Shown: in pieces, positions 1-64,000 of the stretch | How positions within the stretch are numbered: the first letter of the stretch is position 1 | Layout of the letters: every line of letters begins with the position of its first letter | Origin: Bacteroidota bacterium | GTDB taxonomy: Bacteria > Bacteroidota > Bacteroidia > Bacteroidales > WCHB1-69 | Reading direction: 5' to 3' | DNA: 64,000 bases | Assembly (NCBI GenBank): GCA_029570835.1 | Contig: JAKPTX010000105.1 | Location: forward strand, 1-64,000 | Position numbers and translations under genes: made by a program | Notes under the pieces: model-generated | The model's database searches: none | The model's input: only the letters and a program-made list of their open reading frames with translations | What the model was told of the DNA's origin: nothing

Positions 1-948
1 GATATTGTGCTGACTACGCCCATAGTAAGGTCACTTCGTGCTGCCAAACCGGAAGCTGAGATCCATTTTTTAGTCAAAAAAGAGTACCGTTCCATTCTGG
101 AATCAAATCCTTACATTACGCAAATTCACACTTTTCAAAAAGGGGATCAGGAGGTATTAAAAGAACTTAAAAATCTCAATTTTGACTGCATTATTGATCT
201 TCAAAAAAACAACAACTCCCGCAGAGTTTCCCGCTTTTTGGGTGTTCCGCAATACAGTTTCCCTAAGCTCAACATCCGAAAGTGGTTCCTGGTATATCTG
301 AAAATCAACAGTTTACCTCCTTTGCACATTGTGGACCGCTATGCCCGTGCTATAGCTCCTTTATCGGTGGAGTTGGATCAAAAGGGTCTCGATTTTTTTA
401 TCCGTGAGGAGGAGCTTCAGTTTTGTAACACGCTCCCTACCCCTTTCCGGGATCGATTTGTTGCCATCGCTCTGGGTGCCAATCATAAAACCAAGCAGAT
501 TCCCTATCATCAGCTTCAACATCTTTGTTCTCTTCTTCATTTTCCAATAATATTATTAGGGGGGAAGGATGTCCTTGGCATGGGGGAGCAGTTAGCGGCT
601 CAAAATCCAAGCCAAATACTCAATTTATGCGGTTGTATCAATCTACATCAGTCTGCCGCTGTAATTCAAAAGAGTTACTGTCTGGTCACCCCTGACACCG
701 GACTGATGCATATTGGTGCGGCACTTCGGACTCCCATGGCGGTAATCTGGGGCAATACCATTCCTGAATTGGGAATGTATCCCTACAATCCCGGTCAAGA
801 TGCTATTCCGGTCAGAAATTTTGAAATTGCAGCATTAAGTTGCAGACCCTGTTCCAAACTAGGATATAAAAAGTGTCCTTTGGGGCATTTCCGCTGTATG
901 GAACGGATTAACATGGAGGAGGTAGCTTACTTTATAAATCAAATCTAA
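1..948 (+). CDS. Glycosyltransferase family 9 (heptosyltransferase-like), 5' truncated by the window edge
   Basis: The reading frame is open from base 1 and translates as DIVLTTPIVRSL. In this family that segment normally follows a short N-terminal strand of the type MKILIIRFSSIG, so the true start lies a few codons upstream of the window. The GTG at 7 is an internal valine, not the start. GT9 enzymes transfer heptose or another sugar from a nucleotide donor to lipid A-core or a similar glycan at the inner face of the inner membrane. The C-terminal half shows the donor-binding region: a LLGGKD loop, then TPDTGLMHIGAAL followed by VIWGNT. The last 40 residues hold a cysteine cluster (SCRPCSKLGYKKCPLGHFRC) seen in RfaF-like members. 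The acceptor and donor cannot be decided from sequence. The next gene starts 1 nt after the stop, so the two are probably co-transcribed. Confidence 0.87.
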   Translation, partial: DIVLTTPIVRSLRAAKPEAEIHFLVKKEYRSILESNPYITQIHTFQKGDQEVLKELKNLNFDCIIDLQKNNNSRRVSRFLGVPQYSFPKLNIRKWFLVYLKINSLPPLHIVDRYARAIAPLSVELDQKGLDFFIREEELQFCNTLPTPFRDRFVAIALGANHKTKQIPYHQLQHLCSLLHFPIILLGGKDVLGMGEQLAAQNPSQILNLCGCINLHQSAAVIQKSYCLVTPDTGLMHIGAALRTPMAVIWGNTIPELGMYPYNPGQDAIPVRNFEIAALSCRPCSKLGYKKCPLGHFRCMERINMEEVAYFINQI

Positions 949-949
949 A

Positions 950-1405
950 ATGAAAAGAGCAGTTTATATACTATTTTTGATTCTCTCTTTCTCTTGGGTA
1001 CAACTCTCGGCTCAAAGTTCATCCCTCACTGATTCCAACGGGAATATGGAGTGGCAATACCACCGCTCCGCTTTTAAAGATCCGGCTAATCCCAACAGAG
1101 TGATTGTGATTCTGGTTTTTATCAATGGCAATCATCATAGTGCTATCTCCTACAGACAGGAGATGAAGCCCGGAGAAGCGCAATGGATTGAGCTGGATGG
1201 AGGAGTTTTAACAGAGAAAAAGAATTACACCGCTATTACCTACAAATTGATTCCCAACCAAGCTATTTTATTAAAATACAGCATTCAATTAAACAGAAAG
1301 AACAGGAATAATCAAGAATGTATTGGTAAAAGTGCACTCTTTGTTTTGGATCCTGATTATAACGTCCGGAAGGAGAAGTTTAATGATTGTGATTTTTTAA
1401 AATAA
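950..1405 (+). CDS. Small secreted protein of unknown function
   Basis: I do not recognise a family. The 151-aa product starts with a clear signal peptide (MKRAVYILFLILSFSWVQLSA, cleavage likely before QSSS), so it is exported. The mature part of about 130 residues looks beta-rich, with alternating hydrophobic residues (RVIVILVFINGN) and two cysteines (ECIGKS, NDCDF) that could form a disulfide. There is no lipobox, membrane segment or T9SS tail. It begins 1 nt after the upstream glycosyltransferase stop, which suggests translational coupling. Its last 9 bases overlap the end of the convergent pcm gene. Confidence 0.7.
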   Translation: MKRAVYILFLILSFSWVQLSAQSSSLTDSNGNMEWQYHRSAFKDPANPNRVIVILVFINGNHHSAISYRQEMKPGEAQWIELDGGVLTEKKNYTAITYKLIPNQAILLKYSIQLNRKNRNNQECIGKSALFVLDPDYNVRKEKFNDCDFLK

Positions 1406-2044
1406 CGACGACACATCCCCCGTTCCGCCGACCATCGGGACAAACACAAAATAGCCAAAATCTTCGATTTTGTACTCATTATTTTCCAATTTTGTGACTC
1501 TTTTCATCACCTGGGTATCTTCACCGACCGGAACAACCATATAACCGCCCACCTTTAGCTGATCCATCAAAGTTTCTGGAATATTCGGTGCACCGCAGGT
1601 AATGATAATTTTGTCATAAGGGGCATATTGGGGAACGCCTTGATAACCATCGCCGTAAAAGAGGAAAATTTTATGATCTATCGTTTCCAGTAGTTTTTTA
1701 GTTCGTTTGTACAATTCATAGTGTCTTTCGATGGAATACACCTTTGCCCCCATAGCGCTGAGGATGGTTGCCTGATAGCCGGAACCTGTACCAATTTCCA
1801 ATATTTTATCACCCTTTTGCACTTCCAGCAGCTGAGTTTGAAAAGCGACAGTATAGGGCTGCGATATAGTTTGATCACAATGGATTGGTAAAGCAATATC
1901 TTCGTAGGCACGAGACCACAAAAAAGACTCCAGAAAAAGATGGCGTTCCACCTTGCCAATAGCATCCAACACCTTCTGATCATGGATTCCTTTGCCTTTG
2001 ATAATCTCTATTAAGCCCTTTCTGGCACCCTCTAAATAATTCAT
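1397..2044 (-). CDS. pcm: Protein-L-isoaspartate O-methyltransferase
   Basis: Repairs age-damaged proteins by SAM-dependent methylation of L-isoaspartyl residues in the cytosol. The 215-aa length is normal for the family. The N-terminal substrate region has VERHLFL followed by YEDIALPI and the QTISQPY motif at about 59-64. The SAM site is ILEIGTGSGYQ at 81-91, with the acidic SIER strand end after it. Later motifs are DKIIITCGAPNIPE and the GGYMVVPVG loop. Start: the ATG at 2044 gives the usual N-terminus and lies about 27 nt downstream of a TAATTTTG promoter element. The 3' end overlaps the convergent small secreted gene by 9 bp. Confidence 0.95.
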   Translation of the reverse strand: MNYLEGARKGLIEIIKGKGIHDQKVLDAIGKVERHLFLESFLWSRAYEDIALPIHCDQTISQPYTVAFQTQLLEVQKGDKILEIGTGSGYQATILSAMGAKVYSIERHYELYKRTKKLLETIDHKIFLFYGDGYQGVPQYAPYDKIIITCGAPNIPETLMDQLKVGGYMVVPVGEDTQVMKRVTKLENNEYKIEDFGYFVFVPMVGGTGDVSSLF

Positions 2045-2070
2045 TTTGTCCTGATTAGGTTATTATTCTA

Positions 2071-2078
2071 CAAAATTA
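2071..2078 (-). promoter_or_regulatory. Bacteroidota-type -7 element for pcm
   Basis: Minus-strand TAATTTTG matches the TAnnTTTG consensus and lies about 27 nt upstream of the pcm ATG. No convincing -33 TTTG was seen. Confidence 0.5.
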
Positions 2079-2119
2079 TAAAAATAGTTTAATCTTATGC
2101 CCTACCCTTTCAGATATTT

Positions 2120-2929
2120 CTACTTTTTTAACCTAAAATTAATTCCAAAAAAGAAGTATTCTCTCAAGAATGAACATTTACGCCACAACTTTTGCTCTCT
2201 TGCGACAATATTCGCTTCCCCCCTTTTATTATAACTCCAAGGAAAATAGCAACGAATATAACTCACCGAATCATGATCCAAACTGAGATCAGTCTGCTCA
2301 ACCAATTTTAGCCACTTTTTAAGCGAACGGGTATTTTCATTGCCAAATTGGATCTCTTTCTTCAAACGTTGATCGTAATAGGAGGAGATTCGCTTAAAAC
2401 CCCTTTCCTTGAAATGTTTCATCTGTGCAATCAGATTGTTCCCATTCTCTTCACTGATAATCACCTCTCCCGAAGGGGTCAACAATTGGGTCAAATGGTT
2501 CAATCCTTGCGGCATGGGTTCAATATGATGCAATGTATCGATTGCCACGATATAATCATACTGATGAGTTTGAGGATCCAAATTAAAGAGATCCTGATAC
2601 TCAAAAGTGAGTTGTGAAAGGTCTCCGAATTGGGACCAATAATCTTTCCTCAATTCTATCTGATCAAAGTAATATTCCAGGGTAATTCCATGTACCCGAT
2701 ATCCGTTGAGCGCCAAAAAAATCGAAAAGGTTCCAAACCCACATCCGAGGTCTAAGATGTTTGCACCCTTCTTATCCACAGAATCGATCACAAATTGCAA
2801 TCTTTGAGCTAAATAGGACTTTCTGTAAATATATAAATAGGGGGAGTTAACAAATCTATGATACTTTGCAATTTCCTGATTATCAATTAATTCCTTTTCT
2901 AAGAGATCTAAAAAGAGTGATAAATCCAT
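2120..2929 (-). CDS. Class I SAM-dependent methyltransferase
   Basis: The 269-aa product is a Rossmann-fold methyltransferase. Motif I (NILDLGCGFGTFSIFLA) lies at about 58-74. The acidic residue after strand 2 is replaced by a GITLEYY segment. Motif II/III appears as YDYIVAIDTLHHIEP, followed by LTPSGEVIISEENG. The N-terminal 50 residues are helical (LFLDLLEKELIDNQE), and the C-terminal 100 residues are basic and aromatic (WSYNKRG, LREYFFFGINFRLKK). Those ends may give substrate specificity, but the substrate is unknown. No membrane segment is apparent. It is transcribed alone, from a TATCTTTG element, divergently from gdhA. It lies 75 nt upstream of pcm on the same strand. Confidence 0.8.
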   Translation of the reverse strand: MDLSLFLDLLEKELIDNQEIAKYHRFVNSPYLYIYRKSYLAQRLQFVIDSVDKKGANILDLGCGFGTFSIFLALNGYRVHGITLEYYFDQIELRKDYWSQFGDLSQLTFEYQDLFNLDPQTHQYDYIVAIDTLHHIEPMPQGLNHLTQLLTPSGEVIISEENGNNLIAQMKHFKERGFKRISSYYDQRLKKEIQFGNENTRSLKKWLKLVEQTDLSLDHDSVSYIRCYFPWSYNKRGEANIVAREQKLWRKCSFLREYFFFGINFRLKK

Positions 2930-2967
2930 CGATAAAACGAGAGTTTATTTTTTTAAGACATAAACTA

Positions 2968-2975
2968 CAAAGATA
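2968..2975 (-). promoter_or_regulatory. -7 element of the methyltransferase gene
   Basis: Minus-strand TATCTTTG, a perfect TAnnTTTG match, about 40 nt before the ATG at 2929. The same octamer precedes gcvT and queA in this window. Confidence 0.55.
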
Positions 2976-3022
2976 TATAAATAATATTTAACTAAAAACT
3001 GGATTATGTCGAAAAAAATCGG

Positions 3023-3030
3023 TATTTTTG
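3023..3030 (+). promoter_or_regulatory. -7 element of gdhA
   Basis: TATTTTTG matches TAnnTTTG and lies 47 nt upstream of the gdhA ATG. It faces away from the divergent methyltransferase promoter 50 nt upstream. Confidence 0.5.
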
Positions 3031-3077
3031 CAAACCAATTTACATAAGATTTATTAACCTTAAAATAAAAAAAATTT

Positions 3078-4418
3078 ATGGATCTAAAGAAATTAATCGC
3101 TGATTTAGAAGAAAAAAACCCCGCACAACCATTGTACATTCAAGCTGCGAAAGAGGTGTTAGAAACTATCGTTGATTTTGTTAACGAGAATCCAAAATAT
3201 GACAAATATTCTATCGTTGAAAGACTTCTTGAGCCTGAAAGAATTATTCAATTCAAAGTTACTTGGGTTGATGATGCAGGTAAAGTTCAAGTTAATAGAG
3301 GATACCGCGTACAACATAACATGGCTATTGGACCATACAAAGGTGGAATCCGTTATCACAAAAGCGTGAATGTTGACTCAATGAAATTCTTGGCATTTGA
3401 ACAAACTCTTAAAAACTCTTTAACTACACTTCCAATGGGTGGTGGTAAGGGAGGTTCAGACTTTGATCCAACAGGAAAATCAGAAGGTGAAGTAATGCGC
3501 TTTACTCAATCTTTCATGACTGAATTACAAAAATATTTAGGACCTGAAACTGACGTTCCAGCTGGTGACATCGGTGTTGGTGCACGTGAAGTCGGTTATA
3601 TGTATGGTCAATACAAGAGAATTCGCGGAGAACACGTTGGCGTTCTTACAGGTAAAGGTTTGAACTGGGGTGGATCATTAATCCGTCCAGAAGCTACCGG
3701 TTTCGGTTCAGTTTATTTCCTACAAGGAATGTTAGAAGCTAAGAAAGACACCATCAAAGGTAAGAGAGTAGCTGTTTCAGGTTTTGGTAACGTAGCTTGG
3801 GGAGTTGTTCTTAAGTTAGAAGAATTAGGTGGAAACGTTGTTGCTATCTCCGGTCCTGACGGATATATCATTGACGAAGAAGGTATCAGAGGAGATAAAG
3901 TTGACTATATGAGAGAACTACTTGCTACCAGAAATAACGTAGTTGCTCCTTATGCTCAAAAATATCCTAATGCAAAATTTGTTGCAGGTAAAAAACCTTG
4001 GGAATTAAAAGTTGACGTTGCTATCCCTTGTGCAATTCAAAATGAATTGAACTTAGACGATGCAAAACAATTGGCTGCTAACGGAGTTCAATATGTTGTT
4101 GAAACTTCTAACATGGGATGTACAGCTGATGCTATTACATTCTTACAATCCAAGAAAATCTCTTTTGCTCCCGGTAAAGCTGCTAACGCCGGTGGTGTAG
4201 CTACTTCAGGATTAGAGATGACTCAAAACTCAATGAAATTATCATGGACAAGAGAAGAAGTTGATGCTAAATTACATCAAATTATGAACAACATCCATGA
4301 AAATTGCTTGAAATATGGAACTGAAGAAGATGGTTACATTAACTATGTTAAGGGTGCTAACATCGCAGGATTTATCAAAGTTGCTGATGCTATGATTGAT
4401 CAAGGTGTTGCTTACTAA
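3078..4418 (+). CDS. gdhA: NADP-specific glutamate dehydrogenase
   Basis: Interconverts 2-oxoglutarate plus ammonium and glutamate in the cytosol; the NADP form usually assimilates ammonium. The 446-aa length fits the hexameric small-subunit class. The dimerisation/substrate domain contains the PMGGGKGGSDFDP motif, with the catalytic lysine at K124. PAGDIGVGAREVG follows at about 160-172. The dinucleotide-binding fold has SGFGNVAWG at 233-241. The C-terminus has the typical NAGGVATSGLEM. The start at 3078 is the first ATG after the promoter and gives the normal N-terminus. Codon use differs visibly from neighbours (many GTT, ACT, GCT and AAC codons), which suggests strong expression. It is a single-gene unit closed by a hairpin terminator. 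Confidence 0.97.
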   Translation: MDLKKLIADLEEKNPAQPLYIQAAKEVLETIVDFVNENPKYDKYSIVERLLEPERIIQFKVTWVDDAGKVQVNRGYRVQHNMAIGPYKGGIRYHKSVNVDSMKFLAFEQTLKNSLTTLPMGGGKGGSDFDPTGKSEGEVMRFTQSFMTELQKYLGPETDVPAGDIGVGAREVGYMYGQYKRIRGEHVGVLTGKGLNWGGSLIRPEATGFGSVYFLQGMLEAKKDTIKGKRVAVSGFGNVAWGVVLKLEELGGNVVAISGPDGYIIDEEGIRGDKVDYMRELLATRNNVVAPYAQKYPNAKFVAGKKPWELKVDVAIPCAIQNELNLDDAKQLAANGVQYVVETSNMGCTADAITFLQSKKISFAPGKAANAGGVATSGLEMTQNSMKLSWTREEVDAKLHQIMNNIHENCLKYGTEEDGYINYVKGANIAGFIKVADAMIDQGVAY

Positions 4419-4440
4419 TCATCGGATATCATACTGATAA

Positions 4441-4470
4441 AAAAGCTGTCTCAAAAAGGCAGCTTTTTTT
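4441..4470 (+). terminator. Intrinsic terminator after gdhA
   Basis: AAAAGCTGTCT, a short A-rich loop and AGGCAGCTTTTTTT form a hairpin with an 8-bp stem (one G-T pair) followed by a T run, 23 nt after the gdhA stop. Confidence 0.85.
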
Positions 4471-4486
4471 ATTTAACTTTTTTCAT

Positions 4487-4494
4487 TACTTTTG
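4487..4494 (+). promoter_or_regulatory. -7 element of namZ
   Basis: TACTTTTG matches TAnnTTTG. It lies just behind the gdhA terminator and 28 nt before the namZ ATG. Confidence 0.5.
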
Positions 4495-4522
4495 TCTATT
4501 ATATAAACAGCCCGAACTGAAT

Positions 4523-5707
4523 ATGAAAAAACTAACTGTTGTACTTTTCTTCTGCCTCCTGTTATCCCCATGGCATCACATAAGTCATGCACAAATTCGT
4601 TGTGGTGCTGAACGAACAGAGTTGTACTTGCCGCTACTCAAAAATCAACGTGTTGCCATCTGCACCAATCCTACCGGAACCATTGGGAAGACCCATATTG
4701 TGGATTCCCTCAATGCACTGCAACTCACTATTGTGAAGATCTTTGCACCGGAACATGGTTTTAGAGGAGATGCTGAAGCGGGCGCTGTCATTCAATCGGG
4801 AATTGACACCAAAACAGGGATTCCTGTGGTCTCTCTTTACGGAAAAAACAAAAAACCATCTCCCAAACAATTGGAAGATGTCGATTATATCTTGTTTGAC
4901 ATTCAAGATGTGGGATGCCGTTTCTACACCTATATCTCGACCCTGCACTATATCATGGAAGCCGCTGCAGAACAGGGTGTTAAGGTACTGATTCTGGACC
5001 GTCCCAATCCTAACGGTTACTTTGTGGATGGACCGATCCTGAATATGGAGTATCAATCATTTGTGGGGATGCACCCCATTCCTGTCGTACATGGTATGAC
5101 AATCGGGGAATATGGAATGATGATCAATGGAGAAAAATGGCTGGCTAACGGGGTAGAGTGCGACTTGCAGGTGATCCCTGTTGAAGGGTATGATCATACC
5201 ACGCGCTACTCCTTGCCGATTCCGCCCTCTCCCAATCTCCAAACGGATGAAGCGATCTACCTCTACCCTTCCCTCTGCTTGTTTGAAGGCACCGATATCA
5301 GTGTCGGACGCGGAACACCTTACCCTTTTCAACAGTTTGGACATCCCGACTTAAAGGTTGGTGAAGATTATTTTACTCCCGTACCGATTCCCAAAGTATC
5401 TGAAAATCCGCCTCAAAAAGGGAAGAAATGCAGAGGAATCAATCTAACGCAATATGCTCAAAAAGAACTTCCTAAAGGGAACTCTTTTAATGTTGAGTAT
5501 CTCCTTTTAGCTTACCAAAACTTTCCAAATAAAGAGCAATTCTTTACCAATAAGAACTTCTTTGATAAGTTAGCCGGTTCCGCCACTTTGCGTTGGCAAA
5601 TCATCAATGGAAGGACGCAAGAAGAGATTGAGCAATCTTGGCAAAAGGATTTGGAGGCTTTCAAACAAATTCGAAGTAAATATCTGTTATATCCTGATTT
5701 TGAATAA
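4523..5707 (+). CDS. namZ: Exo-beta-N-acetylmuramidase NamZ (DUF1343 family)
   Basis: This family removes non-reducing terminal N-acetylmuramic acid from peptidoglycan fragments, a step in cell-wall turnover and recycling. The 394-aa product has a signal peptide ending at SHA-Q (residues 1-23), so it is periplasmic or exported. Family signatures are CTNPTG (about 47-52), IFAPEHGFRG (73-82, with E77 the candidate catalytic acid by analogy to characterised NamZ), YILFDIQDVGCRFYTY, LDRPNPNG and FEGTDISVGRGTPYPFQQ near 260-280. The length is normal. The stop is followed 1 nt later by the PAP2 phosphatase start, so the two are likely co-transcribed from the TACTTTTG promoter. Confidence 0.92.
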   Translation: MKKLTVVLFFCLLLSPWHHISHAQIRCGAERTELYLPLLKNQRVAICTNPTGTIGKTHIVDSLNALQLTIVKIFAPEHGFRGDAEAGAVIQSGIDTKTGIPVVSLYGKNKKPSPKQLEDVDYILFDIQDVGCRFYTYISTLHYIMEAAAEQGVKVLILDRPNPNGYFVDGPILNMEYQSFVGMHPIPVVHGMTIGEYGMMINGEKWLANGVECDLQVIPVEGYDHTTRYSLPIPPSPNLQTDEAIYLYPSLCLFEGTDISVGRGTPYPFQQFGHPDLKVGEDYFTPVPIPKVSENPPQKGKKCRGINLTQYAQKELPKGNSFNVEYLLLAYQNFPNKEQFFTNKNFFDKLAGSATLRWQIINGRTQEEIEQSWQKDLEAFKQIRSKYLLYPDFE

Positions 5708-5708
5708 C

Positions 5709-6311
5709 ATGGAGTCGATCATTCAATTTGACCAGTCCCTATTTCTCATCCTCAACCGGTTGCACGCCGACTGGCTGGATCCCATCATGAATATCATCAC
5801 CAACCGTTGGACCTGGGTTCCGCTCTACTTGTTCATTTTGATCTGGACTTTTATGAAATATAAAAAAAGGGGGGTGCTCATTACTCTCTCTCTGATTCTG
5901 TTGTTGACTCTAACCGATCAGACATGCAATCTAATCAAAGGCTCGGTACAGCGTGATCGTCCTTCCCATGAGGTTCAATTGGAGCAGCAGGTTCACCTTT
6001 TCCAGCGCAGCGACGGCACTTTCTACAGAGGAGGACAGTTTGGCTTTCCCTCCGCTCATGCTGCCAACTCCTTGCTGTTTGCACTTTATGTGATTCTTTT
6101 CCTCGCTAACCGCAACCGTTGGATCATTGCAGCAGCCTTACTCTGGTCGCTTTTACTCAGCTACAGCAGAATCTATCTGGGCGTGCATTATCCGGGAGAC
6201 CTCATCGCCGGCTGGGGTGTCGCCCTAATAATAGGATACCCACTTCTCAGATTAACCGAAAAGTGGGTACTCCATCCAAAAAAGGATTCAATTACTCCAC
6301 AAAAGCAATAA
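5709..6311 (+). CDS. PAP2-family membrane phosphatase
   Basis: Integral membrane lipid phosphatase of the PAP2 superfamily, which may act on undecaprenyl pyrophosphate, phosphatidylglycerol phosphate or lipid A; the substrate cannot be fixed here. The 200-aa protein shows the three catalytic blocks in order: KGSVQRDRP, FPSAHAANS and SRIYLGVHYPGD. About five hydrophobic segments are visible. I chose the ATG at 5709 because an in-frame ATG at 5607 would put 34 hydrophilic residues inside namZ. The 1-nt spacing to namZ suggests coupling and fits a shared cell-envelope role. The last 20 bases overlap the end of the convergent carboxyltransferase gene. Confidence 0.88.
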   Translation: MESIIQFDQSLFLILNRLHADWLDPIMNIITNRWTWVPLYLFILIWTFMKYKKRGVLITLSLILLLTLTDQTCNLIKGSVQRDRPSHEVQLEQQVHLFQRSDGTFYRGGQFGFPSAHAANSLLFALYVILFLANRNRWIIAAALLWSLLLSYSRIYLGVHYPGDLIAGWGVALIIGYPLLRLTEKWVLHPKKDSITPQKQ

Positions 6312-8079
6312 TATCTCCCTTATTTACTTTGTCACCATGTTGCGCCACAACCGCACAGAGTTGACCGGCATACAAAGTTTTTACCTCTTCATTACCATAG
6401 TAAGCGGTAATAAAGCAAACGGTGTCATTCTCTTGATATCTGGTCCCCAATGGTTTAGGCATTGATGGTTCATTCACATTGAGTTCCCAGATTACGATAC
6501 CTGCCACCGGAGCAACCACTTGTTTAGCATTTGGATTGGTCTCTTTCACTTTCGCAATCAACTCTTCTTTAATCACTTCCGGAGCTTTGATCACTTTGGT
6601 AATCACCTGGATATTGGATTTCTGTTTAGCTGCTTCCAATTCCTCTTCGAATTTAGCTTTAGCTGTTCCGGCTTTATAGTCACGGTATTGTCTGTCGTGC
6701 ATTGCCAACTCAAACAACTCTTCATCATCCTGACCATAATCCCAGCCATTCTCATCCATCTCTTTTCTATATTTATCCAATTCATCGGGATAGAAAGATT
6801 GTGGATTTTCGGTTGAAAACTCTAAATTATTCGCTTTTACCAATTCCACGATTTCAGGTGCTAAAGTACCCGGAAGTTTACCGGTTTTACCTAAAATCAT
6901 ATCCCAGGTATTTTTATCGATGGAAGAATATCTTTCTTTTCCTTGCGCCAACTGCAAGATGTTCATCAGCGCAATATTTTTAACATACTGACTGAACGGA
7001 GTAACCAAAGGAGGATTACCCAGTTTAGGCCACACATACCTTACCTCATCAAAGAGTGCCACCAACAGTTCATCTTCATTCATCTCTTTCTTCCCTGCAT
7101 TTTTCAAGAACATATTGATTGCATTGTGTACCCCTTTCAAGTCTGCCATCATGGAACCCATCATACCACCGGGTAAACCGGAACCAATCAACAATGAAGA
7201 AGTGTGCTTATTTTTAGGATCAATGAAGTAGATCAAAAAATCATCCATAAACTCCTGGGTCAAGCTTCTGGCACGCATATAAGCGTTCATATTGATTTCG
7301 GGTACATCAAAACCGGCATCTTTAAGCATCGCCTGGATTGTAATCACGTCAGGGTGACTCGTACCCCAGGAGAGCGGTTCCATTGCCACGTCCAATATAT
7401 CCACACCCGCTTTAGCAACTTCCAACATGGAAGCAACTGCAAAACCGGGACCGGAGTGTCCGTGATAATGCACTATAATATGCGGATATTTATCTTTTAT
7501 CGCTTTCACTAATCTGCCCAACATAACGGGACGACCAATTCCCGCCATATCCTTAATTCCAATCTCATCAGCCCCAAATTCAACCAATTTATCTACCAAT
7601 TCCATGTAATACTCTACAGTATGCACTTCGGAATAAGTAATACTCAATGCTGCTTGAGAGATCATTCCGGCTTCTTTCGCATATTTAATGGAAAGTTCTA
7701 AGTTACGAGGGTCATTCAATCCACAGAAAGATCGTGCCACATCCACCCCTTGAGCTTTTTTCACTTTAAACATCAGACGGCGAACATCAGCAGGAACCGG
7801 ATACATTCTCAATCCGTTCAAAGCACGCTCCAGCATCATCGTTTTGATTCCTGCTTCATTAAACGGTTTTACCCACTCTCTCACAGCTTTATTAGGATTT
7901 TCACCATATAATAGATTGACCTGCTCAAATGCGCCTCCGTTGGTTTCAACACGAGAAAAGCAACCCATCTCCACAATCACCGGTCCAATCTTTGTCAACT
8001 GATCCACCCGGGGAACATACTTCCCTGATGATTGCCACATATCTCGATAAACCAAACTGAATTCAATTTTCTTTTTCAT
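6292..8079 (-). CDS. oadA: OadA/PycB-like carboxyltransferase subunit with a degenerate biotinyl domain
   Basis: Resembles the alpha subunit of oxaloacetate decarboxylase and related carboxyltransferases, which move CO2 between a 2-oxoacid and biotin. The 595-aa protein starts with the HMGL-like TIM barrel: YRDMWQSSG (D13 a likely metal ligand), the K176 motif GIKDMAG and VHYHGHSG (H206 and H208 likely metal ligands). A conserved PycA/OadA middle domain follows, then a charged linker at about 470-515, then a C-terminal domain from 521 shaped like a biotinyl domain (VVAPVAGIVIW ... GDKVNKGDIIAFVE). The EAMKM-type biotin site is absent; the aligned loop reads CFITAYYGNEEV. It may therefore use a separate biotin carrier protein. 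The promoter is TATATTTG at 8149-8156. Confidence 0.85.
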   Translation of the reverse strand: MKKKIEFSLVYRDMWQSSGKYVPRVDQLTKIGPVIVEMGCFSRVETNGGAFEQVNLLYGENPNKAVREWVKPFNEAGIKTMMLERALNGLRMYPVPADVRRLMFKVKKAQGVDVARSFCGLNDPRNLELSIKYAKEAGMISQAALSITYSEVHTVEYYMELVDKLVEFGADEIGIKDMAGIGRPVMLGRLVKAIKDKYPHIIVHYHGHSGPGFAVASMLEVAKAGVDILDVAMEPLSWGTSHPDVITIQAMLKDAGFDVPEINMNAYMRARSLTQEFMDDFLIYFIDPKNKHTSSLLIGSGLPGGMMGSMMADLKGVHNAINMFLKNAGKKEMNEDELLVALFDEVRYVWPKLGNPPLVTPFSQYVKNIALMNILQLAQGKERYSSIDKNTWDMILGKTGKLPGTLAPEIVELVKANNLEFSTENPQSFYPDELDKYRKEMDENGWDYGQDDEELFELAMHDRQYRDYKAGTAKAKFEEELEAAKQKSNIQVITKVIKAPEVIKEELIAKVKETNPNAKQVVAPVAGIVIWELNVNEPSMPKPLGTRYQENDTVCFITAYYGNEEVKTLYAGQLCAVVAQHGDKVNKGDIIAFVE

Positions 8080-8148
8080 ATATCTCTTTTTTATATATTA
8101 CTAATTTTCAATGTCTTATCTTTTGTTATTACCATCTAATAAACTAGG

Positions 8149-8156
8149 CAAATATA
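8149..8156 (-). promoter_or_regulatory. -7 element of the OadA-like gene
   Basis: Minus-strand TATATTTG (TAnnTTTG) about 70 nt upstream of the ATG at 8079, which leaves a fairly long A/T-rich leader. Confidence 0.5.
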
Positions 8157-8226
8157 CTAAAATTTATCTAAAAAAGAAAACAAAAAAAGAGGAAAATATA
8201 AAATTTACAGATGATAAAAATTATCG

Positions 8227-8234
8227 TAAATTTG
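8227..8234 (+). promoter_or_regulatory. -7 element of the PIF1-like helicase gene
   Basis: TAAATTTG, a perfect consensus match, 21 nt before the ATG at 8256. It is divergent to the OadA-like promoter. Confidence 0.55.
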
Positions 8235-8255
8235 CAATTTCTATTCAACTGATCT

Positions 8256-9659
8256 ATGACAGCAAAGAACTCTTCTCTCTCTCACGAATTATCCGTTTCT
8301 GATCTGCTCCATTTGGATCAAGAAAATCAGGAATTTAATTTTGCATTGGAGTTTATTCTGAACCATCCACAGCCGGTTTTTATTACCGGTAGAGCGGGAA
8401 CAGGAAAGACTACCTTTTTGAAACAATTACGTAAACTCTCCGGTCCAAATACGATTGTTCTGGCACCAACCGGAGTGGCTGCCATCAATGCGGGAGGACA
8501 AACCATCCACTCCTATTTCAAGATTAAACCGGGGATATTTCCTCCCAACGACAAACGGTTGCGTTTTGAACCGGAAATGATGGATGAAGACCGGACTACC
8601 ATTTACGACCATTTTAAGTACTATAAGAATCAGATAGATAAAATAAAAGCTACTGAGCTGCTGATTATTGATGAAATTTCAATGGTGCGCTGCGATCTGC
8701 TGGATCTGGTGGATAAACTGCTTCGCTACTACCGAAACAACTACTACGTCCCCTTTGGAGGGGTTCAGGTGGTGCTGATTGGCGATCCTTTTCAGCTCTC
8801 CCCCATCGCAGAACATGAACATTGGGAGATTCTGAAAATGAGCTATGAAACAGAGTTCTTTTTCAGCGCTCATGTCATCAAGGAGCACCCTCCGGTTACT
8901 TTTGAATTGCAAAAGATTTACCGCCAGACCGATCCACACTTTATTCAGTTATTGAATAGAATCCGGGTGAATCAAGTAAATCAAGAGGATTTGGAGTTGT
9001 TAAACAGCAAATATAACCCTCACTTTACACCTCCTCAGGATGAAAACTATATCATTTTAGCCACACACAATCGTATTGTCAATCAGACTAATAGCGAGAA
9101 ATTGGAGCAACTTACTACGCCGCTTCACCAATTTGAGGCTGTAGTGGAAGGCACTTTCCCGGAAAACATCTACCCTACCGAATCGGTTTTAAAATTGAAA
9201 GAGGGAGCTCAGGTGATGTTTATCAAAAACAACAATGCGAGCAACTACTTTAATGGAAAAATCGGCATTATTACCAAAATAGAGGATGAGACCATTTGTG
9301 TCAAATGTGATGGGGATCAAAATGAGATTGTGGTTGCAAAGGAGATTTGGGTTAATATGCGATACAAGTACAATACCCGCAAGGGACGAATTGAGGAGGA
9401 GGAGATCGGCTCTTTTATCCAGTATCCGCTTCGGTTGGCGTGGGCTATCACGGTGCATAAAAGTCAGGGACTCACATTTGAGAAGGTGATCGCCGATATT
9501 GGCGGTTCTTTTGCTGATGGGCAGGTGTATGTCGCCCTGAGCCGCTGTACCAACTTTAATCATTTGGTGCTGAAATCCCCAATTCCCCCTCGTGCGATCC
9601 GCGTCAACAAAGAGGTGATCGATTTTTTCAACAACCTGACTCCGCTTCAACCCTCTTAG
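8256..9659 (+). CDS. PIF1/RecD-like AAA ATPase, probable DNA helicase
   Basis: Superfamily 1B helicase of the PIF1-like group, expected to unwind DNA 5' to 3' in the cytosol. In the 467-aa product the Walker A motif is ITGRAGTGKTT at about 43-53. Motif Ia is VLAPTGVAAINAGGQTIHS, Walker B is LLIIDEISMV and motif III is VVLIGDPFQLSP. Motifs V/VI near the end are AWAITVHKSQGLTFEKV and VYVALSRC. There is no C-terminal extension, so it is a minimal PIF1-like core as often seen in Bacteroidota. The start is set by the promoter 21 nt upstream. The stop overlaps the stop of the convergent downstream gene by 4 nt. Confidence 0.9.
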   Translation: MTAKNSSLSHELSVSDLLHLDQENQEFNFALEFILNHPQPVFITGRAGTGKTTFLKQLRKLSGPNTIVLAPTGVAAINAGGQTIHSYFKIKPGIFPPNDKRLRFEPEMMDEDRTTIYDHFKYYKNQIDKIKATELLIIDEISMVRCDLLDLVDKLLRYYRNNYYVPFGGVQVVLIGDPFQLSPIAEHEHWEILKMSYETEFFFSAHVIKEHPPVTFELQKIYRQTDPHFIQLLNRIRVNQVNQEDLELLNSKYNPHFTPPQDENYIILATHNRIVNQTNSEKLEQLTTPLHQFEAVVEGTFPENIYPTESVLKLKEGAQVMFIKNNNASNYFNGKIGIITKIEDETICVKCDGDQNEIVVAKEIWVNMRYKYNTRKGRIEEEEIGSFIQYPLRLAWAITVHKSQGLTFEKVIADIGGSFADGQVYVALSRCTNFNHLVLKSPIPPRAIRVNKEVIDFFNNLTPLQPS

Positions 9660-11926
9660 AATCCTCGTTGAGCTCTTTTCTTCGCCGGCACTACATCACC
9701 GCGCTTTCTGATGTTGGATGAGGCTGGTGTCGCTTTTGAACTTCCTTTGGATTGGGTTGTTTTTTTAGTTGTTTTTGTTTGATTTTTATCTTTTGGGGGG
9801 GTGGATGTGGTTCGGGGTTTGGCTGCTGTAGTCGGCTCTTCTCTGTCAACACTCCCCTTTTCAGCTTTTGTCTGCTGCGAAGGCTTATAATTCGTCAGTG
9901 ATTTGACCCTGGTGATCTTGGAAGAAATATTGTGCCCTCCCGTGGTGTACAAGTCGTTGTAAGTGATGATCAATGAGGGAGTTTTTAGGTAGGGAGCGCC
10001 ACTCTTAATCAGGGAGTTGGAGAAAAAGTTCTTCACTTGCTCTAAATTTAACCCAAAGAGATCCAGATTGTTTTTCCCCACCATATTGAGCAGATCCTTG
10101 ATCTTTCTAGAGTGGAGCAACAGTTGATATTGACTCTGAGAGTTTATCCTTTCCCCCCTTGGATAGGAAAGTAAACGAACAACATACTTAAAATCCGCAT
10201 CGGAAAGTTGATTGAGTAACCGTTTAACCGACCTGAACTGTTTCAGGATATGATTCGTTTCATTGACCCGAAAACGCTCAAAAACATCCTCTCTCTGTTG
10301 GTCGGTATAAGTAAAATTGTGTTTTTTCTCTTGCGCCTGAATCTGCTCCTCAATCTTTCCTTTATGGAAACCCCAAAACTTACGCTCCACTACAGAATCT
10401 GTAACTAATTTCATCTCCGCTTCCGAAAGATTCTTCAAAATATCCAGGAAAGAGCGCACAGGTTGTGAAAGCAAGTAAGCTTTATTTTTAGGATAATAGT
10501 GCGTTATATCGCCCTTATAGGTGATCTCATTATCCATAAATAGTTGATAGAGAGCTGTATACTGAACCACTCTGGCAAGATCGGTGTTGCCCACTGTTGC
10601 AAAGTAGGAATAAGCTTTGTTCTCGTAACTTCGTCCAATGCTTCTCCCCGATTCCGGAGAATTGAAATAGGAAACGGGCAACGAACCGGTACGGTTCAGG
10701 GTGTAAATGGTTGCCGGCTCCATATCAATCGCAAAAAGGGCATTGGCAGTGTTCCAGTTATAGACTAACTCATTCAGTCCCAACATCCTAAAGAGCGGCT
10801 CTTTGAAAGGATAGTAAGAGGGATGTGGATAGCGGTAGTTGTACTCCCTGATCGTTCCCTTCTCAGACCAATCTTTCAATAAAATATCGGTCAAAGTCAT
10901 CAAACTGCCAAACTCGGTATGTTCCAACTCTTTGCTCAAATAGGTTGGACACCAGTCGCGTCCGTTGTTCATTTTGCCGGCTAAAAAGTCGTTGACATCC
11001 AAACTTTGCGAAAGCTCTTTTTCAGTGATGGAAGCCAACAAAAGGATTGTTTCCACTTGGAGCGGAGGCAACTCTTCCAATGAAGATTCCCGCTCTCTGC
11101 CAATAATCACTAAAGTAGCAGTATCCGCTAAAGCTCCCAAAATCAGGTCGGCATCCAGCGTAAATTGGCGAATATGTTGTTTATATTTATCTAAATCTGA
11201 TTTTTTAGGAATGACCCATGCTACAAAACCGGGTTCTTTGCTAAAATAAACTCCTCCCTTATCATTTTTAAACAATGCCTGAATCGTGTATTCTTGAGTT
11301 GTATCTTTCAGATTAATAAAGGGTTCCTGATCTTCCAAAAACCACTGATTGAACTCATAGAGTGAGATCTGGTAATCAAGACTGTTTTCTGCAAAAAAGA
11401 TCCGTTTTTGTTGGATTGGAAGAGGCATTACAGCCGGTTTATAGTCGGAAAAAAAGAGCAATTCAGAGAGCTGTTTGATTCTCTTTTCCATATTCTCAGT
11501 AGTAGCATTGGCAATCTGAATCACGATATCCTTAGCGTAGCCATCATATCCGATTTTGTGCAGTTTGGTCTCCACCCGATGGGTAAACTGACTGAAAATC
11601 TTCTGAATTGAGTCGATTTTCAAATAGGGCGGCGGATCACTAATCAGAATCATTCGGCTGCTGTCACTAAAATTTGCCAAACCAATGGTCTGATAGTGAT
11701 AAGGAAATCCTTTACGAAAATTGAGATAGATGGAATCTGTTTGAGTTAACGCCAGCTCATGCTTCAAACTGTCGGGTTGGGAAGGAATATACTCTGTTTT
11801 CAAAATCTGTGTTGTTTGTTTTCTGACTGCCTCTTTGATGGGAGAACCATAACGATAAAGCAGCAGGGTTAATCCTGAAACAAGTAACAAAACGACCAAT
11901 AACAATCGAATCTTTTTGGACTTCAT
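9656..11926 (-). CDS. Membrane-anchored protein of unknown function with a basic low-complexity tail
   Basis: I do not recognise a family. The 756-aa product has one N-terminal hydrophobic segment (about 7-24, LLLVVLLLVSGLTLLL) that reads as a signal anchor, placing the body in the periplasm. The body is mixed alpha/beta with no visible catalytic motif. The last 75 residues are rich in T, K, S, P and R (TTAAKPRTTSTPPKDKNQ; ends AKKRAQRGF), suggesting a disordered basic tail. The ATG at 11926 was preferred to an in-frame ATG at 11995 because it gives a clean anchor and sits 4 nt after the aroB stop, as expected in an operon. A C7 tract in the tail could be slippage-prone. Confidence 0.65.
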   Translation of the reverse strand: MKSKKIRLLLVVLLLVSGLTLLLYRYGSPIKEAVRKQTTQILKTEYIPSQPDSLKHELALTQTDSIYLNFRKGFPYHYQTIGLANFSDSSRMILISDPPPYLKIDSIQKIFSQFTHRVETKLHKIGYDGYAKDIVIQIANATTENMEKRIKQLSELLFFSDYKPAVMPLPIQQKRIFFAENSLDYQISLYEFNQWFLEDQEPFINLKDTTQEYTIQALFKNDKGGVYFSKEPGFVAWVIPKKSDLDKYKQHIRQFTLDADLILGALADTATLVIIGRERESSLEELPPLQVETILLLASITEKELSQSLDVNDFLAGKMNNGRDWCPTYLSKELEHTEFGSLMTLTDILLKDWSEKGTIREYNYRYPHPSYYPFKEPLFRMLGLNELVYNWNTANALFAIDMEPATIYTLNRTGSLPVSYFNSPESGRSIGRSYENKAYSYFATVGNTDLARVVQYTALYQLFMDNEITYKGDITHYYPKNKAYLLSQPVRSFLDILKNLSEAEMKLVTDSVVERKFWGFHKGKIEEQIQAQEKKHNFTYTDQQREDVFERFRVNETNHILKQFRSVKRLLNQLSDADFKYVVRLLSYPRGERINSQSQYQLLLHSRKIKDLLNMVGKNNLDLFGLNLEQVKNFFSNSLIKSGAPYLKTPSLIITYNDLYTTGGHNISSKITRVKSLTNYKPSQQTKAEKGSVDREEPTTAAKPRTTSTPPKDKNQTKTTKKTTQSKGSSKATPASSNIRKRGDVVPAKKRAQRGF

Positions 11927-11930
11927 TTCA

Positions 11931-12974
11931 TTATTTTCTAAAGAGTGACTCGATCTCTTCAATCGAAACGGGAACACCATGAATCCCCTTTCCAATTTCT
12001 GAGATCAGGCTCAGATGAATCTCTCCATTTTTGTTTTTCTTATCTTGCGTTATAAAATGGATCAACCGGGATTGCTCCGACGAGTCAAGTTGTGGAATAT
12101 CATACAATTTGTGAACTACTCTTTGTACACGTTTTTTCTGATTTATTGCAAGAATTCCCTTTCGGGTTGCCAATTCTGTTTCATAGTAGATGCCTGCTGC
12201 TACAGCAAAGCCGTGAGGTAATTCTATTTCTTTCTCCAGATGAAACGATTCCAGTGCATGCCCGATTGTGTGTCCAAAATTCAGCTGCTGCCTCACTCCC
12301 CTGTCCTGCGGATCTTGTTGTACCAATCCATTTTTAATATTCGCTACCTGTTTAATAACCTGGGCAGAAATCCTGGATCTGAGCTGAGAAAGGGATTCCC
12401 CAAGTGCCCATAATTCCAGCTTATACCACAGCTCTGCATCTCCGATTAATGCGGTTTTGAGTAACTCTGCAAACCCATTAAGCCACTCCTGATCGGATAA
12501 TGTGTATAAAAAGAGTGGTTCAATAAACACTTGTTGCGGAAAGTAAATAGAGCCCAGTCCATTTTTCAGATGATGGAAGTTAACCCCATTTTTCCCACCA
12601 TGTGCGGCATCAACCATTCCTAAGAGGGTTGTCGGCACATTGACAAAAGAGATGCCCCTTTTATACACAGCGGCTGCAAAACCACCCAAGTCACTGATTA
12701 TCCCCCCCCCTAAATTTATTATTAAATGATTCTTATCAAAATGATGAATCAACAACTGATCCAACAATTGCATCATCACGCTCATCTCTTTGTGAGATTC
12801 AATAGCCGGAATCGGGAAAAAGAAAAACTGAGTATGTTGATTATCAGCAAAATGGATGCGAATAAACTCCTCATGCAGCTGAAGAATCCGTTCATCACAC
12901 ACCACCATCACCTTACGAAAATTAGTATTTTCTAAGTAAGATTGAAGGGTATTATAGGGCAAGGGATGCTTCAT
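11931..12974 (-). CDS. aroB: 3-dehydroquinate synthase
   Basis: Second step of the shikimate pathway: converts DAHP to 3-dehydroquinate in the cytosol using NAD and a divalent metal. The 347-aa length is normal. The NAD-binding signature GGGIISDLGGFAAAVYKRG lies at about 89-107, followed by VPTTLLGMVDA. Metal ligands are E170 (NGFAELLKTALIG), H235 (FGHTIGHALE) and H254 (LPHGF). The usual DxSxGGKTGxN block reads DAAHGGKNGVN, two substitutions from the common form. The glycine triplet at 89-91 is encoded by nine consecutive G residues (C9 on the plus strand at 12702-12710). It is the middle gene of an apparent operon: 3 nt after the peptidase gene and 4 nt before the membrane-anchored gene. Confidence 0.94.
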   Translation of the reverse strand: MKHPLPYNTLQSYLENTNFRKVMVVCDERILQLHEEFIRIHFADNQHTQFFFFPIPAIESHKEMSVMMQLLDQLLIHHFDKNHLIINLGGGIISDLGGFAAAVYKRGISFVNVPTTLLGMVDAAHGGKNGVNFHHLKNGLGSIYFPQQVFIEPLFLYTLSDQEWLNGFAELLKTALIGDAELWYKLELWALGESLSQLRSRISAQVIKQVANIKNGLVQQDPQDRGVRQQLNFGHTIGHALESFHLEKEIELPHGFAVAAGIYYETELATRKGILAINQKKRVQRVVHKLYDIPQLDSSEQSRLIHFITQDKKNKNGEIHLSLISEIGKGIHGVPVSIEEIESLFRK

Positions 12975-12977
12975 AAA

Positions 12978-13670
12978 TTAATCCCTACGTCCCAAGAAAA
13001 TCATGATATAGTACAAAAGCGTAGCCAAGGAAGCCAAAGCAGCTACTACATAGGTTCTTGCAGCCCATTTGAGTGCATCTTTTGCTTGCTCAGACTCTTT
13101 CCCACTGGTAATTCCTACCCGATCCAACCAAGCCAACGCTCTGTCAGAGGCATTATATTCAACGGGCAGGGTAATGAAGGAGAAAAGAGTGGTTAATCCG
13201 AAAAGAATAATTCCAATCAAAAGCACCCACATTCCTATATTTCCCAAATTGGAGAATCCCAATAAAATCAAACCGACCAAAAGAATCCATTGCGACCATC
13301 TTGATCCAAAACTCACCACAGGTACCAATTGAGAACGCATAGTGAGCCATTGGTAAGCAGTAGCATGTTGCACTGCGTGTCCGCACTCATGAGCAGCAAC
13401 AGCAGCCGCAGCAACATTGCTTTGATTGTATACCGACTGACTTAAATTGACAGTTTTAGTTACCGGATTGTAGTGGTCAGTCAAATGTCCTTGTGTACTG
13501 ATTACTTTGACATCATAAATTCCATTATCACGCAACATCTTTTCTGCAATCTCTTTACCGGTCAGGCCGGAACTCAACGGTTGACGAGAATATTTAGCAA
13601 ATCTGGACTGTAAAGTTTGTCCTACGATCATGCTCAATACCATGAAAAAAATAAATATTATCCAATACAT
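12978..13670 (-). CDS. YugP-like membrane zinc metallopeptidase
   Basis: Belongs to the neutral zinc metallopeptidase family (YugP/DUF2268-like, Pfam Zn_peptidase_2). The 230-aa protein starts with a membrane helix (IIFIFFMVLSMIVG). Its zinc site HECGH is at 94-98 in AAHECGHAVQHA. Two further hydrophobic stretches follow (WILLVGLILLGF, MWVLLIGIILFGL). After these, PVEYNASDRALAWL supplies the likely third zinc ligand region, and a last membrane helix lies near the C-terminus. The natural substrate is unknown for the family. It leads an apparent operon with aroB and the membrane-anchored gene. Its promoter TATTTTTG (13721-13728) faces away from that of the M49 gene. Confidence 0.88.
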   Translation of the reverse strand: MYWIIFIFFMVLSMIVGQTLQSRFAKYSRQPLSSGLTGKEIAEKMLRDNGIYDVKVISTQGHLTDHYNPVTKTVNLSQSVYNQSNVAAAAVAAHECGHAVQHATAYQWLTMRSQLVPVVSFGSRWSQWILLVGLILLGFSNLGNIGMWVLLIGIILFGLTTLFSFITLPVEYNASDRALAWLDRVGITSGKESEQAKDALKWAARTYVVAALASLATLLYYIMIFLGRRD

Positions 13671-13720
13671 AAACTTCCTTTTTCTTTTTTTTATTTGTTA
13701 ACGATTATTAATTTTAAACC

Positions 13721-13728
13721 CAAAAATA
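13721..13728 (-). promoter_or_regulatory. -7 element of the metallopeptidase-aroB operon
   Basis: Minus-strand TATTTTTG about 50 nt before the ATG at 13670, back-to-back with the M49 promoter. Confidence 0.5.
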
Positions 13729-13750
13729 TCTATTATTGCTATTTTTTATA

Positions 13751-13758
13751 TATTTTTG
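13751..13758 (+). promoter_or_regulatory. -7 element of the M49 lipoprotein gene
   Basis: TATTTTTG (TAnnTTTG), 47 nt before the ATG at 13806. It lies downstream of the alternative ATG at 13617, which supports the shorter protein. Confidence 0.55.
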
Positions 13759-13805
13759 ATGTTTCATTCATACAACGACAATTATTAACAAAAAAGTATA
13801 GCTTT

Positions 13806-15452
13806 ATGAAAAAAATTTTTATTCTTTCAAGTATTTTAGCAGCGATCATTATTGCTGTTCCGGGATGTAAAAATAACAAACCGGCAGTAGAAGAAGAGAT
13901 CAGTGAAATGGAGCGAAAAGTAAATGAGTTTGCTTATGTGGAACTGACTGCTCCTGAATTGATTGCACAACTTTCAGAAAAAGAAAAACAGATGATCCCC
14001 ATCTTTATTGAGATTGCTCAAATTATGGATGATCTTTTCTGGAAACAAACCTTTGGCGATCGTACAATCCTGGACACCATTACCGATCCTGCCACCTTAG
14101 ATTTTGTAAAAATCAATTATGGACCATGGGAGCGCTTAAATAGCGATAAAGCGTTTGTTGAAGGATTTGGTACTAAACCATTGGGTTGTCAATATTATCC
14201 TGAAGATATGACACTTGAAGAGTTTAAGGCGTTCAATGATCCTGACAAAGAATCACAATATACTGTATTGAGACGTGATGAAGAAGGAAAATTGAAAGTA
14301 GTTTGGTATCGTGATGAGTATAAAGAGGAGATCAATAAAGTTTGTGAACTACTTGATCAAGCGATTGAATTGGCAGAAGATGTAGGCATGAAAAACTACT
14401 TGTTAGCCCGTAAAAAAGCTTTCCAAACCGATGACTACTTTGCAAGCGACTTGGCCTGGATGGACATGAAAGAGAGTAAAATCGATTTTGTTGTAGGACC
14501 TATTGAGAATTATGACGATAAATTACTTGAAACCAAAGCCTCTTATGAAGCATTTATTTTGATCAAAGATCAGAAAAGAAGTGATGATTTAGCTAAGTTT
14601 GTTAGCTTTTTACCCCAACTTCAAAAGGAACTTCCTTGCGCTCCTGAATACAAAACATTCGTACCCGGAACCTCTTCCGACCTCAATGTATACAATGCCG
14701 TATATTACGGTGGGGATTGCAACTCAGGAAGTAAAACGATTGCTATTAACCTACCTAATGATAACCGTGTAGCAGCTACCAAAGGTACCCGCCGTTTACA
14801 GTTGCGCAACAGTATGGAAGCTAAGTTTAACAAAATTTTATTACCCATCGGAGAATTAATGGTAACTCCTGAGCAACAAAAGCACTTAAAATTTGATGCT
14901 TTCTTTTGGAATGTTACGTTCCATGAAGTGGCTCACGGATTAGGAATTAAAGTAACCGTGAAAGATAAAAAAGATGTTGATTTAATGCTTAAAGATGAAA
15001 AAACATCTTGGGAAGAAGCCAAAGCTGATATTTTGGGACTATTTATGGTAACCAAGCTAATCGATATGGGTGAGATCACTAATATCACCAAAGAGGATGC
15101 TATTGTAACCTATATTGCCGGAATTTTACGCTCTGTTCGTTTTGGTGCTTCCAGTTCCCATGGTAAAGCTAACATGATGTGTTACAACTTTATGGAGCAA
15201 CACGGTGCTTTTACCCGCAATGCTGAAGGACAATATGTTATCGATTTTGAAAAAGCACTTCAAGCTATGAATGACTGGGCTAATACCATTATCACTACTC
15301 AAGGTGACGGTAACTATGAGTTTGCAAAAAGTTTCAGAGAAAAGAATGGAACCATTCAACCGGCACTTCAACAAGATCTGGATAAAATCAATCAAGCCGG
15401 AATTCCAAGAGATATCCGTTTTAAACAAGGGTTAGAGCAGTTAGGACTATAA
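13806..15452 (+). CDS. M49 (dipeptidyl peptidase III-like) zinc metallopeptidase, lipoprotein
   Basis: The 548-aa product begins with a lipoprotein signal (MKKIFILSSILAAIIIAVPGC, lipobox cysteine at about 21), so it should be lipid-anchored in the envelope. The core resembles the M49 family, which removes dipeptides from peptide N-termini. The zinc-binding element is FHEVAHGLG (H373, E374, H377), and the second glutamate motif is WEEAKADILGL (E403/E404, D408). Classical DPP III has a HEXXGH element with one extra residue; this protein has a plain HEXXH, like the shorter M49-related group. The ATG at 13806 was chosen over 13617 because it creates the lipoprotein signal and follows the promoter. 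It may supply dipeptides to a peptide-fermenting cell, which is inference. Confidence 0.82.
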   Translation: MKKIFILSSILAAIIIAVPGCKNNKPAVEEEISEMERKVNEFAYVELTAPELIAQLSEKEKQMIPIFIEIAQIMDDLFWKQTFGDRTILDTITDPATLDFVKINYGPWERLNSDKAFVEGFGTKPLGCQYYPEDMTLEEFKAFNDPDKESQYTVLRRDEEGKLKVVWYRDEYKEEINKVCELLDQAIELAEDVGMKNYLLARKKAFQTDDYFASDLAWMDMKESKIDFVVGPIENYDDKLLETKASYEAFILIKDQKRSDDLAKFVSFLPQLQKELPCAPEYKTFVPGTSSDLNVYNAVYYGGDCNSGSKTIAINLPNDNRVAATKGTRRLQLRNSMEAKFNKILLPIGELMVTPEQQKHLKFDAFFWNVTFHEVAHGLGIKVTVKDKKDVDLMLKDEKTSWEEAKADILGLFMVTKLIDMGEITNITKEDAIVTYIAGILRSVRFGASSSHGKANMMCYNFMEQHGAFTRNAEGQYVIDFEKALQAMNDWANTIITTQGDGNYEFAKSFREKNGTIQPALQQDLDKINQAGIPRDIRFKQGLEQLGL

Positions 15453-15458
15453 CCTGAA

Positions 15459-15509
15459 GGCGGAAAATCGGAAGGCGGAAGGCGGAATGAATTACGAATT
15501 ACGAATTAC
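15459..15509 (+). repeat. 7-nt tandem repeat array, GGCGGAA and GAATTAC units
   Basis: Copies of GGCGGAA at 15459, 15474 and 15481, then a single T, then three perfect GAATTAC units at 15489-15509 followed by GG. The same order (GGCGGAA units, T, three GAATTAC units, GG) recurs at 36725-36783. Confidence 0.9.
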
Positions 15510-15540
15510 GGAGCCTAAATTTTTATTAAACGCGGTTGCT

Positions 15541-15568
15541 GTAAGGACAGGTCGCGACCTGTCCTTAC
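15541..15568. repeat. 28-bp perfect palindrome, GTAAGGACAGGTCG family
   Basis: GTAAGGACAGGTCG is followed directly by its exact reverse complement. The inner 20 bp recur as a palindrome at 44996-45015. It lies between two convergent gene ends (15452 and 15588) and could serve as a bidirectional terminator, but there is no T run. Confidence 0.9.
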
Positions 15569-15587
15569 GAAATACCTGAAAGTTGAA

Positions 15588-18317
15588 CTATTGTTTAACA
15601 AACCGTTTGGATACCTGACCCTGTTCTGTGGTTAGGCGTATGATGTAAACACCTGATGCAAAGCTAGTTACATCTATTGATGTAATCTCTTCCTCAATGG
15701 GTAAAACGCGCATTAATCTACCATACATATCGTAAATATGGCACTCGGTTGCTCCCAGGTAATTTCTGTCTAATTTCAAGTCGATAACGGATTGGGTCGG
15801 ATTTGGATATAGTGTTACATATTGTGATAAATCATGCTCAGCAACACCCACTGTTGTATAAAAAACCAACTCTGTAAACAGACTTTCTCCAGAAGTACAA
15901 ATTGCCTTCACTCTGATCTGATACTGTGAATCACTTTGTAATCCGGTCATTGTAAATGAGGTAGTATGAGCTGTAGCAGTTGTCCAATTTGGAGAAGATA
16001 CCAATTTGTAGTCTATCTGCCATGAACTCTCAGATCCTCCGGCAGTCCAGGTAGCTAAAGCACTATTTGCGCTGATATTGGAAACAGCCAAATGAGTAGG
16101 TGGCAAACACCCTTCAATACCATCACTGGTGATTCTTATGTTATCAATCGCTGCGGGAGGAAGATTGATGTCAGAAGGATCGTTTTTCCAGCAGAAGTAA
16201 AGTCTCTTGGTGTAGCCGGAATAATCTGCAACCGGTAAAGTATAAGATGCTGTCTGCCATGTAGTCTGTTGTCCCATGGATGTATCCAACACTGTAACAC
16301 CGACTGGTACTGTGATTGTACCGGTCGTATTGGCAACGGGCAAAATAGGGGTACCAATATATACGTTAAGACAGTCGTATGAAGTTGTACCGTAAATTTC
16401 ACCGTTACATTTCCAGTCAAAAGTGAGCGTATAATCTGATATAGAAGGAGTAAAATAAATATCTCTAAACGCCCAAACTACAGCAGGAGTAGTGGAATAT
16501 GTGTTTGTAAGCCCATTATCATCAGAGATATATAATCCATGGCTACCGTCAGTCGTATTATTCACATCCTGTGCATTACCAATATACCAGTTGGCTCCGG
16601 AAGGATTATTTGCAAAAGCAAATCCTGAAGGTGTCTCAAAATCAATCACAAACGGTACATCCACAGGAGCTTGAGTAGTACAGAAAGTTCGTTTATTAGA
16701 CCAGTTACTTACCTCTCCGGGAGCACAAACAGATCTGACATAAAAATCATAATATGTTAATGGAGTTAATCCGGTAATTGTAGCAGGATTATTAGCGACT
16801 TGAATAACAGTACCTGTACCCTGTATAAATCCTGTCTCTCCATATTCTATTTCCCAAGAAGAAGGCATCCCGGACTCTATCCATGTTAATTCCAGTGAAT
16901 TATGTGCCGTGTTAATTAAAGTTAAATTTAACGGTTTTGGACAAGAAGGAATGTAGTCAACTACAACATCGTCTAACAAAAAACAGTAATATGATGAATT
17001 GGTAACATGCCTGAAAGCGATAAAGTTCCCTATTCCTGTCAGAGTTGTATTAGAAAACCTAACTTCATATTCTTGATAATTTTGAGTGATTGGAGTAATC
17101 ATTTGAACCAATTCAAAAGTTGATGGATCTAATGGATCTGACATGACACCCACATGAATCGTTCCTGAATTAGTCAAACTTTCAGCCCATAATTGAAATG
17201 TTACCATTAACGTATTGATATCAGCCCCCAATTGCTGCGTAATAACATAAGTTGGTTGAGAAGCGGAAGAGGATTGAAGCCTTAAACTTCCCGGTAAACT
17301 CATTGCATTTCCACTTACAATGGATGGATAAGGAATAGAAGTATATAATACCGGTCTAAACCAGCATGTTGGGAATATACCCGATCCTGTTCCATAAATA
17401 TCAAAATTTTCAGTATAAGGAAAAGTAGTAACTGCCTCACAAAAGGTAGTAAAGGAGATCGTACTCCATCCACTTGCATTGGTATCGCAAACCGATTTTA
17501 CTCTCACATCGTAGGTTGTCAGGGGATCTAAATTGGCAAGTGAGTACGCACCCAGATACAGAATCTGTTCAGCACTCCACACGGTTTCAATACTTTTCTT
17601 ATATTGTAATTTCCAGGAGATTCCGGTATTATGGGTATTCCAGATCAGATCAGCAGAGTTTGAAGTAATATTGACAACAGCTAAATTAGTGGGAGGATAA
17701 CAGAATCCTGCCGGAGGTGTAATTGTAAACTTGATATTGGCTCGTCTCCCTTCCTGCCCCGTTCCACTTGTGGAAGGAGCATTATCATTGGGAGGTGAAT
17801 TATCTGTACGTCTGTACCAGTGCGTAGCAGGAGCTTCATGGTTGTAGCAGTCAGTACGACAACTCCCGGTAGTATTACAACCCACACCCTCTATTAACAC
17901 CATTAAATTAGAAGTCCCTGAATAGGTAAATTGCGTATCGAACGCAAAAGTTTTCCACCCCGTCGGAGCGGAAGCCAAAGCATTATTTTCATACACCAAA
18001 GTAGCCCCCGTTTTGAGTGCATTCCAGGTGGTAGCAGAAAGTGCGGGCATGGTAGAAGCCGATGTTTCTTTTAAATAAATTTTAATTGTGGCATTGGTTC
18101 CGCTAGATGCCGATGCAATTTCAAAAGCAATGGCTGAAATCGGACCCCAAATACCTATTTCTTCCGCCTTATACAAATAGGCACTTCTATTCCACCCATA
18201 ATAACCCGGTAAAGGGTCAAAATAGGAGGTTGTTCCATTTCCAACCTGAATATCAACCTGTGCAAAAAGTTGAAATGAGGTCAGTATTGTAATGAACAAA
18301 AGTAATCCTTTTTTCAT
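15588..18317 (-). CDS. Modular FN3 surface protein with T9SS type A sorting domain (909 aa, smallest of five paralogues)
   Basis: Exported protein, probably attached to the cell surface or released by the type IX system. Order: signal peptide (1-20, ending FQLFAQ); N-domain of about 180 residues (21-203, from VGNGTTSYFDPLPGYYGW to RANIKFTIT); FN3; one choice-of-anchor-like module of the FRPV type (from FPYTENFDIYGTG); FN3; an H-type module (DVPFVIDFETPSGF ... PPAAIDNI); one FN3; T9SS tail from about 830 (LYPNPTQSVIDLKL ... GVYIIRLT ... RFVKQ). It lacks the second C-terminal FN3 and the InlB-like repeat found in its four large paralogues. No catalytic motif is visible. It is last in the minus-strand array, 182 bp downstream of the 3132-aa gene, with its own promoter-like TACATTTG. 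An adhesin or matrix role is inferred. Confidence 0.88.
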   Translation of the reverse strand: MKKGLLLFITILTSFQLFAQVDIQVGNGTTSYFDPLPGYYGWNRSAYLYKAEEIGIWGPISAIAFEIASASSGTNATIKIYLKETSASTMPALSATTWNALKTGATLVYENNALASAPTGWKTFAFDTQFTYSGTSNLMVLIEGVGCNTTGSCRTDCYNHEAPATHWYRRTDNSPPNDNAPSTSGTGQEGRRANIKFTITPPAGFCYPPTNLAVVNITSNSADLIWNTHNTGISWKLQYKKSIETVWSAEQILYLGAYSLANLDPLTTYDVRVKSVCDTNASGWSTISFTTFCEAVTTFPYTENFDIYGTGSGIFPTCWFRPVLYTSIPYPSIVSGNAMSLPGSLRLQSSSASQPTYVITQQLGADINTLMVTFQLWAESLTNSGTIHVGVMSDPLDPSTFELVQMITPITQNYQEYEVRFSNTTLTGIGNFIAFRHVTNSSYYCFLLDDVVVDYIPSCPKPLNLTLINTAHNSLELTWIESGMPSSWEIEYGETGFIQGTGTVIQVANNPATITGLTPLTYYDFYVRSVCAPGEVSNWSNKRTFCTTQAPVDVPFVIDFETPSGFAFANNPSGANWYIGNAQDVNNTTDGSHGLYISDDNGLTNTYSTTPAVVWAFRDIYFTPSISDYTLTFDWKCNGEIYGTTSYDCLNVYIGTPILPVANTTGTITVPVGVTVLDTSMGQQTTWQTASYTLPVADYSGYTKRLYFCWKNDPSDINLPPAAIDNIRITSDGIEGCLPPTHLAVSNISANSALATWTAGGSESSWQIDYKLVSSPNWTTATAHTTSFTMTGLQSDSQYQIRVKAICTSGESLFTELVFYTTVGVAEHDLSQYVTLYPNPTQSVIDLKLDRNYLGATECHIYDMYGRLMRVLPIEEEITSIDVTSFASGVYIIRLTTEQGQVSKRFVKQ

Positions 18318-18377
18318 GATCTATTCTTTTGTATAGTCATATAACTTCACCTTCCTTTCATTATTCAATTCAAAGGG

Positions 18378-18385
18378 CAAATGTA
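18378..18385 (-). promoter_or_regulatory. -7 element of the 909-aa gene
   Basis: Minus-strand TACATTTG about 60 nt before the ATG, followed by GCCCTTTGAA. Related octamers precede the other four giant paralogues at a similar distance. Confidence 0.55.
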
Positions 18386-18415
18386 CAAAATAATTACGAA
18401 TTAGACCTCCCCTAG

Positions 18416-18432
18416 CCCCTCCAAAGGAGGGG
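18416..18432. repeat. CCCCTCC/GGAGGGG hairpin
   Basis: CCCCTCC-AAA-GGAGGGG forms a 7-bp stem with a 3-nt loop. A second copy with a 7-nt loop lies at 28335-28355. It sits between a terminator and a promoter of neighbouring paralogues. Confidence 0.8.
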
Positions 18433-18437
18433 AATCG

Positions 18438-18472
18438 AAAAAAAGGGCCATCTCATTATAAGACAGCCCTTT
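18438..18472 (-). terminator. Intrinsic terminator of the 3132-aa gene
   Basis: On the minus strand AAAGGGCTGTCT ... GGCCCTTTTTTT forms a GC-containing hairpin with a T run, about 30 nt after the stop. It is related in sequence to the terminators at 28577 and 36924. Confidence 0.8.
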
Positions 18473-18499
18473 GAATTCGTTGTATATCAGGTCAAAACC

Positions 18500-21400
18500 T
18501 TATTTTTTAACAAAACGTTTAGATACCTGACCTTGTTCAGTAGTTAAGCGTACAAAGTATACACCTGCTGCAAAATCGCTCACATCAATTGTTGTGATCT
18601 CTTCTTCAATGGGCATAATACGCATTAACTTACCGTACATATCATAGATACGACACTCGGTAGTTCCCAAGTAATCTCTGTCTAACTTTAAGTCAATGAG
18701 AGATTGGGTTGGGTTAGGATAGAGTGTTACATATTGCGATAACTCATTCTCGGCAATACCTTCAGCGAAATCGACATGGATAGTGTGATTTGCTTGAATA
18801 TTCTCAAATGTATAGGATTCAGGAACAGGTACTTGTGGTACATTGTCCACCAGCACAACATCAATTCGATAACCTGCTTCCGGAGTGAAAGTGAAAGTTT
18901 GAGAACCTCCTTGATTCACTGTAACTGCGCCGGATGGAGTGATCGTTCCATGAGGACCTGCAGTAGCAGTAATAGTGTATGTTGCACTACCACCGGTTGT
19001 AAATGGAACAGGCTCAGTAAATGCACTCTCACCATTTGTACAGATTGCTTTCACTCTTACATGATAGTTGGAGTTACTTTGTAATCCTGTCATCGCAAAT
19101 GAGGTTGTAGTAGCTGTACCGGTTGTCCAGTTAGTAGAAGATACCAACTTGTAATCCACTTGCCATGAAGTCTCATTTCCTCCGGCTGTCCAGGTAGCTA
19201 ATGCAGACTGATCTGTTATATTAATAACCTGAAGATTAGTTGGAGTTACACAAGGTGTCGCAGAAGTAGTGAACGTAACAATAGAAGAATAAGCACTTAC
19301 TGTACCGTCAGCACAGTTCGCTTTAACCCTTGTCTCATACGTAGTAGAAGGTTGTAAACCGGTCATGGTATAAGTTGCAGTAGTTACATTTTGAACTGTC
19401 CAAGTGGTAGCTGCTGTAGTTTTATACTCAAACACCCATGAAGTTGCAGTACCGCCCCAAGTAGCTGTAGCACCGTTTGCACTGATATTGGAAATAGCCA
19501 GGTTAGTTGGTGGCAAGCAACCACTGATACCGGGACTGGTAATTTCAATATTATCAATCGCTGCAGGGGGTAGATTGACTACAGAACCATCATTCCTCCA
19601 GCAGTAGTAAAGTCTCATAGTTTGACCTGAGTAAGTAGCTGACGATAAGGTATAAGTTTGTGCATACCATGAAGTTTGCTGATTGAGATTAGTGCCTAGT
19701 GCAGTAGCACCGGTAGGTGCTGTAATCGTACCGGTAGTATTAGCAACAGGCATAACAGGAGCACCAATATACACATTAAAGTAATCATATGGATATGAAC
19801 CGCTACCCTCACCATAACACTTCCAGTCAAAGGTTAAAGTATAATCAGATGTAGAAGGAGTAAAATAGATATCTCTAAATGCCCAAACTACAGTTGAAGT
19901 TGTGGTATATGAATTTGTAACTCCGTTATCACTAGACACATACAATCCATTACTACCACCGGTCGTATTATTCACTCCTGTTGCACTTCCAGTGTACCAA
20001 CCTGTTCCTGTAGCATTATTTGCAAAAGTAAATCCTGATGCGGTTTCAAAGTCAATCATAAATGGCACATTAACGGGCTGTTGAGAGGTACAGTACGTTG
20101 CCTTGTTAGACCAGTAACTTTCATCTCCGGGACCACAAACGGATCTTACGTAGAAATCGTAACATGTAGATGAAGTCAATCCGGTAATTGAAGCAGGATT
20201 GGTAGTAACCGTAATAGTCGTTCCGTTACCTTGAGTGAAACCTGTTTCTCCATATTCTACTTCCCATGTAGTAGCCGTTCCATACTCAACCCAACCTAAA
20301 TCAAGAGAAGTTTGTGTTACGTTGGTAGAACTTAGATCAGCTGGTTTTGGACAAGAAGGAATAGGGAAAACTTCGACATTGTCCAACCAATAATAGTAAA
20401 CATCATTATTAGAAACGTGTCTGAATGCGATATAGTTTCCTGTTCCGCTTAGGGTTGTATTTGAAAACATTACTTCATACTCTTCGAAATTTGTATGGGT
20501 AGGAGTAATAGTGTGAACTAATTCAAAAGTTGTCAAATTAGTCGGATCAGACATTACACCCACCTCCATATTTCCTGAATAAGGCATATACTCAGCCTTC
20601 AATTGGAATGTAACCATTAATGTGTTAATATCAACATTAAATTGTGGTGTGATAGCATAAGTTGGTTGTGACGTAAGTGACTGGAATCTCAAACTTCCGG
20701 GTGAACTAACCGAATATGCACTTACAATAGAAGGATAAGGTGTTGAAGTATTCAGAACAGGTCTAAACCAGCATGGTGGGAATATACCGGATCCTGTACC
20801 ATAAACGTCAAAGTTTTCTGTCCAGGGGAATGTAGAAACAGCATCACATGCAGACCAGAAATGGTTCATATTTGACCATTCACTGGTACTTCCATCCAAA
20901 CATACTGAGCGAACATAAACCTCATAATGGGTATTAGCTGTTAATCCGGTAAGTTCTGCAAAAGTATCGTTAACCGCCACAGGAGTTTCATTATCAGGAT
21001 TAATTCCGGCAATACCATAAACATATTCATAACTTATCGCTGTAGGACTTGGAAGCCAGGATACAGTTGCTCCAGTCTGTGTAATACCGGAAAAACTAAT
21101 ATTGCTTGGTCGGATACAACTTGGAGCTTCATGCAATAGGAAATTATCCATATATATGGTGTTAGTACCATTAACACGAAGAGCTATATATTGTCCTGTA
21201 CCTGTATAAGTATGGAAGTTTACTTCAAACTCTTGGTATGTATTTGTTAATGTAGGTGTAGCTGTTCCCACCAAAGTAAAGGTATTGATATTCGTTGGAT
21301 CAGTCATCACTCCCACTTCTAATTGCTGTCCCATTGTAGCAGTTCTTGCCCAGAAGCGTACTTGTAGAGTAGTAATATCTAAAGTTTCACTTAGAGGAGG

Positions 21401-24400
21401 CAAAATCAATGTGGAATGATTAGTTCCATAAGAATAGAAATAAGCACTTTGTGGACTGGATATTGGATAACTGGTTGAGATATAAGGATAGCTTCCTTGT
21501 GTAGATAATCTGGTCCAACAAGTAGGTATAGAATTAGATCCTGATGGATAAGTATCAAAATTCTCGGTGAAAGGTAACAGTTCAATATCACCACAAAGTG
21601 TGGTAAATGAAATGAGTTTCCAGCTACTATAATCTCCTCCACCACAATCTGAACGCAATCTGAATTGGTAAGTTGTATTGGCGGCTAAATTGTCCAATAA
21701 ATAGGTAGTATTGGTAATTGTACCCAATGGAGTCCAGGTAGTTTCAGAATCTTCCTTGTACTCCCCTTCCCAGGAAGTTTCATACAAACCGGGAGCAATC
21801 ATCATCGTTGCTGAATTCACGTCAAGTTCGGTAAGGATAATATTAGGTCTAACACAGGTAACCTGATTACACTCACCCATAAATTTAATATTATTTCGAC
21901 TTGTAACAGCACTACTAGATGATGCAGAAGGAGATGTTAGAGAAATAGATCCACCATCTTGATAGAAATAGATCGCTTTAGTTCCTGTTGTTGTGTGCGT
22001 TCTAAACTTCGTTTCTGATGACGTATAAGAGCCTGTCATATCTCTAACTACTACAACTAAGTTGCTATCAGAATCATAAGCAAACGCACTGGGGAAGTTG
22101 ATCTCTAGCCAATAATCCGGATTGGTATTAACCCATGTAACATTACCTTGGTAAACCATCGTTAAGGATGAACCCGGAACAGCATCAGAAACCCCGGTAA
22201 AGGTTGTTTTATTGGTATGTCCCAAGTAAATTTCTATATTCCTGGTTAGAGAAGTATTGAAGAAATATTGGAAAGCCAATCCATAAATAGAGTCACCGAT
22301 ACCTGACAATTCTACAGCTTCATAAATTTGTTCTGTCAAACTATAATTATAGAAAGTATATGTTGGTAAATAGGCTCCATGTGTACTGGTTGTTGCATCT
22401 GGAGTTCCAACAATAATATCTCCTCCGTCAAAACAGGTTGTTCTAAATTGAACAGTCTCTCCGGTACCATCCTGTCCACTACATACCGGATATACGGTAA
22501 CAGAATAGTTAGTCAACTCATTCAAACCGGTCAATAAGAAATAATAGTTATTGGTTGTTTCATAAACCATTGCCTGAGTGGATAGATCTTCAATCTCAAT
22601 GGAGAAATAATCCGGAGTTCCGGCAGGAGCCCATGTCAGATAAGCTGAACTACCTGCAATATTAGAAACCTGAAGTTGAGTCAATGGTAAACAGTCAGGA
22701 GCCAGATCAAATGAAAAATCATCCAGAGTTAAATAATATGGTGACCCGGTAGCCTGGCAATAGACTCCAAAATAGTAAACTCCATCAGTTGAAGGAGTAA
22801 AGTAAGCCGTCATTTTTTGATATGCAGTATTATTCAATGTAGGTGCAGAAGCTATAGTACTAATTAAGGATGATGCACTTTGAGCTGAGTAAACTCCTGA
22901 TTCCAAAGTATTCCATCCACTGTAACCATCGGTAACGTACCAGAAAGAAAACTCATAAGAAACACCGGCTTGCAATTGGAATCCCGGAGTAAAGAAACGG
23001 TCATTACAGCTGTATCTAAAGTAAGCTGCTCCGGTTCCGGTACGAGCATTCCTATTATAGGAGTTATAATTTGTTATTTGAGTGTAAGTATAGTTTCCAA
23101 GACTTGTAGCATCCCAGCAAGCGGGTAAGGTATTGGCTACTGTCAAGTATTCAAAACTTTCTGTCCAGGGAAGTGTTTCAAAAGGCAAACATTCAGTAGT
23201 AGCAATAATAGTTTGTGGATGTGTACTGGTCTCAGTTCCACAATCTGCCTTAACACGAACCATATAGTCTGTTGCAGCATCCAGATTCGTAATAGTGTGA
23301 GGATTAGTATAAGCAAGATCTTCTTCCCAGGTATTATCCGTTACTTTTTTGTATTGAACAATCCAACTTGTAGCAGTACCATTTTCTGTCCAACCTATTT
23401 CTAATTCATCTGTAGCTGCCGAAACCACATGTACCTGAGTAGGTCTCGCACAATCAGAGTAGAGATCGATATCCAAATTATCAAGATACCCATAAGTATA
23501 AGTAGAACTATAACGAGCCATAAATGCTATATATTGACCGGTTCCTGTGTAGTTAGCAAATGAAACCGACTTCTCATACCATGTTGAAGTAGAGGGATTA
23601 GTAACAAAAGCCACCTGTTCAAAAGTAGAAGCATTGGTAGGATCTGTCATCACACCTATAAAGAGTGTATCAGTACTATTAGAAGTTCTATATCTAAAGA
23701 AGGCTTCCAAAGTGTTAATAGGAATAGATACGTCAAACTCTGGTGTAGCTGCAATATTATAGGTTCCAGATGTTCCCGCATAAAAATAAAGTGATCCGGG
23801 AGGTGAATAATTAGTACTGTTTACATAAGGCCTGTTGGCGTAAGTGGTTGTTCTTGTCCAGCAGGGTGGAAATACTGAAGTACCTGTGCCATAAGTGTCA
23901 AAATAATCACTCCATGGTAATGTAGTAATTGACCCACAAGCAGTCATAACATTCAACACCGCAGAATACTCACTCTCTTCACCACCACAATCTGACTTAA
24001 TACGAATCATATATGTAGTTGAGGGATCCAGATTCTGAATTGTATAAGAAGGAGTGGTGTAAACTAACTCCTCAGTCCAGGTATAATCTGACGCTTTTTT
24101 GTATTCAACAGTCCACGCGGTAGCATCACCATTTTCTTGCCACTCGATTTCTATTTCATTTTCATCCACAGAAACCGCTGCTAACATTGTAGGTTTAGGA
24201 CAAGTAGGAGCAAGATCTATAGTTACATTATCAAGATAACCGTAAACATAGGTAGAACCGTAGCGTGCCATAAATGCAATATATTGTCCGGTTCCTTGAT
24301 AGTTGGTAAAGTAAACCTCTTTATCATACCATGTTCCTGTAGAACTATTTGTAACGTAAGCTACCTGTTGGAAAGTAGCAGCATTGGAAGGATCTGTCAT

Positions 24401-27400
24401 CACGCCTATAAAGAGGGAGTCTGTACTATAAGAGGCATAATACTTAAAGGTTGCATAAAGCGTATTGACAGGAATAGACTCATCAAACTCGGGTGTAGCT
24501 GCAATATTATAGGATCCGGAGCTACCCGCGTAAAAATAGAGTGATCCGGGAGATGAAAAGTTAGTGGTAGATATATTAGGTCTGTCAGTAACAGTTGTTG
24601 TTCTTGTCCAGCAAGTTGGGAAAATTGTGGTACCTGTACCATAAGTATCAAAATTATCGACAAAAGGCAATTGATCAATAGCGCCACATTCTGTAGTAAA
24701 TGAAATCATTTTCCAACTACTATAATCCCCACCGCCACAATCTGAACGCAATCTAAACTGGTAAGTCGTATTGGCAGTTAAATTATCCAACATGTAATTG
24801 TCAACGGTAATCATACCCAATGAAGTCCAGGAGGTTTCAGTATCTTCCTTATACTCCCCTTCCCAGGAACTTTCATACATACCGGGAACAATGGTCATGG
24901 TTGCTGAAGTTACATCAACATTGGTGAGGATGATATTAGGTTTAACACAGGTAACCTGAAGACAATCACCCATAAATTTGATATTGTTTCGGTTGGTAGT
25001 AGAACTACTGCTAGATGCATATGGAGATGTGATAGGAATAGCTCCACCACTATCTTGATAGAAGTAGATTGCTTTGGTTCCTGATGTTGAATGCGTTCTA
25101 AACTTCTCTGAAGATGAAGTATAAGAACCTGTTATATCTCTAACTACAACCACCAGATTACTATCAGAATCATAAGCAAATGGAGTGGTAAAATTAAACT
25201 CCATCCAATAATCCATATTGGTATTAGTCCATGTAACATTACCTTGGTAAACCATAGTTAAGGATGACCCCGGAACAGCATCAGAAACTCCACTAAAGGT
25301 TGATTTATTAGTATGCCCCAAATAGATTTCTATATTCCTGGTTATATTAGTAGCGAAAAAATATTGGAAGGCCAATCCATAAATAGTGTCTCCAACACCT
25401 GACAAATCAGCAGCATCATAAATCTGTTCTGTCAATGAATAATTATAGTATGTGTATGTCGGCAAATATTGTCCACTGGAACTGGTAGTTGCATTGGGGG
25501 TTCCAACAATAATTTCTCCTCCTTCAAAACAAACTGTGCTGAATTGAATGGTCTCTCCATTAGCTGCCTGTCCACTACATACAGGATATACAGTAACGGA
25601 ATAGTCAGTCATTTCATTCAACCCGGTCAATATGTAGTCATAATTATTGGTTGTTAAATTAGTTACTGCCTGTGTGGATAGATCCTCAACCTCAATAGCA
25701 AAATAATCGGGAGTTCCTGCAGGAGCCCATGTTAGATAAGCAGAGCTTCCCGTAATATTAGAAACCTGAAGTTGTGTTAGCGGTAAGCAATCCGGAGCCA
25801 AATCTACTGAAAAATCATCAATAGTTATAAAGTAAGGCGATGTACTGGATTGACAATAGACTCCAAAATAATACACTCCATCAGCTGTGGGAGTAAAGTA
25901 GCCGGTCAACTGTTGATAGGTAGTATTGTTCAATGTAATTGCAGAGGCTATAGTATGCAGCAAAGCAGATGGAGTTTGAGATGAATAGACTCCCGACTCT
26001 AAAGTTTGCCATCCGCTTAATCCATCGGTAATATACCAGAAGGAGAACTCATAAGAAACACCGGCTTGCAGTTGAATACCCGGGGTAAAGAAACGGTCAT
26101 TACAGCCGTATCTGAAGTAAGCAGCCCCTAATCCGGTATGAGCAAATCTATTGTAAGAAGTATAGTTCATATTTTGCGTATTGGTATAACCGCTAGTGCC
26201 CCCAAAGTTCGTAGCTGCCCAACAAGGAGGTAAGTAATTGGCTGCCGGTAGATTTTCGAAACTTTCCATCCATGGAATGGTTTCAACAGGCAAACAATCG
26301 GTAGTCGCAACAATAGTTTGTGGATGTGAACTCAACACACCCCCACAATCTGCCTTAACACGAACCCAATAATGTGTTCCCGGCTCCAAATTCGCAAGTG
26401 TATGCGGATTAGTATATGCCAAATCTTGACTCCAAACAGTTTCCGTTACTTTTCTATATTCAACAACCCAATTCGTAGCTGTACCATTTTCAGTCCAACC
26501 TATTTCCAACTCATCTGTTGTGGCTGAAACCACTTGTACTTGAGTAGGTCTTACACAAGTAGAATAGAGATCAATTTCTAAATTATCAAGATAAGCGTAC
26601 ATATAAGTAGAACTATAGTGGACCTTAAAAGCTATATATTGTCCTGTTCCTGTGTAATTATTAAAGGAAACCTCTTTTTCATACCATGTACCGGTAGTTG
26701 GATTGGTAACAAAAGCTATCTGTTCAAAAGTTGTAGCATCGGTAGGATCCGTCATTACACCAACAAAGAGTGTATCGGTAGCGTAAACAGTTCTATATTT
26801 GAATATTGCTTGCAAGGTATTAATAGGAATAGATACGTCAAACTCAGGTGTAGCTGCAATATTGTAAGTACCGGATGTACCTGCATAAAAATAAAGCGAT
26901 CCGGGAGCTGAGTAGTGAGTACCACTCACATAAGGTCTGTCTGTATAAGTTGTATTTCTTGTCCAACATGGAGGGAAAACCGAGGTTCCTGTGCCATAAG
27001 TGTCAAAATAATCACTCCATGGTATAGTGGAAATGGGTACACAGTCGGTCATTGCATATAATATTGGTGAATAATCACTCACTTCGGTACCACAATTGGA
27101 TTGAACCCTAATCATATATACAGTTTGAGGATCCAGGTTAGAAATTGTGTAGGGATTAATAGAAGCGGTTTCCACTATCCAGTTCGTATCGGTTAATGTT
27201 CTGTGCTCAACGATCCAACTCGTAGCAGTACCATTCTCTTGCCATCCTATCTCTAATTGATCTGTTCCGCTCGAAACCACATTTAAATTTGTTGGTTTAG
27301 GACAAGTAGGGATGTAGTCCACCTCAACATCATCCAACCAGTAATAGTAGATTGAATTATTGGTAACATGTTTAAAGGCAATATGATTCCCTGTTCCGGT

Positions 27401-27898
27401 TAAAGTTGTATTTGAAAAAAACACTTCATACTCAATAAAACTTGTGCTGGTTGGAGTAATAATCTGAACCAATTCAAATGTTGATGTATCGTTAGGATCA
27501 GACATTACACCTACATGCATAGATCCTGAGTAGGGCATATATTCAGCCTTCAATTGAAATGTAACCATTAAGGAATGGATATCCGCATCCATTTGTGGTG
27601 TAATAGCATAAGTTGGTTCTGTTGCGGAAGGTGATTCAAATCTCAAACTCGCAGGAGGACTAACTGAATATGCAGTTACTACAGAAGGATAAGAATTGTG
27701 TATCACCGGTCTGTACCAGTCAGTAGGAAATGTTCCTGAACTGTAGGTATCAAAATTCTCAGTCCAGGGAAACGTAGATACGGTCACGGAATTGGTAGCC
27801 GAAAGATCGGTTATTCCGTGTCCAATAGGAACTTCAGCTTTTGCTAAAAACTGAAATGACATCAAAATTGACATCAAAATTAGTAAAAATCTTTTCAT
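18500..27898 (-). CDS. Giant modular FN3 surface protein with T9SS type A sorting domain (3132 aa)
   Basis: Largest of the five paralogues, estimated at about 330 kDa. After the signal peptide (MKRFLLILMSILMSFQFLAKA) it enters the first module directly and lacks the N-domain of its relatives. By module type the order is A-B-C-D-E-B'-C'-D'-F-G-H, each of A to G followed by an FN3 domain, then two FN3, one divergent InlB-type repeat (ITATAGPHGTITPSG) and the T9SS tail. Approximate module starts on DNA: A 27770, B 27025, C 26280, D 25530, E 24670, B' 23920, C' 23170, D' 22435, F 21575, G 20830, H 20090. B-C-D-E and B'-C'-D'-F are offset by about 3.1 kb. Typical motifs are LPWSDYFDTYGTG, FPPCWTR and GTGQYIAF. 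FN3 domains carry conserved cysteines. No catalytic residues are visible; an adhesin or matrix role is inferred. Confidence 0.9.
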   Translation of the reverse strand: MKRFLLILMSILMSFQFLAKAEVPIGHGITDLSATNSVTVSTFPWTENFDTYSSGTFPTDWYRPVIHNSYPSVVTAYSVSPPASLRFESPSATEPTYAITPQMDADIHSLMVTFQLKAEYMPYSGSMHVGVMSDPNDTSTFELVQIITPTSTSFIEYEVFFSNTTLTGTGNHIAFKHVTNNSIYYYWLDDVEVDYIPTCPKPTNLNVVSSGTDQLEIGWQENGTATSWIVEHRTLTDTNWIVETASINPYTISNLDPQTVYMIRVQSNCGTEVSDYSPILYAMTDCVPISTIPWSDYFDTYGTGTSVFPPCWTRNTTYTDRPYVSGTHYSAPGSLYFYAGTSGTYNIAATPEFDVSIPINTLQAIFKYRTVYATDTLFVGVMTDPTDATTFEQIAFVTNPTTGTWYEKEVSFNNYTGTGQYIAFKVHYSSTYMYAYLDNLEIDLYSTCVRPTQVQVVSATTDELEIGWTENGTATNWVVEYRKVTETVWSQDLAYTNPHTLANLEPGTHYWVRVKADCGGVLSSHPQTIVATTDCLPVETIPWMESFENLPAANYLPPCWAATNFGGTSGYTNTQNMNYTSYNRFAHTGLGAAYFRYGCNDRFFTPGIQLQAGVSYEFSFWYITDGLSGWQTLESGVYSSQTPSALLHTIASAITLNNTTYQQLTGYFTPTADGVYYFGVYCQSSTSPYFITIDDFSVDLAPDCLPLTQLQVSNITGSSAYLTWAPAGTPDYFAIEVEDLSTQAVTNLTTNNYDYILTGLNEMTDYSVTVYPVCSGQAANGETIQFSTVCFEGGEIIVGTPNATTSSSGQYLPTYTYYNYSLTEQIYDAADLSGVGDTIYGLAFQYFFATNITRNIEIYLGHTNKSTFSGVSDAVPGSSLTMVYQGNVTWTNTNMDYWMEFNFTTPFAYDSDSNLVVVVRDITGSYTSSSEKFRTHSTSGTKAIYFYQDSGGAIPITSPYASSSSSTTNRNNIKFMGDCLQVTCVKPNIILTNVDVTSATMTIVPGMYESSWEGEYKEDTETSWTSLGMITVDNYMLDNLTANTTYQFRLRSDCGGGDYSSWKMISFTTECGAIDQLPFVDNFDTYGTGTTIFPTCWTRTTTVTDRPNISTTNFSSPGSLYFYAGSSGSYNIAATPEFDESIPVNTLYATFKYYASYSTDSLFIGVMTDPSNAATFQQVAYVTNSSTGTWYDKEVYFTNYQGTGQYIAFMARYGSTYVYGYLDNVTIDLAPTCPKPTMLAAVSVDENEIEIEWQENGDATAWTVEYKKASDYTWTEELVYTTPSYTIQNLDPSTTYMIRIKSDCGGEESEYSAVLNVMTACGSITTLPWSDYFDTYGTGTSVFPPCWTRTTTYANRPYVNSTNYSPPGSLYFYAGTSGTYNIAATPEFDVSIPINTLEAFFRYRTSNSTDTLFIGVMTDPTNASTFEQVAFVTNPSTSTWYEKSVSFANYTGTGQYIAFMARYSSTYTYGYLDNLDIDLYSDCARPTQVHVVSAATDELEIGWTENGTATSWIVQYKKVTDNTWEEDLAYTNPHTITNLDAATDYMVRVKADCGTETSTHPQTIIATTECLPFETLPWTESFEYLTVANTLPACWDATSLGNYTYTQITNYNSYNRNARTGTGAAYFRYSCNDRFFTPGFQLQAGVSYEFSFWYVTDGYSGWNTLESGVYSAQSASSLISTIASAPTLNNTAYQKMTAYFTPSTDGVYYFGVYCQATGSPYYLTLDDFSFDLAPDCLPLTQLQVSNIAGSSAYLTWAPAGTPDYFSIEIEDLSTQAMVYETTNNYYFLLTGLNELTNYSVTVYPVCSGQDGTGETVQFRTTCFDGGDIIVGTPDATTSTHGAYLPTYTFYNYSLTEQIYEAVELSGIGDSIYGLAFQYFFNTSLTRNIEIYLGHTNKTTFTGVSDAVPGSSLTMVYQGNVTWVNTNPDYWLEINFPSAFAYDSDSNLVVVVRDMTGSYTSSETKFRTHTTTGTKAIYFYQDGGSISLTSPSASSSSAVTSRNNIKFMGECNQVTCVRPNIILTELDVNSATMMIAPGLYETSWEGEYKEDSETTWTPLGTITNTTYLLDNLAANTTYQFRLRSDCGGGDYSSWKLISFTTLCGDIELLPFTENFDTYPSGSNSIPTCWTRLSTQGSYPYISTSYPISSPQSAYFYSYGTNHSTLILPPLSETLDITTLQVRFWARTATMGQQLEVGVMTDPTNINTFTLVGTATPTLTNTYQEFEVNFHTYTGTGQYIALRVNGTNTIYMDNFLLHEAPSCIRPSNISFSGITQTGATVSWLPSPTAISYEYVYGIAGINPDNETPVAVNDTFAELTGLTANTHYEVYVRSVCLDGSTSEWSNMNHFWSACDAVSTFPWTENFDVYGTGSGIFPPCWFRPVLNTSTPYPSIVSAYSVSSPGSLRFQSLTSQPTYAITPQFNVDINTLMVTFQLKAEYMPYSGNMEVGVMSDPTNLTTFELVHTITPTHTNFEEYEVMFSNTTLSGTGNYIAFRHVSNNDVYYYWLDNVEVFPIPSCPKPADLSSTNVTQTSLDLGWVEYGTATTWEVEYGETGFTQGNGTTITVTTNPASITGLTSSTCYDFYVRSVCGPGDESYWSNKATYCTSQQPVNVPFMIDFETASGFTFANNATGTGWYTGSATGVNNTTGGSNGLYVSSDNGVTNSYTTTSTVVWAFRDIYFTPSTSDYTLTFDWKCYGEGSGSYPYDYFNVYIGAPVMPVANTTGTITAPTGATALGTNLNQQTSWYAQTYTLSSATYSGQTMRLYYCWRNDGSVVNLPPAAIDNIEITSPGISGCLPPTNLAISNISANGATATWGGTATSWVFEYKTTAATTWTVQNVTTATYTMTGLQPSTTYETRVKANCADGTVSAYSSIVTFTTSATPCVTPTNLQVINITDQSALATWTAGGNETSWQVDYKLVSSTNWTTGTATTTSFAMTGLQSNSNYHVRVKAICTNGESAFTEPVPFTTGGSATYTITATAGPHGTITPSGAVTVNQGGSQTFTFTPEAGYRIDVVLVDNVPQVPVPESYTFENIQANHTIHVDFAEGIAENELSQYVTLYPNPTQSLIDLKLDRDYLGTTECRIYDMYGKLMRIMPIEEEITTIDVSDFAAGVYFVRLTTEQGQVSKRFVKK

Positions 27899-27955
27899 AA
27901 CTCGTTTTTTTAATTGATATATAATTTTGCCTTTTTTATCTTAAACTTCAAAGGG

Positions 27956-27963
27956 CGAATATA
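27956..27963 (-). promoter_or_regulatory. -7-like element of the 3132-aa gene
   Basis: Minus-strand TATATTCG, one base from TAnnTTTG, followed by the same CCCTTTGAAG block as at the 909-aa gene and about 60 nt before the ATG. Confidence 0.4.
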
Positions 27964-28068
27964 CTATTATTTTTTTTAAAAATCCAATTTTTTTTCAAAA
28001 TTGTAAAAAAAAAATATTTGGTCTCAAAATTCTCTGAGAATTTGCATTTTATAACTTTTCTTTTTTTG

Positions 28069-28164
28069 AAATAATAAAAAAAGGGGGGCAGGATTTGAGG
28101 TATCTCTTGTGTTATTCCACTACCCCACTCTGGAATGTTATCATTTTGAGAAAAACCTTGTGAA
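28069..28164 (+). repeat. Conserved spacer unit, copy 1 (poly-A/GGGGGCAG to AAAAACCTTGTGAA)
   Basis: Contains AATAAAAAAAGGGGGGCAG, then CCCCACTCTGGAATGTTATC (from 28123), TTTTGAGAAAAACCTTGTGAA and directly a heptamer array. The unit is repeated at 36631-36724 and 44805-44900, and is inverted at 45152-45221. Confidence 0.85.
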
Positions 28165-28207
28165 GGCGAAAGTCGGAAGGCGGAAGGCGGAATCAATTAC
28201 GAATTAC
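28165..28207 (+). repeat. 7-nt tandem repeat array with mixed units
   Basis: In strict 7-nt phase: GGCGAAA (28165), GTCGGAA (28172), GGCGGAA (28179), GGCGGAA (28186), then TC, AATTAC and GAATTAC (28201-28207). The mixed units link the GGCGGAA family to the GTCGAAA family. Confidence 0.88.
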
Positions 28208-28238
28208 GGGGGTTAAATTAAAATTGAACATGGCTGTA

Positions 28239-28260
28239 GAGACGCAATGCTTTGCGTCTC
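28239..28260. repeat. GAGACGCAA inverted repeat
   Basis: GAGACGCAA-TGCT-TTGCGTCTC, 9-bp arms around 4 nt, preceded by GGCTGTA. A perfect version with the same 5' flank lies at 45057-45078. Confidence 0.85.
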
Positions 28261-28334
28261 TCAACCGTTTGCGATCAAAAATTTATAATCCCGTAATTTT
28301 CCAAAGCGGGAATAACCACCCCGCCCTTCGGGCA

Positions 28335-28355
28335 CCCCTCCTTCCCGAGGAGGGG
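28335..28355. repeat. CCCCTCC/GGAGGGG hairpin, second copy
   Basis: 7-bp stem with loop TTCCCGA, next to a small GCCC-TTC-GGGC hairpin. It appears to interrupt a degenerate copy of the inverted arm seen intact at 45152-45221. Confidence 0.75.
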
Positions 28356-28407
28356 AGTTGAAATAACAAAGGTGAAATACCCATCCTGCCCCCCATTATT
28401 TGAAGTT

Positions 28408-28463
28408 AGAAATAAGAAGGAAGAAGGAAGAAGAAGATTTCGGATTGCGGATTTCGGATTGCG
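28408..28463 (+). repeat. Eight-unit 7-nt phased array with changing units
   Basis: Unbroken 7-nt phase: AGAAATA, AGAAGGA, AGAAGGA, AGAAGAA, GATTTCG, GATTGCG, GATTTCG, GATTGCG. The unit sequence changes halfway but the period does not. Confidence 0.88.
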
Positions 28464-28525
28464 GAAATTTAGAAATTAGATTTATTTGATTAATTTTCAT
28501 CTAGTTGCATTATCACTTCAAAATA

Positions 28526-28576
28526 TTTCGACTTTCGACATTTCATTCCACCTTCCGCCCTCCGCCTTCCGCCTTC
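28526..28576 (-). repeat. Inverse-oriented heptamers TTTCGAC and TTCCGCC
   Basis: Two TTTCGAC (28526, 28533), a 6-nt link, then TTCCACC, TTCCGCC, CTCCGCC, TTCCGCC (28546-28573) ending TTC. These are reverse complements of the GTCGAAA/GGCGGAA units at the other end of the same spacer. Confidence 0.88.
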
Positions 28577-28610
28577 AAAAAAGGGCCATTTCGTGATGAA
28601 ACAGCCCTTT
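28577..28610 (-). terminator. Intrinsic terminator of the 2624-aa gene
   Basis: Minus strand: AAAGGGCTGTTTC-loop-GAAATGGCCCTTTTTT, a hairpin with a T run about 45 nt after the stop. It is almost identical to the terminator at 36924-36959. Confidence 0.85.
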
Positions 28611-28631
28611 GCATTATTCAATTGTAAAGAG

Positions 28632-28643
28632 GTTGCATGCAAC
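28632..28643. repeat. GTTGCATGCAAC palindrome with GTCTCTAC flank
   Basis: A 12-bp perfect palindrome followed by GTCTCTAC; the left flank GTAAAGAG is an imperfect partner. It recurs with identical flanks at 36980-36991, in both cases between a giant gene stop and its terminator. Confidence 0.8.
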
Positions 28644-28655
28644 GTCTCTACTGCC

Positions 28656-31600
28656 TTATTTTTTTACAAAGCGTTTAGATACCTGACCTTGTTCAGTAGT
28701 TAAGCGTACAAAGTAAACACCTGCTGCGAAATCGCTCACATCAATTGTTGTGATCTCTTCCTCAATGGGCATAATACGCATTAACTTACCATACATATCA
28801 TAGATACGACACTCAGTTGTTCCCAAGTAATCTCTGTCTAACTTCAAGTCAATGAGAGATTGGGTTGGGTTAGGATAGAGTGTTACATATTGCGATAATT
28901 CATTCTCGGCAATACCTTCAGCAAAATCGACGTGGATAGTGTGATTTGCTTGAATATTCTCAAATGTATAGGATTCAGGAACAGGTACTTGTGGCGCACC
29001 ATCTACCAACACAACATCAATTCGATAGCCTGCTTCCGGAGTGAAAGTGAAGGTTTGAGATCCACCCTCATTAACAGTAACATCACCGGATGGAGTGATT
29101 GTTCCATGAGGACCTGCTGTAGCAGTAATAGTGTATGTAGTAGTACCGGCAGTTGTGAAAGGAACCGGTTCGGTAAACGCACTCTCTTCGTCTGCACAGA
29201 TCGCTTTTACTCTCACATGATAGTTTGAATTACTTTGTAATCCGGTCATTGTAAATGAGGTTGTATTAGCCGTAGCTGTTGTCCAGTTAGTAGCCGATAC
29301 CAACTTGTAATCCACTTGCCATGAAGTCTCAGTTCCTCCGGCTGTCCAGGTAGCTACTGCAGACTGATCTGTGATATTAGTCACCTGTAAGTTGGTTGGA
29401 GTTACACAAGGTGTAGCCTCAGTGGTAAAGGTAACTATAGCAGTATAATCGCTCTCATCTCCGGCATCACAAATCGCTTTCACCCTTGTTTCATATTGAG
29501 TAGAAGGTTGTAATCCGGTCATGGTATAAGTCGCAGTAGTTACATTTTGAGTTGTCCAGGTAGTAGCTGCTACTGTTTTATATTCAAATACCCATGAAGT
29601 TTCAGTTCCTCCGGCTGTCCAGGTAGCTGTAGCACCGTCTGAGGTAATATTGGAAACAGCCAGGTTAGTTGGTGCCAGGCAATCCACAATACCGGTACTG
29701 GTAATTTCGATATTATCAACTGCTACGGGAGGTTGAGTTCCACCGGAACCATCATTTCTCCAGCAGAAATAGAGTCTCTTAGTTTGACCTGAGTAATCAG
29801 CTGAGGATAAGGTAAACGATGTATCTTGCCATGTGAGCTGTTTATTCATCTTTATTCCCAATTCTACAGCACCGGCAGGTACCGGAATTGTACTGCTGGT
29901 AGCAGAAACAGGCATAACAGGATCACCAATATAGACATTCATGTAGTCATAAGCGGTTGTAGAGAGTTTTTCACCATCACACTTCCAGTCAAAGGTTAAA
30001 GTATAATCAGCTGTCGAAGGAGCAAAATAGACATCTCTATACGCCCAAACTACAGTTGCAGAGGTAATGGTATATGCATTTGTAGCTCCATTATCATTAG
30101 AAATATACAATCCATGGCTACCACCGGTTGTATTATTTACACTATCTGCACTACCGATGTACCAATTGTTTCCGGTAGGATTGTTTGCGAAGGTAAATCC
30201 CGATGGGGTTTCAAAATCAATCATGAACGGTACGTCAACAGGAATTTGATTGGTACAGAAAGAGAGTTTATCAGACCAATCACTTTCATCTCCCGGAGCA
30301 CAAACAGCTCTCACATAGATGTCGTAACAAGTTGATGCGGTTAATCCGGTGATTGCAGCGGGATTAGTAGTAACCGGAAGAATAGTTCCGGTACCTTGAG
30401 TAAAGCCCAATGCACCATACTCAATTTCCCAAGAGGTAGATGTACCATTCTCAAGCCAACTCAAATCCACTGAAGTTTGTGTTACGTTGGTAACAGATAA
30501 ACCTGATGGTCTTGGACAGGATGGGATAGCATCTATAACCACATTATCGATATAACCATACGTAGCAGAAGTTCCTCCATATCGAGCCAAAAACGCAATA
30601 TATTTTCCGTTTCCTGTATAGTTATTAAAGAAAACCTCTTTCGGGAACCAGGTTGAGATAGAGCTATTTGTGATAGCTGCCACTTGTTCAAAAGTAGAAG
30701 CATCTGTAGGATCTGTCATCACACCAACAAACAGAGTATCAGTAGTATAGGAGCTTCTATACATAAAACTAAGTAGGAAAGTATTGACAGAAAGAGATGC
30801 GTCAAACTCAGGTGTAGCTGCGATATTATAGGTGCCGGCAGGAGCATAGAAATAGAGTGCTCCTGGAGCTGAATAATAAGTAGAAGCATGTATGTAAGGT
30901 CTATTACTTTGAGTTGTAGTTCTTGTCCAGCAAACAGGGAACACTGTGGTACCTGTACCATAAGAGTCAAAACTATCGGACCAAGGTAAAGAGCTAATCA
31001 CACCACACGCTGTACGGAAGAAGGTCATAGCTGTCCATTCACTATTGCTTCCATCCGAACAAACAGAACGAACATAAACTTCATATACTGTATTAGCGGT
31101 TAGTCCGGTAAGTTCTACAAAAGTATCGTTAACTGCCTGAGGAGTCTCATTTTCAGGGTCAAATCCGGTCAAACCGTAAACAATTTCATAACTCATTGCT
31201 GTAGTAGTCGAACTCCAGGATACAGTTGCTCCATTCTGTGTAATACCGGAAAAAGTAATGTTAGCCGGTCTGACACAGTTTGGTATTTCTCTTAACATTA
31301 AATCATCCATATATACAGTGCTGGCACCATTTGTACGAATCGCTATATATCGTCCTGTTCCCACATAAGTATCGAAGTTAATTTCAAACTCCTGGTGGGT
31401 ATTGGTCAGTGAAGGTGCAGCTGTTCCCACCAGAGTAAAAGTATTAATATCCGTTGGATCGGTCATCACTCCTACTTCTAATTGATATCCTTGTGTTGCA
31501 ACTCTTGCCCAGAACAGCAATTGTAGCGTAGTAACGTCTATATTTTCACTTACAGGAGGTAGGATCAATGTAGAATGATTGGTTCCTGTGGAATAAAAAT

Positions 31601-34600
31601 AAACACTATTGGGGGTAGATATTGAATTGGCAGCAGAAATGTAAGGATAGTCCCCTTGTGTCGATAGCCTGGTCCAACAATCAGGTATAGAGCTGGATCC
31701 CGAAGGATAAGTATCAAAATTTTCAACAAAAGGTAATTGTTCAAGATCACCACAAAGCGTAGTAAATAAAATGGTTTTCCAGTTACTGTAATCTCCTCCG
31801 CCACAATCTGTACGTAATCTCAATTGATAAGTTGTATTGGCAGTTAAATTATCCAAAATATAGTTAGTATTGGAAATTGTACCCAAAGTAGTCCAATCAG
31901 TCTCTGATACTTCCCTAAACTCTCCTTCCCAAGATGTTTCATTCATACCGGGGACAATAATCATACTTGCTGAAGTTACATCAACATCAGTAAGAATAAT
32001 ATTAGGTTGAGCACAGGTAAACGGATTACATCCACCCATAAATTTAATATTATTTCGATTTATAACTACACCATCATATGATGCAATTGGAGCTGCAATA
32101 TTTATAGGCGAGCCATCTTGATAAAAATAGATCGCTTTGGTACCTAAGGTTGCATGTGTTCTAAACTTCGATGAAGATGAGGTATAAGAACCTGACATAT
32201 CTCTTACTACAACAACTAAATTACTGTCAGAATCATAAGCAAATGGGTTTGTGAAATTAAACTCTACCCAATAGTCTTCATTAGTATTAACCCATGCGGC
32301 AGGACCCTGGTAAACCATGGTTAAAGATGAAGCCGGAACAAAATCGGTAACTCCGGTAAAGGTTGTTTTTTCCGTATGTCCCAAATAAATTTCTATATCT
32401 CTGGTTATTGCAGTATTAAAGAAATATTGGAAAGCCAATCCATAAATAGAGTCACCTAGATCTGTCAATTCAGCAGCATCAAAAATCTGCTCTGTTAATG
32501 AATAATTATAGTATGTATAGGTTGGTAAATATTGTCCATTTGTATTGGTTGTTGCATCGGGAGTTCCAACAATAATATCTCCTCCTTCAAAACAAGTTGT
32601 TCTGAATTGAATAGTCTGCCCCACACCTTCAATACCACTACACATTGGCTGTACTGAAACTGAATAGTCTGTTAACTCATTCAACCCGGTTAAAATAAAA
32701 TAGGGATCATTACTGGTTTCATTTACCGTTGTATTAGTAGATAGATCCTCTATTTCAATAGAATAATAATCAGGAGTTCCTGCTGTAGTCCAGGTTAAAT
32801 AGGCAGAGCTGGCCGCAATATCAGAAACCTGAAGCTGAGTAACAGGTAAACATTCAGGAGCCAGACCAAATGAAAAATCATCAAGAGTTATGTACCATGG
32901 TGAAGTAGACGCTTGACAATAAAGTCCAAAATAATAAACTCCATCCGCTTCAGGAGTGAAGAAAGCACTAAGTTCCTGATATGTAGTATTGGATAATGTA
33001 GGTGCACTAATTACAGTTTGCAATAAAGCAGACGCATTTTGAGCTGAATAAACTCCTGCTTCCAAAGTGTTCCATCCGGTAAGACCATCAGTAACATACC
33101 AGAAAGAGAACTCATAAGCAACACCGGCTTGCAATTGGAACCCGGGAGTAAAGAAATGATCATCACTACCATATCTAAAGTAGGCAGCTGCCGTTCCGGT
33201 ACGAGCATTTCTATTATAGGAGTTATAATCTACAATTTGCGTATTGGTATAAGTTCCAAATCTGGTAGCTGCCCAACAATCAGGTAAAGTTGAGGCTGCT
33301 GTTAAGTCTTCAAAGCCCTCAGTCCATGGGAAGGTTTCAATAGGCAGACACTCTGTTGTAAAAGACAAAATCACTGTTGGATCTGAAAGATCAGCACCAC
33401 AATCAGTTCTTAAGTAAAACTCATAGGTTTGATTCGGAGTTAATCCTTCCAAGGTATAAGGATAGGTATTAATATAGACTGAATCCCAATCAGTTGAGGA
33501 TTGTGGTTTATAATAGAGATACCAAGCGGATGAGGCTGAACTCGCAGGTAGAAAATCGATCTCCGCACTATAGGGGGTAACGTCAATCACTGAAACACTG
33601 GTAGGTCTTGCACAATCACCAATAGGTTCAATCAAAACATCATCAATATTTAAGTAATATCCTCCCGTTGTATTTCTTACAAAAGCGATTTGATATTCTC
33701 CAACATATTGACTCAAACTCAATTCATATAGTGTCCATTCAGTAGCAGGAATAACAGTATTAGGTATCAAGTCAACAAAATTGGTTGTATCCGATTCTGT
33801 ACTCACAGCACCCAATGAAGCATCAAAAATCTTAACCGAAAGGATATCTGTATAAGTAGAATATCCTTTAGCCCAGAAGCTAAACTGTTCATTTCCGGTT
33901 AATGAAAGTACCGGAGTAATAAACCAGTCCCCTTGAAGTCCGGCAGAAGTAGAACCACTATACATTTGCAATGCACCGGTTCCGGTACGAACGTAGCTGG
34001 AAGAGGTTGTTTTACGCCATACTCCTCCGGATTGTGTTCCTCCATTAATATTTGTCCAGCACCATGGGTGTGTACCTGTATTCAATCCATAAGCTACAAA
34101 CCAGGCCCCTTCAAATCCTTCACTCCACGGGAATGTATTAATTGACACACAAGGCATACCCACATTGATTGTACTTGAAGGGTATGTAGTTTCACCTGTC
34201 AAACAGTTTGCAGATATCATTATTTTGTACACCTGATTAGGTTCCAGACCTGTTATAGTATAAGGGTGATTGTGTGCTACCACCGTTTGCCACTCTAAAG
34301 CATCTATCGGTTTATAGATCACATTCCAGGAAAGGACATTGGCGTCATCCGCTCCATCCCAATCTATTGTTATGCTATTTTCTGTCAGACCTGCGCCAAT
34401 ACTTGTCAGGTCGGTTGGAATATTACAACTCGGTGTAAGTCCAACCCAGAAGTCATCTATATACATCCCGTTAGCATTTACCTCCCCATGAATTCTAAAA
34501 GCAATATATTTAGCTGTACCGGTATAGCTTGCAAAATCTACTGAAATCAACTGCCAAGTAGAAGCAGCTGTTGGGGAAACAGTGTCTATGGGTACATAAG

Positions 34601-36530
34601 TTGTCATATCTTGAGGATCTGAAATAACTCCCACTTCAATAGTATACAAAGCTGCTGTTTTATACAACTGAAAATACGCAGTTAAAGTATTGATTTCAAT
34701 GGAAGAAGCAAACTCGGGTGTTATAGCAAAGTTATATGCACCTAAGGCAGCATACATATACAATGCCCCGGGAGATGAAACTTTATAGCTAGTTGATATA
34801 TTAGGATAGCTATTAGTGGATATTTTACTCCAACAAGGTGGAAAAGTTCCACTTCCTGTACCATAAAGGTCAAAACTTTCACTCCATGGCAAAGTTGCAA
34901 TTTGTCCACAAGCAGTCATAACGGTAGTCTCGTCTGAATAATCACTCTCTTCACCGCTACAATCCGACTTGATACGAATCACGTAAGGAGTTGCAGTCTC
35001 CAGGTTGTAGATTGTATGAGGATTAGCAAAAGCATTTTCCACTGTCCAATCTGTTTCTGTTACTTTTTTATACTCAAAAGTCCAACTTATAGCAGAACCG
35101 TTTTCTTGCCACCCAATCTCTAATTGATCTGTTTCAGCAGAAACCACGGTTATATTTGATGGTTTAGGACAAGAAGGAATAAGATCTATGCTCAAATCAT
35201 CAATATAGCCATATACAGTAGAAGTGTGATAGCGAATCATAAATGCTATATATTGCCCTTGTCCTGTATAGTTTGTAAAGAAAACTTCTTTTGGATACCA
35301 TGCTGCAGTAGAGCTATTTGTAACATAAGCTACCTGTTCAAAAGTAGTAGCATCCGTAGGATCGGTCATCACACCTATAAAGAGTGTATCGGTAGAATAG
35401 GTAGTTCTATACATAAAAGTGGCTTGTAGTGTATTGATAGGAATAGACACATCAAACATCGGTGTAGCTGCAATATTATAAGTGCCGGATCCGGCATAAA
35501 AATAGAGTGAACCGGGAGCTGAATAGTTTGTACTATTTACATAAGGTCTATTGGCATAAGTTGTTGTCCTTGTCCAGCAAGGTGGAAAAACCGTAGTCCC
35601 TGTACCATAAGTATCAAAACTATCTGTCCAGGGTAATGTAGTTATTTCCGGACAAGCCGTAGTGAAAGAAATCGTAGCCCATCCACTGATGTCATTGGCA
35701 CATATTGATTTTACTCTAAAGTCATAAGTTGTTTGGGGATCCAAATTGGTTAGTGAATATTGACCCAAATATGTAATTTGTTCAGAACTCCATACTGTAT
35801 CACTGCTTTCCTTATACTGCACTTCCCAATAGTTTCCTGAAGTATGAGTTGTCCAGGTAAGGTCAGCAGAAGTTGACATGAGATTGCTTACAGCTAAGTT
35901 AGAAGGGGGATAGCAAAAACCTGCGGGAGGCGTAATCGTAAACTTAATATTGGCTCGTTTACCTTCCTGCCCTGTTGCACTCGTAGAAGGAGCATTATCA
36001 TCCGGAGCTGATGAATCTGTACGTCTATACCAGTGCGTAGCGAGAGCATCATGGTTATAACAGTCAGTACGACAACCTCCTGTGGTAGTACAACCTTCTC
36101 CCTCTATCAACACCATCAAGTTGCTGGTTCCTGAATAGGTAAATGGTGTATCAAACGTAAAAGTTTTCCACCCGGTCGGAGAGGAAGCCAAAGCATTATT
36201 TTCATACACTTGGGTAGCTCCTGTTTTTAGTGCATTCCAATTGGTTGCAGAAAGCGCGGGCATAGCAGTCATCGATGTTTCCACCAAATAGATTTTCATC
36301 TTAGCATTGTTTCCACTGGATGCACTTGATATTTCGAAAGCAATGGCTGAGATCGTACCATTGACATTGATTTCATCTGCCTTGTACAAATAGGCACTTC
36401 TGTTCCAGCCATAATAGCCTGGCAGCGGATCATACCAGGTTGTTGTTCCACTTCCAACCTGAAATTCAGCCTGTGAAAAAAGCTGAAATGACATCAAAAC
36501 TGACATCAAAAAAAATAAGATTTTTTTCAT
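28656..36530 (-). CDS. Giant modular FN3 surface protein with T9SS type A sorting domain (2624 aa)
   Basis: The start at 36530 (MKKILFFLMSVLMSFQLFSQ) gives a signal peptide matching the paralogues; an in-frame ATG at 36584 would add 18 basic residues and was rejected. Order: N-domain (GSGTTTWYDPLPGYYGW) plus FN3; modules B-I-J-C-D-F-B-H, all but H followed by FN3; then two FN3, an InlB-like repeat and the T9SS tail. Approximate DNA starts: B 35635, I 34887, J 34130, C 33328, D 32588, F 31730, B 30988, H 30243. Type J (FEGAWFVAYGLNTGTHPWCW) and type I (FAITPEFASSI) occur only here and in the 2446-aa paralogue, which has the same order. D modules look homologous to the N-domain. No enzyme motif was found. 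Confidence 0.9.
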   Translation of the reverse strand: MKKILFFLMSVLMSFQLFSQAEFQVGSGTTTWYDPLPGYYGWNRSAYLYKADEINVNGTISAIAFEISSASSGNNAKMKIYLVETSMTAMPALSATNWNALKTGATQVYENNALASSPTGWKTFTFDTPFTYSGTSNLMVLIEGEGCTTTGGCRTDCYNHDALATHWYRRTDSSAPDDNAPSTSATGQEGKRANIKFTITPPAGFCYPPSNLAVSNLMSTSADLTWTTHTSGNYWEVQYKESSDTVWSSEQITYLGQYSLTNLDPQTTYDFRVKSICANDISGWATISFTTACPEITTLPWTDSFDTYGTGTTVFPPCWTRTTTYANRPYVNSTNYSAPGSLYFYAGSGTYNIAATPMFDVSIPINTLQATFMYRTTYSTDTLFIGVMTDPTDATTFEQVAYVTNSSTAAWYPKEVFFTNYTGQGQYIAFMIRYHTSTVYGYIDDLSIDLIPSCPKPSNITVVSAETDQLEIGWQENGSAISWTFEYKKVTETDWTVENAFANPHTIYNLETATPYVIRIKSDCSGEESDYSDETTVMTACGQIATLPWSESFDLYGTGSGTFPPCWSKISTNSYPNISTSYKVSSPGALYMYAALGAYNFAITPEFASSIEINTLTAYFQLYKTAALYTIEVGVISDPQDMTTYVPIDTVSPTAASTWQLISVDFASYTGTAKYIAFRIHGEVNANGMYIDDFWVGLTPSCNIPTDLTSIGAGLTENSITIDWDGADDANVLSWNVIYKPIDALEWQTVVAHNHPYTITGLEPNQVYKIMISANCLTGETTYPSSTINVGMPCVSINTFPWSEGFEGAWFVAYGLNTGTHPWCWTNINGGTQSGGVWRKTTSSSYVRTGTGALQMYSGSTSAGLQGDWFITPVLSLTGNEQFSFWAKGYSTYTDILSVKIFDASLGAVSTESDTTNFVDLIPNTVIPATEWTLYELSLSQYVGEYQIAFVRNTTGGYYLNIDDVLIEPIGDCARPTSVSVIDVTPYSAEIDFLPASSASSAWYLYYKPQSSTDWDSVYINTYPYTLEGLTPNQTYEFYLRTDCGADLSDPTVILSFTTECLPIETFPWTEGFEDLTAASTLPDCWAATRFGTYTNTQIVDYNSYNRNARTGTAAAYFRYGSDDHFFTPGFQLQAGVAYEFSFWYVTDGLTGWNTLEAGVYSAQNASALLQTVISAPTLSNTTYQELSAFFTPEADGVYYFGLYCQASTSPWYITLDDFSFGLAPECLPVTQLQVSDIAASSAYLTWTTAGTPDYYSIEIEDLSTNTTVNETSNDPYFILTGLNELTDYSVSVQPMCSGIEGVGQTIQFRTTCFEGGDIIVGTPDATTNTNGQYLPTYTYYNYSLTEQIFDAAELTDLGDSIYGLAFQYFFNTAITRDIEIYLGHTEKTTFTGVTDFVPASSLTMVYQGPAAWVNTNEDYWVEFNFTNPFAYDSDSNLVVVVRDMSGSYTSSSSKFRTHATLGTKAIYFYQDGSPINIAAPIASYDGVVINRNNIKFMGGCNPFTCAQPNIILTDVDVTSASMIIVPGMNETSWEGEFREVSETDWTTLGTISNTNYILDNLTANTTYQLRLRTDCGGGDYSNWKTILFTTLCGDLEQLPFVENFDTYPSGSSSIPDCWTRLSTQGDYPYISAANSISTPNSVYFYSTGTNHSTLILPPVSENIDVTTLQLLFWARVATQGYQLEVGVMTDPTDINTFTLVGTAAPSLTNTHQEFEINFDTYVGTGRYIAIRTNGASTVYMDDLMLREIPNCVRPANITFSGITQNGATVSWSSTTTAMSYEIVYGLTGFDPENETPQAVNDTFVELTGLTANTVYEVYVRSVCSDGSNSEWTAMTFFRTACGVISSLPWSDSFDSYGTGTTVFPVCWTRTTTQSNRPYIHASTYYSAPGALYFYAPAGTYNIAATPEFDASLSVNTFLLSFMYRSSYTTDTLFVGVMTDPTDASTFEQVAAITNSSISTWFPKEVFFNNYTGNGKYIAFLARYGGTSATYGYIDNVVIDAIPSCPRPSGLSVTNVTQTSVDLSWLENGTSTSWEIEYGALGFTQGTGTILPVTTNPAAITGLTASTCYDIYVRAVCAPGDESDWSDKLSFCTNQIPVDVPFMIDFETPSGFTFANNPTGNNWYIGSADSVNNTTGGSHGLYISNDNGATNAYTITSATVVWAYRDVYFAPSTADYTLTFDWKCDGEKLSTTAYDYMNVYIGDPVMPVSATSSTIPVPAGAVELGIKMNKQLTWQDTSFTLSSADYSGQTKRLYFCWRNDGSGGTQPPVAVDNIEITSTGIVDCLAPTNLAVSNITSDGATATWTAGGTETSWVFEYKTVAATTWTTQNVTTATYTMTGLQPSTQYETRVKAICDAGDESDYTAIVTFTTEATPCVTPTNLQVTNITDQSAVATWTAGGTETSWQVDYKLVSATNWTTATANTTSFTMTGLQSNSNYHVRVKAICADEESAFTEPVPFTTAGTTTYTITATAGPHGTITPSGDVTVNEGGSQTFTFTPEAGYRIDVVLVDGAPQVPVPESYTFENIQANHTIHVDFAEGIAENELSQYVTLYPNPTQSLIDLKLDRDYLGTTECRIYDMYGKLMRIMPIEEEITTIDVSDFAAGVYFVRLTTEQGQVSKRFVKK

Positions 36531-36588
36531 AACTGTATTATTTTTTATTGAAATATAGTTTCTCCTGTATCGTATACACTTCAAACGG

Positions 36589-36596
36589 CGAATGTA
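36589..36596 (-). promoter_or_regulatory. -7-like element of the 2624-aa gene
   Basis: Minus-strand TACATTCG, one base from TAnnTTTG, followed by CCGTTTGAAG and about 60 nt before the ATG. The same octamer precedes the 2567-aa gene. Confidence 0.4.
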
Positions 36597-36630
36597 CTAT
36601 TTTTTTTTTAAAGTACAGTTATTTTTTATG

Positions 36631-36724
36631 AAAAAAATAAAAAAAGGGGGCAGACAAGACCTCCCTTTTTGCAAATTTATTTCCCCACTCTGGAATGTTA
36701 TCATTTTGAGAAAAACTTTGTGAA
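36631..36724 (+). repeat. Conserved spacer unit, copy 2
   Basis: AAAAAAATAAAAAAAGGGGG-CAGACAAG, then TTCCCCACTCTGGAATGTTA and TCATTTTGAGAAAAACTTTG leading into GGCGGAA repeats. It parallels the copies at 28069 and 44805; only the left orientation is present here. Confidence 0.85.
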
Positions 36725-36783
36725 GGCGGAAGGCGGAAGGCGGAAGGCGGAAGGCGGAATGAATTACGAATTACGAATTACGG
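36725..36783 (+). repeat. Five GGCGGAA plus three GAATTAC tandem heptamers
   Basis: GGCGGAA x5 perfect (36725-36759), T, GAATTAC x3 perfect (36761-36781), GG. It has the same syntax as 15474-15511, but with more GGCGGAA copies. Confidence 0.93.
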
Positions 36784-36803
36784 TTTTACAAGGTAGAAGG
36801 TTC

Positions 36804-36870
36804 ACTCGGGGTGCGACTTCAAATTATGAACCGAGTAGTGGGTTACACGAGTAGTAGTCGCGCCCCGAGT
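36804..36870. repeat. Imperfect inverted repeat ACTCGGGGTGCGACT / AGTCGCGCCCCGAGT
   Basis: 15-nt arms at 36804-36818 and 36856-36870 with one mismatch and a 37-nt loop that holds two GAGTAGT copies. Its GC content is higher than its surroundings. Confidence 0.75.
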
Positions 36871-36886
36871 AGCCCAATTTAAAAAC

Positions 36887-36923
36887 TTTCGCCTTTCGAG
36901 TTTTCATTCCGCCTTCCGCCTTC
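36887..36923 (-). repeat. Inverse-oriented heptamers TTTCGCC, TTTCGAG, TTCCGCC x2
   Basis: TTTCGCC and TTTCGAG (36887-36900), 6-nt link TTTTCA, TTCCGCC x2 (36907-36920), TTC. It has the same architecture, including the 6-nt link, as 28526-28576. Confidence 0.85.
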
Positions 36924-36959
36924 AAAAAAAGGGCCATTTCGTGATGAAACAGCCCTTTG
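36924..36959 (-). terminator. Intrinsic terminator of the 2567-aa gene
   Basis: Minus-strand AAAGGGCTGTTTC-loop-GAAATGGCCCTTTTTTT, nearly identical over about 70 nt (with flanks) to 28577-28643. Confidence 0.85.
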
Positions 36960-36979
36960 CATTATTCAATTGTAAAGAG

Positions 36980-36991
36980 GTTGCATGCAAC
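36980..36991. repeat. GTTGCATGCAAC palindrome, second copy
   Basis: Same palindrome and flanks (GTAAAGAG, GTCTCTAC) as at 28632, between the 2567-aa gene stop and its terminator. Confidence 0.8.
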
Positions 36992-37003
36992 GTCTCTACA
37001 AGG

Positions 37004-40000
37004 TTATTTTTTAACAAAACGTTTAGATACCTGACCTTGTTCTGTTGTCAAGCGTACAAAGTAAACACCTGTTGCGAAATCGCTCACATCAATTGTTGTG
37101 ATCTCTTCTTCAATTGGCATAATGCGCATTAACTTGCCATACATATCATAAATACGACACTCAGTTGTTCCCAAGTAATCTCTATCAAGCTTCAAGTCAA
37201 TGAGAGATTGGGTTGGGTTAGGATAGAGTGTTACATATTGTGACAACTCATTCTCAGCAATACCTTCAGCGAAATCGACGTGGATAGTGTGATTTGCTTG
37301 AATATTCTCAAATGTATAAGATTCAGGAACAGGTACTTGTGGCACATTGTCCACTAACACAACATCAATTCGATAGCCTGCTTCCGGAGTGAAAGTGAAG
37401 GTTTGAGATCCACCCTCATTAACAGTAACATCACCGGATGGAGTGATCGTTCCGTGAGGACCTGCTGTAGCAGTAATAGTGTATGTAGTAGTACCGGCAG
37501 TTGTAAATGGAACCGGTTCAGTAAATGCACTCTCACCTGTTGTACAGATTGCCTTCACTCTCACATGATAGTTGGAGTTACTTTGTAATCCGGTCATCGC
37601 AAATGAGGTTGTAGTAGCTGTACCGGTTGTCCAGTTAGATGAAGATACCAACTTATAATCCACTTGCCATGAGGTTTCAGTTCCTCCGGCAGTCCAGGTT
37701 GCCAATGCAGACTGGTCTGTAATATTAGTTACCTGTAAGTTAGTTGGAGTAACACAAGGTGTAGCCGAAGTTGTGAAAGAAACAACAGAAGAATAATCAC
37801 TCACTTCTCCATCATCACAGATAGCTTTAACCCTTGTCTCGTACGCAGTAGAAGGTTGTAAACCGGTCATGGTGTAAGTTGCAGTAGTTACTGCTTGAGT
37901 TGTCCAGGTAGTAGCTGCTGCTGTTTTATACTCAAACACCCATGAAGCTGCAGTGCCGCCCCAGGTAGCTGTAGCACCGGTTGCACTGATATTGGAAATA
38001 GCCAGGTTAGTTGGTGGTAAGCAAACTTCAGGACCGGTAATTTCAATATTATCAATTGCTGCAGGTGGTTGGTTAGATACAGAACTATCATTTCTCCAAC
38101 CAAAATAGAGTCTCATTGTTTGACCGGAATAAGTAGTTGCCGATAAAGTATAAGTTTCACTCTGCCATGTAGTCTGCTGGTTGAGTATGGTACCCAACGT
38201 AGTTGCACCGGCAGGTGCTATAATAGTACTGCTGGTACTCGCAACAGGCATAACAGGTACCCCAATATACACATTAAAGTAATCAAATGAACTTTCACCA
38301 CGGCACTTCCAGTCAAAGGTTAAAGTATAATCATCTGTAGAAGGAGTGAAATAGATATCTCTAAACGCCCAAACTACACATGATGTGTTAGAATATGCAT
38401 TGGTAACTCCATTATCGTTAGAGATGTACAATCCATTGCTGCCACCGGTTGTATTATTCACATCCGCTGCATTACCTACGTGCCAATTATTTCCGGAAGT
38501 GTTATTTGCAAAAGTAAATCCTGATGCAGTTTCAAAGTCAATCGTAAACGGTACATTAACGGGAGTTTGAGAAGTACAGAATGTTGCCATGTTAGACCAA
38601 TCACTTTCATCTCCCGGAGCACAAACAGATCTTACATAAAAATCGTAACATGTTGATTCTGTTAATCCGGTAATTGAAACAGGATTAGTTGCAACAGCAA
38701 GGATAGTACCGGTACCTTGAGTGAAACCTGTCGCACCATATTCTACTTCCCAAGCGGTAGCCGTACCATACTCAACCCAACCTAAATCCAACGAAGTTTG
38801 TGTTACGTTAGAGGATGTTAAGTCTGCCGGTCTTGGACAAGAAGGAATGAGGTCAACCACAACATCATCCAACCAATAATAGTAGATTGAAGAGTTGGTA
38901 ACATGTTTGAAAGCGATATAGTTTCCTGTTCCTGTTAAAGTTGTATTTGAAAACATCACTTCATGCTCTTCAAAACTTGTACCGGTTGGAGTAATAATTT
39001 GCACTAATTCAAAAGTAGTTAGATCATAAGGATTGGACATCACACCCACGTGCATAACTCCTGAATTGGTTACGCTTTCAGCTTTCAATTGGAATGTAAC
39101 CATTAACGTATTGATATCAGCATCCAATTGTGGCGTAATAGCGTAAGTTGGTACTGTTGCTGAAGCAGATTGGAATCTTAAGCTTGCAGGAGAACTAACT
39201 GAATATGCAGTTACTATAGAAGGATAAGGTGTTGAAGTATTGAGAACCGGTCTAAACCAACAAGTTGGGAATGTTCCTGTTGTTGTACCATATGTATCAA
39301 AATTCTCAGTGTAGGGGAACGAATCAACAGCAAGACAAGAAGTAGTAACAGTCAATGGTACTGAATAATCGCTATCTTCAGTTCCACAATCTGCTTTAAC
39401 TCGAATTTCATAATTTGTTGACGCATTCAAATTCATAATTGTATGAGGATTGGCATAAGCATTCTCCACTTGCCAAGTAGTTGCCGTTGCTTCTTTATAC
39501 TCAACAACCCAACTTGTAGCAGTACCATTTTCTGTCCATCCCACTTCTACCTGATCACTTGCAATAGAAACTACTGTTAAATCTGTAGGTCTGGGACAAT
39601 CAGGCATGAATTCAACCACAACATCATCCAACCAATAGTAATAAGCTGAAGAATTAGTAACATGTTTGAAAGCAATATAATTACCTGTTCCGGTTAAAGT
39701 TGTATTTGAGAACATCACTTCATACTCTTGGAAACTTGTATTGGTTGGAGTGATAATTTGAACCAATTCAAAAGTAGTTAGATCGTAAGGATTGGACATC
39801 ACACCCACATGCATAACCCCTGAGCTACTTGCACTCTCAGCTCTCAATTGGAATGTAATCATAAGCGTATTGATATCAGCATCCATTTGTGGTGTAATGG
39901 CATAAGTGGGTTGTGAAGCAGAAGCTGACTGGAATCTCAAGCTTCCCGGAGGAGTATTATTTACAGTTACAATAGAAGGATATGGTGTTGAAGTATTCAG

Positions 40001-43000
40001 AACCGGTCTATACCAGCATGGTGGGAATGTACCCGCTGTTGTACCATAAGTATCAAAACTCTCTGACCATGGAAATGTTCCAACAGGCAAACAAGCGGTA
40101 GAAGCAATAATAGTTTGTGGAAGTGTACTGGTCTCAGTTCCACAATCTGCCTTAACGCGAACCATGTAGTCTGTTTGAGGATCCAGATTCGAAATAGTAT
40201 AAGGATTAATATATGCTGTTTCTTCCTCCCAAACGTTATCCGTTACTTTTTTGTATTCAACAATCCAACTTGTAGCAGTACCATTTTCTGTCCAACCTAT
40301 CTCCAACTCATCTGTAGTCGCTGAAACCAAATGTATTTGAGTCGGTCTGGCACAACTGGAGTAGAGATCGATATCCAAATTATCAATATAAGCATATGCA
40401 GCTGAAGTATTATAGCGAATCATAAACGCAATATACTGCCCGGTTCCTTGATAGTTTGCGAAGGAAACCTCTTTTTCATACCATGTTCCGGTAGAGGCAT
40501 TGGTAACAAAAGTCACCTGTTCAAAAGTGGAAGCATTTGTAGGATCTGTCATCACACCTATAAAGAGTGTATCAGTGCTGTATGTAGTTCTATACATAAA
40601 GATAGCCTGTAGTGTATTGATAGCAATAGACGCATCAAACTCAGGTGTAGCTGCAATATTATAATTACCGGTACCGGCATAGAAATAGAGCGACCCGGGA
40701 GAGGAGATATAATAAGTGCTGCTTACATAAGGTCTGTCAGTCTGAGTTGATGTTCTGGTCCAACAAGGTGGGAAAACCGAAGTACCTGTACCGTAAGTAT
40801 CAAAATAGTCACTCCATGGTAAAGTACTAATGGACCCACAAGCAGTCATAGCATTCAATACTGAAGAATAATCACTCTCCTCAAAGCCACAATCCGCCTT
40901 AACACGAATCATGTATGTAGTTGAAGCTTCCAAATTTTGAATTGTATGAGGATTGGTAAATGCTAACTCCTCAGTCCAAATTTCTTCTGATGCTTTTTTA
41001 TATTCAACAATCCAACTTGTGGCAGTACCATTCTCTTGCCAACCCACTTCCAACTCATCTGTCTCAGCATTAACCAACGTTAATAGTGTAGGGCTAGGAC
41101 AAGAAGGAATGAGGTCTACAGTTAAATCATCAATATAAGCGTACGTATTGGGAGAACTATAGCGAATCTTAAATGCAATATATTGCCCGGTTCCTGTATA
41201 GTTGGCAAAGAAAACCTCCTTTGCATACCATGTTCCTGTAGAGTTATTTGTAAGGTAAGCTACTTCGTCAAAGGTGGAAGCATCGGTAGGATCTGTCATC
41301 ACACCAATAAAAAGTGTATCAGTGGCAGTATATGTTCTGTACATAAATGTGGCATGTAGCGTATTAATGGGAATAGATGCATCAAACTCGGGTGTGGCTG
41401 CAATATTATAGGTTCCGGAGGTACCCGCATAAAAATAGAGCGATCCCGGAGCTGAATAGTAAGTAGTTCCATGTACGTATGGTCTGTCAGCGTAGGTTGT
41501 ATTTCTTGTCCAGCAGGGTGGGAAAACCGAGGTACCTGTACCATAAGTATCAAAACTATCACTCCATGGCAAAGTTTCAATTGCCCCACAAGCGGTCATA
41601 GCAGTAAATACATCAGAATATTCACTATCCTCAGTTCCACAATCCGACTTTATTCTAATTTCATAGAAAGTTGAAGGATCCAGATTATAAATTGTGTGAG
41701 GATTATTATAAACGTACTCCACTATCCAAGCTGTATCTGCTACATTTTTATACTCAAAAGTCCAGCTGGTAGCAGTACCACTTTCTAACCATCCTATCTC
41801 CAATTGATCTGTTTCGGCGGAAACCACTGTTAAACCTGAGGGTTTAGGACAGGGAGGAATGAGATCGACTACAACATTGTCCAACCAATAATAATAAGAT
41901 GCAGAGTTAGTAACATGCTTGAAAGCGATAAAGTTACCTGTTCCGGTTAAAGTTGTGTTTGCAAAAAACACTTCATACTCTTGGAAACTTGTACTGGTTG
42001 GAGTAATAATTTGAACTAATTCAAAAGTAGACGGATCATAAGGGTTAGACATCACCCCTACATGCATAACTCCTGAACTGATTGTGTTTTCTGCCCTCAA
42101 TTGGAATGTAACCATTAGCGTGTTGATATCAACATCCATTTGTGGCGTAACAGCATAAGTTGGTTGTGTTGTAGCTGACTGGAACCTTAAACTTCCCGGA
42201 GCACTGTAATTGACAGTCACAATAGAAGGATATGGAGTTGTACCGTATAGAACCGGTCTAAACCAGCATGGTGGAAAAGCTCCCGATCCTGTGCCATAAG
42301 TGTCAAAATACTCGGACCAGGGGAGAGTCGTAATCGCTGTACAGGGAGTTGTAACAGTCAATGTTTGCGAATAATTACTCTCTTCAGTTCCACAATTTGC
42401 CTTAACACGAACCTCATATTGAGTTTGAGGATCTAAGTTATAGATTGTATGAGGATTAGTAGAAGCATTCTCCACTTGCCAAGTGGTTTCCGCCGTTTCT
42501 TTATACTCGAAAATCCAACTGGTAGCAGTACCATTTTCTGTCCACCCCACTTCCAACTGATCACTTGCAATAGAAACTATTGCTAAATCTGAAGGTTTGG
42601 GACAAGAAGGAATGAGACTGATTTCTAAATCATCGATATAGGCTACTGCTGTCGAGGATCCACAGCGGATCATAAATGCAATATATTGTCCGTTTCCTTG
42701 ATAGCTACTTAAGAAAACCTCTTTATCATGCCATGTTACAGTTGAACTATTCGTAACATAAGTTATCAGTTCAAAAGTAGAAGTATCCAGAGGATTGGTC
42801 ATTGCACCTATAAAGAGTGTATCAGTACCGGAAGAAGTTCTGTACTTAAAGGCGGCTTGTAGCGTATTAATAGGAATAGACGCATCAAACTTAGGTGTAG
42901 CTGCTATATTATAAGTCCCGGAACTGACGTAAAAATAGAGTGATCCGGGAGATGAAAAGTTAGTAGTACTCACATAAGGTCTGTTAGCATAGGTTGTGTT

Positions 43001-44707
43001 TCTTGTCCAGCAGGTCGGGAAAACCGAGCTACCTGTACCATAAGTGTCAAAACTATCAGTCCAGGGTAAATTCACAATTGATTCACAAAGAGTCATCGCA
43101 GTGATTGATTGTGAATAATAACTCTCTTCGGTTCCACAATCTGCCTTAACCCGAATCATATATTCAGTTTCAGCATCTAAATTATAAATTGTATAGGGAT
43201 TTATGTTCGCAGTTTCTACTTGCCAGGTGGCATCCGTTGTTTTCTTATACTCAACAACCCAACTCGTAGCAAAACCATTTTCAACCCACCCTACTTCTAA
43301 CTGATCCATTTCGGCAGAGATTACTGCTACATTAGTAGGCTTAAGACAAGTAGGTATTAGACCTATTCTTACATCATCCAAATATGCATATGAAGTAGCT
43401 GTAGCATTGCTAATCTTAAATGCTATGTATTGTCCTATTCCCATATAATTATCAAAGGAAACCTCTTTTTCATACCATGTTGAGGTAGAACTATTGGTAA
43501 CGAAAGCTACCTGTTCAAAAGTAGAAGCATCTGTAGGGTCTGTCATTACCCCTATAAACAATGTATCTGTAGAAAGAGTTGTTCTATACATAAAATCAGC
43601 ATGTAGTGTACTGACAGGAATAGATGCATCAAACATCGGAGTAGCTGCAATATTATAGTTTCCGGAAATTGCATAAAAATAGAGCGATCCCGGCGCTGAA
43701 AAGTTAGTGCTGCTTACATAGGGTCTATCGGTCTGAGTTGTCGTTCTTGTCCAGCAAGGTGGAAAAACCGTAGTTCCTGTACCATAAGTATCAAAACTAT
43801 CTGTCCAGGGTAGTGCGGCAATTGCCCCACAAGCTGTCATAAAGGAAGTCGTACTCCATCCACTTTCATCGGCGCTGCAAATCGATTTCACTCTAACATC
43901 GTAGGTTGCTTGAGCATCTAAATTGGCCAGTGAATATGAACCTGAAAACACCATAGCTTCATCACTCCATACCGTTTCACTATTTTTCTTATATTGTACT
44001 ATCCACCAATTGCCTGATGTATGGGTATCCCAGGTAATATCAGCAGAACTTGAAGTAATATTACTTGCTGCTAAGTTAGAAGGAGGATAGCAAAAACCTG
44101 CGGGAGGCGTGATTGTCAACTTAATATTAGATCGTTTACTTATATCTGTTGTTGTATTTGCAGGAGGGACAGAATCATCCGGAGCTGAGCTATCTTTACG
44201 GTGATACCAGTGCATATTATCAGCAGTATGGTATGCACAGGATACGCTACAACCTCCGGTAGTAGAGCAACCTTCTCCTTCTATCAACACCATCAAATTG
44301 CTGGTTCCTGAATAAGTAAATGGGGTATCAAACGTAAAAGTTTTCCAGCCGGTCGGAGCCGCAGCTAAAGCATTATTTTCATATACCAAAGTGGCACCGG
44401 TTTTTAAAGCATTCCAACTGATTGTGTTAATTGCAGGCATGGTAGAGTTGGTAGTTTCTACCAGATAAATTTTCATTTTGGCAGTTGTTCCCGTGGAAGC
44501 CGATTTAATATCATAGGCAATGGCTGAAATCGTTCCACTCAAATTGATCTCATCTGCCTTGTACAGCATGGCACTTCTATGCCACCCATAATAACCCGGG
44601 AGAGGATGGGTGGTGGAAGAGGTTCCACTTCCAATCTGAATATCAACTTGTGCAAAAAGTTGAAATGACATCAAAACTGACATCAAAAAAAGTAAGATTT
44701 TTTTCAT
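37004..44707 (-). CDS. Giant modular FN3 surface protein with T9SS type A sorting domain (2567 aa)
   Basis: Signal peptide MKKILLFLMSVLMSFQLFAQ; N-domain (GSGTSSTTHPLPGYYGW) plus FN3; then seven modules of only two kinds, B (FPPCWTR type) and G (CWFRPV type), in the order B-B-G-B-B-G-G, each with an FN3; then H, two FN3, an InlB-like repeat and the T9SS tail. Approximate DNA starts: 43812, 43062, 42322, 41572, 40820, 40076, 39318 and H 38570, i.e. a regular step of about 750 nt. Compared with the neighbours it is low in module diversity and looks expanded by repeated local duplication. FN3 domains carry a conserved cysteine pattern (C near the start, C before G late in the domain). No catalytic motif; surface adhesin or matrix role inferred. 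Confidence 0.9.
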   Translation of the reverse strand: MKKILLFLMSVLMSFQLFAQVDIQIGSGTSSTTHPLPGYYGWHRSAMLYKADEINLSGTISAIAYDIKSASTGTTAKMKIYLVETTNSTMPAINTISWNALKTGATLVYENNALAAAPTGWKTFTFDTPFTYSGTSNLMVLIEGEGCSTTGGCSVSCAYHTADNMHWYHRKDSSAPDDSVPPANTTTDISKRSNIKLTITPPAGFCYPPSNLAASNITSSSADITWDTHTSGNWWIVQYKKNSETVWSDEAMVFSGSYSLANLDAQATYDVRVKSICSADESGWSTTSFMTACGAIAALPWTDSFDTYGTGTTVFPPCWTRTTTQTDRPYVSSTNFSAPGSLYFYAISGNYNIAATPMFDASIPVSTLHADFMYRTTLSTDTLFIGVMTDPTDASTFEQVAFVTNSSTSTWYEKEVSFDNYMGIGQYIAFKISNATATSYAYLDDVRIGLIPTCLKPTNVAVISAEMDQLEVGWVENGFATSWVVEYKKTTDATWQVETANINPYTIYNLDAETEYMIRVKADCGTEESYYSQSITAMTLCESIVNLPWTDSFDTYGTGSSVFPTCWTRNTTYANRPYVSTTNFSSPGSLYFYVSSGTYNIAATPKFDASIPINTLQAAFKYRTSSGTDTLFIGAMTNPLDTSTFELITYVTNSSTVTWHDKEVFLSSYQGNGQYIAFMIRCGSSTAVAYIDDLEISLIPSCPKPSDLAIVSIASDQLEVGWTENGTATSWIFEYKETAETTWQVENASTNPHTIYNLDPQTQYEVRVKANCGTEESNYSQTLTVTTPCTAITTLPWSEYFDTYGTGSGAFPPCWFRPVLYGTTPYPSIVTVNYSAPGSLRFQSATTQPTYAVTPQMDVDINTLMVTFQLRAENTISSGVMHVGVMSNPYDPSTFELVQIITPTSTSFQEYEVFFANTTLTGTGNFIAFKHVTNSASYYYWLDNVVVDLIPPCPKPSGLTVVSAETDQLEIGWLESGTATSWTFEYKNVADTAWIVEYVYNNPHTIYNLDPSTFYEIRIKSDCGTEDSEYSDVFTAMTACGAIETLPWSDSFDTYGTGTSVFPPCWTRNTTYADRPYVHGTTYYSAPGSLYFYAGTSGTYNIAATPEFDASIPINTLHATFMYRTYTATDTLFIGVMTDPTDASTFDEVAYLTNNSTGTWYAKEVFFANYTGTGQYIAFKIRYSSPNTYAYIDDLTVDLIPSCPSPTLLTLVNAETDELEVGWQENGTATSWIVEYKKASEEIWTEELAFTNPHTIQNLEASTTYMIRVKADCGFEESDYSSVLNAMTACGSISTLPWSDYFDTYGTGTSVFPPCWTRTSTQTDRPYVSSTYYISSPGSLYFYAGTGNYNIAATPEFDASIAINTLQAIFMYRTTYSTDTLFIGVMTDPTNASTFEQVTFVTNASTGTWYEKEVSFANYQGTGQYIAFMIRYNTSAAYAYIDNLDIDLYSSCARPTQIHLVSATTDELEIGWTENGTATSWIVEYKKVTDNVWEEETAYINPYTISNLDPQTDYMVRVKADCGTETSTLPQTIIASTACLPVGTFPWSESFDTYGTTAGTFPPCWYRPVLNTSTPYPSIVTVNNTPPGSLRFQSASASQPTYAITPQMDADINTLMITFQLRAESASSSGVMHVGVMSNPYDLTTFELVQIITPTNTSFQEYEVMFSNTTLTGTGNYIAFKHVTNSSAYYYWLDDVVVEFMPDCPRPTDLTVVSIASDQVEVGWTENGTATSWVVEYKEATATTWQVENAYANPHTIMNLNASTNYEIRVKADCGTEDSDYSVPLTVTTSCLAVDSFPYTENFDTYGTTTGTFPTCWFRPVLNTSTPYPSIVTAYSVSSPASLRFQSASATVPTYAITPQLDADINTLMVTFQLKAESVTNSGVMHVGVMSNPYDLTTFELVQIITPTGTSFEEHEVMFSNTTLTGTGNYIAFKHVTNSSIYYYWLDDVVVDLIPSCPRPADLTSSNVTQTSLDLGWVEYGTATAWEVEYGATGFTQGTGTILAVATNPVSITGLTESTCYDFYVRSVCAPGDESDWSNMATFCTSQTPVNVPFTIDFETASGFTFANNTSGNNWHVGNAADVNNTTGGSNGLYISNDNGVTNAYSNTSCVVWAFRDIYFTPSTDDYTLTFDWKCRGESSFDYFNVYIGVPVMPVASTSSTIIAPAGATTLGTILNQQTTWQSETYTLSATTYSGQTMRLYFGWRNDSSVSNQPPAAIDNIEITGPEVCLPPTNLAISNISATGATATWGGTAASWVFEYKTAAATTWTTQAVTTATYTMTGLQPSTAYETRVKAICDDGEVSDYSSVVSFTTSATPCVTPTNLQVTNITDQSALATWTAGGTETSWQVDYKLVSSSNWTTGTATTTSFAMTGLQSNSNYHVRVKAICTTGESAFTEPVPFTTAGTTTYTITATAGPHGTITPSGDVTVNEGGSQTFTFTPEAGYRIDVVLVDNVPQVPVPESYTFENIQANHTIHVDFAEGIAENELSQYVTLYPNPTQSLIDLKLDRDYLGTTECRIYDMYGKLMRIMPIEEEITTIDVSDFATGVYFVRLTTEQGQVSKRFVKK

Positions 44708-44764
44708 AATTGTGTTATTTTAATTGTTATATAGTTTCTCTTGTTTTGTATACACTTCAATCGG

Positions 44765-44772
44765 CGAATGTA
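44765..44772 (-). promoter_or_regulatory. -7-like element of the 2567-aa gene
   Basis: Minus-strand TACATTCG followed by CCGATTGAAG, about 60 nt before the ATG; aligned with the equivalent sites of the other giants. Confidence 0.4.
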
Positions 44773-44900
44773 CTATTATTTTTTGAAATACAGTTGTTTT
44801 TTTATGAAAAAAATAAAATAGGGGGCAGACAAGGCTTTCCTTTTTTCTTATATTACTTCCCCACTCTGGAATGTTATCATTTTGAGAAAAACCTTGTGAA

Positions 44901-44995
44901 GGCGGAAGGCGGAAGGAGAAATAAAAGTCGAAAGTCGAAAGTCGAAAGTCGAAAGTCAATTACGAATTACGGTTTTACAAGGTAGAAGGTAGAAG
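44901..44995 (+). repeat. 7-nt tandem arrays: GGCGGAA, GTCGAAA, GAATTAC and GTAGAAG units
   Basis: GGCGGAA x2 (44901-44914), GTCGAAA x4 perfect (44927-44954), GTCAATTAC plus GAATTAC, then GTAGAAG x2 (44982-44995). The GGTTTTACAAGGTAGAAGG that links the last two is shared with 36782-36800. Confidence 0.9.
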
Positions 44996-45015
44996 GGACA
45001 GGTCGCGACCTGTCC
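44996..45015. repeat. GGACAGGTCG perfect palindrome, second copy
   Basis: GGACAGGTCGCGACCTGTCC, the 20-bp core of the 28-bp palindrome at 15541-15568, abutting the GTAGAAG heptamers. Confidence 0.9.
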
Positions 45016-45056
45016 GGGAAAACAAAACAATAGATATGGTCGTAAAAATGGCTGTA

Positions 45057-45078
45057 GAGACGCAATGCATTGCGTCTC
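45057..45078. repeat. GAGACGCAATG perfect palindrome
   Basis: GAGACGCAATG and its reverse complement, 22 bp perfect, preceded by GGCTGTA exactly as at 28239. Confidence 0.9.
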
Positions 45079-45254
45079 CATGACCATGTGCATCGTATTT
45101 TCATTTCTCTGATAATCAACGTTTTCAATACACAATTTGCCCAAAAGGCAGAATATTCCAGAGTGGGGAAATGATATAACTAAAAAGTAGCCCCCACGCT
45201 GCCCCCCCTTTTTTTTTATTTCCAAAATAAAGACAAAAAAATCATCTCTAAACG

Positions 45255-48200
45255 CTACTGTTTTACAAAGCGTTTAGATACTTGCCCTTGTTCTGTAGTT
45301 AGGTGTATAAAGTAAATACCTGATGCAAAGTGAGTTACATCGACAGTTGTAATTTCTTCCTCAATGGGCAAAATATGCATTAACTTACCGTACATATCAT
45401 AGATTCGACACTGTGTTGTACCCAGATAATCGATATCTAACTTCAAATCGATGAGAGATTGGGTAGGATTAGGATAAAGCGTAACATATCTTGATAAATC
45501 GTTCTCTGCAATACCTTCCGCAAAATCGACATGAATTGTGTGATTTCCTTGAATATTCTCAAATGTATAGGATTCGGGAACAGGTACTTGTGGTACATTG
45601 TCCACTAACACAACATCAATTCGACAACCTGCATCCGGAGTGAAGATAAATGTTTGGGATCCGCTCTGATAAACCGTAACTACACCGGAAGGAGTAATTG
45701 TTCCGTGAGGACCCGCTGTAGCAACAATAGTATATGTTGTATTACCGCCGGTTAAAAAAGTGACATGATCCGTGAACGTACTTTCTTCGGATGTACAAAT
45801 CGCTTTGACCCTAACATGATACAAAGTACTACTTTGTAATCCTGTAATCGTAAATGAAGGTGTATTTGTTGTATTTGCTATCCAGTTATCAGCTGATGCC
45901 AACTTGTACTCCACTTGCCATGAAGGCTCGGATCCTCCGGCAGTCCAAGTCGCTAATGCAGAGTTATTGGTCACATTACTCACCTGTAAGTTAGTTGGAG
46001 TAACACAAGGTGTAGCCGGAGTAGTAAAAGAGACAATAGGAGTATAAAAACTCTCTTGTCCGCCAATACAGATCGCTTTAACCCTTGTGTCATATGGAGT
46101 AGAAGGTTGCAAACCGGTCATAGTATAAGTTCGATTATGTACATTTTGAGTTGTCCAGGTTGTATCTTCTGCTTTTTTATACTCAAATTGCCATGAATAT
46201 GTAACTCCCCATCCGGCAGCATTTCCGCCCCAGTATGCCGTAGCACTATTTGAAGTGATATTATCAACAAACAAGCTAACCGGACTCAAGCATTCCGAAA
46301 AATCAGCACTGGTAATTTTAAGATTGTCGATTGTTGCAGGAGGTTGATTTACAGTAACATCATCATTTCTCCAGCAGATATAGAGTCTTTTGTGTTGACC
46401 TGAGTAGTCAGCTGCCGGCAAGGTGCGAGATGTTTCCTGCCATGTCGGCTTTTGATTCATGAATGTAGCCAATGGTGTTGCACCGACAGGTAATGTAATT
46501 AAACCGGTATTACTGGTATCAGGCGTCATAGGTGAACCTATATAGATGTGAAAATAGTCATTGGTAGCTTCACCTTGACACTTCCATTCAAAGGTCATAA
46601 CATAATTGGAAGCGGAAGGAGTAAAGTAAATATCTCTATATGCCCAAACTACAGCCGGAGTAGCAGTATAGGAGTTTGTAAATCCATTATCAGCAGAAAT
46701 ATATAATCCGGATACACCATTCAGTGTAACATTTACACCCGGTGCATTTCCAATATACCAACCGGTTCCGGAAGTATTCGCAAAAAGAAATCCTGACTCC
46801 GTTTCAAAGTCAAAATTAAACGGCACATTTACGGGGGCATAAGAAGTACAGAAAGTTCTTTTATTTGACCAATCACTTGTATCACCTATAGCACAAACAG
46901 AACGAACATAAAAATCATAACAAGTCCCTACAGTTAATCCGGTGATAGTAGCCGGATTAGTCGATACTTGAACTATTGTATCGGTTCCCGGGGTAGAGCC
47001 CTCCACTCCATACTTTATTTCCCAAGTGGTAGCCGTACCCAACTCAACCCATCCCAAATCCAATGATGTTTGTGTCACGTTGGTAGTGTACAGACCTGAT
47101 GGTCCCGGACAGTTAGGCAAGAGATCTATCTCTACATCATCAACATAAGCATATACATTATAGGCAGTCCCTCTATCGCAGACCTTAAATGCAATATATT
47201 GTCCGGATCCTGTGTAGTTACTGAAAAAAACCTCTTTTGCATACCACATTGCAGGAGTAGCATTTGTAACAAAAGTTACCTCTTCAAAAGTAGCAGCATT
47301 GTTAGGATCGGTCATCACCCCTATAAAGAGTGTATCAGTAGGATAGCGGGTTCTATACATAAAAGAAAGTCGTAGAGTATTAACAGGAACAGATGCATGA
47401 ATTTTAGGTGTGACTGCAATAGAATAATTGTCCAAATATGCTTTAAACCAAAGAGATCCGGGAGGTGAAAAGTTAGTGTTATCTATACAAAGGGAGTTGG
47501 TCAAAGTTGCTATTCTTGTCCAGCAGGGTGGAAAAATTGATGAACCTACGCCATAAGTATCAAAACTATCAGTCCAGGGAAATGAACCAATAACACCACA
47601 CCCTGTAAGGAACGAAGTCATAACCGTCCATTCACTGGTATCTCCTCCAATACAAACAGAGCGAACATACACTTCATACAAGGTGTTAGCTGTTAATGCG
47701 TAGAGTGTCACAAAAGTATCATAAACCGGATAGGGAATCTCATTATCGGGATCGATTCCGGTCAAGCCATAAACTATTTCATAATGTACTGCTGTAGGAG
47801 CCGCTAACCAGGATACAGTTGTTTCTTCTCCTAAAATATTAGAAAAAGTAATACCCGATGGTCTGACACAATCCGCCATTTCTCTCAATATTAAGTCATC
47901 CACATATATATTGCAACTACCATTTGCACGAATTGCTATGTATCGTCCTGTACCGGTATAGGTATTAAAGTTAACTTCAAACTCTTGATATGTATTTAAA
48001 ATTGAAGGCATAGCTGTTCCCATTACAGTAAAAGTAGAATTATCCAATGGGTCGGTCATTACTCCCACTTCTAATTGATGTCCCAATGTTACAGTTCTTG
48101 CCCAGAACACCATCTGCAAAGTAGTAATATCTATATTTTCACCTAAAGGAGGGAGAATTAATGTAGCATAATGATTTGCTGTAGAATAGAAATAAGCACT

Positions 48201-51200
48201 GTGTGGGGTAGAGATTGGATTGTGATTTGAAATGTAAGGATGACTCCCTTGTGAGTTCAGTTTGGACCAGCAGGTAGGTATCGAACCGTAAGGATAGGAA
48301 TCAAAGTTTTCAACAAAAGGTAACTGGTCAATATTTCCACAAAGTGTAGTAAATGAAATTGCTTTCCAGTTACTCTGCTCTGTACCACAAATTGAACGCA
48401 ATCTAAATAGATAACTTGTATTACCGACTAAACTATCCAAAATATAATCAGTATCGGTAATTACACCCAGTGATGTCCAATCTGTTTCGGATTCTACCTT
48501 ATACTCCCCTTCCCATGAAGTTTCATTCATCCCGGGAGCAATCATGAAGGTCGCCGAATAAGTATCAAAATTGGCAAGGATAATATTAGGTTTAATACAG
48601 TTAGTTTGGATACAAGGAACTAAAAATTTAATGTTATTTCTGTTCGAAACAGCATTACTACCTGATCCGGATGGGGCTGTAATTGAGATAGGTCCACCAC
48701 TATTTTGAATGAAATAGAGCGCTTTGGTTCCTTGTGTTGCATGAGTTCTAAAGTGCGTCACGGATGAGGTAGTTGAATTTGTCATATCTCTGATCACTAC
48801 GACCAGGTTGCTGTCGGAATCATAAGCAAATGGAGCAGTAAAATTAATCTCTACCCAATAATCCGGATTGGTATTAGTCCACGTAACGGATCCCTGATAA
48901 ACCAGAGTTAAGAATGAACCCGGTACACAATCTGAAACTCCACTAAAAGTTGTTTTACCGGTATGCCCCAAATAGATTTCTATATTTCTGGTTATAGGAT
49001 AAAGATAAAAAAATTGGAATGCTAGTCCATAAATAGAATCACCTACATTTAAGAGTTCAGCAGCATTATAAATCTGTTCTGATAATGAATAACTATAGCA
49101 AGGAGTTATCGGCAAATATGCTCCTTGTGAATTAGTTGTCGCATCGGGTGTTCCAACAATGAGATCTCCTCCTTCAAAACAATCTGTTTTGAATTGAATG
49201 GTATCTCCCATTCCTTCCTGTCCATTACATAGCGGATATACAGAAACTGAATAGTAAGTTTGCTCATTTAACCCGGTTAATAGATAAAAATAGTCAGTAG
49301 TCGTTTCAATTACCGTTGTATTAGTAGATAGATTTTCTATTTCAACAGAGAAAAAGTCAGGATTTCCGGCAGAAGTCCAGGTTAAATATGCAGAGCTACC
49401 TGCAATATTAGAAACCTGAAGTTGAGTAAGCGGTAAACAATCCGGAGCCAAATCCAATGAAAAGTCATCAAGAGTTATATACTGTGGTGATGAAGTAGAA
49501 CGGCAATAAATTCCAAAATAGTAAACTCCATTTTCTTCAGGAGTAAAGTATGCATCAAGTTTCTGATATGTAGTGTTGTTCAATGATGGTGCAATAACTA
49601 GAGTTTGAATCAAAGCAGATGAATTTTGAGCTGAATAAACTCCTGTTTCCAAAGTTTGCCATCCGTTGTAACCATCGGTAACATACCAAAAAGAGAACTC
49701 ATAAGAAACACCGGCTTGCAACTGGAAACCCGGAGAAAAGAAACGGTCATTACAGCCATATCTAAAATAAGCAGCACCTGTTCCGGTACGAGCATTTCTA
49801 TTAAAGGAACCATAGTTTGTAATTTGCGTATTGGTATAGGTTCCAAATCCTGTGGCTGCCCAGCATTGAGGTAAAGTAGAGGCTGCCGCTAAATCTTCAA
49901 ACCCCTCAGTCCATGGAACTGTGGCAATAGGTACACATGCTGTGGTGAAAGTTCCTATCGGTGTCGGCTCCGATAATTCTTCTCCACAATCGGTTCTTAA
50001 ATAGAACTGATAGGTTTGTTCCGGGGATAATCCTGTCAGAATATAAGGATAGTTATAGATATACACTGAATCCCAATCTGTTGAAGATTGTGGTTTATAA
50101 TAAAGGAACCAGGCGGATAATGCCGGACTCGCGGGTATAAAATCAATCTCCGCACTTTGATGAGTAACCCCGACTACTGAAACATCAGTGGGACTTGCAC
50201 AATCAGGAAGCGGCTCGACCAAAACATCATCAATATTTAAGATGTATCCTCCCGCTGTATTTCTCACAAAAGCAAATTGATAATTCCCAACATATTGGCT
50301 TAAATTCAACTCATATTCTGTCCATACAAAGGTAGGAATAACAGTATTAGGCATCAAGTCAATAAAATCGGATGTGTCTGACTCTGTACTCACCGGACCC
50401 ATTGAAGCATCAAAAATCTTAACTGACAAGATATCAGTAGTAGAGTATGCTTTGACCCAGAAACTCAATTGTTCATTTCCGGTTAATGAAAGCACCGGAG
50501 AAATAAACCAGTCATCATGAATATATACAGTTGAACTAGAATACATTTGTAATGCACTATTTCCGGTACGAACATAGTTGGAATATGTTGTTTTAGCCCA
50601 CGATCCGGACCCTGACCCTCCATTAATATTAATCCAACACCATGGGTGTGAACCTGTACTTAACCCGTTGCCCTCATACCAAATACCTTCAAAACCTTCA
50701 CTCCATGGAAAATCAGTAATTGGGACACAAGGCATACCCACACTGATTATGTTTGTTGGTAAAGTAGGCTCACCTACCAAACAGTTTGCAGATATCATTA
50801 TTTCGTACACAAGATTGGGTTCCAGACCTATTAGTATAAAGGGGTGGTAGAATGCTTCTACTGTCTCCCAATCTGTGGCACCTACATGTCTGTAGAATAT
50901 ATTCCAAGAAAAAACGTTACTATCTTCAGCACCATCCCAATCTAAAGTTATACTACTTTCTGTCAGACCTGTATCAATACTTGTCAAACCGGTTGGGGTA
51001 TTACAGCTAGGCGCAAAACCAATCCACACATCATCTATATAGATTCTATTATTATATGAAAGGTCTTGAACTTTAAAAGCGATATATTGACCTGTACCGG
51101 TATAAGATGCAAAATTCACGGTGAATTGTTCCCATGTACTAACATTCGTAGGAGTGAGCGTAGCTACTGATTCAAACGTTGTCATATCCTGTGGATCTGA

Positions 51201-52595
51201 AATAACACCTACCTCAATAGTATTTGAAATTGCCATTTTATACAACTGAAAATGCACAATCAAGGTACTGATATCAATAAAAGAAGCAAATTCGGGTGTA
51301 ATTGCATAATTGTACGCACCTGAAGTGGTGTACATATACATTGCACCGGGAGAAGAAAATGAATTGGTGTTGGATATACATGGATAGCTATTAGAAGAGA
51401 TTTTGCTCCAACATGGTGGAAAAACCCCACTTCCCGTACCATAGGTGTCAAAACTATCATTCCAAGGTAAAGTCTCAATGGGTTCGCAAGCAGTCATAAT
51501 AGTAGCTATCTCTGAATAATCACTCTCTTCACCACTACAATATGACTTGATTCGAATCATATATTGAGTTGCACTTTCTAAGTTATAGATTGTATGAGGG
51601 TTAGTATAAGGATAATCCAGTGTCCATATAGAGTCTGTCACTTTTTTATATTCAAAAATCCAGCTTGTAGCAGTGCCATTTTCCTGCCATCCTATCTCCA
51701 GCTGATCTGTTGCTGCAGAAACCACTGAAATATTTGTGGGTTTAGGACAAAGAGGAATTAAATCTATGACTACATCATCAAGATAAACAGTTCCATTGCG
51801 AACCATAAATGCTACATATTGTCCGATTCCTGTGTAATTATTGAATAGAACTTCCTTTGAATACCATGTATTAGTAGAGCTGTTTGTTACAAAAGCTACT
51901 TGCTCAAAAGTAGAGACATCAGCAGGATCTGTCATTACACCTAAGAATAGTGTGTCTGTAGCAAATGTGGTTCTATACATAAAAGTCGCCTGAACGGTAT
52001 TAATAGGAAAAGATACGTCAATTTCGGGCGTAACTACCACATGATTGACACCGGCTACAGTATAAAAATAGAGTGATCCGGGAGGTGAATAGTTCACAAA
52101 ATATATGTAAGGTACGTTGACATAACTTGGATTTCTTGTCCAACAAGTTGGAAAAACCGTATTACCTACACCATAAGTGTCAAAACTATCAGTCCAGGGT
52201 AGTGTGGTAATGATTCCACAATCTGTCGTAAAGGAGCCTATACTCCATACACTTTCACTATTGTTACATACCGATTTGACTCTGACATCATAAGTTGTTT
52301 CAGGATCAAGATTTGCCAATGAATACTCACCCAAATACACAATCTGTCCGGCATTCCAAACCGTATCACTATTTTTCTTGTACTGTACTTCCCAATAATT
52401 TCCAGAAATATCCGTATCCCAGTTAAGATCAGCAGAACTTGCAGTAATATTGTTTACAACCAAGTTGGCAGGAGGAGTACAGGAATCTTCAACGGGTGTA
52501 TAGGTGATAGTTCTGTTCCCAACCTGAAAATTAATCTGTGCAAAAGACTGAAATGATATCAAAATTGAAATCAGAAAGAGTAAGATTTTTTTCAT
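45255..52595 (-). CDS. Giant modular FN3 surface protein with T9SS type A sorting domain (2446 aa)
   Basis: Signal peptide MKKILLFLISILISFQSFAQ, then only about 18 residues (INFQVGNRTITYTPVEDSC) before the first FN3. The start of the N-domain is recognisable but its body of about 180 residues is missing. Modules follow as B-I-J-C-D-F-B-H (approximate DNA starts 52200, 51472, 50712, 49912, 49178, 48322, 47582, 46845), the same order and near-equal spacing as in the 2624-aa paralogue. Then two FN3, an InlB-like repeat (IVATAGPHGTITPSG) and the T9SS tail (LYPNPTQSLIDLKL ... GIYFIHLT ... RFVKQ). Its sequence is the most diverged of the four large copies. It is the upstream-most gene of the array on its strand; its promoter is TACATTTG at 52656. 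Confidence 0.9.
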   Translation of the reverse strand: MKKILLFLISILISFQSFAQINFQVGNRTITYTPVEDSCTPPANLVVNNITASSADLNWDTDISGNYWEVQYKKNSDTVWNAGQIVYLGEYSLANLDPETTYDVRVKSVCNNSESVWSIGSFTTDCGIITTLPWTDSFDTYGVGNTVFPTCWTRNPSYVNVPYIYFVNYSPPGSLYFYTVAGVNHVVVTPEIDVSFPINTVQATFMYRTTFATDTLFLGVMTDPADVSTFEQVAFVTNSSTNTWYSKEVLFNNYTGIGQYVAFMVRNGTVYLDDVVIDLIPLCPKPTNISVVSAATDQLEIGWQENGTATSWIFEYKKVTDSIWTLDYPYTNPHTIYNLESATQYMIRIKSYCSGEESDYSEIATIMTACEPIETLPWNDSFDTYGTGSGVFPPCWSKISSNSYPCISNTNSFSSPGAMYMYTTSGAYNYAITPEFASFIDISTLIVHFQLYKMAISNTIEVGVISDPQDMTTFESVATLTPTNVSTWEQFTVNFASYTGTGQYIAFKVQDLSYNNRIYIDDVWIGFAPSCNTPTGLTSIDTGLTESSITLDWDGAEDSNVFSWNIFYRHVGATDWETVEAFYHPFILIGLEPNLVYEIMISANCLVGEPTLPTNIISVGMPCVPITDFPWSEGFEGIWYEGNGLSTGSHPWCWININGGSGSGSWAKTTYSNYVRTGNSALQMYSSSTVYIHDDWFISPVLSLTGNEQLSFWVKAYSTTDILSVKIFDASMGPVSTESDTSDFIDLMPNTVIPTFVWTEYELNLSQYVGNYQFAFVRNTAGGYILNIDDVLVEPLPDCASPTDVSVVGVTHQSAEIDFIPASPALSAWFLYYKPQSSTDWDSVYIYNYPYILTGLSPEQTYQFYLRTDCGEELSEPTPIGTFTTACVPIATVPWTEGFEDLAAASTLPQCWAATGFGTYTNTQITNYGSFNRNARTGTGAAYFRYGCNDRFFSPGFQLQAGVSYEFSFWYVTDGYNGWQTLETGVYSAQNSSALIQTLVIAPSLNNTTYQKLDAYFTPEENGVYYFGIYCRSTSSPQYITLDDFSLDLAPDCLPLTQLQVSNIAGSSAYLTWTSAGNPDFFSVEIENLSTNTTVIETTTDYFYLLTGLNEQTYYSVSVYPLCNGQEGMGDTIQFKTDCFEGGDLIVGTPDATTNSQGAYLPITPCYSYSLSEQIYNAAELLNVGDSIYGLAFQFFYLYPITRNIEIYLGHTGKTTFSGVSDCVPGSFLTLVYQGSVTWTNTNPDYWVEINFTAPFAYDSDSNLVVVIRDMTNSTTSSVTHFRTHATQGTKALYFIQNSGGPISITAPSGSGSNAVSNRNNIKFLVPCIQTNCIKPNIILANFDTYSATFMIAPGMNETSWEGEYKVESETDWTSLGVITDTDYILDSLVGNTSYLFRLRSICGTEQSNWKAISFTTLCGNIDQLPFVENFDSYPYGSIPTCWSKLNSQGSHPYISNHNPISTPHSAYFYSTANHYATLILPPLGENIDITTLQMVFWARTVTLGHQLEVGVMTDPLDNSTFTVMGTAMPSILNTYQEFEVNFNTYTGTGRYIAIRANGSCNIYVDDLILREMADCVRPSGITFSNILGEETTVSWLAAPTAVHYEIVYGLTGIDPDNEIPYPVYDTFVTLYALTANTLYEVYVRSVCIGGDTSEWTVMTSFLTGCGVIGSFPWTDSFDTYGVGSSIFPPCWTRIATLTNSLCIDNTNFSPPGSLWFKAYLDNYSIAVTPKIHASVPVNTLRLSFMYRTRYPTDTLFIGVMTDPNNAATFEEVTFVTNATPAMWYAKEVFFSNYTGSGQYIAFKVCDRGTAYNVYAYVDDVEIDLLPNCPGPSGLYTTNVTQTSLDLGWVELGTATTWEIKYGVEGSTPGTDTIVQVSTNPATITGLTVGTCYDFYVRSVCAIGDTSDWSNKRTFCTSYAPVNVPFNFDFETESGFLFANTSGTGWYIGNAPGVNVTLNGVSGLYISADNGFTNSYTATPAVVWAYRDIYFTPSASNYVMTFEWKCQGEATNDYFHIYIGSPMTPDTSNTGLITLPVGATPLATFMNQKPTWQETSRTLPAADYSGQHKRLYICWRNDDVTVNQPPATIDNLKITSADFSECLSPVSLFVDNITSNSATAYWGGNAAGWGVTYSWQFEYKKAEDTTWTTQNVHNRTYTMTGLQPSTPYDTRVKAICIGGQESFYTPIVSFTTPATPCVTPTNLQVSNVTNNSALATWTAGGSEPSWQVEYKLASADNWIANTTNTPSFTITGLQSSTLYHVRVKAICTSEESTFTDHVTFLTGGNTTYTIVATAGPHGTITPSGVVTVYQSGSQTFIFTPDAGCRIDVVLVDNVPQVPVPESYTFENIQGNHTIHVDFAEGIAENDLSRYVTLYPNPTQSLIDLKLDIDYLGTTQCRIYDMYGKLMHILPIEEEITTVDVTHFASGIYFIHLTTEQGQVSKRFVKQ

Positions 52596-52655
52596 AATTT
52601 ATTGGATTAAATTAATATACAACTACTCTCTTTCTTCCTCATATCTTCCAAGAAG

Positions 52656-52663
52656 CAAATGTA
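52656..52663 (-). promoter_or_regulatory. -7 element of the 2446-aa gene
   Basis: Minus-strand TACATTTG, a full consensus match, about 60 nt before the ATG and just downstream of the galM stop. Confidence 0.55.
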
Positions 52664-52695
52664 CTATTTTTTTTTAATAAATTCAAATATCTTGC

Positions 52696-53787
52696 CTAAT
52701 AATTGAATTTAAAAATAGTTGTTGAACTGTATTGTTGTTCAGGATAAAGCATTGTAGAGGGGAAATTAGGTTGGTTAGGGGTGTTAGGAAAGTGTTGAGT
52801 TTCCAGACAAAGTCCGGAGTAAGGCTGATAAAAACTGCCTGCTTTTCCCCTTTCTTTATCATTTAGAAAGTTTCCGGTATACAATTGCAAAGCGGGTTCT
52901 GTTGTATAGAGCTCCATGATTCTCCCACTTTCAGGCTCGAACAATGAGGCAGCCAATTCAAGTTCATCAGTGCTTTTATTGAGTACATAGTTAAAGTCGT
53001 AACCATGAGCCCATTTCAGCTGAGGTTCATCCCAGGCAATACGATCTCCTATTTGATGTAATCTCCTGAAATCCAGAGGGGTACATTCGAGCTTTGCTAT
53101 TTCTCCTGTTGGAATCATCCTTTGATCAATGATAGGGGTATAATGGTCAGCATTGATGAACAAATGGTGATTTAAAATATCCCCATTCCCCTCCCCTTTC
53201 AGATTAAAATAGGCATGATTGGTCAAATTAATATGGGTTGTTTTATCAGTTGAAGCGTGATACTCAAGAATCAACTCATTTTGATCAGATAACCTGTAAG
53301 TAACTGAAGCAGTGATATTTCCAGGAAATCCAAATTCCCCATCATAACTATGAATAGTAAAACGAACAGAGTTGAGTTCCTCCTCAGCATCCCATACTTG
53401 CCGATACCAACTCTCCGGTCCGGAATGTAAACAGACCTCTCCATCATTTTGCGGAAGCAAATACTCTTTTTCTCCTATCCGGAATCGTGCCTGGGCAATT
53501 CTATTGGCATAGGGTCCCACAACAGCTCCATGAGTTGCTTCATTTTTCAGATATTCAGCGATTGAATTGAAGCCCAGGACCACATCTGCAAATTTTCCAT
53601 TGTTATCCGGAACAAAGATCGAAACAATTCTGGCTCCATAATTGGTCAAAGTGACCATCATCCCGTTGCTGTTTTTCAGAGTAAAAAGCATCGTATTTTT
53701 ACCATCTATTACCGTTTCAAAATTCGCTTTTGAACAGGAGATTTGTCGCAGAATATCCTCAGTTGAATCGTAGATCATACCATGCAT
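52696..53787 (-). CDS. galM: Aldose 1-epimerase (galactose mutarotase)
   Basis: Interconverts alpha and beta anomers of aldoses, feeding the Leloir pathway. The 363-aa length and motifs fit: LTNYGARIVSI and VVLGF near the N-terminus, VVGPYANRIA, CLHSGPE (catalytic-site histidine region), INLTNHAYFNLKG (second histidine region), FINADHYTPID-like and, near the end, LQLYTGNFL and GLCLETQHFPN with the catalytic glutamate. No signal peptide, so cytosolic. Its ATG shares one base with the stop of the upstream dihydrouridine synthase (TAATG), so translation is probably coupled. It is last in a run of seven same-strand genes. Confidence 0.93.
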   Translation of the reverse strand: MHGMIYDSTEDILRQISCSKANFETVIDGKNTMLFTLKNSNGMMVTLTNYGARIVSIFVPDNNGKFADVVLGFNSIAEYLKNEATHGAVVGPYANRIAQARFRIGEKEYLLPQNDGEVCLHSGPESWYRQVWDAEEELNSVRFTIHSYDGEFGFPGNITASVTYRLSDQNELILEYHASTDKTTHINLTNHAYFNLKGEGNGDILNHHLFINADHYTPIIDQRMIPTGEIAKLECTPLDFRRLHQIGDRIAWDEPQLKWAHGYDFNYVLNKSTDELELAASLFEPESGRIMELYTTEPALQLYTGNFLNDKERGKAGSFYQPYSGLCLETQHFPNTPNQPNFPSTMLYPEQQYSSTTIFKFNY

Positions 53788-54743
53788 TATATATTAGGGT
53801 CCCATACTATTGCATGGGTTTTATTTTTAAATTCATCGATACGTTTTACTCTCAGCAAATCCAGTAATTGCTCCTCATTCAGGTTAAAAAAATGGGCAAA
53901 ATAGTGCCATAATTCTTTGAGTTTAGGTAATGCTGTCTGCTCTGTTTTCAATTGAAAAAGTGAGCTTTCCAACTCCGAATAAAAGACTTGGAAGCGCTTC
54001 ATTTTGAGTTCGAAATCAAGAGGTGTTCCTAGTTTAAGTTCCTCAATTAAAAAGGGATTTCTCAATACTCCTCGGCCAATCATCCAGTGATTAATATCCG
54101 GAAAAGTTGCTTGTAATTGTCTGAAAGTGTCGATCTCAAAGAGGTCTCCATTATAGACGATTTCATGACCCGTATGAGCAATTAAATGTTCTAAAGCGCT
54201 CCAGTTTACCACCCCCCCATATTGTTGAATTCCTAAACGAGAATGAATAATCAAAAAGTGTATAGGATAACGATTGAGCACCTGAATCAAATTATAACCC
54301 TCTTCCGGATCAAACATTCCCAAGCGCATTTTTATAGAAAGCTGAACAGAAGTAGAATTAAAAATATGATCCAAAATCTCATCTACCCTATCCGGATAAG
54401 GCATCAATCCGCACCCTCTTTTCTTACGTACAATAGGATTCATGGGGCAACCCAAATTCCAGTTTACAGCATCATAGCCCAATTTTTCTTTTAACTGCAC
54501 AATGGTATCCAGCATAGGTTGCGCTTCATTTCCCATCAATTGAGGAATCACAGGAACTATGCGATTATGATCATGCTGCAAATCTTTCCATTTCGCAGGA
54601 TTGATTTGGTGTTTCAATTGTGCCGGAATAAAGGGTGCTACGGCGACATCAAACCCTTGAGCATGAATAAACAGCGGATTTCGCATATAATAATAGGTAA
54701 TCCCGTGAAGTGGTGCAAACCAAAAAGTGGGATTACCTATCAT
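53787..54743 (-). CDS. tRNA-dihydrouridine synthase family protein
   Basis: FMN-dependent reduction of specific uridines in tRNA to dihydrouridine. In the 318-aa product the N-terminal FAPLHGITYYYMR matches the family start (usually LAPMxGVTDxxFR). QLMGNEAQPML and the block VNWNLGCPMNPIVRKKRGCGLM (from about 92) contain the conserved asparagine and cysteines near the FMN. SIKMRLGM supplies the flavin-contacting lysine and arginine, followed by HSRLGIQQYGG, IVYNGDLF and MIGRGVLRNPF. The C-terminal third is helical, as expected for tRNA binding. The subfamily (A, B or C) is not decided. It starts 21 nt after the small T9SS gene stop. Confidence 0.88.
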   Translation of the reverse strand: MIGNPTFWFAPLHGITYYYMRNPLFIHAQGFDVAVAPFIPAQLKHQINPAKWKDLQHDHNRIVPVIPQLMGNEAQPMLDTIVQLKEKLGYDAVNWNLGCPMNPIVRKKRGCGLMPYPDRVDEILDHIFNSTSVQLSIKMRLGMFDPEEGYNLIQVLNRYPIHFLIIHSRLGIQQYGGVVNWSALEHLIAHTGHEIVYNGDLFEIDTFRQLQATFPDINHWMIGRGVLRNPFLIEELKLGTPLDFELKMKRFQVFYSELESSLFQLKTEQTALPKLKELWHYFAHFFNLNEEQLLDLLRVKRIDEFKNKTHAIVWDPNI

Positions 54744-54764
54744 TGTATTAAAATAGTGTCAACT

Positions 54765-55730
54765 TTACTCGATTACCAATTTAGATGAAAAAGAGCGGTT
54801 ATTTTGAATTAATCTGACAAAATAAACACCCGGTGCTAAATTTGAAGTGGAGATTTGGTCATTCGTAGTAACATTTTCCGCTCTCAACACTAATTTCCCG
54901 TAACCATCCAAAACTTCAAGATAATTTTCAACCTGATCATCAATCATGCCTAATTTAAAGTAATGTTTTGTTGGATTAGGATAAATTAACAAGCGTGACT
55001 CATAATGATCGGAAATACCCCAAGTATTAAATTTCAATGTAAATTCATCAATTAGGAACTCTGACGAGATGGATGAATTCATTCCACCCACAGTAATAAT
55101 CACTCTGATCGTATCACAAATCGGTGATGTTCCGGTTTGTGTCATGACTACATTCATCTGTTTATATTGATGTGAAGCTTCTGAAATGGTAGTTGTTCCT
55201 GAAGCCACCATATCCGGAATATTTGTTGTACTGTTCCACAACGTTGCAATTACATTAATTCTAACCTCATCGGCACCATCGGGCAAAAATTTATACCAGA
55301 ACATCACTTCAGAGGGAGCCTCAGATAGAGCATATCCTGTGGCCACTAATTCTCTGAATTGTGTCAAATCTTCCAGATTTATATTTGAAAAATCCAGATT
55401 CATCAGAGCAGTCAGAGCATTCATATCCAAATTAAAGGTTCCTACAGTCCCCAGTTGAACAATACCGGGCAAAGTGAATCCTTCTCCGATGGCAATCATT
55501 CCCGGAGTTACTTTTAACGCATAACTACCGGAATGTGCATCTGTTGTTTTAGCTCCAAATGCAAAACTAAGAGGTAATACAGTATTTAGTGTCCCGGTAT
55601 ATTTTATAGTCCATCCATCAGGTGTTGTAGGATTTGTCCAATTTTCAAATCCGGAATTAGGAAGATTCTGTGCCATTCCATGAAATGCCATGGTCAATAC
55701 CAATAGCGATAATGAAAGAATCTTTTTCAT
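54765..55730 (-). CDS. Secreted protein with T9SS type A sorting domain
   Basis: The 321-aa product has a signal peptide (MKKILSLSLLVLTMAFHGMAQ). A beta-rich domain starting with NLPNSGFENWTNPTTPDGW resembles the carbohydrate-binding-like N-terminal segments of many Bacteroidota secreted proteins. The T9SS tail lies at about 245-321 (LLIYPNPTKHYFKLG ... LAPGVYFVRLIQ ... KLVIE). The tail differs clearly from those of the five giants, so it is not a recent member of that family. No enzymatic motif was recognised. Its position between gcvT (37 nt upstream) and the dihydrouridine synthase (21 nt downstream) suggests co-transcription rather than a shared function. Confidence 0.8.
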   Translation of the reverse strand: MKKILSLSLLVLTMAFHGMAQNLPNSGFENWTNPTTPDGWTIKYTGTLNTVLPLSFAFGAKTTDAHSGSYALKVTPGMIAIGEGFTLPGIVQLGTVGTFNLDMNALTALMNLDFSNINLEDLTQFRELVATGYALSEAPSEVMFWYKFLPDGADEVRINVIATLWNSTTNIPDMVASGTTTISEASHQYKQMNVVMTQTGTSPICDTIRVIITVGGMNSSISSEFLIDEFTLKFNTWGISDHYESRLLIYPNPTKHYFKLGMIDDQVENYLEVLDGYGKLVLRAENVTTNDQISTSNLAPGVYFVRLIQNNRSFSSKLVIE

Positions 55731-55767
55731 AACTTTTTTGTATATAATGATTTAATTTTATTTTATT

Positions 55768-56859
55768 CTAACCTTTGTAAAATGGGAATTTCACCACTTC
55801 TGCCTTCATTAATTTTTCTCTTACTTTGATGTATAGGGTGGTTCCCACTTTAGAAAAATCTATGTTCACCATTGCCGTTCCAATCGCTTTTTGAACAGAC
55901 GGTCCTTGTGTTCCGGATCTGACAACACCGATCTTATTTCCATTTTCGTCACACACTTCATAATCCATACGAGGGATAGCTCTGTCGATCATTTCGAAGC
56001 CTACAATTTTTCTTTTCAGACCTTCGGCTTTCATATTCAACATATATTCTTTATCGATAAACTCTTTATGGTCAACAAATTTTGTAATCCATCCCAATCC
56101 TGCTTCAAGAGGTGAAATGGTGTCATCAATTTCATGACCATATAAGCAAAATCCCATCTCCAAACGGAGTGTATCTCTTGCGCCCAGACCAATTGGTTTG
56201 ATATCAAATTCGGCACCTGCCTCAAAAACGGCATTCCAAATAGTGTGTCCCACTTCATTAGGAAAATAGATCTCACAACCACCTGATCCGGTATAACCTG
56301 TAATAGAAAGCAATATATTAGGAATCCCTGCCAATGTAATTGTTTTATGAGTATAATAAGGCATCTCTTCCAAGTTAGTATCTGTCAGTTTTTGGATTGC
56401 CTTCAGTGCTAACGGACCTTGTACTGCCAATTGAGAAATCTCATTGGATCTATTTTCAATGATAGCACCAAACTTTTCATTATGCCGAGTCATAAACTCC
56501 CAATCTTTATCGATATTTGCAGCATTTACCACCAATAGGTACTCTTCTTCATCCATACAGTATAGTAAAAAGTCATCTACTATTCCTCCTTTACCATTAG
56601 GATAGCAGGAGTATTGTATTTTACCCGGGGTTAATGCGGTTACATCATTGGACGTAATATATTGCAGATAAGGTACCGCTTTAGGTCCCTTCACATAAAT
56701 TTCTCCCATGTGAGAAACATCAAAAACGCCCACTTTCGATCTTACATGATTATGTTCAATCGATAAACCTTCATATTGTATGGGCATATAAAACCCGGCA
56801 AATTCAACCATTTTAGCACCTAATTGCTCATGTACGCTTTTGAAAATTGTTTCTTTCAT
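55768..56859 (-). CDS. gcvT: Aminomethyltransferase (glycine cleavage system T protein)
   Basis: Releases ammonia from the aminomethyl-lipoyl H protein and passes the one-carbon unit to tetrahydrofolate. The 363-aa length is standard. Motifs: MVEFAGFYMPIQY, GVFDVSHMGEI, YSCYPNGKGGIVDD (91-96, the segment with the catalytic aspartate), NAANIDKDWEF, TGYTGSGGCEIYF, GLGARDTLRLEMGFCLYGHE, and the C-terminal RSGTQGPSVQKAIGTA with KFPFYKG at the end. The other cleavage-system genes (gcvH, gcvP) are not in the window. It has its own TATCTTTG promoter but lies directly after purN. One-carbon folate output fits the neighbouring purN, which consumes formyl-THF. Confidence 0.96.
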   Translation of the reverse strand: MKETIFKSVHEQLGAKMVEFAGFYMPIQYEGLSIEHNHVRSKVGVFDVSHMGEIYVKGPKAVPYLQYITSNDVTALTPGKIQYSCYPNGKGGIVDDFLLYCMDEEEYLLVVNAANIDKDWEFMTRHNEKFGAIIENRSNEISQLAVQGPLALKAIQKLTDTNLEEMPYYTHKTITLAGIPNILLSITGYTGSGGCEIYFPNEVGHTIWNAVFEAGAEFDIKPIGLGARDTLRLEMGFCLYGHEIDDTISPLEAGLGWITKFVDHKEFIDKEYMLNMKAEGLKRKIVGFEMIDRAIPRMDYEVCDENGNKIGVVRSGTQGPSVQKAIGTAMVNIDFSKVGTTLYIKVREKLMKAEVVKFPFYKG

Positions 56860-56903
56860 AGTATATATCTATTAATAATTAATTTATGATAAAGTTCAAT
56901 CTG

Positions 56904-56911
56904 CAAAGATA
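56904..56911 (-). promoter_or_regulatory. -7 element of gcvT
   Basis: Minus-strand TATCTTTG followed by CAGATT, about 45 nt before the gcvT ATG, in the 67-nt gap after purN. Confidence 0.55.
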
Positions 56912-56926
56912 ATAAAAAAAATGAAA

Positions 56927-57511
56927 TTATCTCGATCTAGATAAAAGTTTTGCAATCACCCTTGGATAGATCTCATGTTCTATCTTATGTATTTGATTTT
57001 CAACCTCTTCTAAAGATTCAGATCCTAAAATTTTAAATGAGTCCTGATCAATAATTTTTCCTGTGTCTACACCTTCATCCACAAAATGGACTGTAACACC
57101 AAAAACTTTAACACCATATTGATATGCATCCCTAATCCCATTGGCTCCCGGAAATGAAGGAAGCAGTGCCGGATGGATATTCACAATCTTCTCAGGATAA
57201 GCATTTAAGAGTGTCCTACCAATAATTCTCATGTAACCTGCCAAAAAGATCCATTCCACCTCATGAAGTCGCAACTCCATCAAAATTTGTTGTTCATAAT
57301 GCGCTTTGCTGACAAATTTTTTAGGTTCAAAAACAAAGGTGGTGATTCCCTCTTTTTCGGCTCTTTGCAAGACATAAGCATCCGGTTTATCACAAACCAA
57401 GAGTACCATACTAGCAGGAATTACCCCACTTTTGATGGCGTCAACGATAGCCTGAAAGTTGGTACCGGATCCACTCGCAAAAACCGAAATAGCAGGCAAT
57501 TTCTTACTCAT
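56927..57511 (-). CDS. purN: Phosphoribosylglycinamide formyltransferase
   Basis: Third step of purine synthesis: formylates GAR with 10-formyl-THF. The 194-aa length is normal. [13 protein letters not shown] at the N-terminus binds the phosphoribosyl group. The catalytic triad is visible as N111 and H113 in [15 protein letters not shown], and D149 in [13 protein letters not shown]. Its ATG overlaps the last 8 bases of purM, so the two are translationally linked and encode enzymes of the same pathway. Confidence 0.96.
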
Positions 57512-58538
57512 TAAGGATCAAATTTATAAAGGGTTGATCTGTAATTTTTCCAATTATAACAGGTTTCTCTCCACTTTCCTGAAGCAGGGAAATGGTTTGT
57601 TCTTTATCTTTAGAATCGATAACCAGGATCATTCCTATCCCCATATTGAAAACATTAAACATCTCGCGATGGTCTAATTCCCCCATTTTTTCAAGGAAAT
57701 CAAAAATAGGAGGTTTATTCCAGGATTTCTCTTCAATCACAACACCGAGTCCTTCGGGAAGTACACGAGGAATATTCTCATCAAAGCCACCTCCCGTGAT
57801 ATGCGCAATAGCATGTACATCTACTTGTTTTAGCAATTTGATAACAGGCTGAACATAGATTCTTGTGGGAGTTAACAAAACCTCACCCAATTTGCCATTC
57901 AATTCGGGATGATATTGATTCAGATCCAGTTGATGATCTTTTTGTACAATTTTTCTCACTAAAGAGAAACCATTGGAATGCACTCCGGATGAAGGCAAAC
58001 CAATGATCAGGTCACCCAATTTCACTTTGGAACCATCTATCAGCTTAGCTCTTTCAACCACTCCTACAGTAAAACCGGCGATATCATATTCTCCTAATTG
58101 GTACATATCGGGCATTTCGGCAGTTTCACCCCCGATCAAGGCACAATTAGCCAATTGACATCCATCAGCTACTCCTTTCACTATCTGTTCAATTTGTGCA
58201 GGATCATTTTTCCCCACTGCAACATAATCCAGAAAAAAGAGTGGTTGTGCTCCTTGCGCAAGGACATCATTAACACACATAGCTACTACATCTTGCCCAA
58301 TCGTATCATGTTTATCCAGTGCAAATGCAATTTTCAATTTTGTACCTACACCATCGGTTCCACTAACTAAAATCGGATCTTTTATGTTGAGGGAAGCGAG
58401 ATCAAACATCCCGCCAAAACCACCAATACCTCCCATTACTCCGGGTCTGTTTGTTCTTTCTATGTGAGATTTAATTCTTCTCACCGACTCATAGCCTGCT
58501 TCAAGAGAGACTCCGGAATCTTCGTAAGATTTCGCCAT
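57504..58538 (-). CDS. purM: Phosphoribosylformylglycinamidine cyclo-ligase (AIR synthetase)
   Basis: ATP-dependent ring closure of FGAM to AIR in purine synthesis. The 344-aa product has [12 protein letters not shown] at the N-terminus, [23 protein letters not shown] (substrate and ATP region), [49 protein letters not shown] and [16 protein letters not shown], all characteristic. It lies 21 nt after queA and overlaps purN by 8 nt, giving a queA-purM-purN unit read from the queA promoter. Confidence 0.97.
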
Positions 58539-58559
58539 TATTTTTTTATTTTGAATTAT

Positions 58560-59615
58560 TTATATGATTAACATGGCATCACCATAAGTATAGAAACGAT
58601 ATTTTTCTTTAATCGCTTCCTTATATGCTTTCATAACAAAATCATATCCTCCAAAAGCTGCTGCGATCATCAACATAGGGCTTTCTGAAGGATGGAAATT
58701 AGTAATTAGTGCATCAGTAGAGGTTACTTTGTGGGGAGGAAATATAAATCTGTTTGTCCATCCGTCAAAAGGTTTGATATTTCCATTAGGATAGAGGGAG
58801 GATTCCAATGCTTTCACAACAGTAGTCCCCACTGCACATATCCTTCTTTCTTTTTCTTTTGCTTCATTAATCTGAGCTGCTACTTCCGGAGTGATCAACA
58901 TTTGCTCAGAATCCAATTTATGTTTTGTTAAATCCTCAACATCAATTTCTCTAAAATTGCCCAATCCCGGATGTAATGTAATATTTGTAAACTCTATCCC
59001 TTTTAACTCACATTTCAACAGTAGTTCTCTACTGAAATGCAGTCCTGCGCTGGGAGCTGCAACGGCACCCTCTACTTTAGCGTACAACGTTTGGTATCTT
59101 TCCTGATCCGCTTCCTCCGGATCTCTTACTTTTAAAATCTCATCTGGAAGGGGTGTACTACCCAAAGCATTTAACTTAGCTCGAAAAGCAACATAATCTC
59201 CCTCGAAAAGAAAGCGCAATGTTCTTCCTCTGGCAGTTGTATTGTCGATCACCTCTGCTACCAAATTGGCATCCTCTCCAAAATAAAGTTTATTTCCTAT
59301 TCTTATTTTACGTGCCGGATCAACGAGTACATCCCACAAGCGAGTTTCAGGATCTAACTCTCTCAACAAGAATACACGTATTTTAGCAGCTGTTTTCTCC
59401 TTTTCACCATACAATAAAGCGGGAAATACGCGGGTATCATTTCTGACAAAAAGATCACCTTCATCAAAATACTCCAACAGATCACGAAATGTTCTGTGTT
59501 CAATAGTCTTAGTTTTTCTGTTTAAAACCATCAAACGTGCAGCATCTCTCTCTTCCGGAGGGTAAATAGCAATCAGCTCTTGTGGAATATGAATCTTAAA
59601 TTGTGATAATTTCAT
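58560..59615 (-). CDS. queA: S-adenosylmethionine:tRNA ribosyltransferase-isomerase
   Basis: Penultimate step of queuosine synthesis: transfers the ribosyl part of SAM to preQ1 in tRNA, giving epoxyqueuosine. The 351-aa length is standard. Motifs: [22 protein letters not shown] at the N-terminus (read as two blocks), [61 protein letters not shown]-like and [11 protein letters not shown] at the C-terminus. The start at 59615 follows a TATCTTTG promoter at a short leader distance. It is first in the minus-strand run. Confidence 0.96.
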
Positions 59616-59635
59616 AGCGGCACTTTTTTAGTGCG

Positions 59636-59643
59636 CAAAGATA
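59636..59643 (-). promoter_or_regulatory. Promoter of the queA-purM-purN unit
   Basis: Minus-strand TATCTTTG, with a TTG about 20 nt further upstream as a possible -33 element. The -7 lies 20 nt before the queA ATG. Confidence 0.6.
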
Positions 59644-59753
59644 CAACTTTTTTTAAGAAAAATCAACCCCTAAATCACGATTTTTATTTTGAAAAGCGGA
59701 ATTAAACAATATTTTAACTCTCCATTCGTTATTGGGAATAAATTTTTGACTGT

Positions 59754-61595
59754 ATGGGCAGGAGAATAAACTGTTTAAATTTACTTATTCTTGTTTTTTT
59801 ATTGGGGAGATTCACTTTGGTCAATGCTCAGGTTTCTTGTGTTGCCAAAGCACCTTCTCAAGTTGCCATTGGTCAACCATTTCAGTACAGTGTTACATTA
59901 AATCAGAAAGCTTCACAAATTGTGAAGAGCAACTTTTCCAATTTTGATGTTTTAAATGGTCCTAACAGCAGTTCCTCTCAGTCCATAACCATTATGAACG
60001 GAGCTCAAACAATCAATAACTCCTACACATACTCTTACACCTTAGCTCCTAAAAAAGAAGGAACTTTTAAAATTCCTCCGACATCTTTTAGAGTTGACGG
60101 TAAAACGGTATCATCCAATGAAGTAACCGTCACCGTTACCAAAGGGAGACCGCAACCTCAATCGAGAGAGTCTCAGGGAGGAGGAGCTACCTCATCACAA
60201 TTCAATAAGAATGATGTATTTATCAAAGCTTTTGCCTCTAAAACTAACCCTTATATTGGCGAAGAGGTGATCATAACGCACAAACTATATATTGGACCCA
60301 GTGTTAATGGAGGGTACAGGGTTGAAAACATAAACCTTCCAAGCCAGCCGGGATTATGGAGTTATACTCTGGGTGATCCCAATGCTCAAGCCAAACAGAG
60401 TAGTGAAGTAATTGACGGAAAGCGTTTCGTTGTATACGAAATTCGTAAAACAGCGGTATTCCCACAAAAGGAGGGTAACATCACAATTACTCCCATGGAA
60501 ATGAAGTTTATGGCAAGAGTTTTGGTTCAACGCAGTAGTGGAGATCCTTTTTTTGATCGTTTTTTCGGAAGTCAATCTGCTCAGGATTATGATCTTGACC
60601 TCAAATCCAATGCTGTAAGACTTCAGGTTAAACCCACACCTTCTGCCAATAAACCGGCTCAATTTAGTGGTTTATCAGGACAATTTTCGGCCAATGCACT
60701 GTTGAGTCGTTCCAAATTACAGACTAATGATGCTACTAATCTGACCGTTACTATTTCGGGAACAGGAAACATTCAACATATTGAGATTCCGGAAATCCAA
60801 TTCCCTTCCGGATTGGATGTAGCAGATCCCAAAATTACGGATAATATCAATACTAAAGGGGAACATGTGTCCGGGAGTCGAATTATTGAATATGTCATTA
60901 TCCCCCGTAATCCGGGAAATTTCACCATCCCTTCTGTTGAATTTAGCTTTTTTGATCCCAGATCCGGATCTTATCGTACAGTTTCTACCAATCCATTTAC
61001 TTTAGAAGTTGAGAAAGGATCCGGTCAAAATGTTACCAGTTCGAGATCTCATCAAAAAGAGATTCAGTTTTTAGGCAATGATATTCGTTATATCAAAACC
61101 AACCAACTCCAAATCACTCCGATTGCCTTAACCCCTTTCTTAGGGTCTCCACTCTACTACACCCTACTGCTTACACCACTGGTTTTAGGAATTATTATCG
61201 TTCTGGTTAGAAAAAGACAGATTGAATATTATAGTGATCGTGATTTGGTCAGAAACAGAGGCGCTAAAAAATTAGCCCGTAAAAAACTAAAACATGCCCA
61301 TCAACTGCTACAGGATAGAAAGAATGATCAATTCTACGAAGAGATCTCACGGGCATTATGGGGTTATATGAGTGATAAATACCATATTCCAACAGCTCAA
61401 CTCTCTATCGAAAGCATTGAAGCAAAATTGGAAGAAAAGGGAATTTCGAAAGAGATAATCCAACAGTTTATTGATACACTAAGTCAATGTGAATATGCCC
61501 GTTTTGCACCGGGAGATAAAGATCAATTGATGCAGGAGATGTATCAAAAGAGCATTGAGTTTATCCAACATAATGAAACCATCTCTAAAAAATAG
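59754..61595 (+). CDS. batD: BatD-family protein (aerotolerance operon component)
   Basis: BatD proteins are membrane-anchored periplasmic proteins of the Bacteroides aerotolerance cluster; their exact function is unresolved. The 613-aa product has a signal peptide (LLILVFLLGRFTLVNA-Q). Repeated beta-sandwich segments include a YSYTLAPKKEGTFKIPPTSF motif that recurs as KTAVFPQKEGNITITPMEM and EYVIIPRNPGNFTIPSVEFS. A single membrane helix lies at about 465-490 (YYTLLLTPLVLGIIIVLV), followed by a cytosolic helical tail of about 120 residues. It is followed 2 nt later by batE. The batA, batB and batC genes that often precede it are not upstream; queA lies divergently there. Confidence 0.88.
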   Translation: MGRRINCLNLLILVFLLGRFTLVNAQVSCVAKAPSQVAIGQPFQYSVTLNQKASQIVKSNFSNFDVLNGPNSSSSQSITIMNGAQTINNSYTYSYTLAPKKEGTFKIPPTSFRVDGKTVSSNEVTVTVTKGRPQPQSRESQGGGATSSQFNKNDVFIKAFASKTNPYIGEEVIITHKLYIGPSVNGGYRVENINLPSQPGLWSYTLGDPNAQAKQSSEVIDGKRFVVYEIRKTAVFPQKEGNITITPMEMKFMARVLVQRSSGDPFFDRFFGSQSAQDYDLDLKSNAVRLQVKPTPSANKPAQFSGLSGQFSANALLSRSKLQTNDATNLTVTISGTGNIQHIEIPEIQFPSGLDVADPKITDNINTKGEHVSGSRIIEYVIIPRNPGNFTIPSVEFSFFDPRSGSYRTVSTNPFTLEVEKGSGQNVTSSRSHQKEIQFLGNDIRYIKTNQLQITPIALTPFLGSPLYYTLLLTPLVLGIIIVLVRKRQIEYYSDRDLVRNRGAKKLARKKLKHAHQLLQDRKNDQFYEEISRALWGYMSDKYHIPTAQLSIESIEAKLEEKGISKEIIQQFIDTLSQCEYARFAPGDKDQLMQEMYQKSIEFIQHNETISKK

Positions 61596-61597
61596 TA

Positions 61598-62377
61598 ATG
61601 AAGAACAGCATGAAAAAGATATTGTCACTTCTCTTAAGTTTGTTTTTTCTGACCCAATTAATGGGTGCTTCATTGGTTGATTCTTTACAAAATGAGATTA
61701 GTATCGGAAATAGTTTATATCAAAAAGGGAACTACGAAGGTGCCTTAGAACACTACTTGAAAGTGGTTGACAATCAATATAAAAACAGCAATTTGTATTA
61801 CAATATCGGCAACGCTTACTATAAATTGGAAGAATTAGGCAATGCCATTCTGTGGTATGAACGTGCCCTGCTTTTGTCTCCCAATAATGCTGATATCAAA
61901 CACAATATAGCATTTGTAAACCAGGAATTAGAGGATAAAATCGATCATCTTCCTCAGCTGTTTATCACCGGTTGGTACAACTTTTTATCACAACTTTTCA
62001 ACAGTAAACAGTGGGCTATTGTCAGTATTATTGCGGCTTTTTTACTCGTAGCTTCAATCTTGGGTTATCTGTTTATCCGTCACAGAGTGAGTCAACACTT
62101 ATTGATCAGTTTAGCTGTCATCTCTTTGATACTTTCTATCTTAAGTACCCATTTTAGTTATCATCAAATCAACTCCCGAATCAAAAAACCTCAGGCTATT
62201 GTTATGAGTTCTGTCATTACCGGAAAAAGTACTCCGGATGAAAAAGGAACTGATCTTTTTGTGATTCATGAAGGTCTCAAGGTGGTTATTACAGACCAAC
62301 TCAACGATTGGGTTGAAATTCAGCTTCCCAATGGAGAAAAGGGTTGGGTCAACTATCAGGCTGTGGAAAAAATTTAG
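61598..62377 (+). CDS. batE: BatE-like TPR and SH3-domain membrane protein
   Basis: The 259-aa product has a signal peptide (MKKILSLLLSLFFLTQLMGA; the ATG at 61610 is an alternative start that gives a more usual signal). TPR repeats lie at about 30-105 (GNSLYQKGNYEGALEHY, NLYYNIGNAYYKLEELGNAILWYERALLLSPNNADIKHN, read as separate blocks). Two membrane helices lie at about 138-160 and 167-188. A C-terminal bacterial SH3-like domain covers about 200-259 (VIHEGLKVVI, DWVEIQLPNGEKGWV). This layout matches BatE. It is co-transcribed with batD (2-nt gap) and probably works with it in the envelope. The stop lies 8 nt from the end of the convergent T9SS protein gene. Confidence 0.85.
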   Translation: MKNSMKKILSLLLSLFFLTQLMGASLVDSLQNEISIGNSLYQKGNYEGALEHYLKVVDNQYKNSNLYYNIGNAYYKLEELGNAILWYERALLLSPNNADIKHNIAFVNQELEDKIDHLPQLFITGWYNFLSQLFNSKQWAIVSIIAAFLLVASILGYLFIRHRVSQHLLISLAVISLILSILSTHFSYHQINSRIKKPQAIVMSSVITGKSTPDEKGTDLFVIHEGLKVVITDQLNDWVEIQLPNGEKGWVNYQAVEKI

Positions 62378-62385
62378 TTTATTGT

Positions 62386-64000
62386 TTACAAAACGTGAAT
62401 TACCCCTTTGTATTGTTTCACTTTTGTATTAGGGAAACCAACTCTCATACGATAGGAGTACGTAGCATTGCATTCCAATTTCCCATTTACTTTACCATCC
62501 CATATAAATTCCGGATCCGTTGTTTGATAGACTACTTTTCCCCACCGATCCACTATGACCAGTTCGAATGTTATTATTTGAGAAGCAATAATAGGGGGGA
62601 GGAAGAGATAGTCGTTAAGCCCATCCTTATACCCGGGAGTTATTGTATTCGGGATATAGATATCATGTTCACAAGGCATAACTCTATATGAAGTGCTTAG
62701 AAAACATTCCTCCTGTGTGGCTGTTACACTATATATCCCCGGCATATGGACTACAATTGATTGTGAGGTTTCTCCCGTATTCCATTCATAGTTCTGAAAT
62801 TCAGAAATGGCGGTCAATGTAGTAACATACTGGTCACAGAAATCAAGAGGATCCTGAACAACTTGCAAAGTGGCTTCAATCTGATCTAATCTGAGATGAA
62901 CAATGGTATCGCACTCTGCACCATTTCTGAACTCAATATAGTCTCCCGGTAGTTTCAAAGTCCGACCATAAAAGTTATAGGATCCGTTAGGACACAACGC
63001 TGCCGTATCATAAGTATGAACTCCCGATTCAATTAAAACTGTTTGAAATGTCGAACTTTCACAACCAAATTCAGAATATGCGGTTAAGTGGACTTCATAT
63101 TCTCCCTCTGTTTCAAAGGTATGGGTCGGATGAATTTGATTTGATTCTTCACCATCGCCAAAATTCCACAAATAAGTTTCTGCTCCTATAGTTAAATTTT
63201 CAAAAAAAGACGGATTGTTAACACAGTTGATTTGAACTGCAAAATCAGGCACAGGATCGGGGAGCACAGTAACTTTAATCGTATCTGATCTCATATCACA
63301 TCCGGAAAAAAAACCATCGATCACATATGTCCCGGAATTCTCTACTGTCGCATCAGAAATAGAAAAGGTTTGAGCTGGTGAGGGTCCCTGCAGGGTATCA
63401 CCGGTTTCATAATGAATCCAGGTATAACTTGCTCCCATAAAAGGGTTTAAAATTTCTATTGAAATCTCTTCTCCCTCACAAATTGTATCCAAAGTGGTCA
63501 ATGCAGCATTAACCTGATATTCTGCAAAATCTGAAAAATAACCAAATTTGCAAGTGTTTTGAGGACCTCCGTTGATCACCCCCAAATGAAAAACACCGGT
63601 TGTATTAGCAATTCTTGCACTTCCATCAACAGGTAGCAAACTAGTCGGAATCAGCTTACGGGCAAACATAAAAGCCCCTCCCGTCCCGGGAACTGGATAA
63701 AAGTCGGTAGCAGTAATCACAGTTGAAGATCCATTAAAAGTAAAATTTCCAATATGATTACTGGTAGTTACCAAAGTTAAATAATAGCTATCCGGTTGAC
63801 TACGTGAAACGGAGACTGTTCTTGAACCACGACAATCCATGGTAGGCAAAATACTGAATCCCACTTCACAGCTAAAACCGGATAGTTGAGTACAATATAC
63901 CGGTTTATCATTTGTAGTAATAATCACTGCCGATTGATCCGAATTAGAAAATGGATTTACAGTAAAAACGTATGTATAAACTTGTCCGGCATTTAAAGTG
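62386..64000 (-). CDS. Secreted protein with PKD domain and T9SS type B (CHU_C) sorting domain, 5' truncated
   Basis: The frame is open to the window edge (reads TLNAGQVYTYVFTVNPF upstream of a GTG at 63927), so the start is outside. The first part (NAGQVYTY, IITTNDKPVYC, GVINGGPQNTCKFGYFSDF) recalls the N-terminal domain of IgGFc-binding-like proteins, a tentative match. A beta domain with CEGEEISIEI follows, then a PKD domain (YLWNFGDGEESNQIHPTHTF), another beta domain (YEWNTGETSQSIVVHMPGIYSV), and the gliding-motility-type C-terminal domain (NTITPGYKDGLNDYLFLPP, LVIVDRWGKVVYQT, WDGKVNGKLECNATYSYRM). That tail directs type IX export and surface attachment. Over 538 residues are visible. Confidence 0.85.
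   Translation of the reverse strand, partial: TLNAGQVYTYVFTVNPFSNSDQSAVIITTNDKPVYCTQLSGFSCEVGFSILPTMDCRGSRTVSVSRSQPDSYYLTLVTTSNHIGNFTFNGSSTVITATDFYPVPGTGGAFMFARKLIPTSLLPVDGSARIANTTGVFHLGVINGGPQNTCKFGYFSDFAEYQVNAALTTLDTICEGEEISIEILNPFMGASYTWIHYETGDTLQGPSPAQTFSISDATVENSGTYVIDGFFSGCDMRSDTIKVTVLPDPVPDFAVQINCVNNPSFFENLTIGAETYLWNFGDGEESNQIHPTHTFETEGEYEVHLTAYSEFGCESSTFQTVLIESGVHTYDTAALCPNGSYNFYGRTLKLPGDYIEFRNGAECDTIVHLRLDQIEATLQVVQDPLDFCDQYVTTLTAISEFQNYEWNTGETSQSIVVHMPGIYSVTATQEECFLSTSYRVMPCEHDIYIPNTITPGYKDGLNDYLFLPPIIASQIITFELVIVDRWGKVVYQTTDPEFIWDGKVNGKLECNATYSYRMRVGFPNTKVKQYKGVIHVL

Follow-up and report, generated by a model that had tools for sequence, protein, structure and literature searches.

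The minus strand carries five intact genes, named W1 to W5, in head-to-tail order at 15588–52595 of the window (the whole 64,000-nt stretch of DNA that was analysed), where they fill 37 kb and encode proteins of 909–3132 aa. The array is bounded by a mutarotase gene (52696–53787) and by an M49 peptidase gene on the opposite strand (13803–15452). The assembly that contains the window, G000, is fragmented and comprises 2.92 Mb in 277 contigs, with a completeness of 95% and a contamination of 4.75%. An earlier note on this DNA had described five same-strand giant genes with fixed ends, and its interior module strings were found to be in the correct order for all five. The ends are also as it described them: a signal peptide and a T9SS tail are present in each gene, TIGR04183 being matched in W1–W4 (the proteins scanned) and the tail being visible in W5; the InlB-like repeat, said to be usual, occurs in four of the five genes (W1 is without it), and the full N-domain in three (W1, W3 and W4). 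W5 retains just the first N-domain residues, a remnant that looks as it would after an in-frame deletion. For W3, the mechanical ORF starts at an upstream TTG, which extends the gene to 36584 and the protein to 2642 aa; the ATG gives 2624 aa.

Table 1. Features of the array. Coordinates are those of the window; letters denote module types, UA and UB are array genes of the sister species G001, and C256c belongs to a second array in G000.
Feature	Coordinates	Strand	Description
W1	15588..18317	-	909 aa; signal peptide, N-domain, FN3, G jelly roll, FN3, H jelly roll, FN3, T9SS tail; without InlB-like repeat; N-G-H
W2	18500..27898	-	3132 aa; A-B-C-D-E-B-C-D-F-G-H with FN3 linkers, InlB-like repeat, T9SS tail; UB (G001) is its orthologue
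W2 InlB-like repeat and T9SS tail	18500..18991	-	homogenised block
W2 module 5	23453..23941	-	B jelly roll; G jelly roll in orthologue UB; single-domain swap between species; dS 1.9, dN 0.64
W3	28656..36530	-	2624 aa from ATG; N-B-I-J-C-D-F-B-H, InlB-like repeat, T9SS tail; modules N to J (head) orthologous to UA (G001)
W3 InlB-like repeat and T9SS tail	28656..29147	-	homogenised block; InlB-like part dS 0.13 to W4, 0.15 to C256c
W3 signal peptide and N-domain	35916..36530	-	orthologous to UA N-domain; 89% nt, dS 0.34
W4	37004..44707	-	2567 aa; N-B-B-G-B-B-G-G-H, InlB-like repeat, T9SS tail; final G-G-H modules orthologous to UA (G001)
W4 InlB-like repeat and T9SS tail	37004..37495	-	homogenised block; InlB-like part dS 0.92 to UA vs H 0.33
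W4 B jelly roll and FN3	40094..40840	-	one repeat unit, used for AlphaFold2 model; pLDDT 94
W5	45255..52595	-	2446 aa; N-domain deleted, B-I-J-C-D-F-B-H, InlB-like repeat, T9SS tail
W5 InlB-like repeat and T9SS tail	45255..45746	-	not homogenised; T9SS tail dS 1.0-2.0 to W2-W4

Modules, folds and spacers

Most interior modules follow one repeating unit: a jelly roll of ~160–190 aa and then an FN3 domain of ~87 aa, which together span ~750 nt. This is the module size that the earlier note had given; FN3, which it had placed in the C-terminal block only, lies between all modules. The D and N modules are a different domain. In the module tree, A falls within the G clade (support 100/100) and E within the B clade (100/99). 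Modules of the same type are mostly 60–98% identical in protein, which excludes chance. An origin of the repeats by chance or from low-complexity sequence was ruled out, the modules being folded domains with conserved cores. Jelly-roll similarity tracks the downstream FN3 more than the upstream FN3 (r of 0.66 vs 0.45), which suggests that the usual travelling unit would be a jelly roll together with the FN3 that follows it.

FN3 and the T9SS sorting tail were recognised by Pfam and NCBIfam models, as were, in part, domains of the cleaved-adhesin or choice-of-anchor J type. The type A tail (TIGR04183) or PF18962 was found in W1–W4, the N-termini of all five genes are hydrophobic, and the T9SS translocon protein SprA (SprA N domain) is encoded in the same genome. 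The cleaved-adhesin model PF07675 matched W4 with 25.9 bits (cut-off 21.4), gave no match to W1 or W3 at E<=0.01, and matched 2 of 21 single units at that threshold. The choice-of-anchor J model NF038128 scored 139.1 bits for W2 and 147.2 bits for W3 against a cut-off of 30; W1 and W4 were not listed. AlphaFold2 modelled the single unit of W4 given in Table 1 as a jelly roll plus FN3, and among the Foldseek matches of this model are ectodomains of MAM-Ig-FN3 receptors and accessory domains of glycosidases. For the N-domain, the model was middling (pLDDT 75), and most of the matches in its fold search ran through the attached FN3. Searches of PDB sequences with repeat-unit profiles returned FN3 proteins only, and a single-sequence query, whose reading frame was unchecked, returned no match.

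The spacers of the array contain several small repeats. The 17-mer AACATTCCAGAGTGGGG occurs at 28123–28139, 36683–36699 and 44859–44875 and is present in 43 copies in the genome at <=1 mismatch, the reversed control giving 0; it is often trailed some 30–40 nt on by CTGCCCCCC and is a putative dispersed element. Short repeats GAAGGCGGAAGGCGG and CCGTAATTCGTAATTC, together with small palindromes, recur in the spacers 15453–15587, 27899–28655, 36531–37003 and 44708–45254. Imperfect inverted repeats are found in array spacers, and that between W5 and W4 (44797–45230) has arms of 79 nt which are 73% complementary and 276 nt apart. An Rfam scan of the window recognised no RNA family.

The array in a sister species

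A syntenic array locus exists on contig C13 of the sister species G001 (UBA5429). Its order is a tRNA-dihydrouridine-synthase-like gene, which lies beside the mutarotase, then a broken mutarotase remnant (12188–12731), and then the array genes UA and UB, the latter being incomplete as it is cut by the contig end. The mutarotase is intact in the window, and the M49-family peptidase has only a distant match in G001. The flanking DNA of the two species is 88–90% identical in nucleotides and five flanking genes have a dS of 0.46–0.72. A singleton paralogue (C165a in G000, UC23 in G001) provides an internal control: it is colinear across both species, with lengths of 2613 and 2612 aa, 86% nucleotide identity and a median dS of 0.51, and therefore the family does not rearrange by default. 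The comparison rests on one informative sister genome, and both assemblies are fragmented; G001 was assembled from a metagenome and has N gaps, and its contigs break at paralogue loci (C13 ends and C41 starts there, and C18 and C33 begin adjacent). Because the G001 contigs end at these loci, the idea that the two species differ in copy number was not retained. One of these contig ends (C41, 1–3094) carries a W2-type F-G-H gene end beside metal-dependent-hydrolase-like and aspartate-semialdehyde-dehydrogenase-like genes, which in G000 flank C165b; this placement reflects either inter-locus exchange or chromosomal rearrangement.

UB is the orthologue of W2. Both read A-B-C-D-E-x-C-D, with a median dS of 0.51 for paired blocks, and position x is occupied by a B jelly roll in W2 and by a G jelly roll in UB. 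Sliding identity is ~0.8 up to the FN3/jelly-roll border, where it drops to about 0.4, and it rises again at the FN3 that follows. The swapped module of UB has no exact run >37 bp in common with other array genes, which makes a short-read chimera unlikely, and its best matches are ~70% identical. The swap is a clean one and fits better with conversion or a double exchange than with a single unequal crossover; here, the jelly roll alone may have moved.

UA has the order N-G-I-J-G-G-G-H and, by its divergence values, has a head and a tail that derive from different paralogue types. Its N and J modules match W3 (dS of 0.34 and 0.35), with N being at 0.85 to W4, and its tail matches W4 (G modules 0.28–0.34, the FN3 before H 0.22, H 0.33). 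The switch from W3-like head to W4-like tail is located at an FN3/jelly-roll border near codon 970. The InlB-like repeat of UA is close to neither W3 nor W4 (dS of 0.86–0.92). As UA has exact internal repeats of 77–129 bp, its G-G-G stretch could be partly misassembled.

The C-terminal block behaves differently from the domain next to it. For the pair W3/W4, dS is 0.82 in H vs 0.13 in the InlB-like repeat, and for W3 and C256c, a gene of the second array, the values are 0.66 vs 0.15. The values for the InlB-like repeat are below the species divergence, which indicates that the C-terminal block was exchanged later than the neighbouring domain diverged, and that this took place across arrays too. 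W1, W5 and C256d are outside this homogenisation. These patterns support the view that the constant ends probably stay constant partly through exchange; the tail is also under purifying selection (dN near 0.01).

Relatives in the genome and known systems

The related genes or gene ends in G000 number about a dozen. A second array of four genes lies on contig C256, and further copies or gene ends are found on C165, C201 and C218. One gene of the second array, C256b (C256:8252–15010), encodes a gingipain-like protease with a C25 propeptide, peptidase C25 and C25_C, followed by FN3/jelly-roll modules and a T9SS tail, and its x4 module is 71% identical to H of W1. C256a also has a C25 domain, and three further C25 genes are located elsewhere in the genome. 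Judged by these matches, predicted adhesin-only proteins of this genome use the same modules as its C25 proteases, as in HagA, RgpA and Kgp of Porphyromonas gingivalis.

These P. gingivalis proteins have combinatorial adhesin modules that differ between strains (PMC5266723), and DUF2436 domains are among the adhesin modules of HagA/gingipain-type proteins (PMC5266723). The likeness extends to long surface proteins of repeated adhesin domains exported by T9SS (predicted here), to a module order that varies between lineages, to repeats that defeat short-read assembly, and to the use of modules in both non-proteolytic adhesins and C25 proteases, of which C256b is the example here. In contrast, the window array has FN3 between its jelly rolls and matched PF07675 weakly, its five adhesin genes form one tandem array, and its documented changes are between species and not strains. 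Pfam scans of W1, W3, W4 and C256b gave no match to DUF2436. The array was therefore filed as resembling the HagA kind but not as a member of HagA itself, on the basis of its FN3 linkers, the lack of DUF2436 and the tandem layout.

Two other comparisons were made. W2 and W3 resemble NF038128 proteins with a T9SS type A tail, as they score above the cut-off and have T9SS tails; however, that family is a domain label, which is silent on tandem arrays or exchange between genes. Tandem arrays with common tails are present in other genera of the same family too. Contig C23 of G018, for example, carries five same-strand genes with shared tails (77–87% in nucleotides) and divergent interiors, but the module set is different and the interiors are too divergent for a signal of shuffling at the DNA level. 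Unlike in the window, the flanking genes of the array sit elsewhere in the genomes of other genera with tandem arrays, and no conserved insertion site was found in those checked, where the left and right flanking genes are on different contigs or 41 kb apart. Apart from P. gingivalis, a literature search on shuffling in FN3/T9SS tandem arrays yielded no direct precedent.

Shuffling and its pace

Module order is not identical in the sister species, which differs by the swap and the fusion, and the module trees show the cross-gene clustering that the earlier note anticipated. AU tests reject gene-wise clades for the G modules of W4 (p-AU 0.004), the G modules of UA (0.002) and the B modules of W4 (0.045); the groups tested were picked after a first tree, so that these p-values are indicative. 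The observations are probably best explained if the tandem array encodes modular adhesins that reach the cell surface through T9SS and if it is shuffled by ordinary homologous recombination, over species time and not by a programmed switch. In sequence, the interior is a chain of MAM/cleaved-adhesin-like jelly rolls split by FN3, with the signal peptide and T9SS tail retained in each gene. As the comparison shows, in-frame exchange between paralogous modules has, since about the split from the sister species, substituted a single jelly roll in one of a pair of orthologues, fused a head and a tail of different paralogue types, and made the C-terminal block alike in several copies, one of them in the second array. 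Exchange would proceed by RecA-type gene conversion or crossing-over via similarity at conserved domain borders, possibly with the DNA of other lineages. The tail would be held constant because export needs it, with selection keeping the frame and the tail, and the interior would set ligand binding and mediate adhesion, a role that we infer from the domains.

A variant of this explanation differs in the source of the DNA: the exchanged modules would stem chiefly from horizontal transfer between lineages (allelic exchange), and not from neighbouring paralogues. Some inter-species module pairs have a dS of 0.22–0.36, which is below that of the flanking genes, W2 and UB share a 131-bp identical run, and the modest best matches of the swapped UB module (UB_x5) would also fit. 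In addition, the related P. gingivalis is naturally competent (PMC5266723). Yet the homogenised tails cluster within the G000 genome and local paralogues exist for every swapped module type, and we consider a mainly foreign source possible but unlikely. A broader proposal, to which we assign a rather low probability, is that of a genome-wide module pool, in which several arrays, comprising both adhesins and gingipain-like proteases, would trade their jelly rolls and tails through gene conversion inside populations. If true, surface binding and protease targeting would diversify together.

The pace of exchange bears on whether the array is an active system for antigenic or phase variation at the population level, in which the five genes and the C256 array would serve as mutual donors for cassette-like gene conversion. 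Constant ends with variable interiors, C-terminal blocks homogenised across two arrays, the dozen or so related genes or gene ends, and the 129-bp exact run that two G modules of UA share are what such a system might produce. However, no exact run between any two paralogues of G000 exceeds 101 bp (C256a with C165c). The longest involving a window gene is 98 bp (W2 with C256c) and the longest within the window is 92 bp (W3 with W4), a limit that is soft as near-identical copies tend to be under-represented in short-read assemblies. For most matching modules dS is 0.5–1.0, and the G000 genome contains no near-identical donor/recipient tracts or module pairs. In addition, no recombinase was seen among the window ORFs >=100 aa (read by eye), no silent cassettes were found, all five genes being complete, full-length ORFs with signal peptides, and no proven invertible promoter was recognised. 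The exact-run limits speak against a rapid programmed system and would be compatible with slower exchange within populations, and we regard active variation as improbable. The diversifying system proposed in the earlier note is borne out as to module exchange between paralogues at domain borders, as revealed by the sister species, and homogenisation of the constant C-terminal end; its active operation is not, as neither a near-identical module pair in the genome nor a recombinase or silent cassette was recognised.

Separately, the stretch of W2 that is identical to UB over 131 bp lies in the E module, at about 24520–24655 of the window, and is found despite a species dS of ~0.5.

Finally, plain ancient duplication and divergence, in which the ancestral genes already differed, each species lost different copies and no shuffling occurred near or after the split, would account for the many modules that diverged long ago and for W3 and W5, which are colinear duplicates with a median dS of 0.75 whose duplication predates the species split, but it is very improbable given that W3-orthologous and W4-orthologous parts reside in one gene (UA), that dS between W3 and W4 falls so steeply from H to the InlB-like repeat, and that W2 and UB differ in one internal domain only.

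Shuffling by ordinary homologous recombination, as favoured here, would mean that the combinatorial modularity of adhesins described for one oral pathogen also exists in an uncultured, Bacteroidales-like lineage. The exchanged unit is resolved to domain borders, with the colinear singleton paralogue of the same two genomes as an internal control. The loci also serve as a warning that short-read assemblies break at such arrays. For the gene family itself, the results suggest a double role of recombination, which may keep the export end uniform while it re-orders the binding interior.

Follow-up and report, generated by a model that had tools for sequence, protein, structure and literature searches.

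How does a giant gene come to hold the same run of modules twice, and what does the place where the two runs meet record about the event? This question is raised by w1, a gene of 3132 aa (18500..27898, minus strand; defined by translation and domain profiles) in a 64,000-nucleotide window of DNA from an uncultured Bacteroidales bacterium. The window belongs to a contig of 99,805 bases in an assembly of 2.92 Mb. A first-pass annotation, made from the letters of the window, had proposed that four w1 modules were duplicated in tandem and that one copy of the fourth may have been replaced afterward.

Results

Architecture of w1 and its neighbors

The w1 protein starts with a signal-peptide-like N terminus (judged by eye), continues as modules A-B-C-D-E-B'-C'-D'-F-G-H, and ends with two FN3 domains, a repeat domain, and a type A C-terminal sorting domain of the type IX secretion system (T9SS; 18503..18724, minus strand). 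The sorting domain was identified with TIGR04183 (54.6 bits; cut-off 23) and Por_Secre_tail (47; cut-off 27). Pfam fn3 recognizes 10 stretches of w1, and the choice-of-anchor J profile NF038128 recognizes 8 stretches of the whole protein (P0001; 139.1 bits; cut-off 30); the same profile scores 147.2 bits with P0002 at the same cut-off and is absent at 0.01 from P0003. A Pfam scan found no peptidase domain in w1. The same genome encodes the SprA translocon (TIGR04189, 2441.4 bits; cut-off 200), for which none of 14 control genomes gave a match.

For structure alignment, 56 jelly-rolls were taken from 207 non-redundant ones (262 in all) and 50 D domains from 66 (68 in all). In a Foldseek search with the jelly-roll, ranks 1-7 were all adhesin domains K1-K3 of gingipains (TMq 0.55-0.71, E 2e-6 to 1e-5), followed by a porphyran-binding module, and the only two matches of the jelly-roll profile to solved structures were gingipain chains (E 0.0016 and 0.0017). 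NF038128 matches 47 of the 56 aligned jelly-rolls at 0.01, and the Pfam family Cleaved_Adhesin (PF07675) matches 3 of them, with no match at 0.01 in P0001, P0002, or P0005. From its sequence, the w1 product looks like a surface adhesin, presumably exported by type IX secretion, in which gingipain-adhesin-like jelly-rolls alternate with FN3 domains.

Five minus-strand genes, w1 to w5, have one common layout: a hydrophobic start, an alternation of jelly-roll and FN3 domains, and a T9SS sorting tail (found by profile scan in P0001, P0002, P0003, and P0005 and by eye in P0004). A single C-D-F cassette is present in w2 (2642 aa; 28656..36584) and in w4 (2446 aa; 45255..52595), while w3 (2567 aa; 37004..44707) is without a C-D cassette and has modules 4 and 5 that resemble E-B'. 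The short paralog w5 (909 aa; 15588..18317) was defined by translation. The listed start codon of w2 is a TTG, and an ATG 18 codons further on begins a signal-peptide-like stretch.

A run of modules repeated within w1

On the minus strand of w1, modules B (26297..27043), C (25532..26296), and D (24689..25531) recur as B' (23192..23938), C' (22436..23191), and D' (21596..22435), the last two delimited by module boundaries and trees. Each run leads into a further module, E (23939..24688) after D and F (20849..21595) after D', and modules of the F class also come next after D in w2 and w4. B is a jelly-roll with an FN3 domain; D pairs FN3 with a different beta-rich domain that has no curated family match of its own. 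All eight module starts put forward by the first-pass annotation lie within a few bases of ours, which are 27025 (B), 26278 (C), 25531 (D), 24670 (E), 23920 (B'), 23173 (C'), 22435 (D'), and 21577 (F); the start of E, at residue 1077, was not picked up by the start-pattern search that found the other seven. Module boundaries give a pair offset of 3093-3105 bases, in agreement with the 3.1 kb claimed. Self-comparison likewise returned the anticipated pattern of whole-module DNA identity, with 79.4% for B/B', 77.2% for C/C', and 82.1% for D/D', and then a sharp fall to 45.8% at E/F.

Long identical residue runs, another part of that claim, are indeed present (B/B' 31, C/C' 17, and D/D' 22 residues), but runs of equal length extend into other genes (26 residues for C'/w4.C and 25 for B'/w3 module 5) and are therefore not special to the w1 pairs. 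The order of module classes is weak evidence as well: when the ten class labels, which were assigned within this analysis, were shuffled, three consecutive matches at a single lag arose in 1003 of 20000 shuffles. We scanned 26 reading frames with at least five domains, two of which duplicate frames of one contig, for block repeats (offset of at least 2 and two consecutive pairs above 60% of residues), and only w1 and w3 were flagged. In w3, modules 1-3 match modules 4-6 at 67-77% of residues; the per-domain neighbors disagree, and we do not claim a three-module repeat there.

The repeat compared with copies in other genes

The first-pass annotation had made the duplication depend on the w1 modules being closer to one another than to those of other genes, which proved only partly so. 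For D', D is a slightly better match than w2.D (80.7%) or w4.D (75.1%), but B' is nearer to w3 module 5 (82.3%) than to B, and C' ties between w4.C (77.6%) and C, with w2.C at 76.2%. Viewed from the other half, C is nearer to C' than to w4.C (75.0%) or w2.C (72.9%), and D is nearer to D' than to w2.D (78.6%) or w4.D (75.0%). The w1 pairs do not stand clearly apart from the copies in other genes.

These proximities of C' to w4.C and of B' to w3 module 5 would suit an origin without any block duplication, in which the second C-D was recombined in from another gene of the array (w2- or w4-like) and the two halves were never mutual copies within w1. The best rooted tree joins C-D with C'-D' instead, at 74/71 for DNA (alternatives p 0.29, for C'-D' joined to the cassettes of other genes, and p 0.06) and at 73/97 for protein (alternatives p 0.38 and 0.15). 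This grouping is weak. The root is weak too, as two or more of the three outgroup cassettes begin with a jelly-roll that is not of the C class. In an unrooted tree, the C FN3 domains of both copies, in both the species compared below, are set apart from those of w2 and w4 (99/98). We consider derivation from a second gene improbable; duplication of a block within w1 accounts best for C-D and, probably, B. For the modules around the seam, the FN3 domain of B' groups with that of w3 module 5 and both B modules (96/98; clade tests, p 0.21 for B+B' and p 0.49 for B' with w3 module 5), and the FN3 domain of E falls together with those of w3 module 4 and one module of a sister-species gene (96/94).

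The repeat predates a species split

A genome of the same genus (G001) carries an ortholog of w1, here called r1, with the module order A-B-C-D-E-X-C'-D', at which point its contig ends. Synteny holds on one side of the array for all 9 window ORFs between 52696 and 62377, which match G001 at 75-98% of residues, with the match of the first ORF split in three. The remaining 14 of the 23 given ORFs have no match in the three G001 stretches compared, among them one that stops within the array. The block-repeat scan did not flag r1 because its D' is cut and its slot B' is different. As C and D belong to different domain classes and the sister keeps the order except in slot B', chance and mis-assembly are unlikely explanations of the repeat. 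The fragmented state of the metagenome bin (277 contigs) might suggest an assembly artifact; the copies are some 20% diverged and almost the same order was assembled from another species, and we give this explanation next to no weight.

The modules pair with their positional counterparts across the two species. The jelly-roll of C groups with that of r1.C (100/99), D' with D' (95/94), E with E (100/100), and B with B (100/95), the tree with the last two carrying a long-branch warning; single pairings are weak for C' (82/84), D (75/82), the C FN3 (61/58), and the C' FN3 (74/76). Whole cassettes pair across species at 94/100 and 99/98. DNA identity to the sister counterpart is 83.5% for B and 87.0% for E. 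Constraining the two copies of the studied genome to be sisters was rejected for the C jelly-roll (p 0.0005), D (p 0.0025), the C FN3 (p 0.037), the D FN3 (p 0.029), and the whole C-D cassette (p 8e-11). This orthologous pairing, across the two informative species, makes the duplication older than the species split and rules out a recent duplication private to the studied genome; the internal duplication first proposed thus stands as a block, being neither recent nor species-specific. Synonymous divergence for C/C' (dS 0.97) and B/B' (0.75) exceeds that of five flanking orthologs (0.46-0.71), and that for D/D' (0.53) does not. The D/D' value would not by itself indicate a pre-split age. In a third genome of the genus (G002, 65% complete), no cassette of this kind reaches a similar identity, the best match being 61% over part of it.

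Module E is a chimera

E and F had been described as modules of different types in one slot, one of which might have been replaced after duplication. The shared slot and the difference in type hold, but not a wholesale replacement: E joins the head of an F-type module to the body of a B-type one. We aligned E with three F-type and eleven B-type modules, with the C, D, H, m3, m2, and second (FRP-type) jelly-roll classes set aside, and scored informative sites against the class consensus. To the left of the residues FDTY-GTG (24638..24649, minus strand) E matches F over B at 10:2 sites, and to the right at 12:154 (chi2 59.8). The sister module r1.E has the same arrangement, at 10:0 and 15:153 (chi2 64.8), and in both species none of 9999 shuffles gave a break as strong. 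Among the eleven B-type controls, the strongest break had a chi2 of 22.6 and the largest F-like head comprised 2:1 sites; five controls reached p <0.05 with weaker breaks located elsewhere, which indicates that modules of this type are mosaic in general. When single parents replaced the consensus, the head of E was less clean (9:4 for w4.F with w3 module 4 and 10:4 for w2.F with w3 module 4), and the seam could lie anywhere from about two codons earlier.

In a structure model of the E jelly-roll (pLDDT 97.5), the seam falls in the loop following the first strand. Since F also comes after D in w2 and w4, the F-like head is probably a leftover of a D-F boundary. E is a junction or a partial conversion that was already chimeric in the common ancestor of both species.

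Probable later reshuffling of the array

In the sister, slot B' (module 6, X in the order above) differs: its jelly-roll belongs to another class, and the module switches to B'-like sequence inside the FN3 domain, at module residue 172 or 180 depending on the parent chosen. To the left of this break, 158-168 of 197-202 sites are not those of B'; to the right, B' sites number 36 of 59, 50 of 68, or 93 of 110. In the other four cases seen (w1.B, w1.B', w3 module 5, and r1.B), a B'-like FN3 follows a B-type jelly-roll, so the sister slot is more likely the altered one.

Upstream of r1, where the studied genome has w4, w3, and w2, the sister has a gene (r3) in which modules 2-3 resemble w2 and the last modules resemble w3. 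Module 6 of r3 contains a second head-body seam (12:0, then 23:337), with a break at residues 9-11, a few residues ahead of that of E at 14-17. The ends of w1, w2, and w3 are mutually 88-98% identical over the last seven 60-base windows; against r3 the identity is 70-92% in windows one to five and 90-97% in windows six and seven. This pattern suggests exchange between the gene ends, with only part of the stretch serving as evidence; r3 is perhaps the ortholog of none of the three singly. Swaps after the duplication, for example in the sister's module 6, that went on reshuffling the array are the best reading of these differences.

Origin of the repeat

With modest confidence, we favor an unequal homologous exchange between misaligned copies as the source of B-C-D/B'-C'-D', with E as its joint. 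The partners would have been two copies of w1, or w1 and a neighboring paralog, one of them giving the second half. One would have broken in the head of the F module next after D, and its partner within a B-type module, at the FDTYGT stretch that corresponds; joining the ends would create E and lengthen the array by four modules. Such an exchange would precede the split from the sister species, with single modules altered by later exchanges. E probably marks a recombination joint between misaligned copies. The likeness of the E and B' FN3 domains to those of w3 modules 4 and 5 would follow from a second half that started in a pair of B-type modules. If the unit is four modules ending with D, module A (27044..27790, minus strand) fills the slot matching E; A is unlike the body of E (53.6% DNA identity) although the unit [A/E]-B-C-D predicts a match, so that the model calls for one more change or for another partner. 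Another point against a crossover is that the rooted tree barely separates duplication within the gene from derivation from two genes.

An earlier reading, refined here, is that B-C-D-F was duplicated first and that the first F was then converted from FDTY onward by a B-type module. It would explain the F-type head retained in E, and tract swaps do occur, as the switch within the sister's module 6 and the similar ends of w1, w2, and w3 attest. It requires two events, however, with a tract covering the rest of F and its FN3, and the resemblance of E-B' to an adjacent pair in w3 is unexpected for a tract limited to E, yet the B' FN3 also groups with B. We regard this two-step history as possible but rather unlikely and retain unequal exchange as the preferred origin.

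Is the joint a preferred place for exchange? No 15-base window of the jelly-roll part is more conserved than the one that holds the seam (modal frequency 0.913 against a median of 0.675, 31 modules). Across 24 modules (272 of 276 pairs, four ortholog pairs left out), similarity of the head tracks that of the FN3 just before it (partial r 0.42, 0 of 2000) more closely than that of the body in the same module (0.20, 10 of 2000); the C, D, H, and m3 classes were set aside in both of these tests. When one mismatch is allowed, the joint word turns up at 12 places in the genome, always inside w1, w2, or w3, as expected of homologous modules. We also considered a dedicated recombination site and found no support for it: synonymous excess is 0.173 at the 9 joint columns and 0.148 at the 121 others, and 3284 of 10000 random sets reach 0.173. 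With synonymous conservation so ordinary, the joint is the place of longest homology and not a proven special site. A bolder proposal makes the array a standing system of diversification that would exchange cassettes of jelly-roll body, FN3, and next head, cut in or just before FDTYGT with a foldable product, and E and r3 module 6 would be two independent products; we think this doubtful.

Discussion

The pattern in w1 is best read as a block duplication with its joint kept, followed by single-module swaps and similar gene ends. It offers a relatively dated, base-level view of how a giant secreted adhesin may grow and reshuffle in uncultured Bacteroidales. As the joint lies in a loop of the predicted fold, hybrids should still fold. 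The w1 product is likely a surface adhesin that would bind glycans or proteins. Among the titles listed in literature searches, none concerned the w1 gene family in the genus studied.

The closest comparison is with the HagA and gingipain adhesin regions of Porphyromonas gingivalis, with which w1 has in common a T9SS tail and repeated jelly-roll adhesin domains. The repeat number of hagA was reportedly treated by Kozarov in 1998. Unlike these proteins, w1 alternates FN3 domains with its jelly-rolls and repeats the D domain, which has no curated family. HagA-like adhesins have near-identical repeats and no catalytic domain; the w1 repeats are 77-82% identical, and the Pfam scan of w1 showed no peptidase domain. 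With respect to the choice-of-anchor J proteins, P0001 and P0002 score well above the cut-off of NF038128, whereas the jelly-roll of E alone (22.1 bits) falls below it.

P. gingivalis is reported to vary its surface proteins by domain rearrangements and allelic exchange, with adhesin-domain variants and a high level of recombination in its Kgp (PMC5266723). By analogy, the process in w1 would be of the same kind as this adhesin-domain exchange, extending one known from cultured Porphyromonas to a large and little-studied protein family. Beyond that precedent, w1 adds a preserved joint, an age relative to a species split, and a place in the fold.

The D domain

The D domain, a beta-rich domain class, lies on the minus strand twice in the 3132-aa gene w1, in module D (24968-25492) and module D' (21875-22396), and once in each of the paralogues w2 (32034-32555) and w4 (48618-49142). 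Scanning the loci, some of which overlap, gave 68 matches. The predicted model (174 aa) has a pLDDT of 93.5, and among solved structures nothing came close to its fold (best E 3e-4, TMq 0.38). A set of 50 members gave no convincing family in NCBIfam, where a single member weakly matched a model for amino acid permeases; in Pfam, three of the 50 matched DUF4082, and three further families were matched by one member each.

Gene number, w2 start and related genes

Between the mutarotase gene and w1 lie three giant genes (w4, w3, and w2; 28656-52595), versus one mosaic gene (L041:4334-10828) between the mutarotase gene and the w1 orthologue in the sister species. The true start of w2 (2642 aa) probably lies 18 codons downstream of the listed TTG (36530-36584), at an ATG with which the signal-like stretch begins. 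At locus L090, in another uncultured Bacteroidales, two jelly-roll modules of one gene share 97% residue identity, likely a recent duplication.

Elsewhere in the genome that holds the window, two giant genes each carry a gingipain-family peptidase domain, Peptidase_C25 (G000:C256:5916-6974, 199.4 bits vs 23; G000:C256:13229-14287, 196.2 bits vs 23), in frames whose modules and FN3 domains are relatives of the ones in the window genes. Together with the window genes, they echo the pairing of protease-adhesin and adhesin-only proteins in P. gingivalis.
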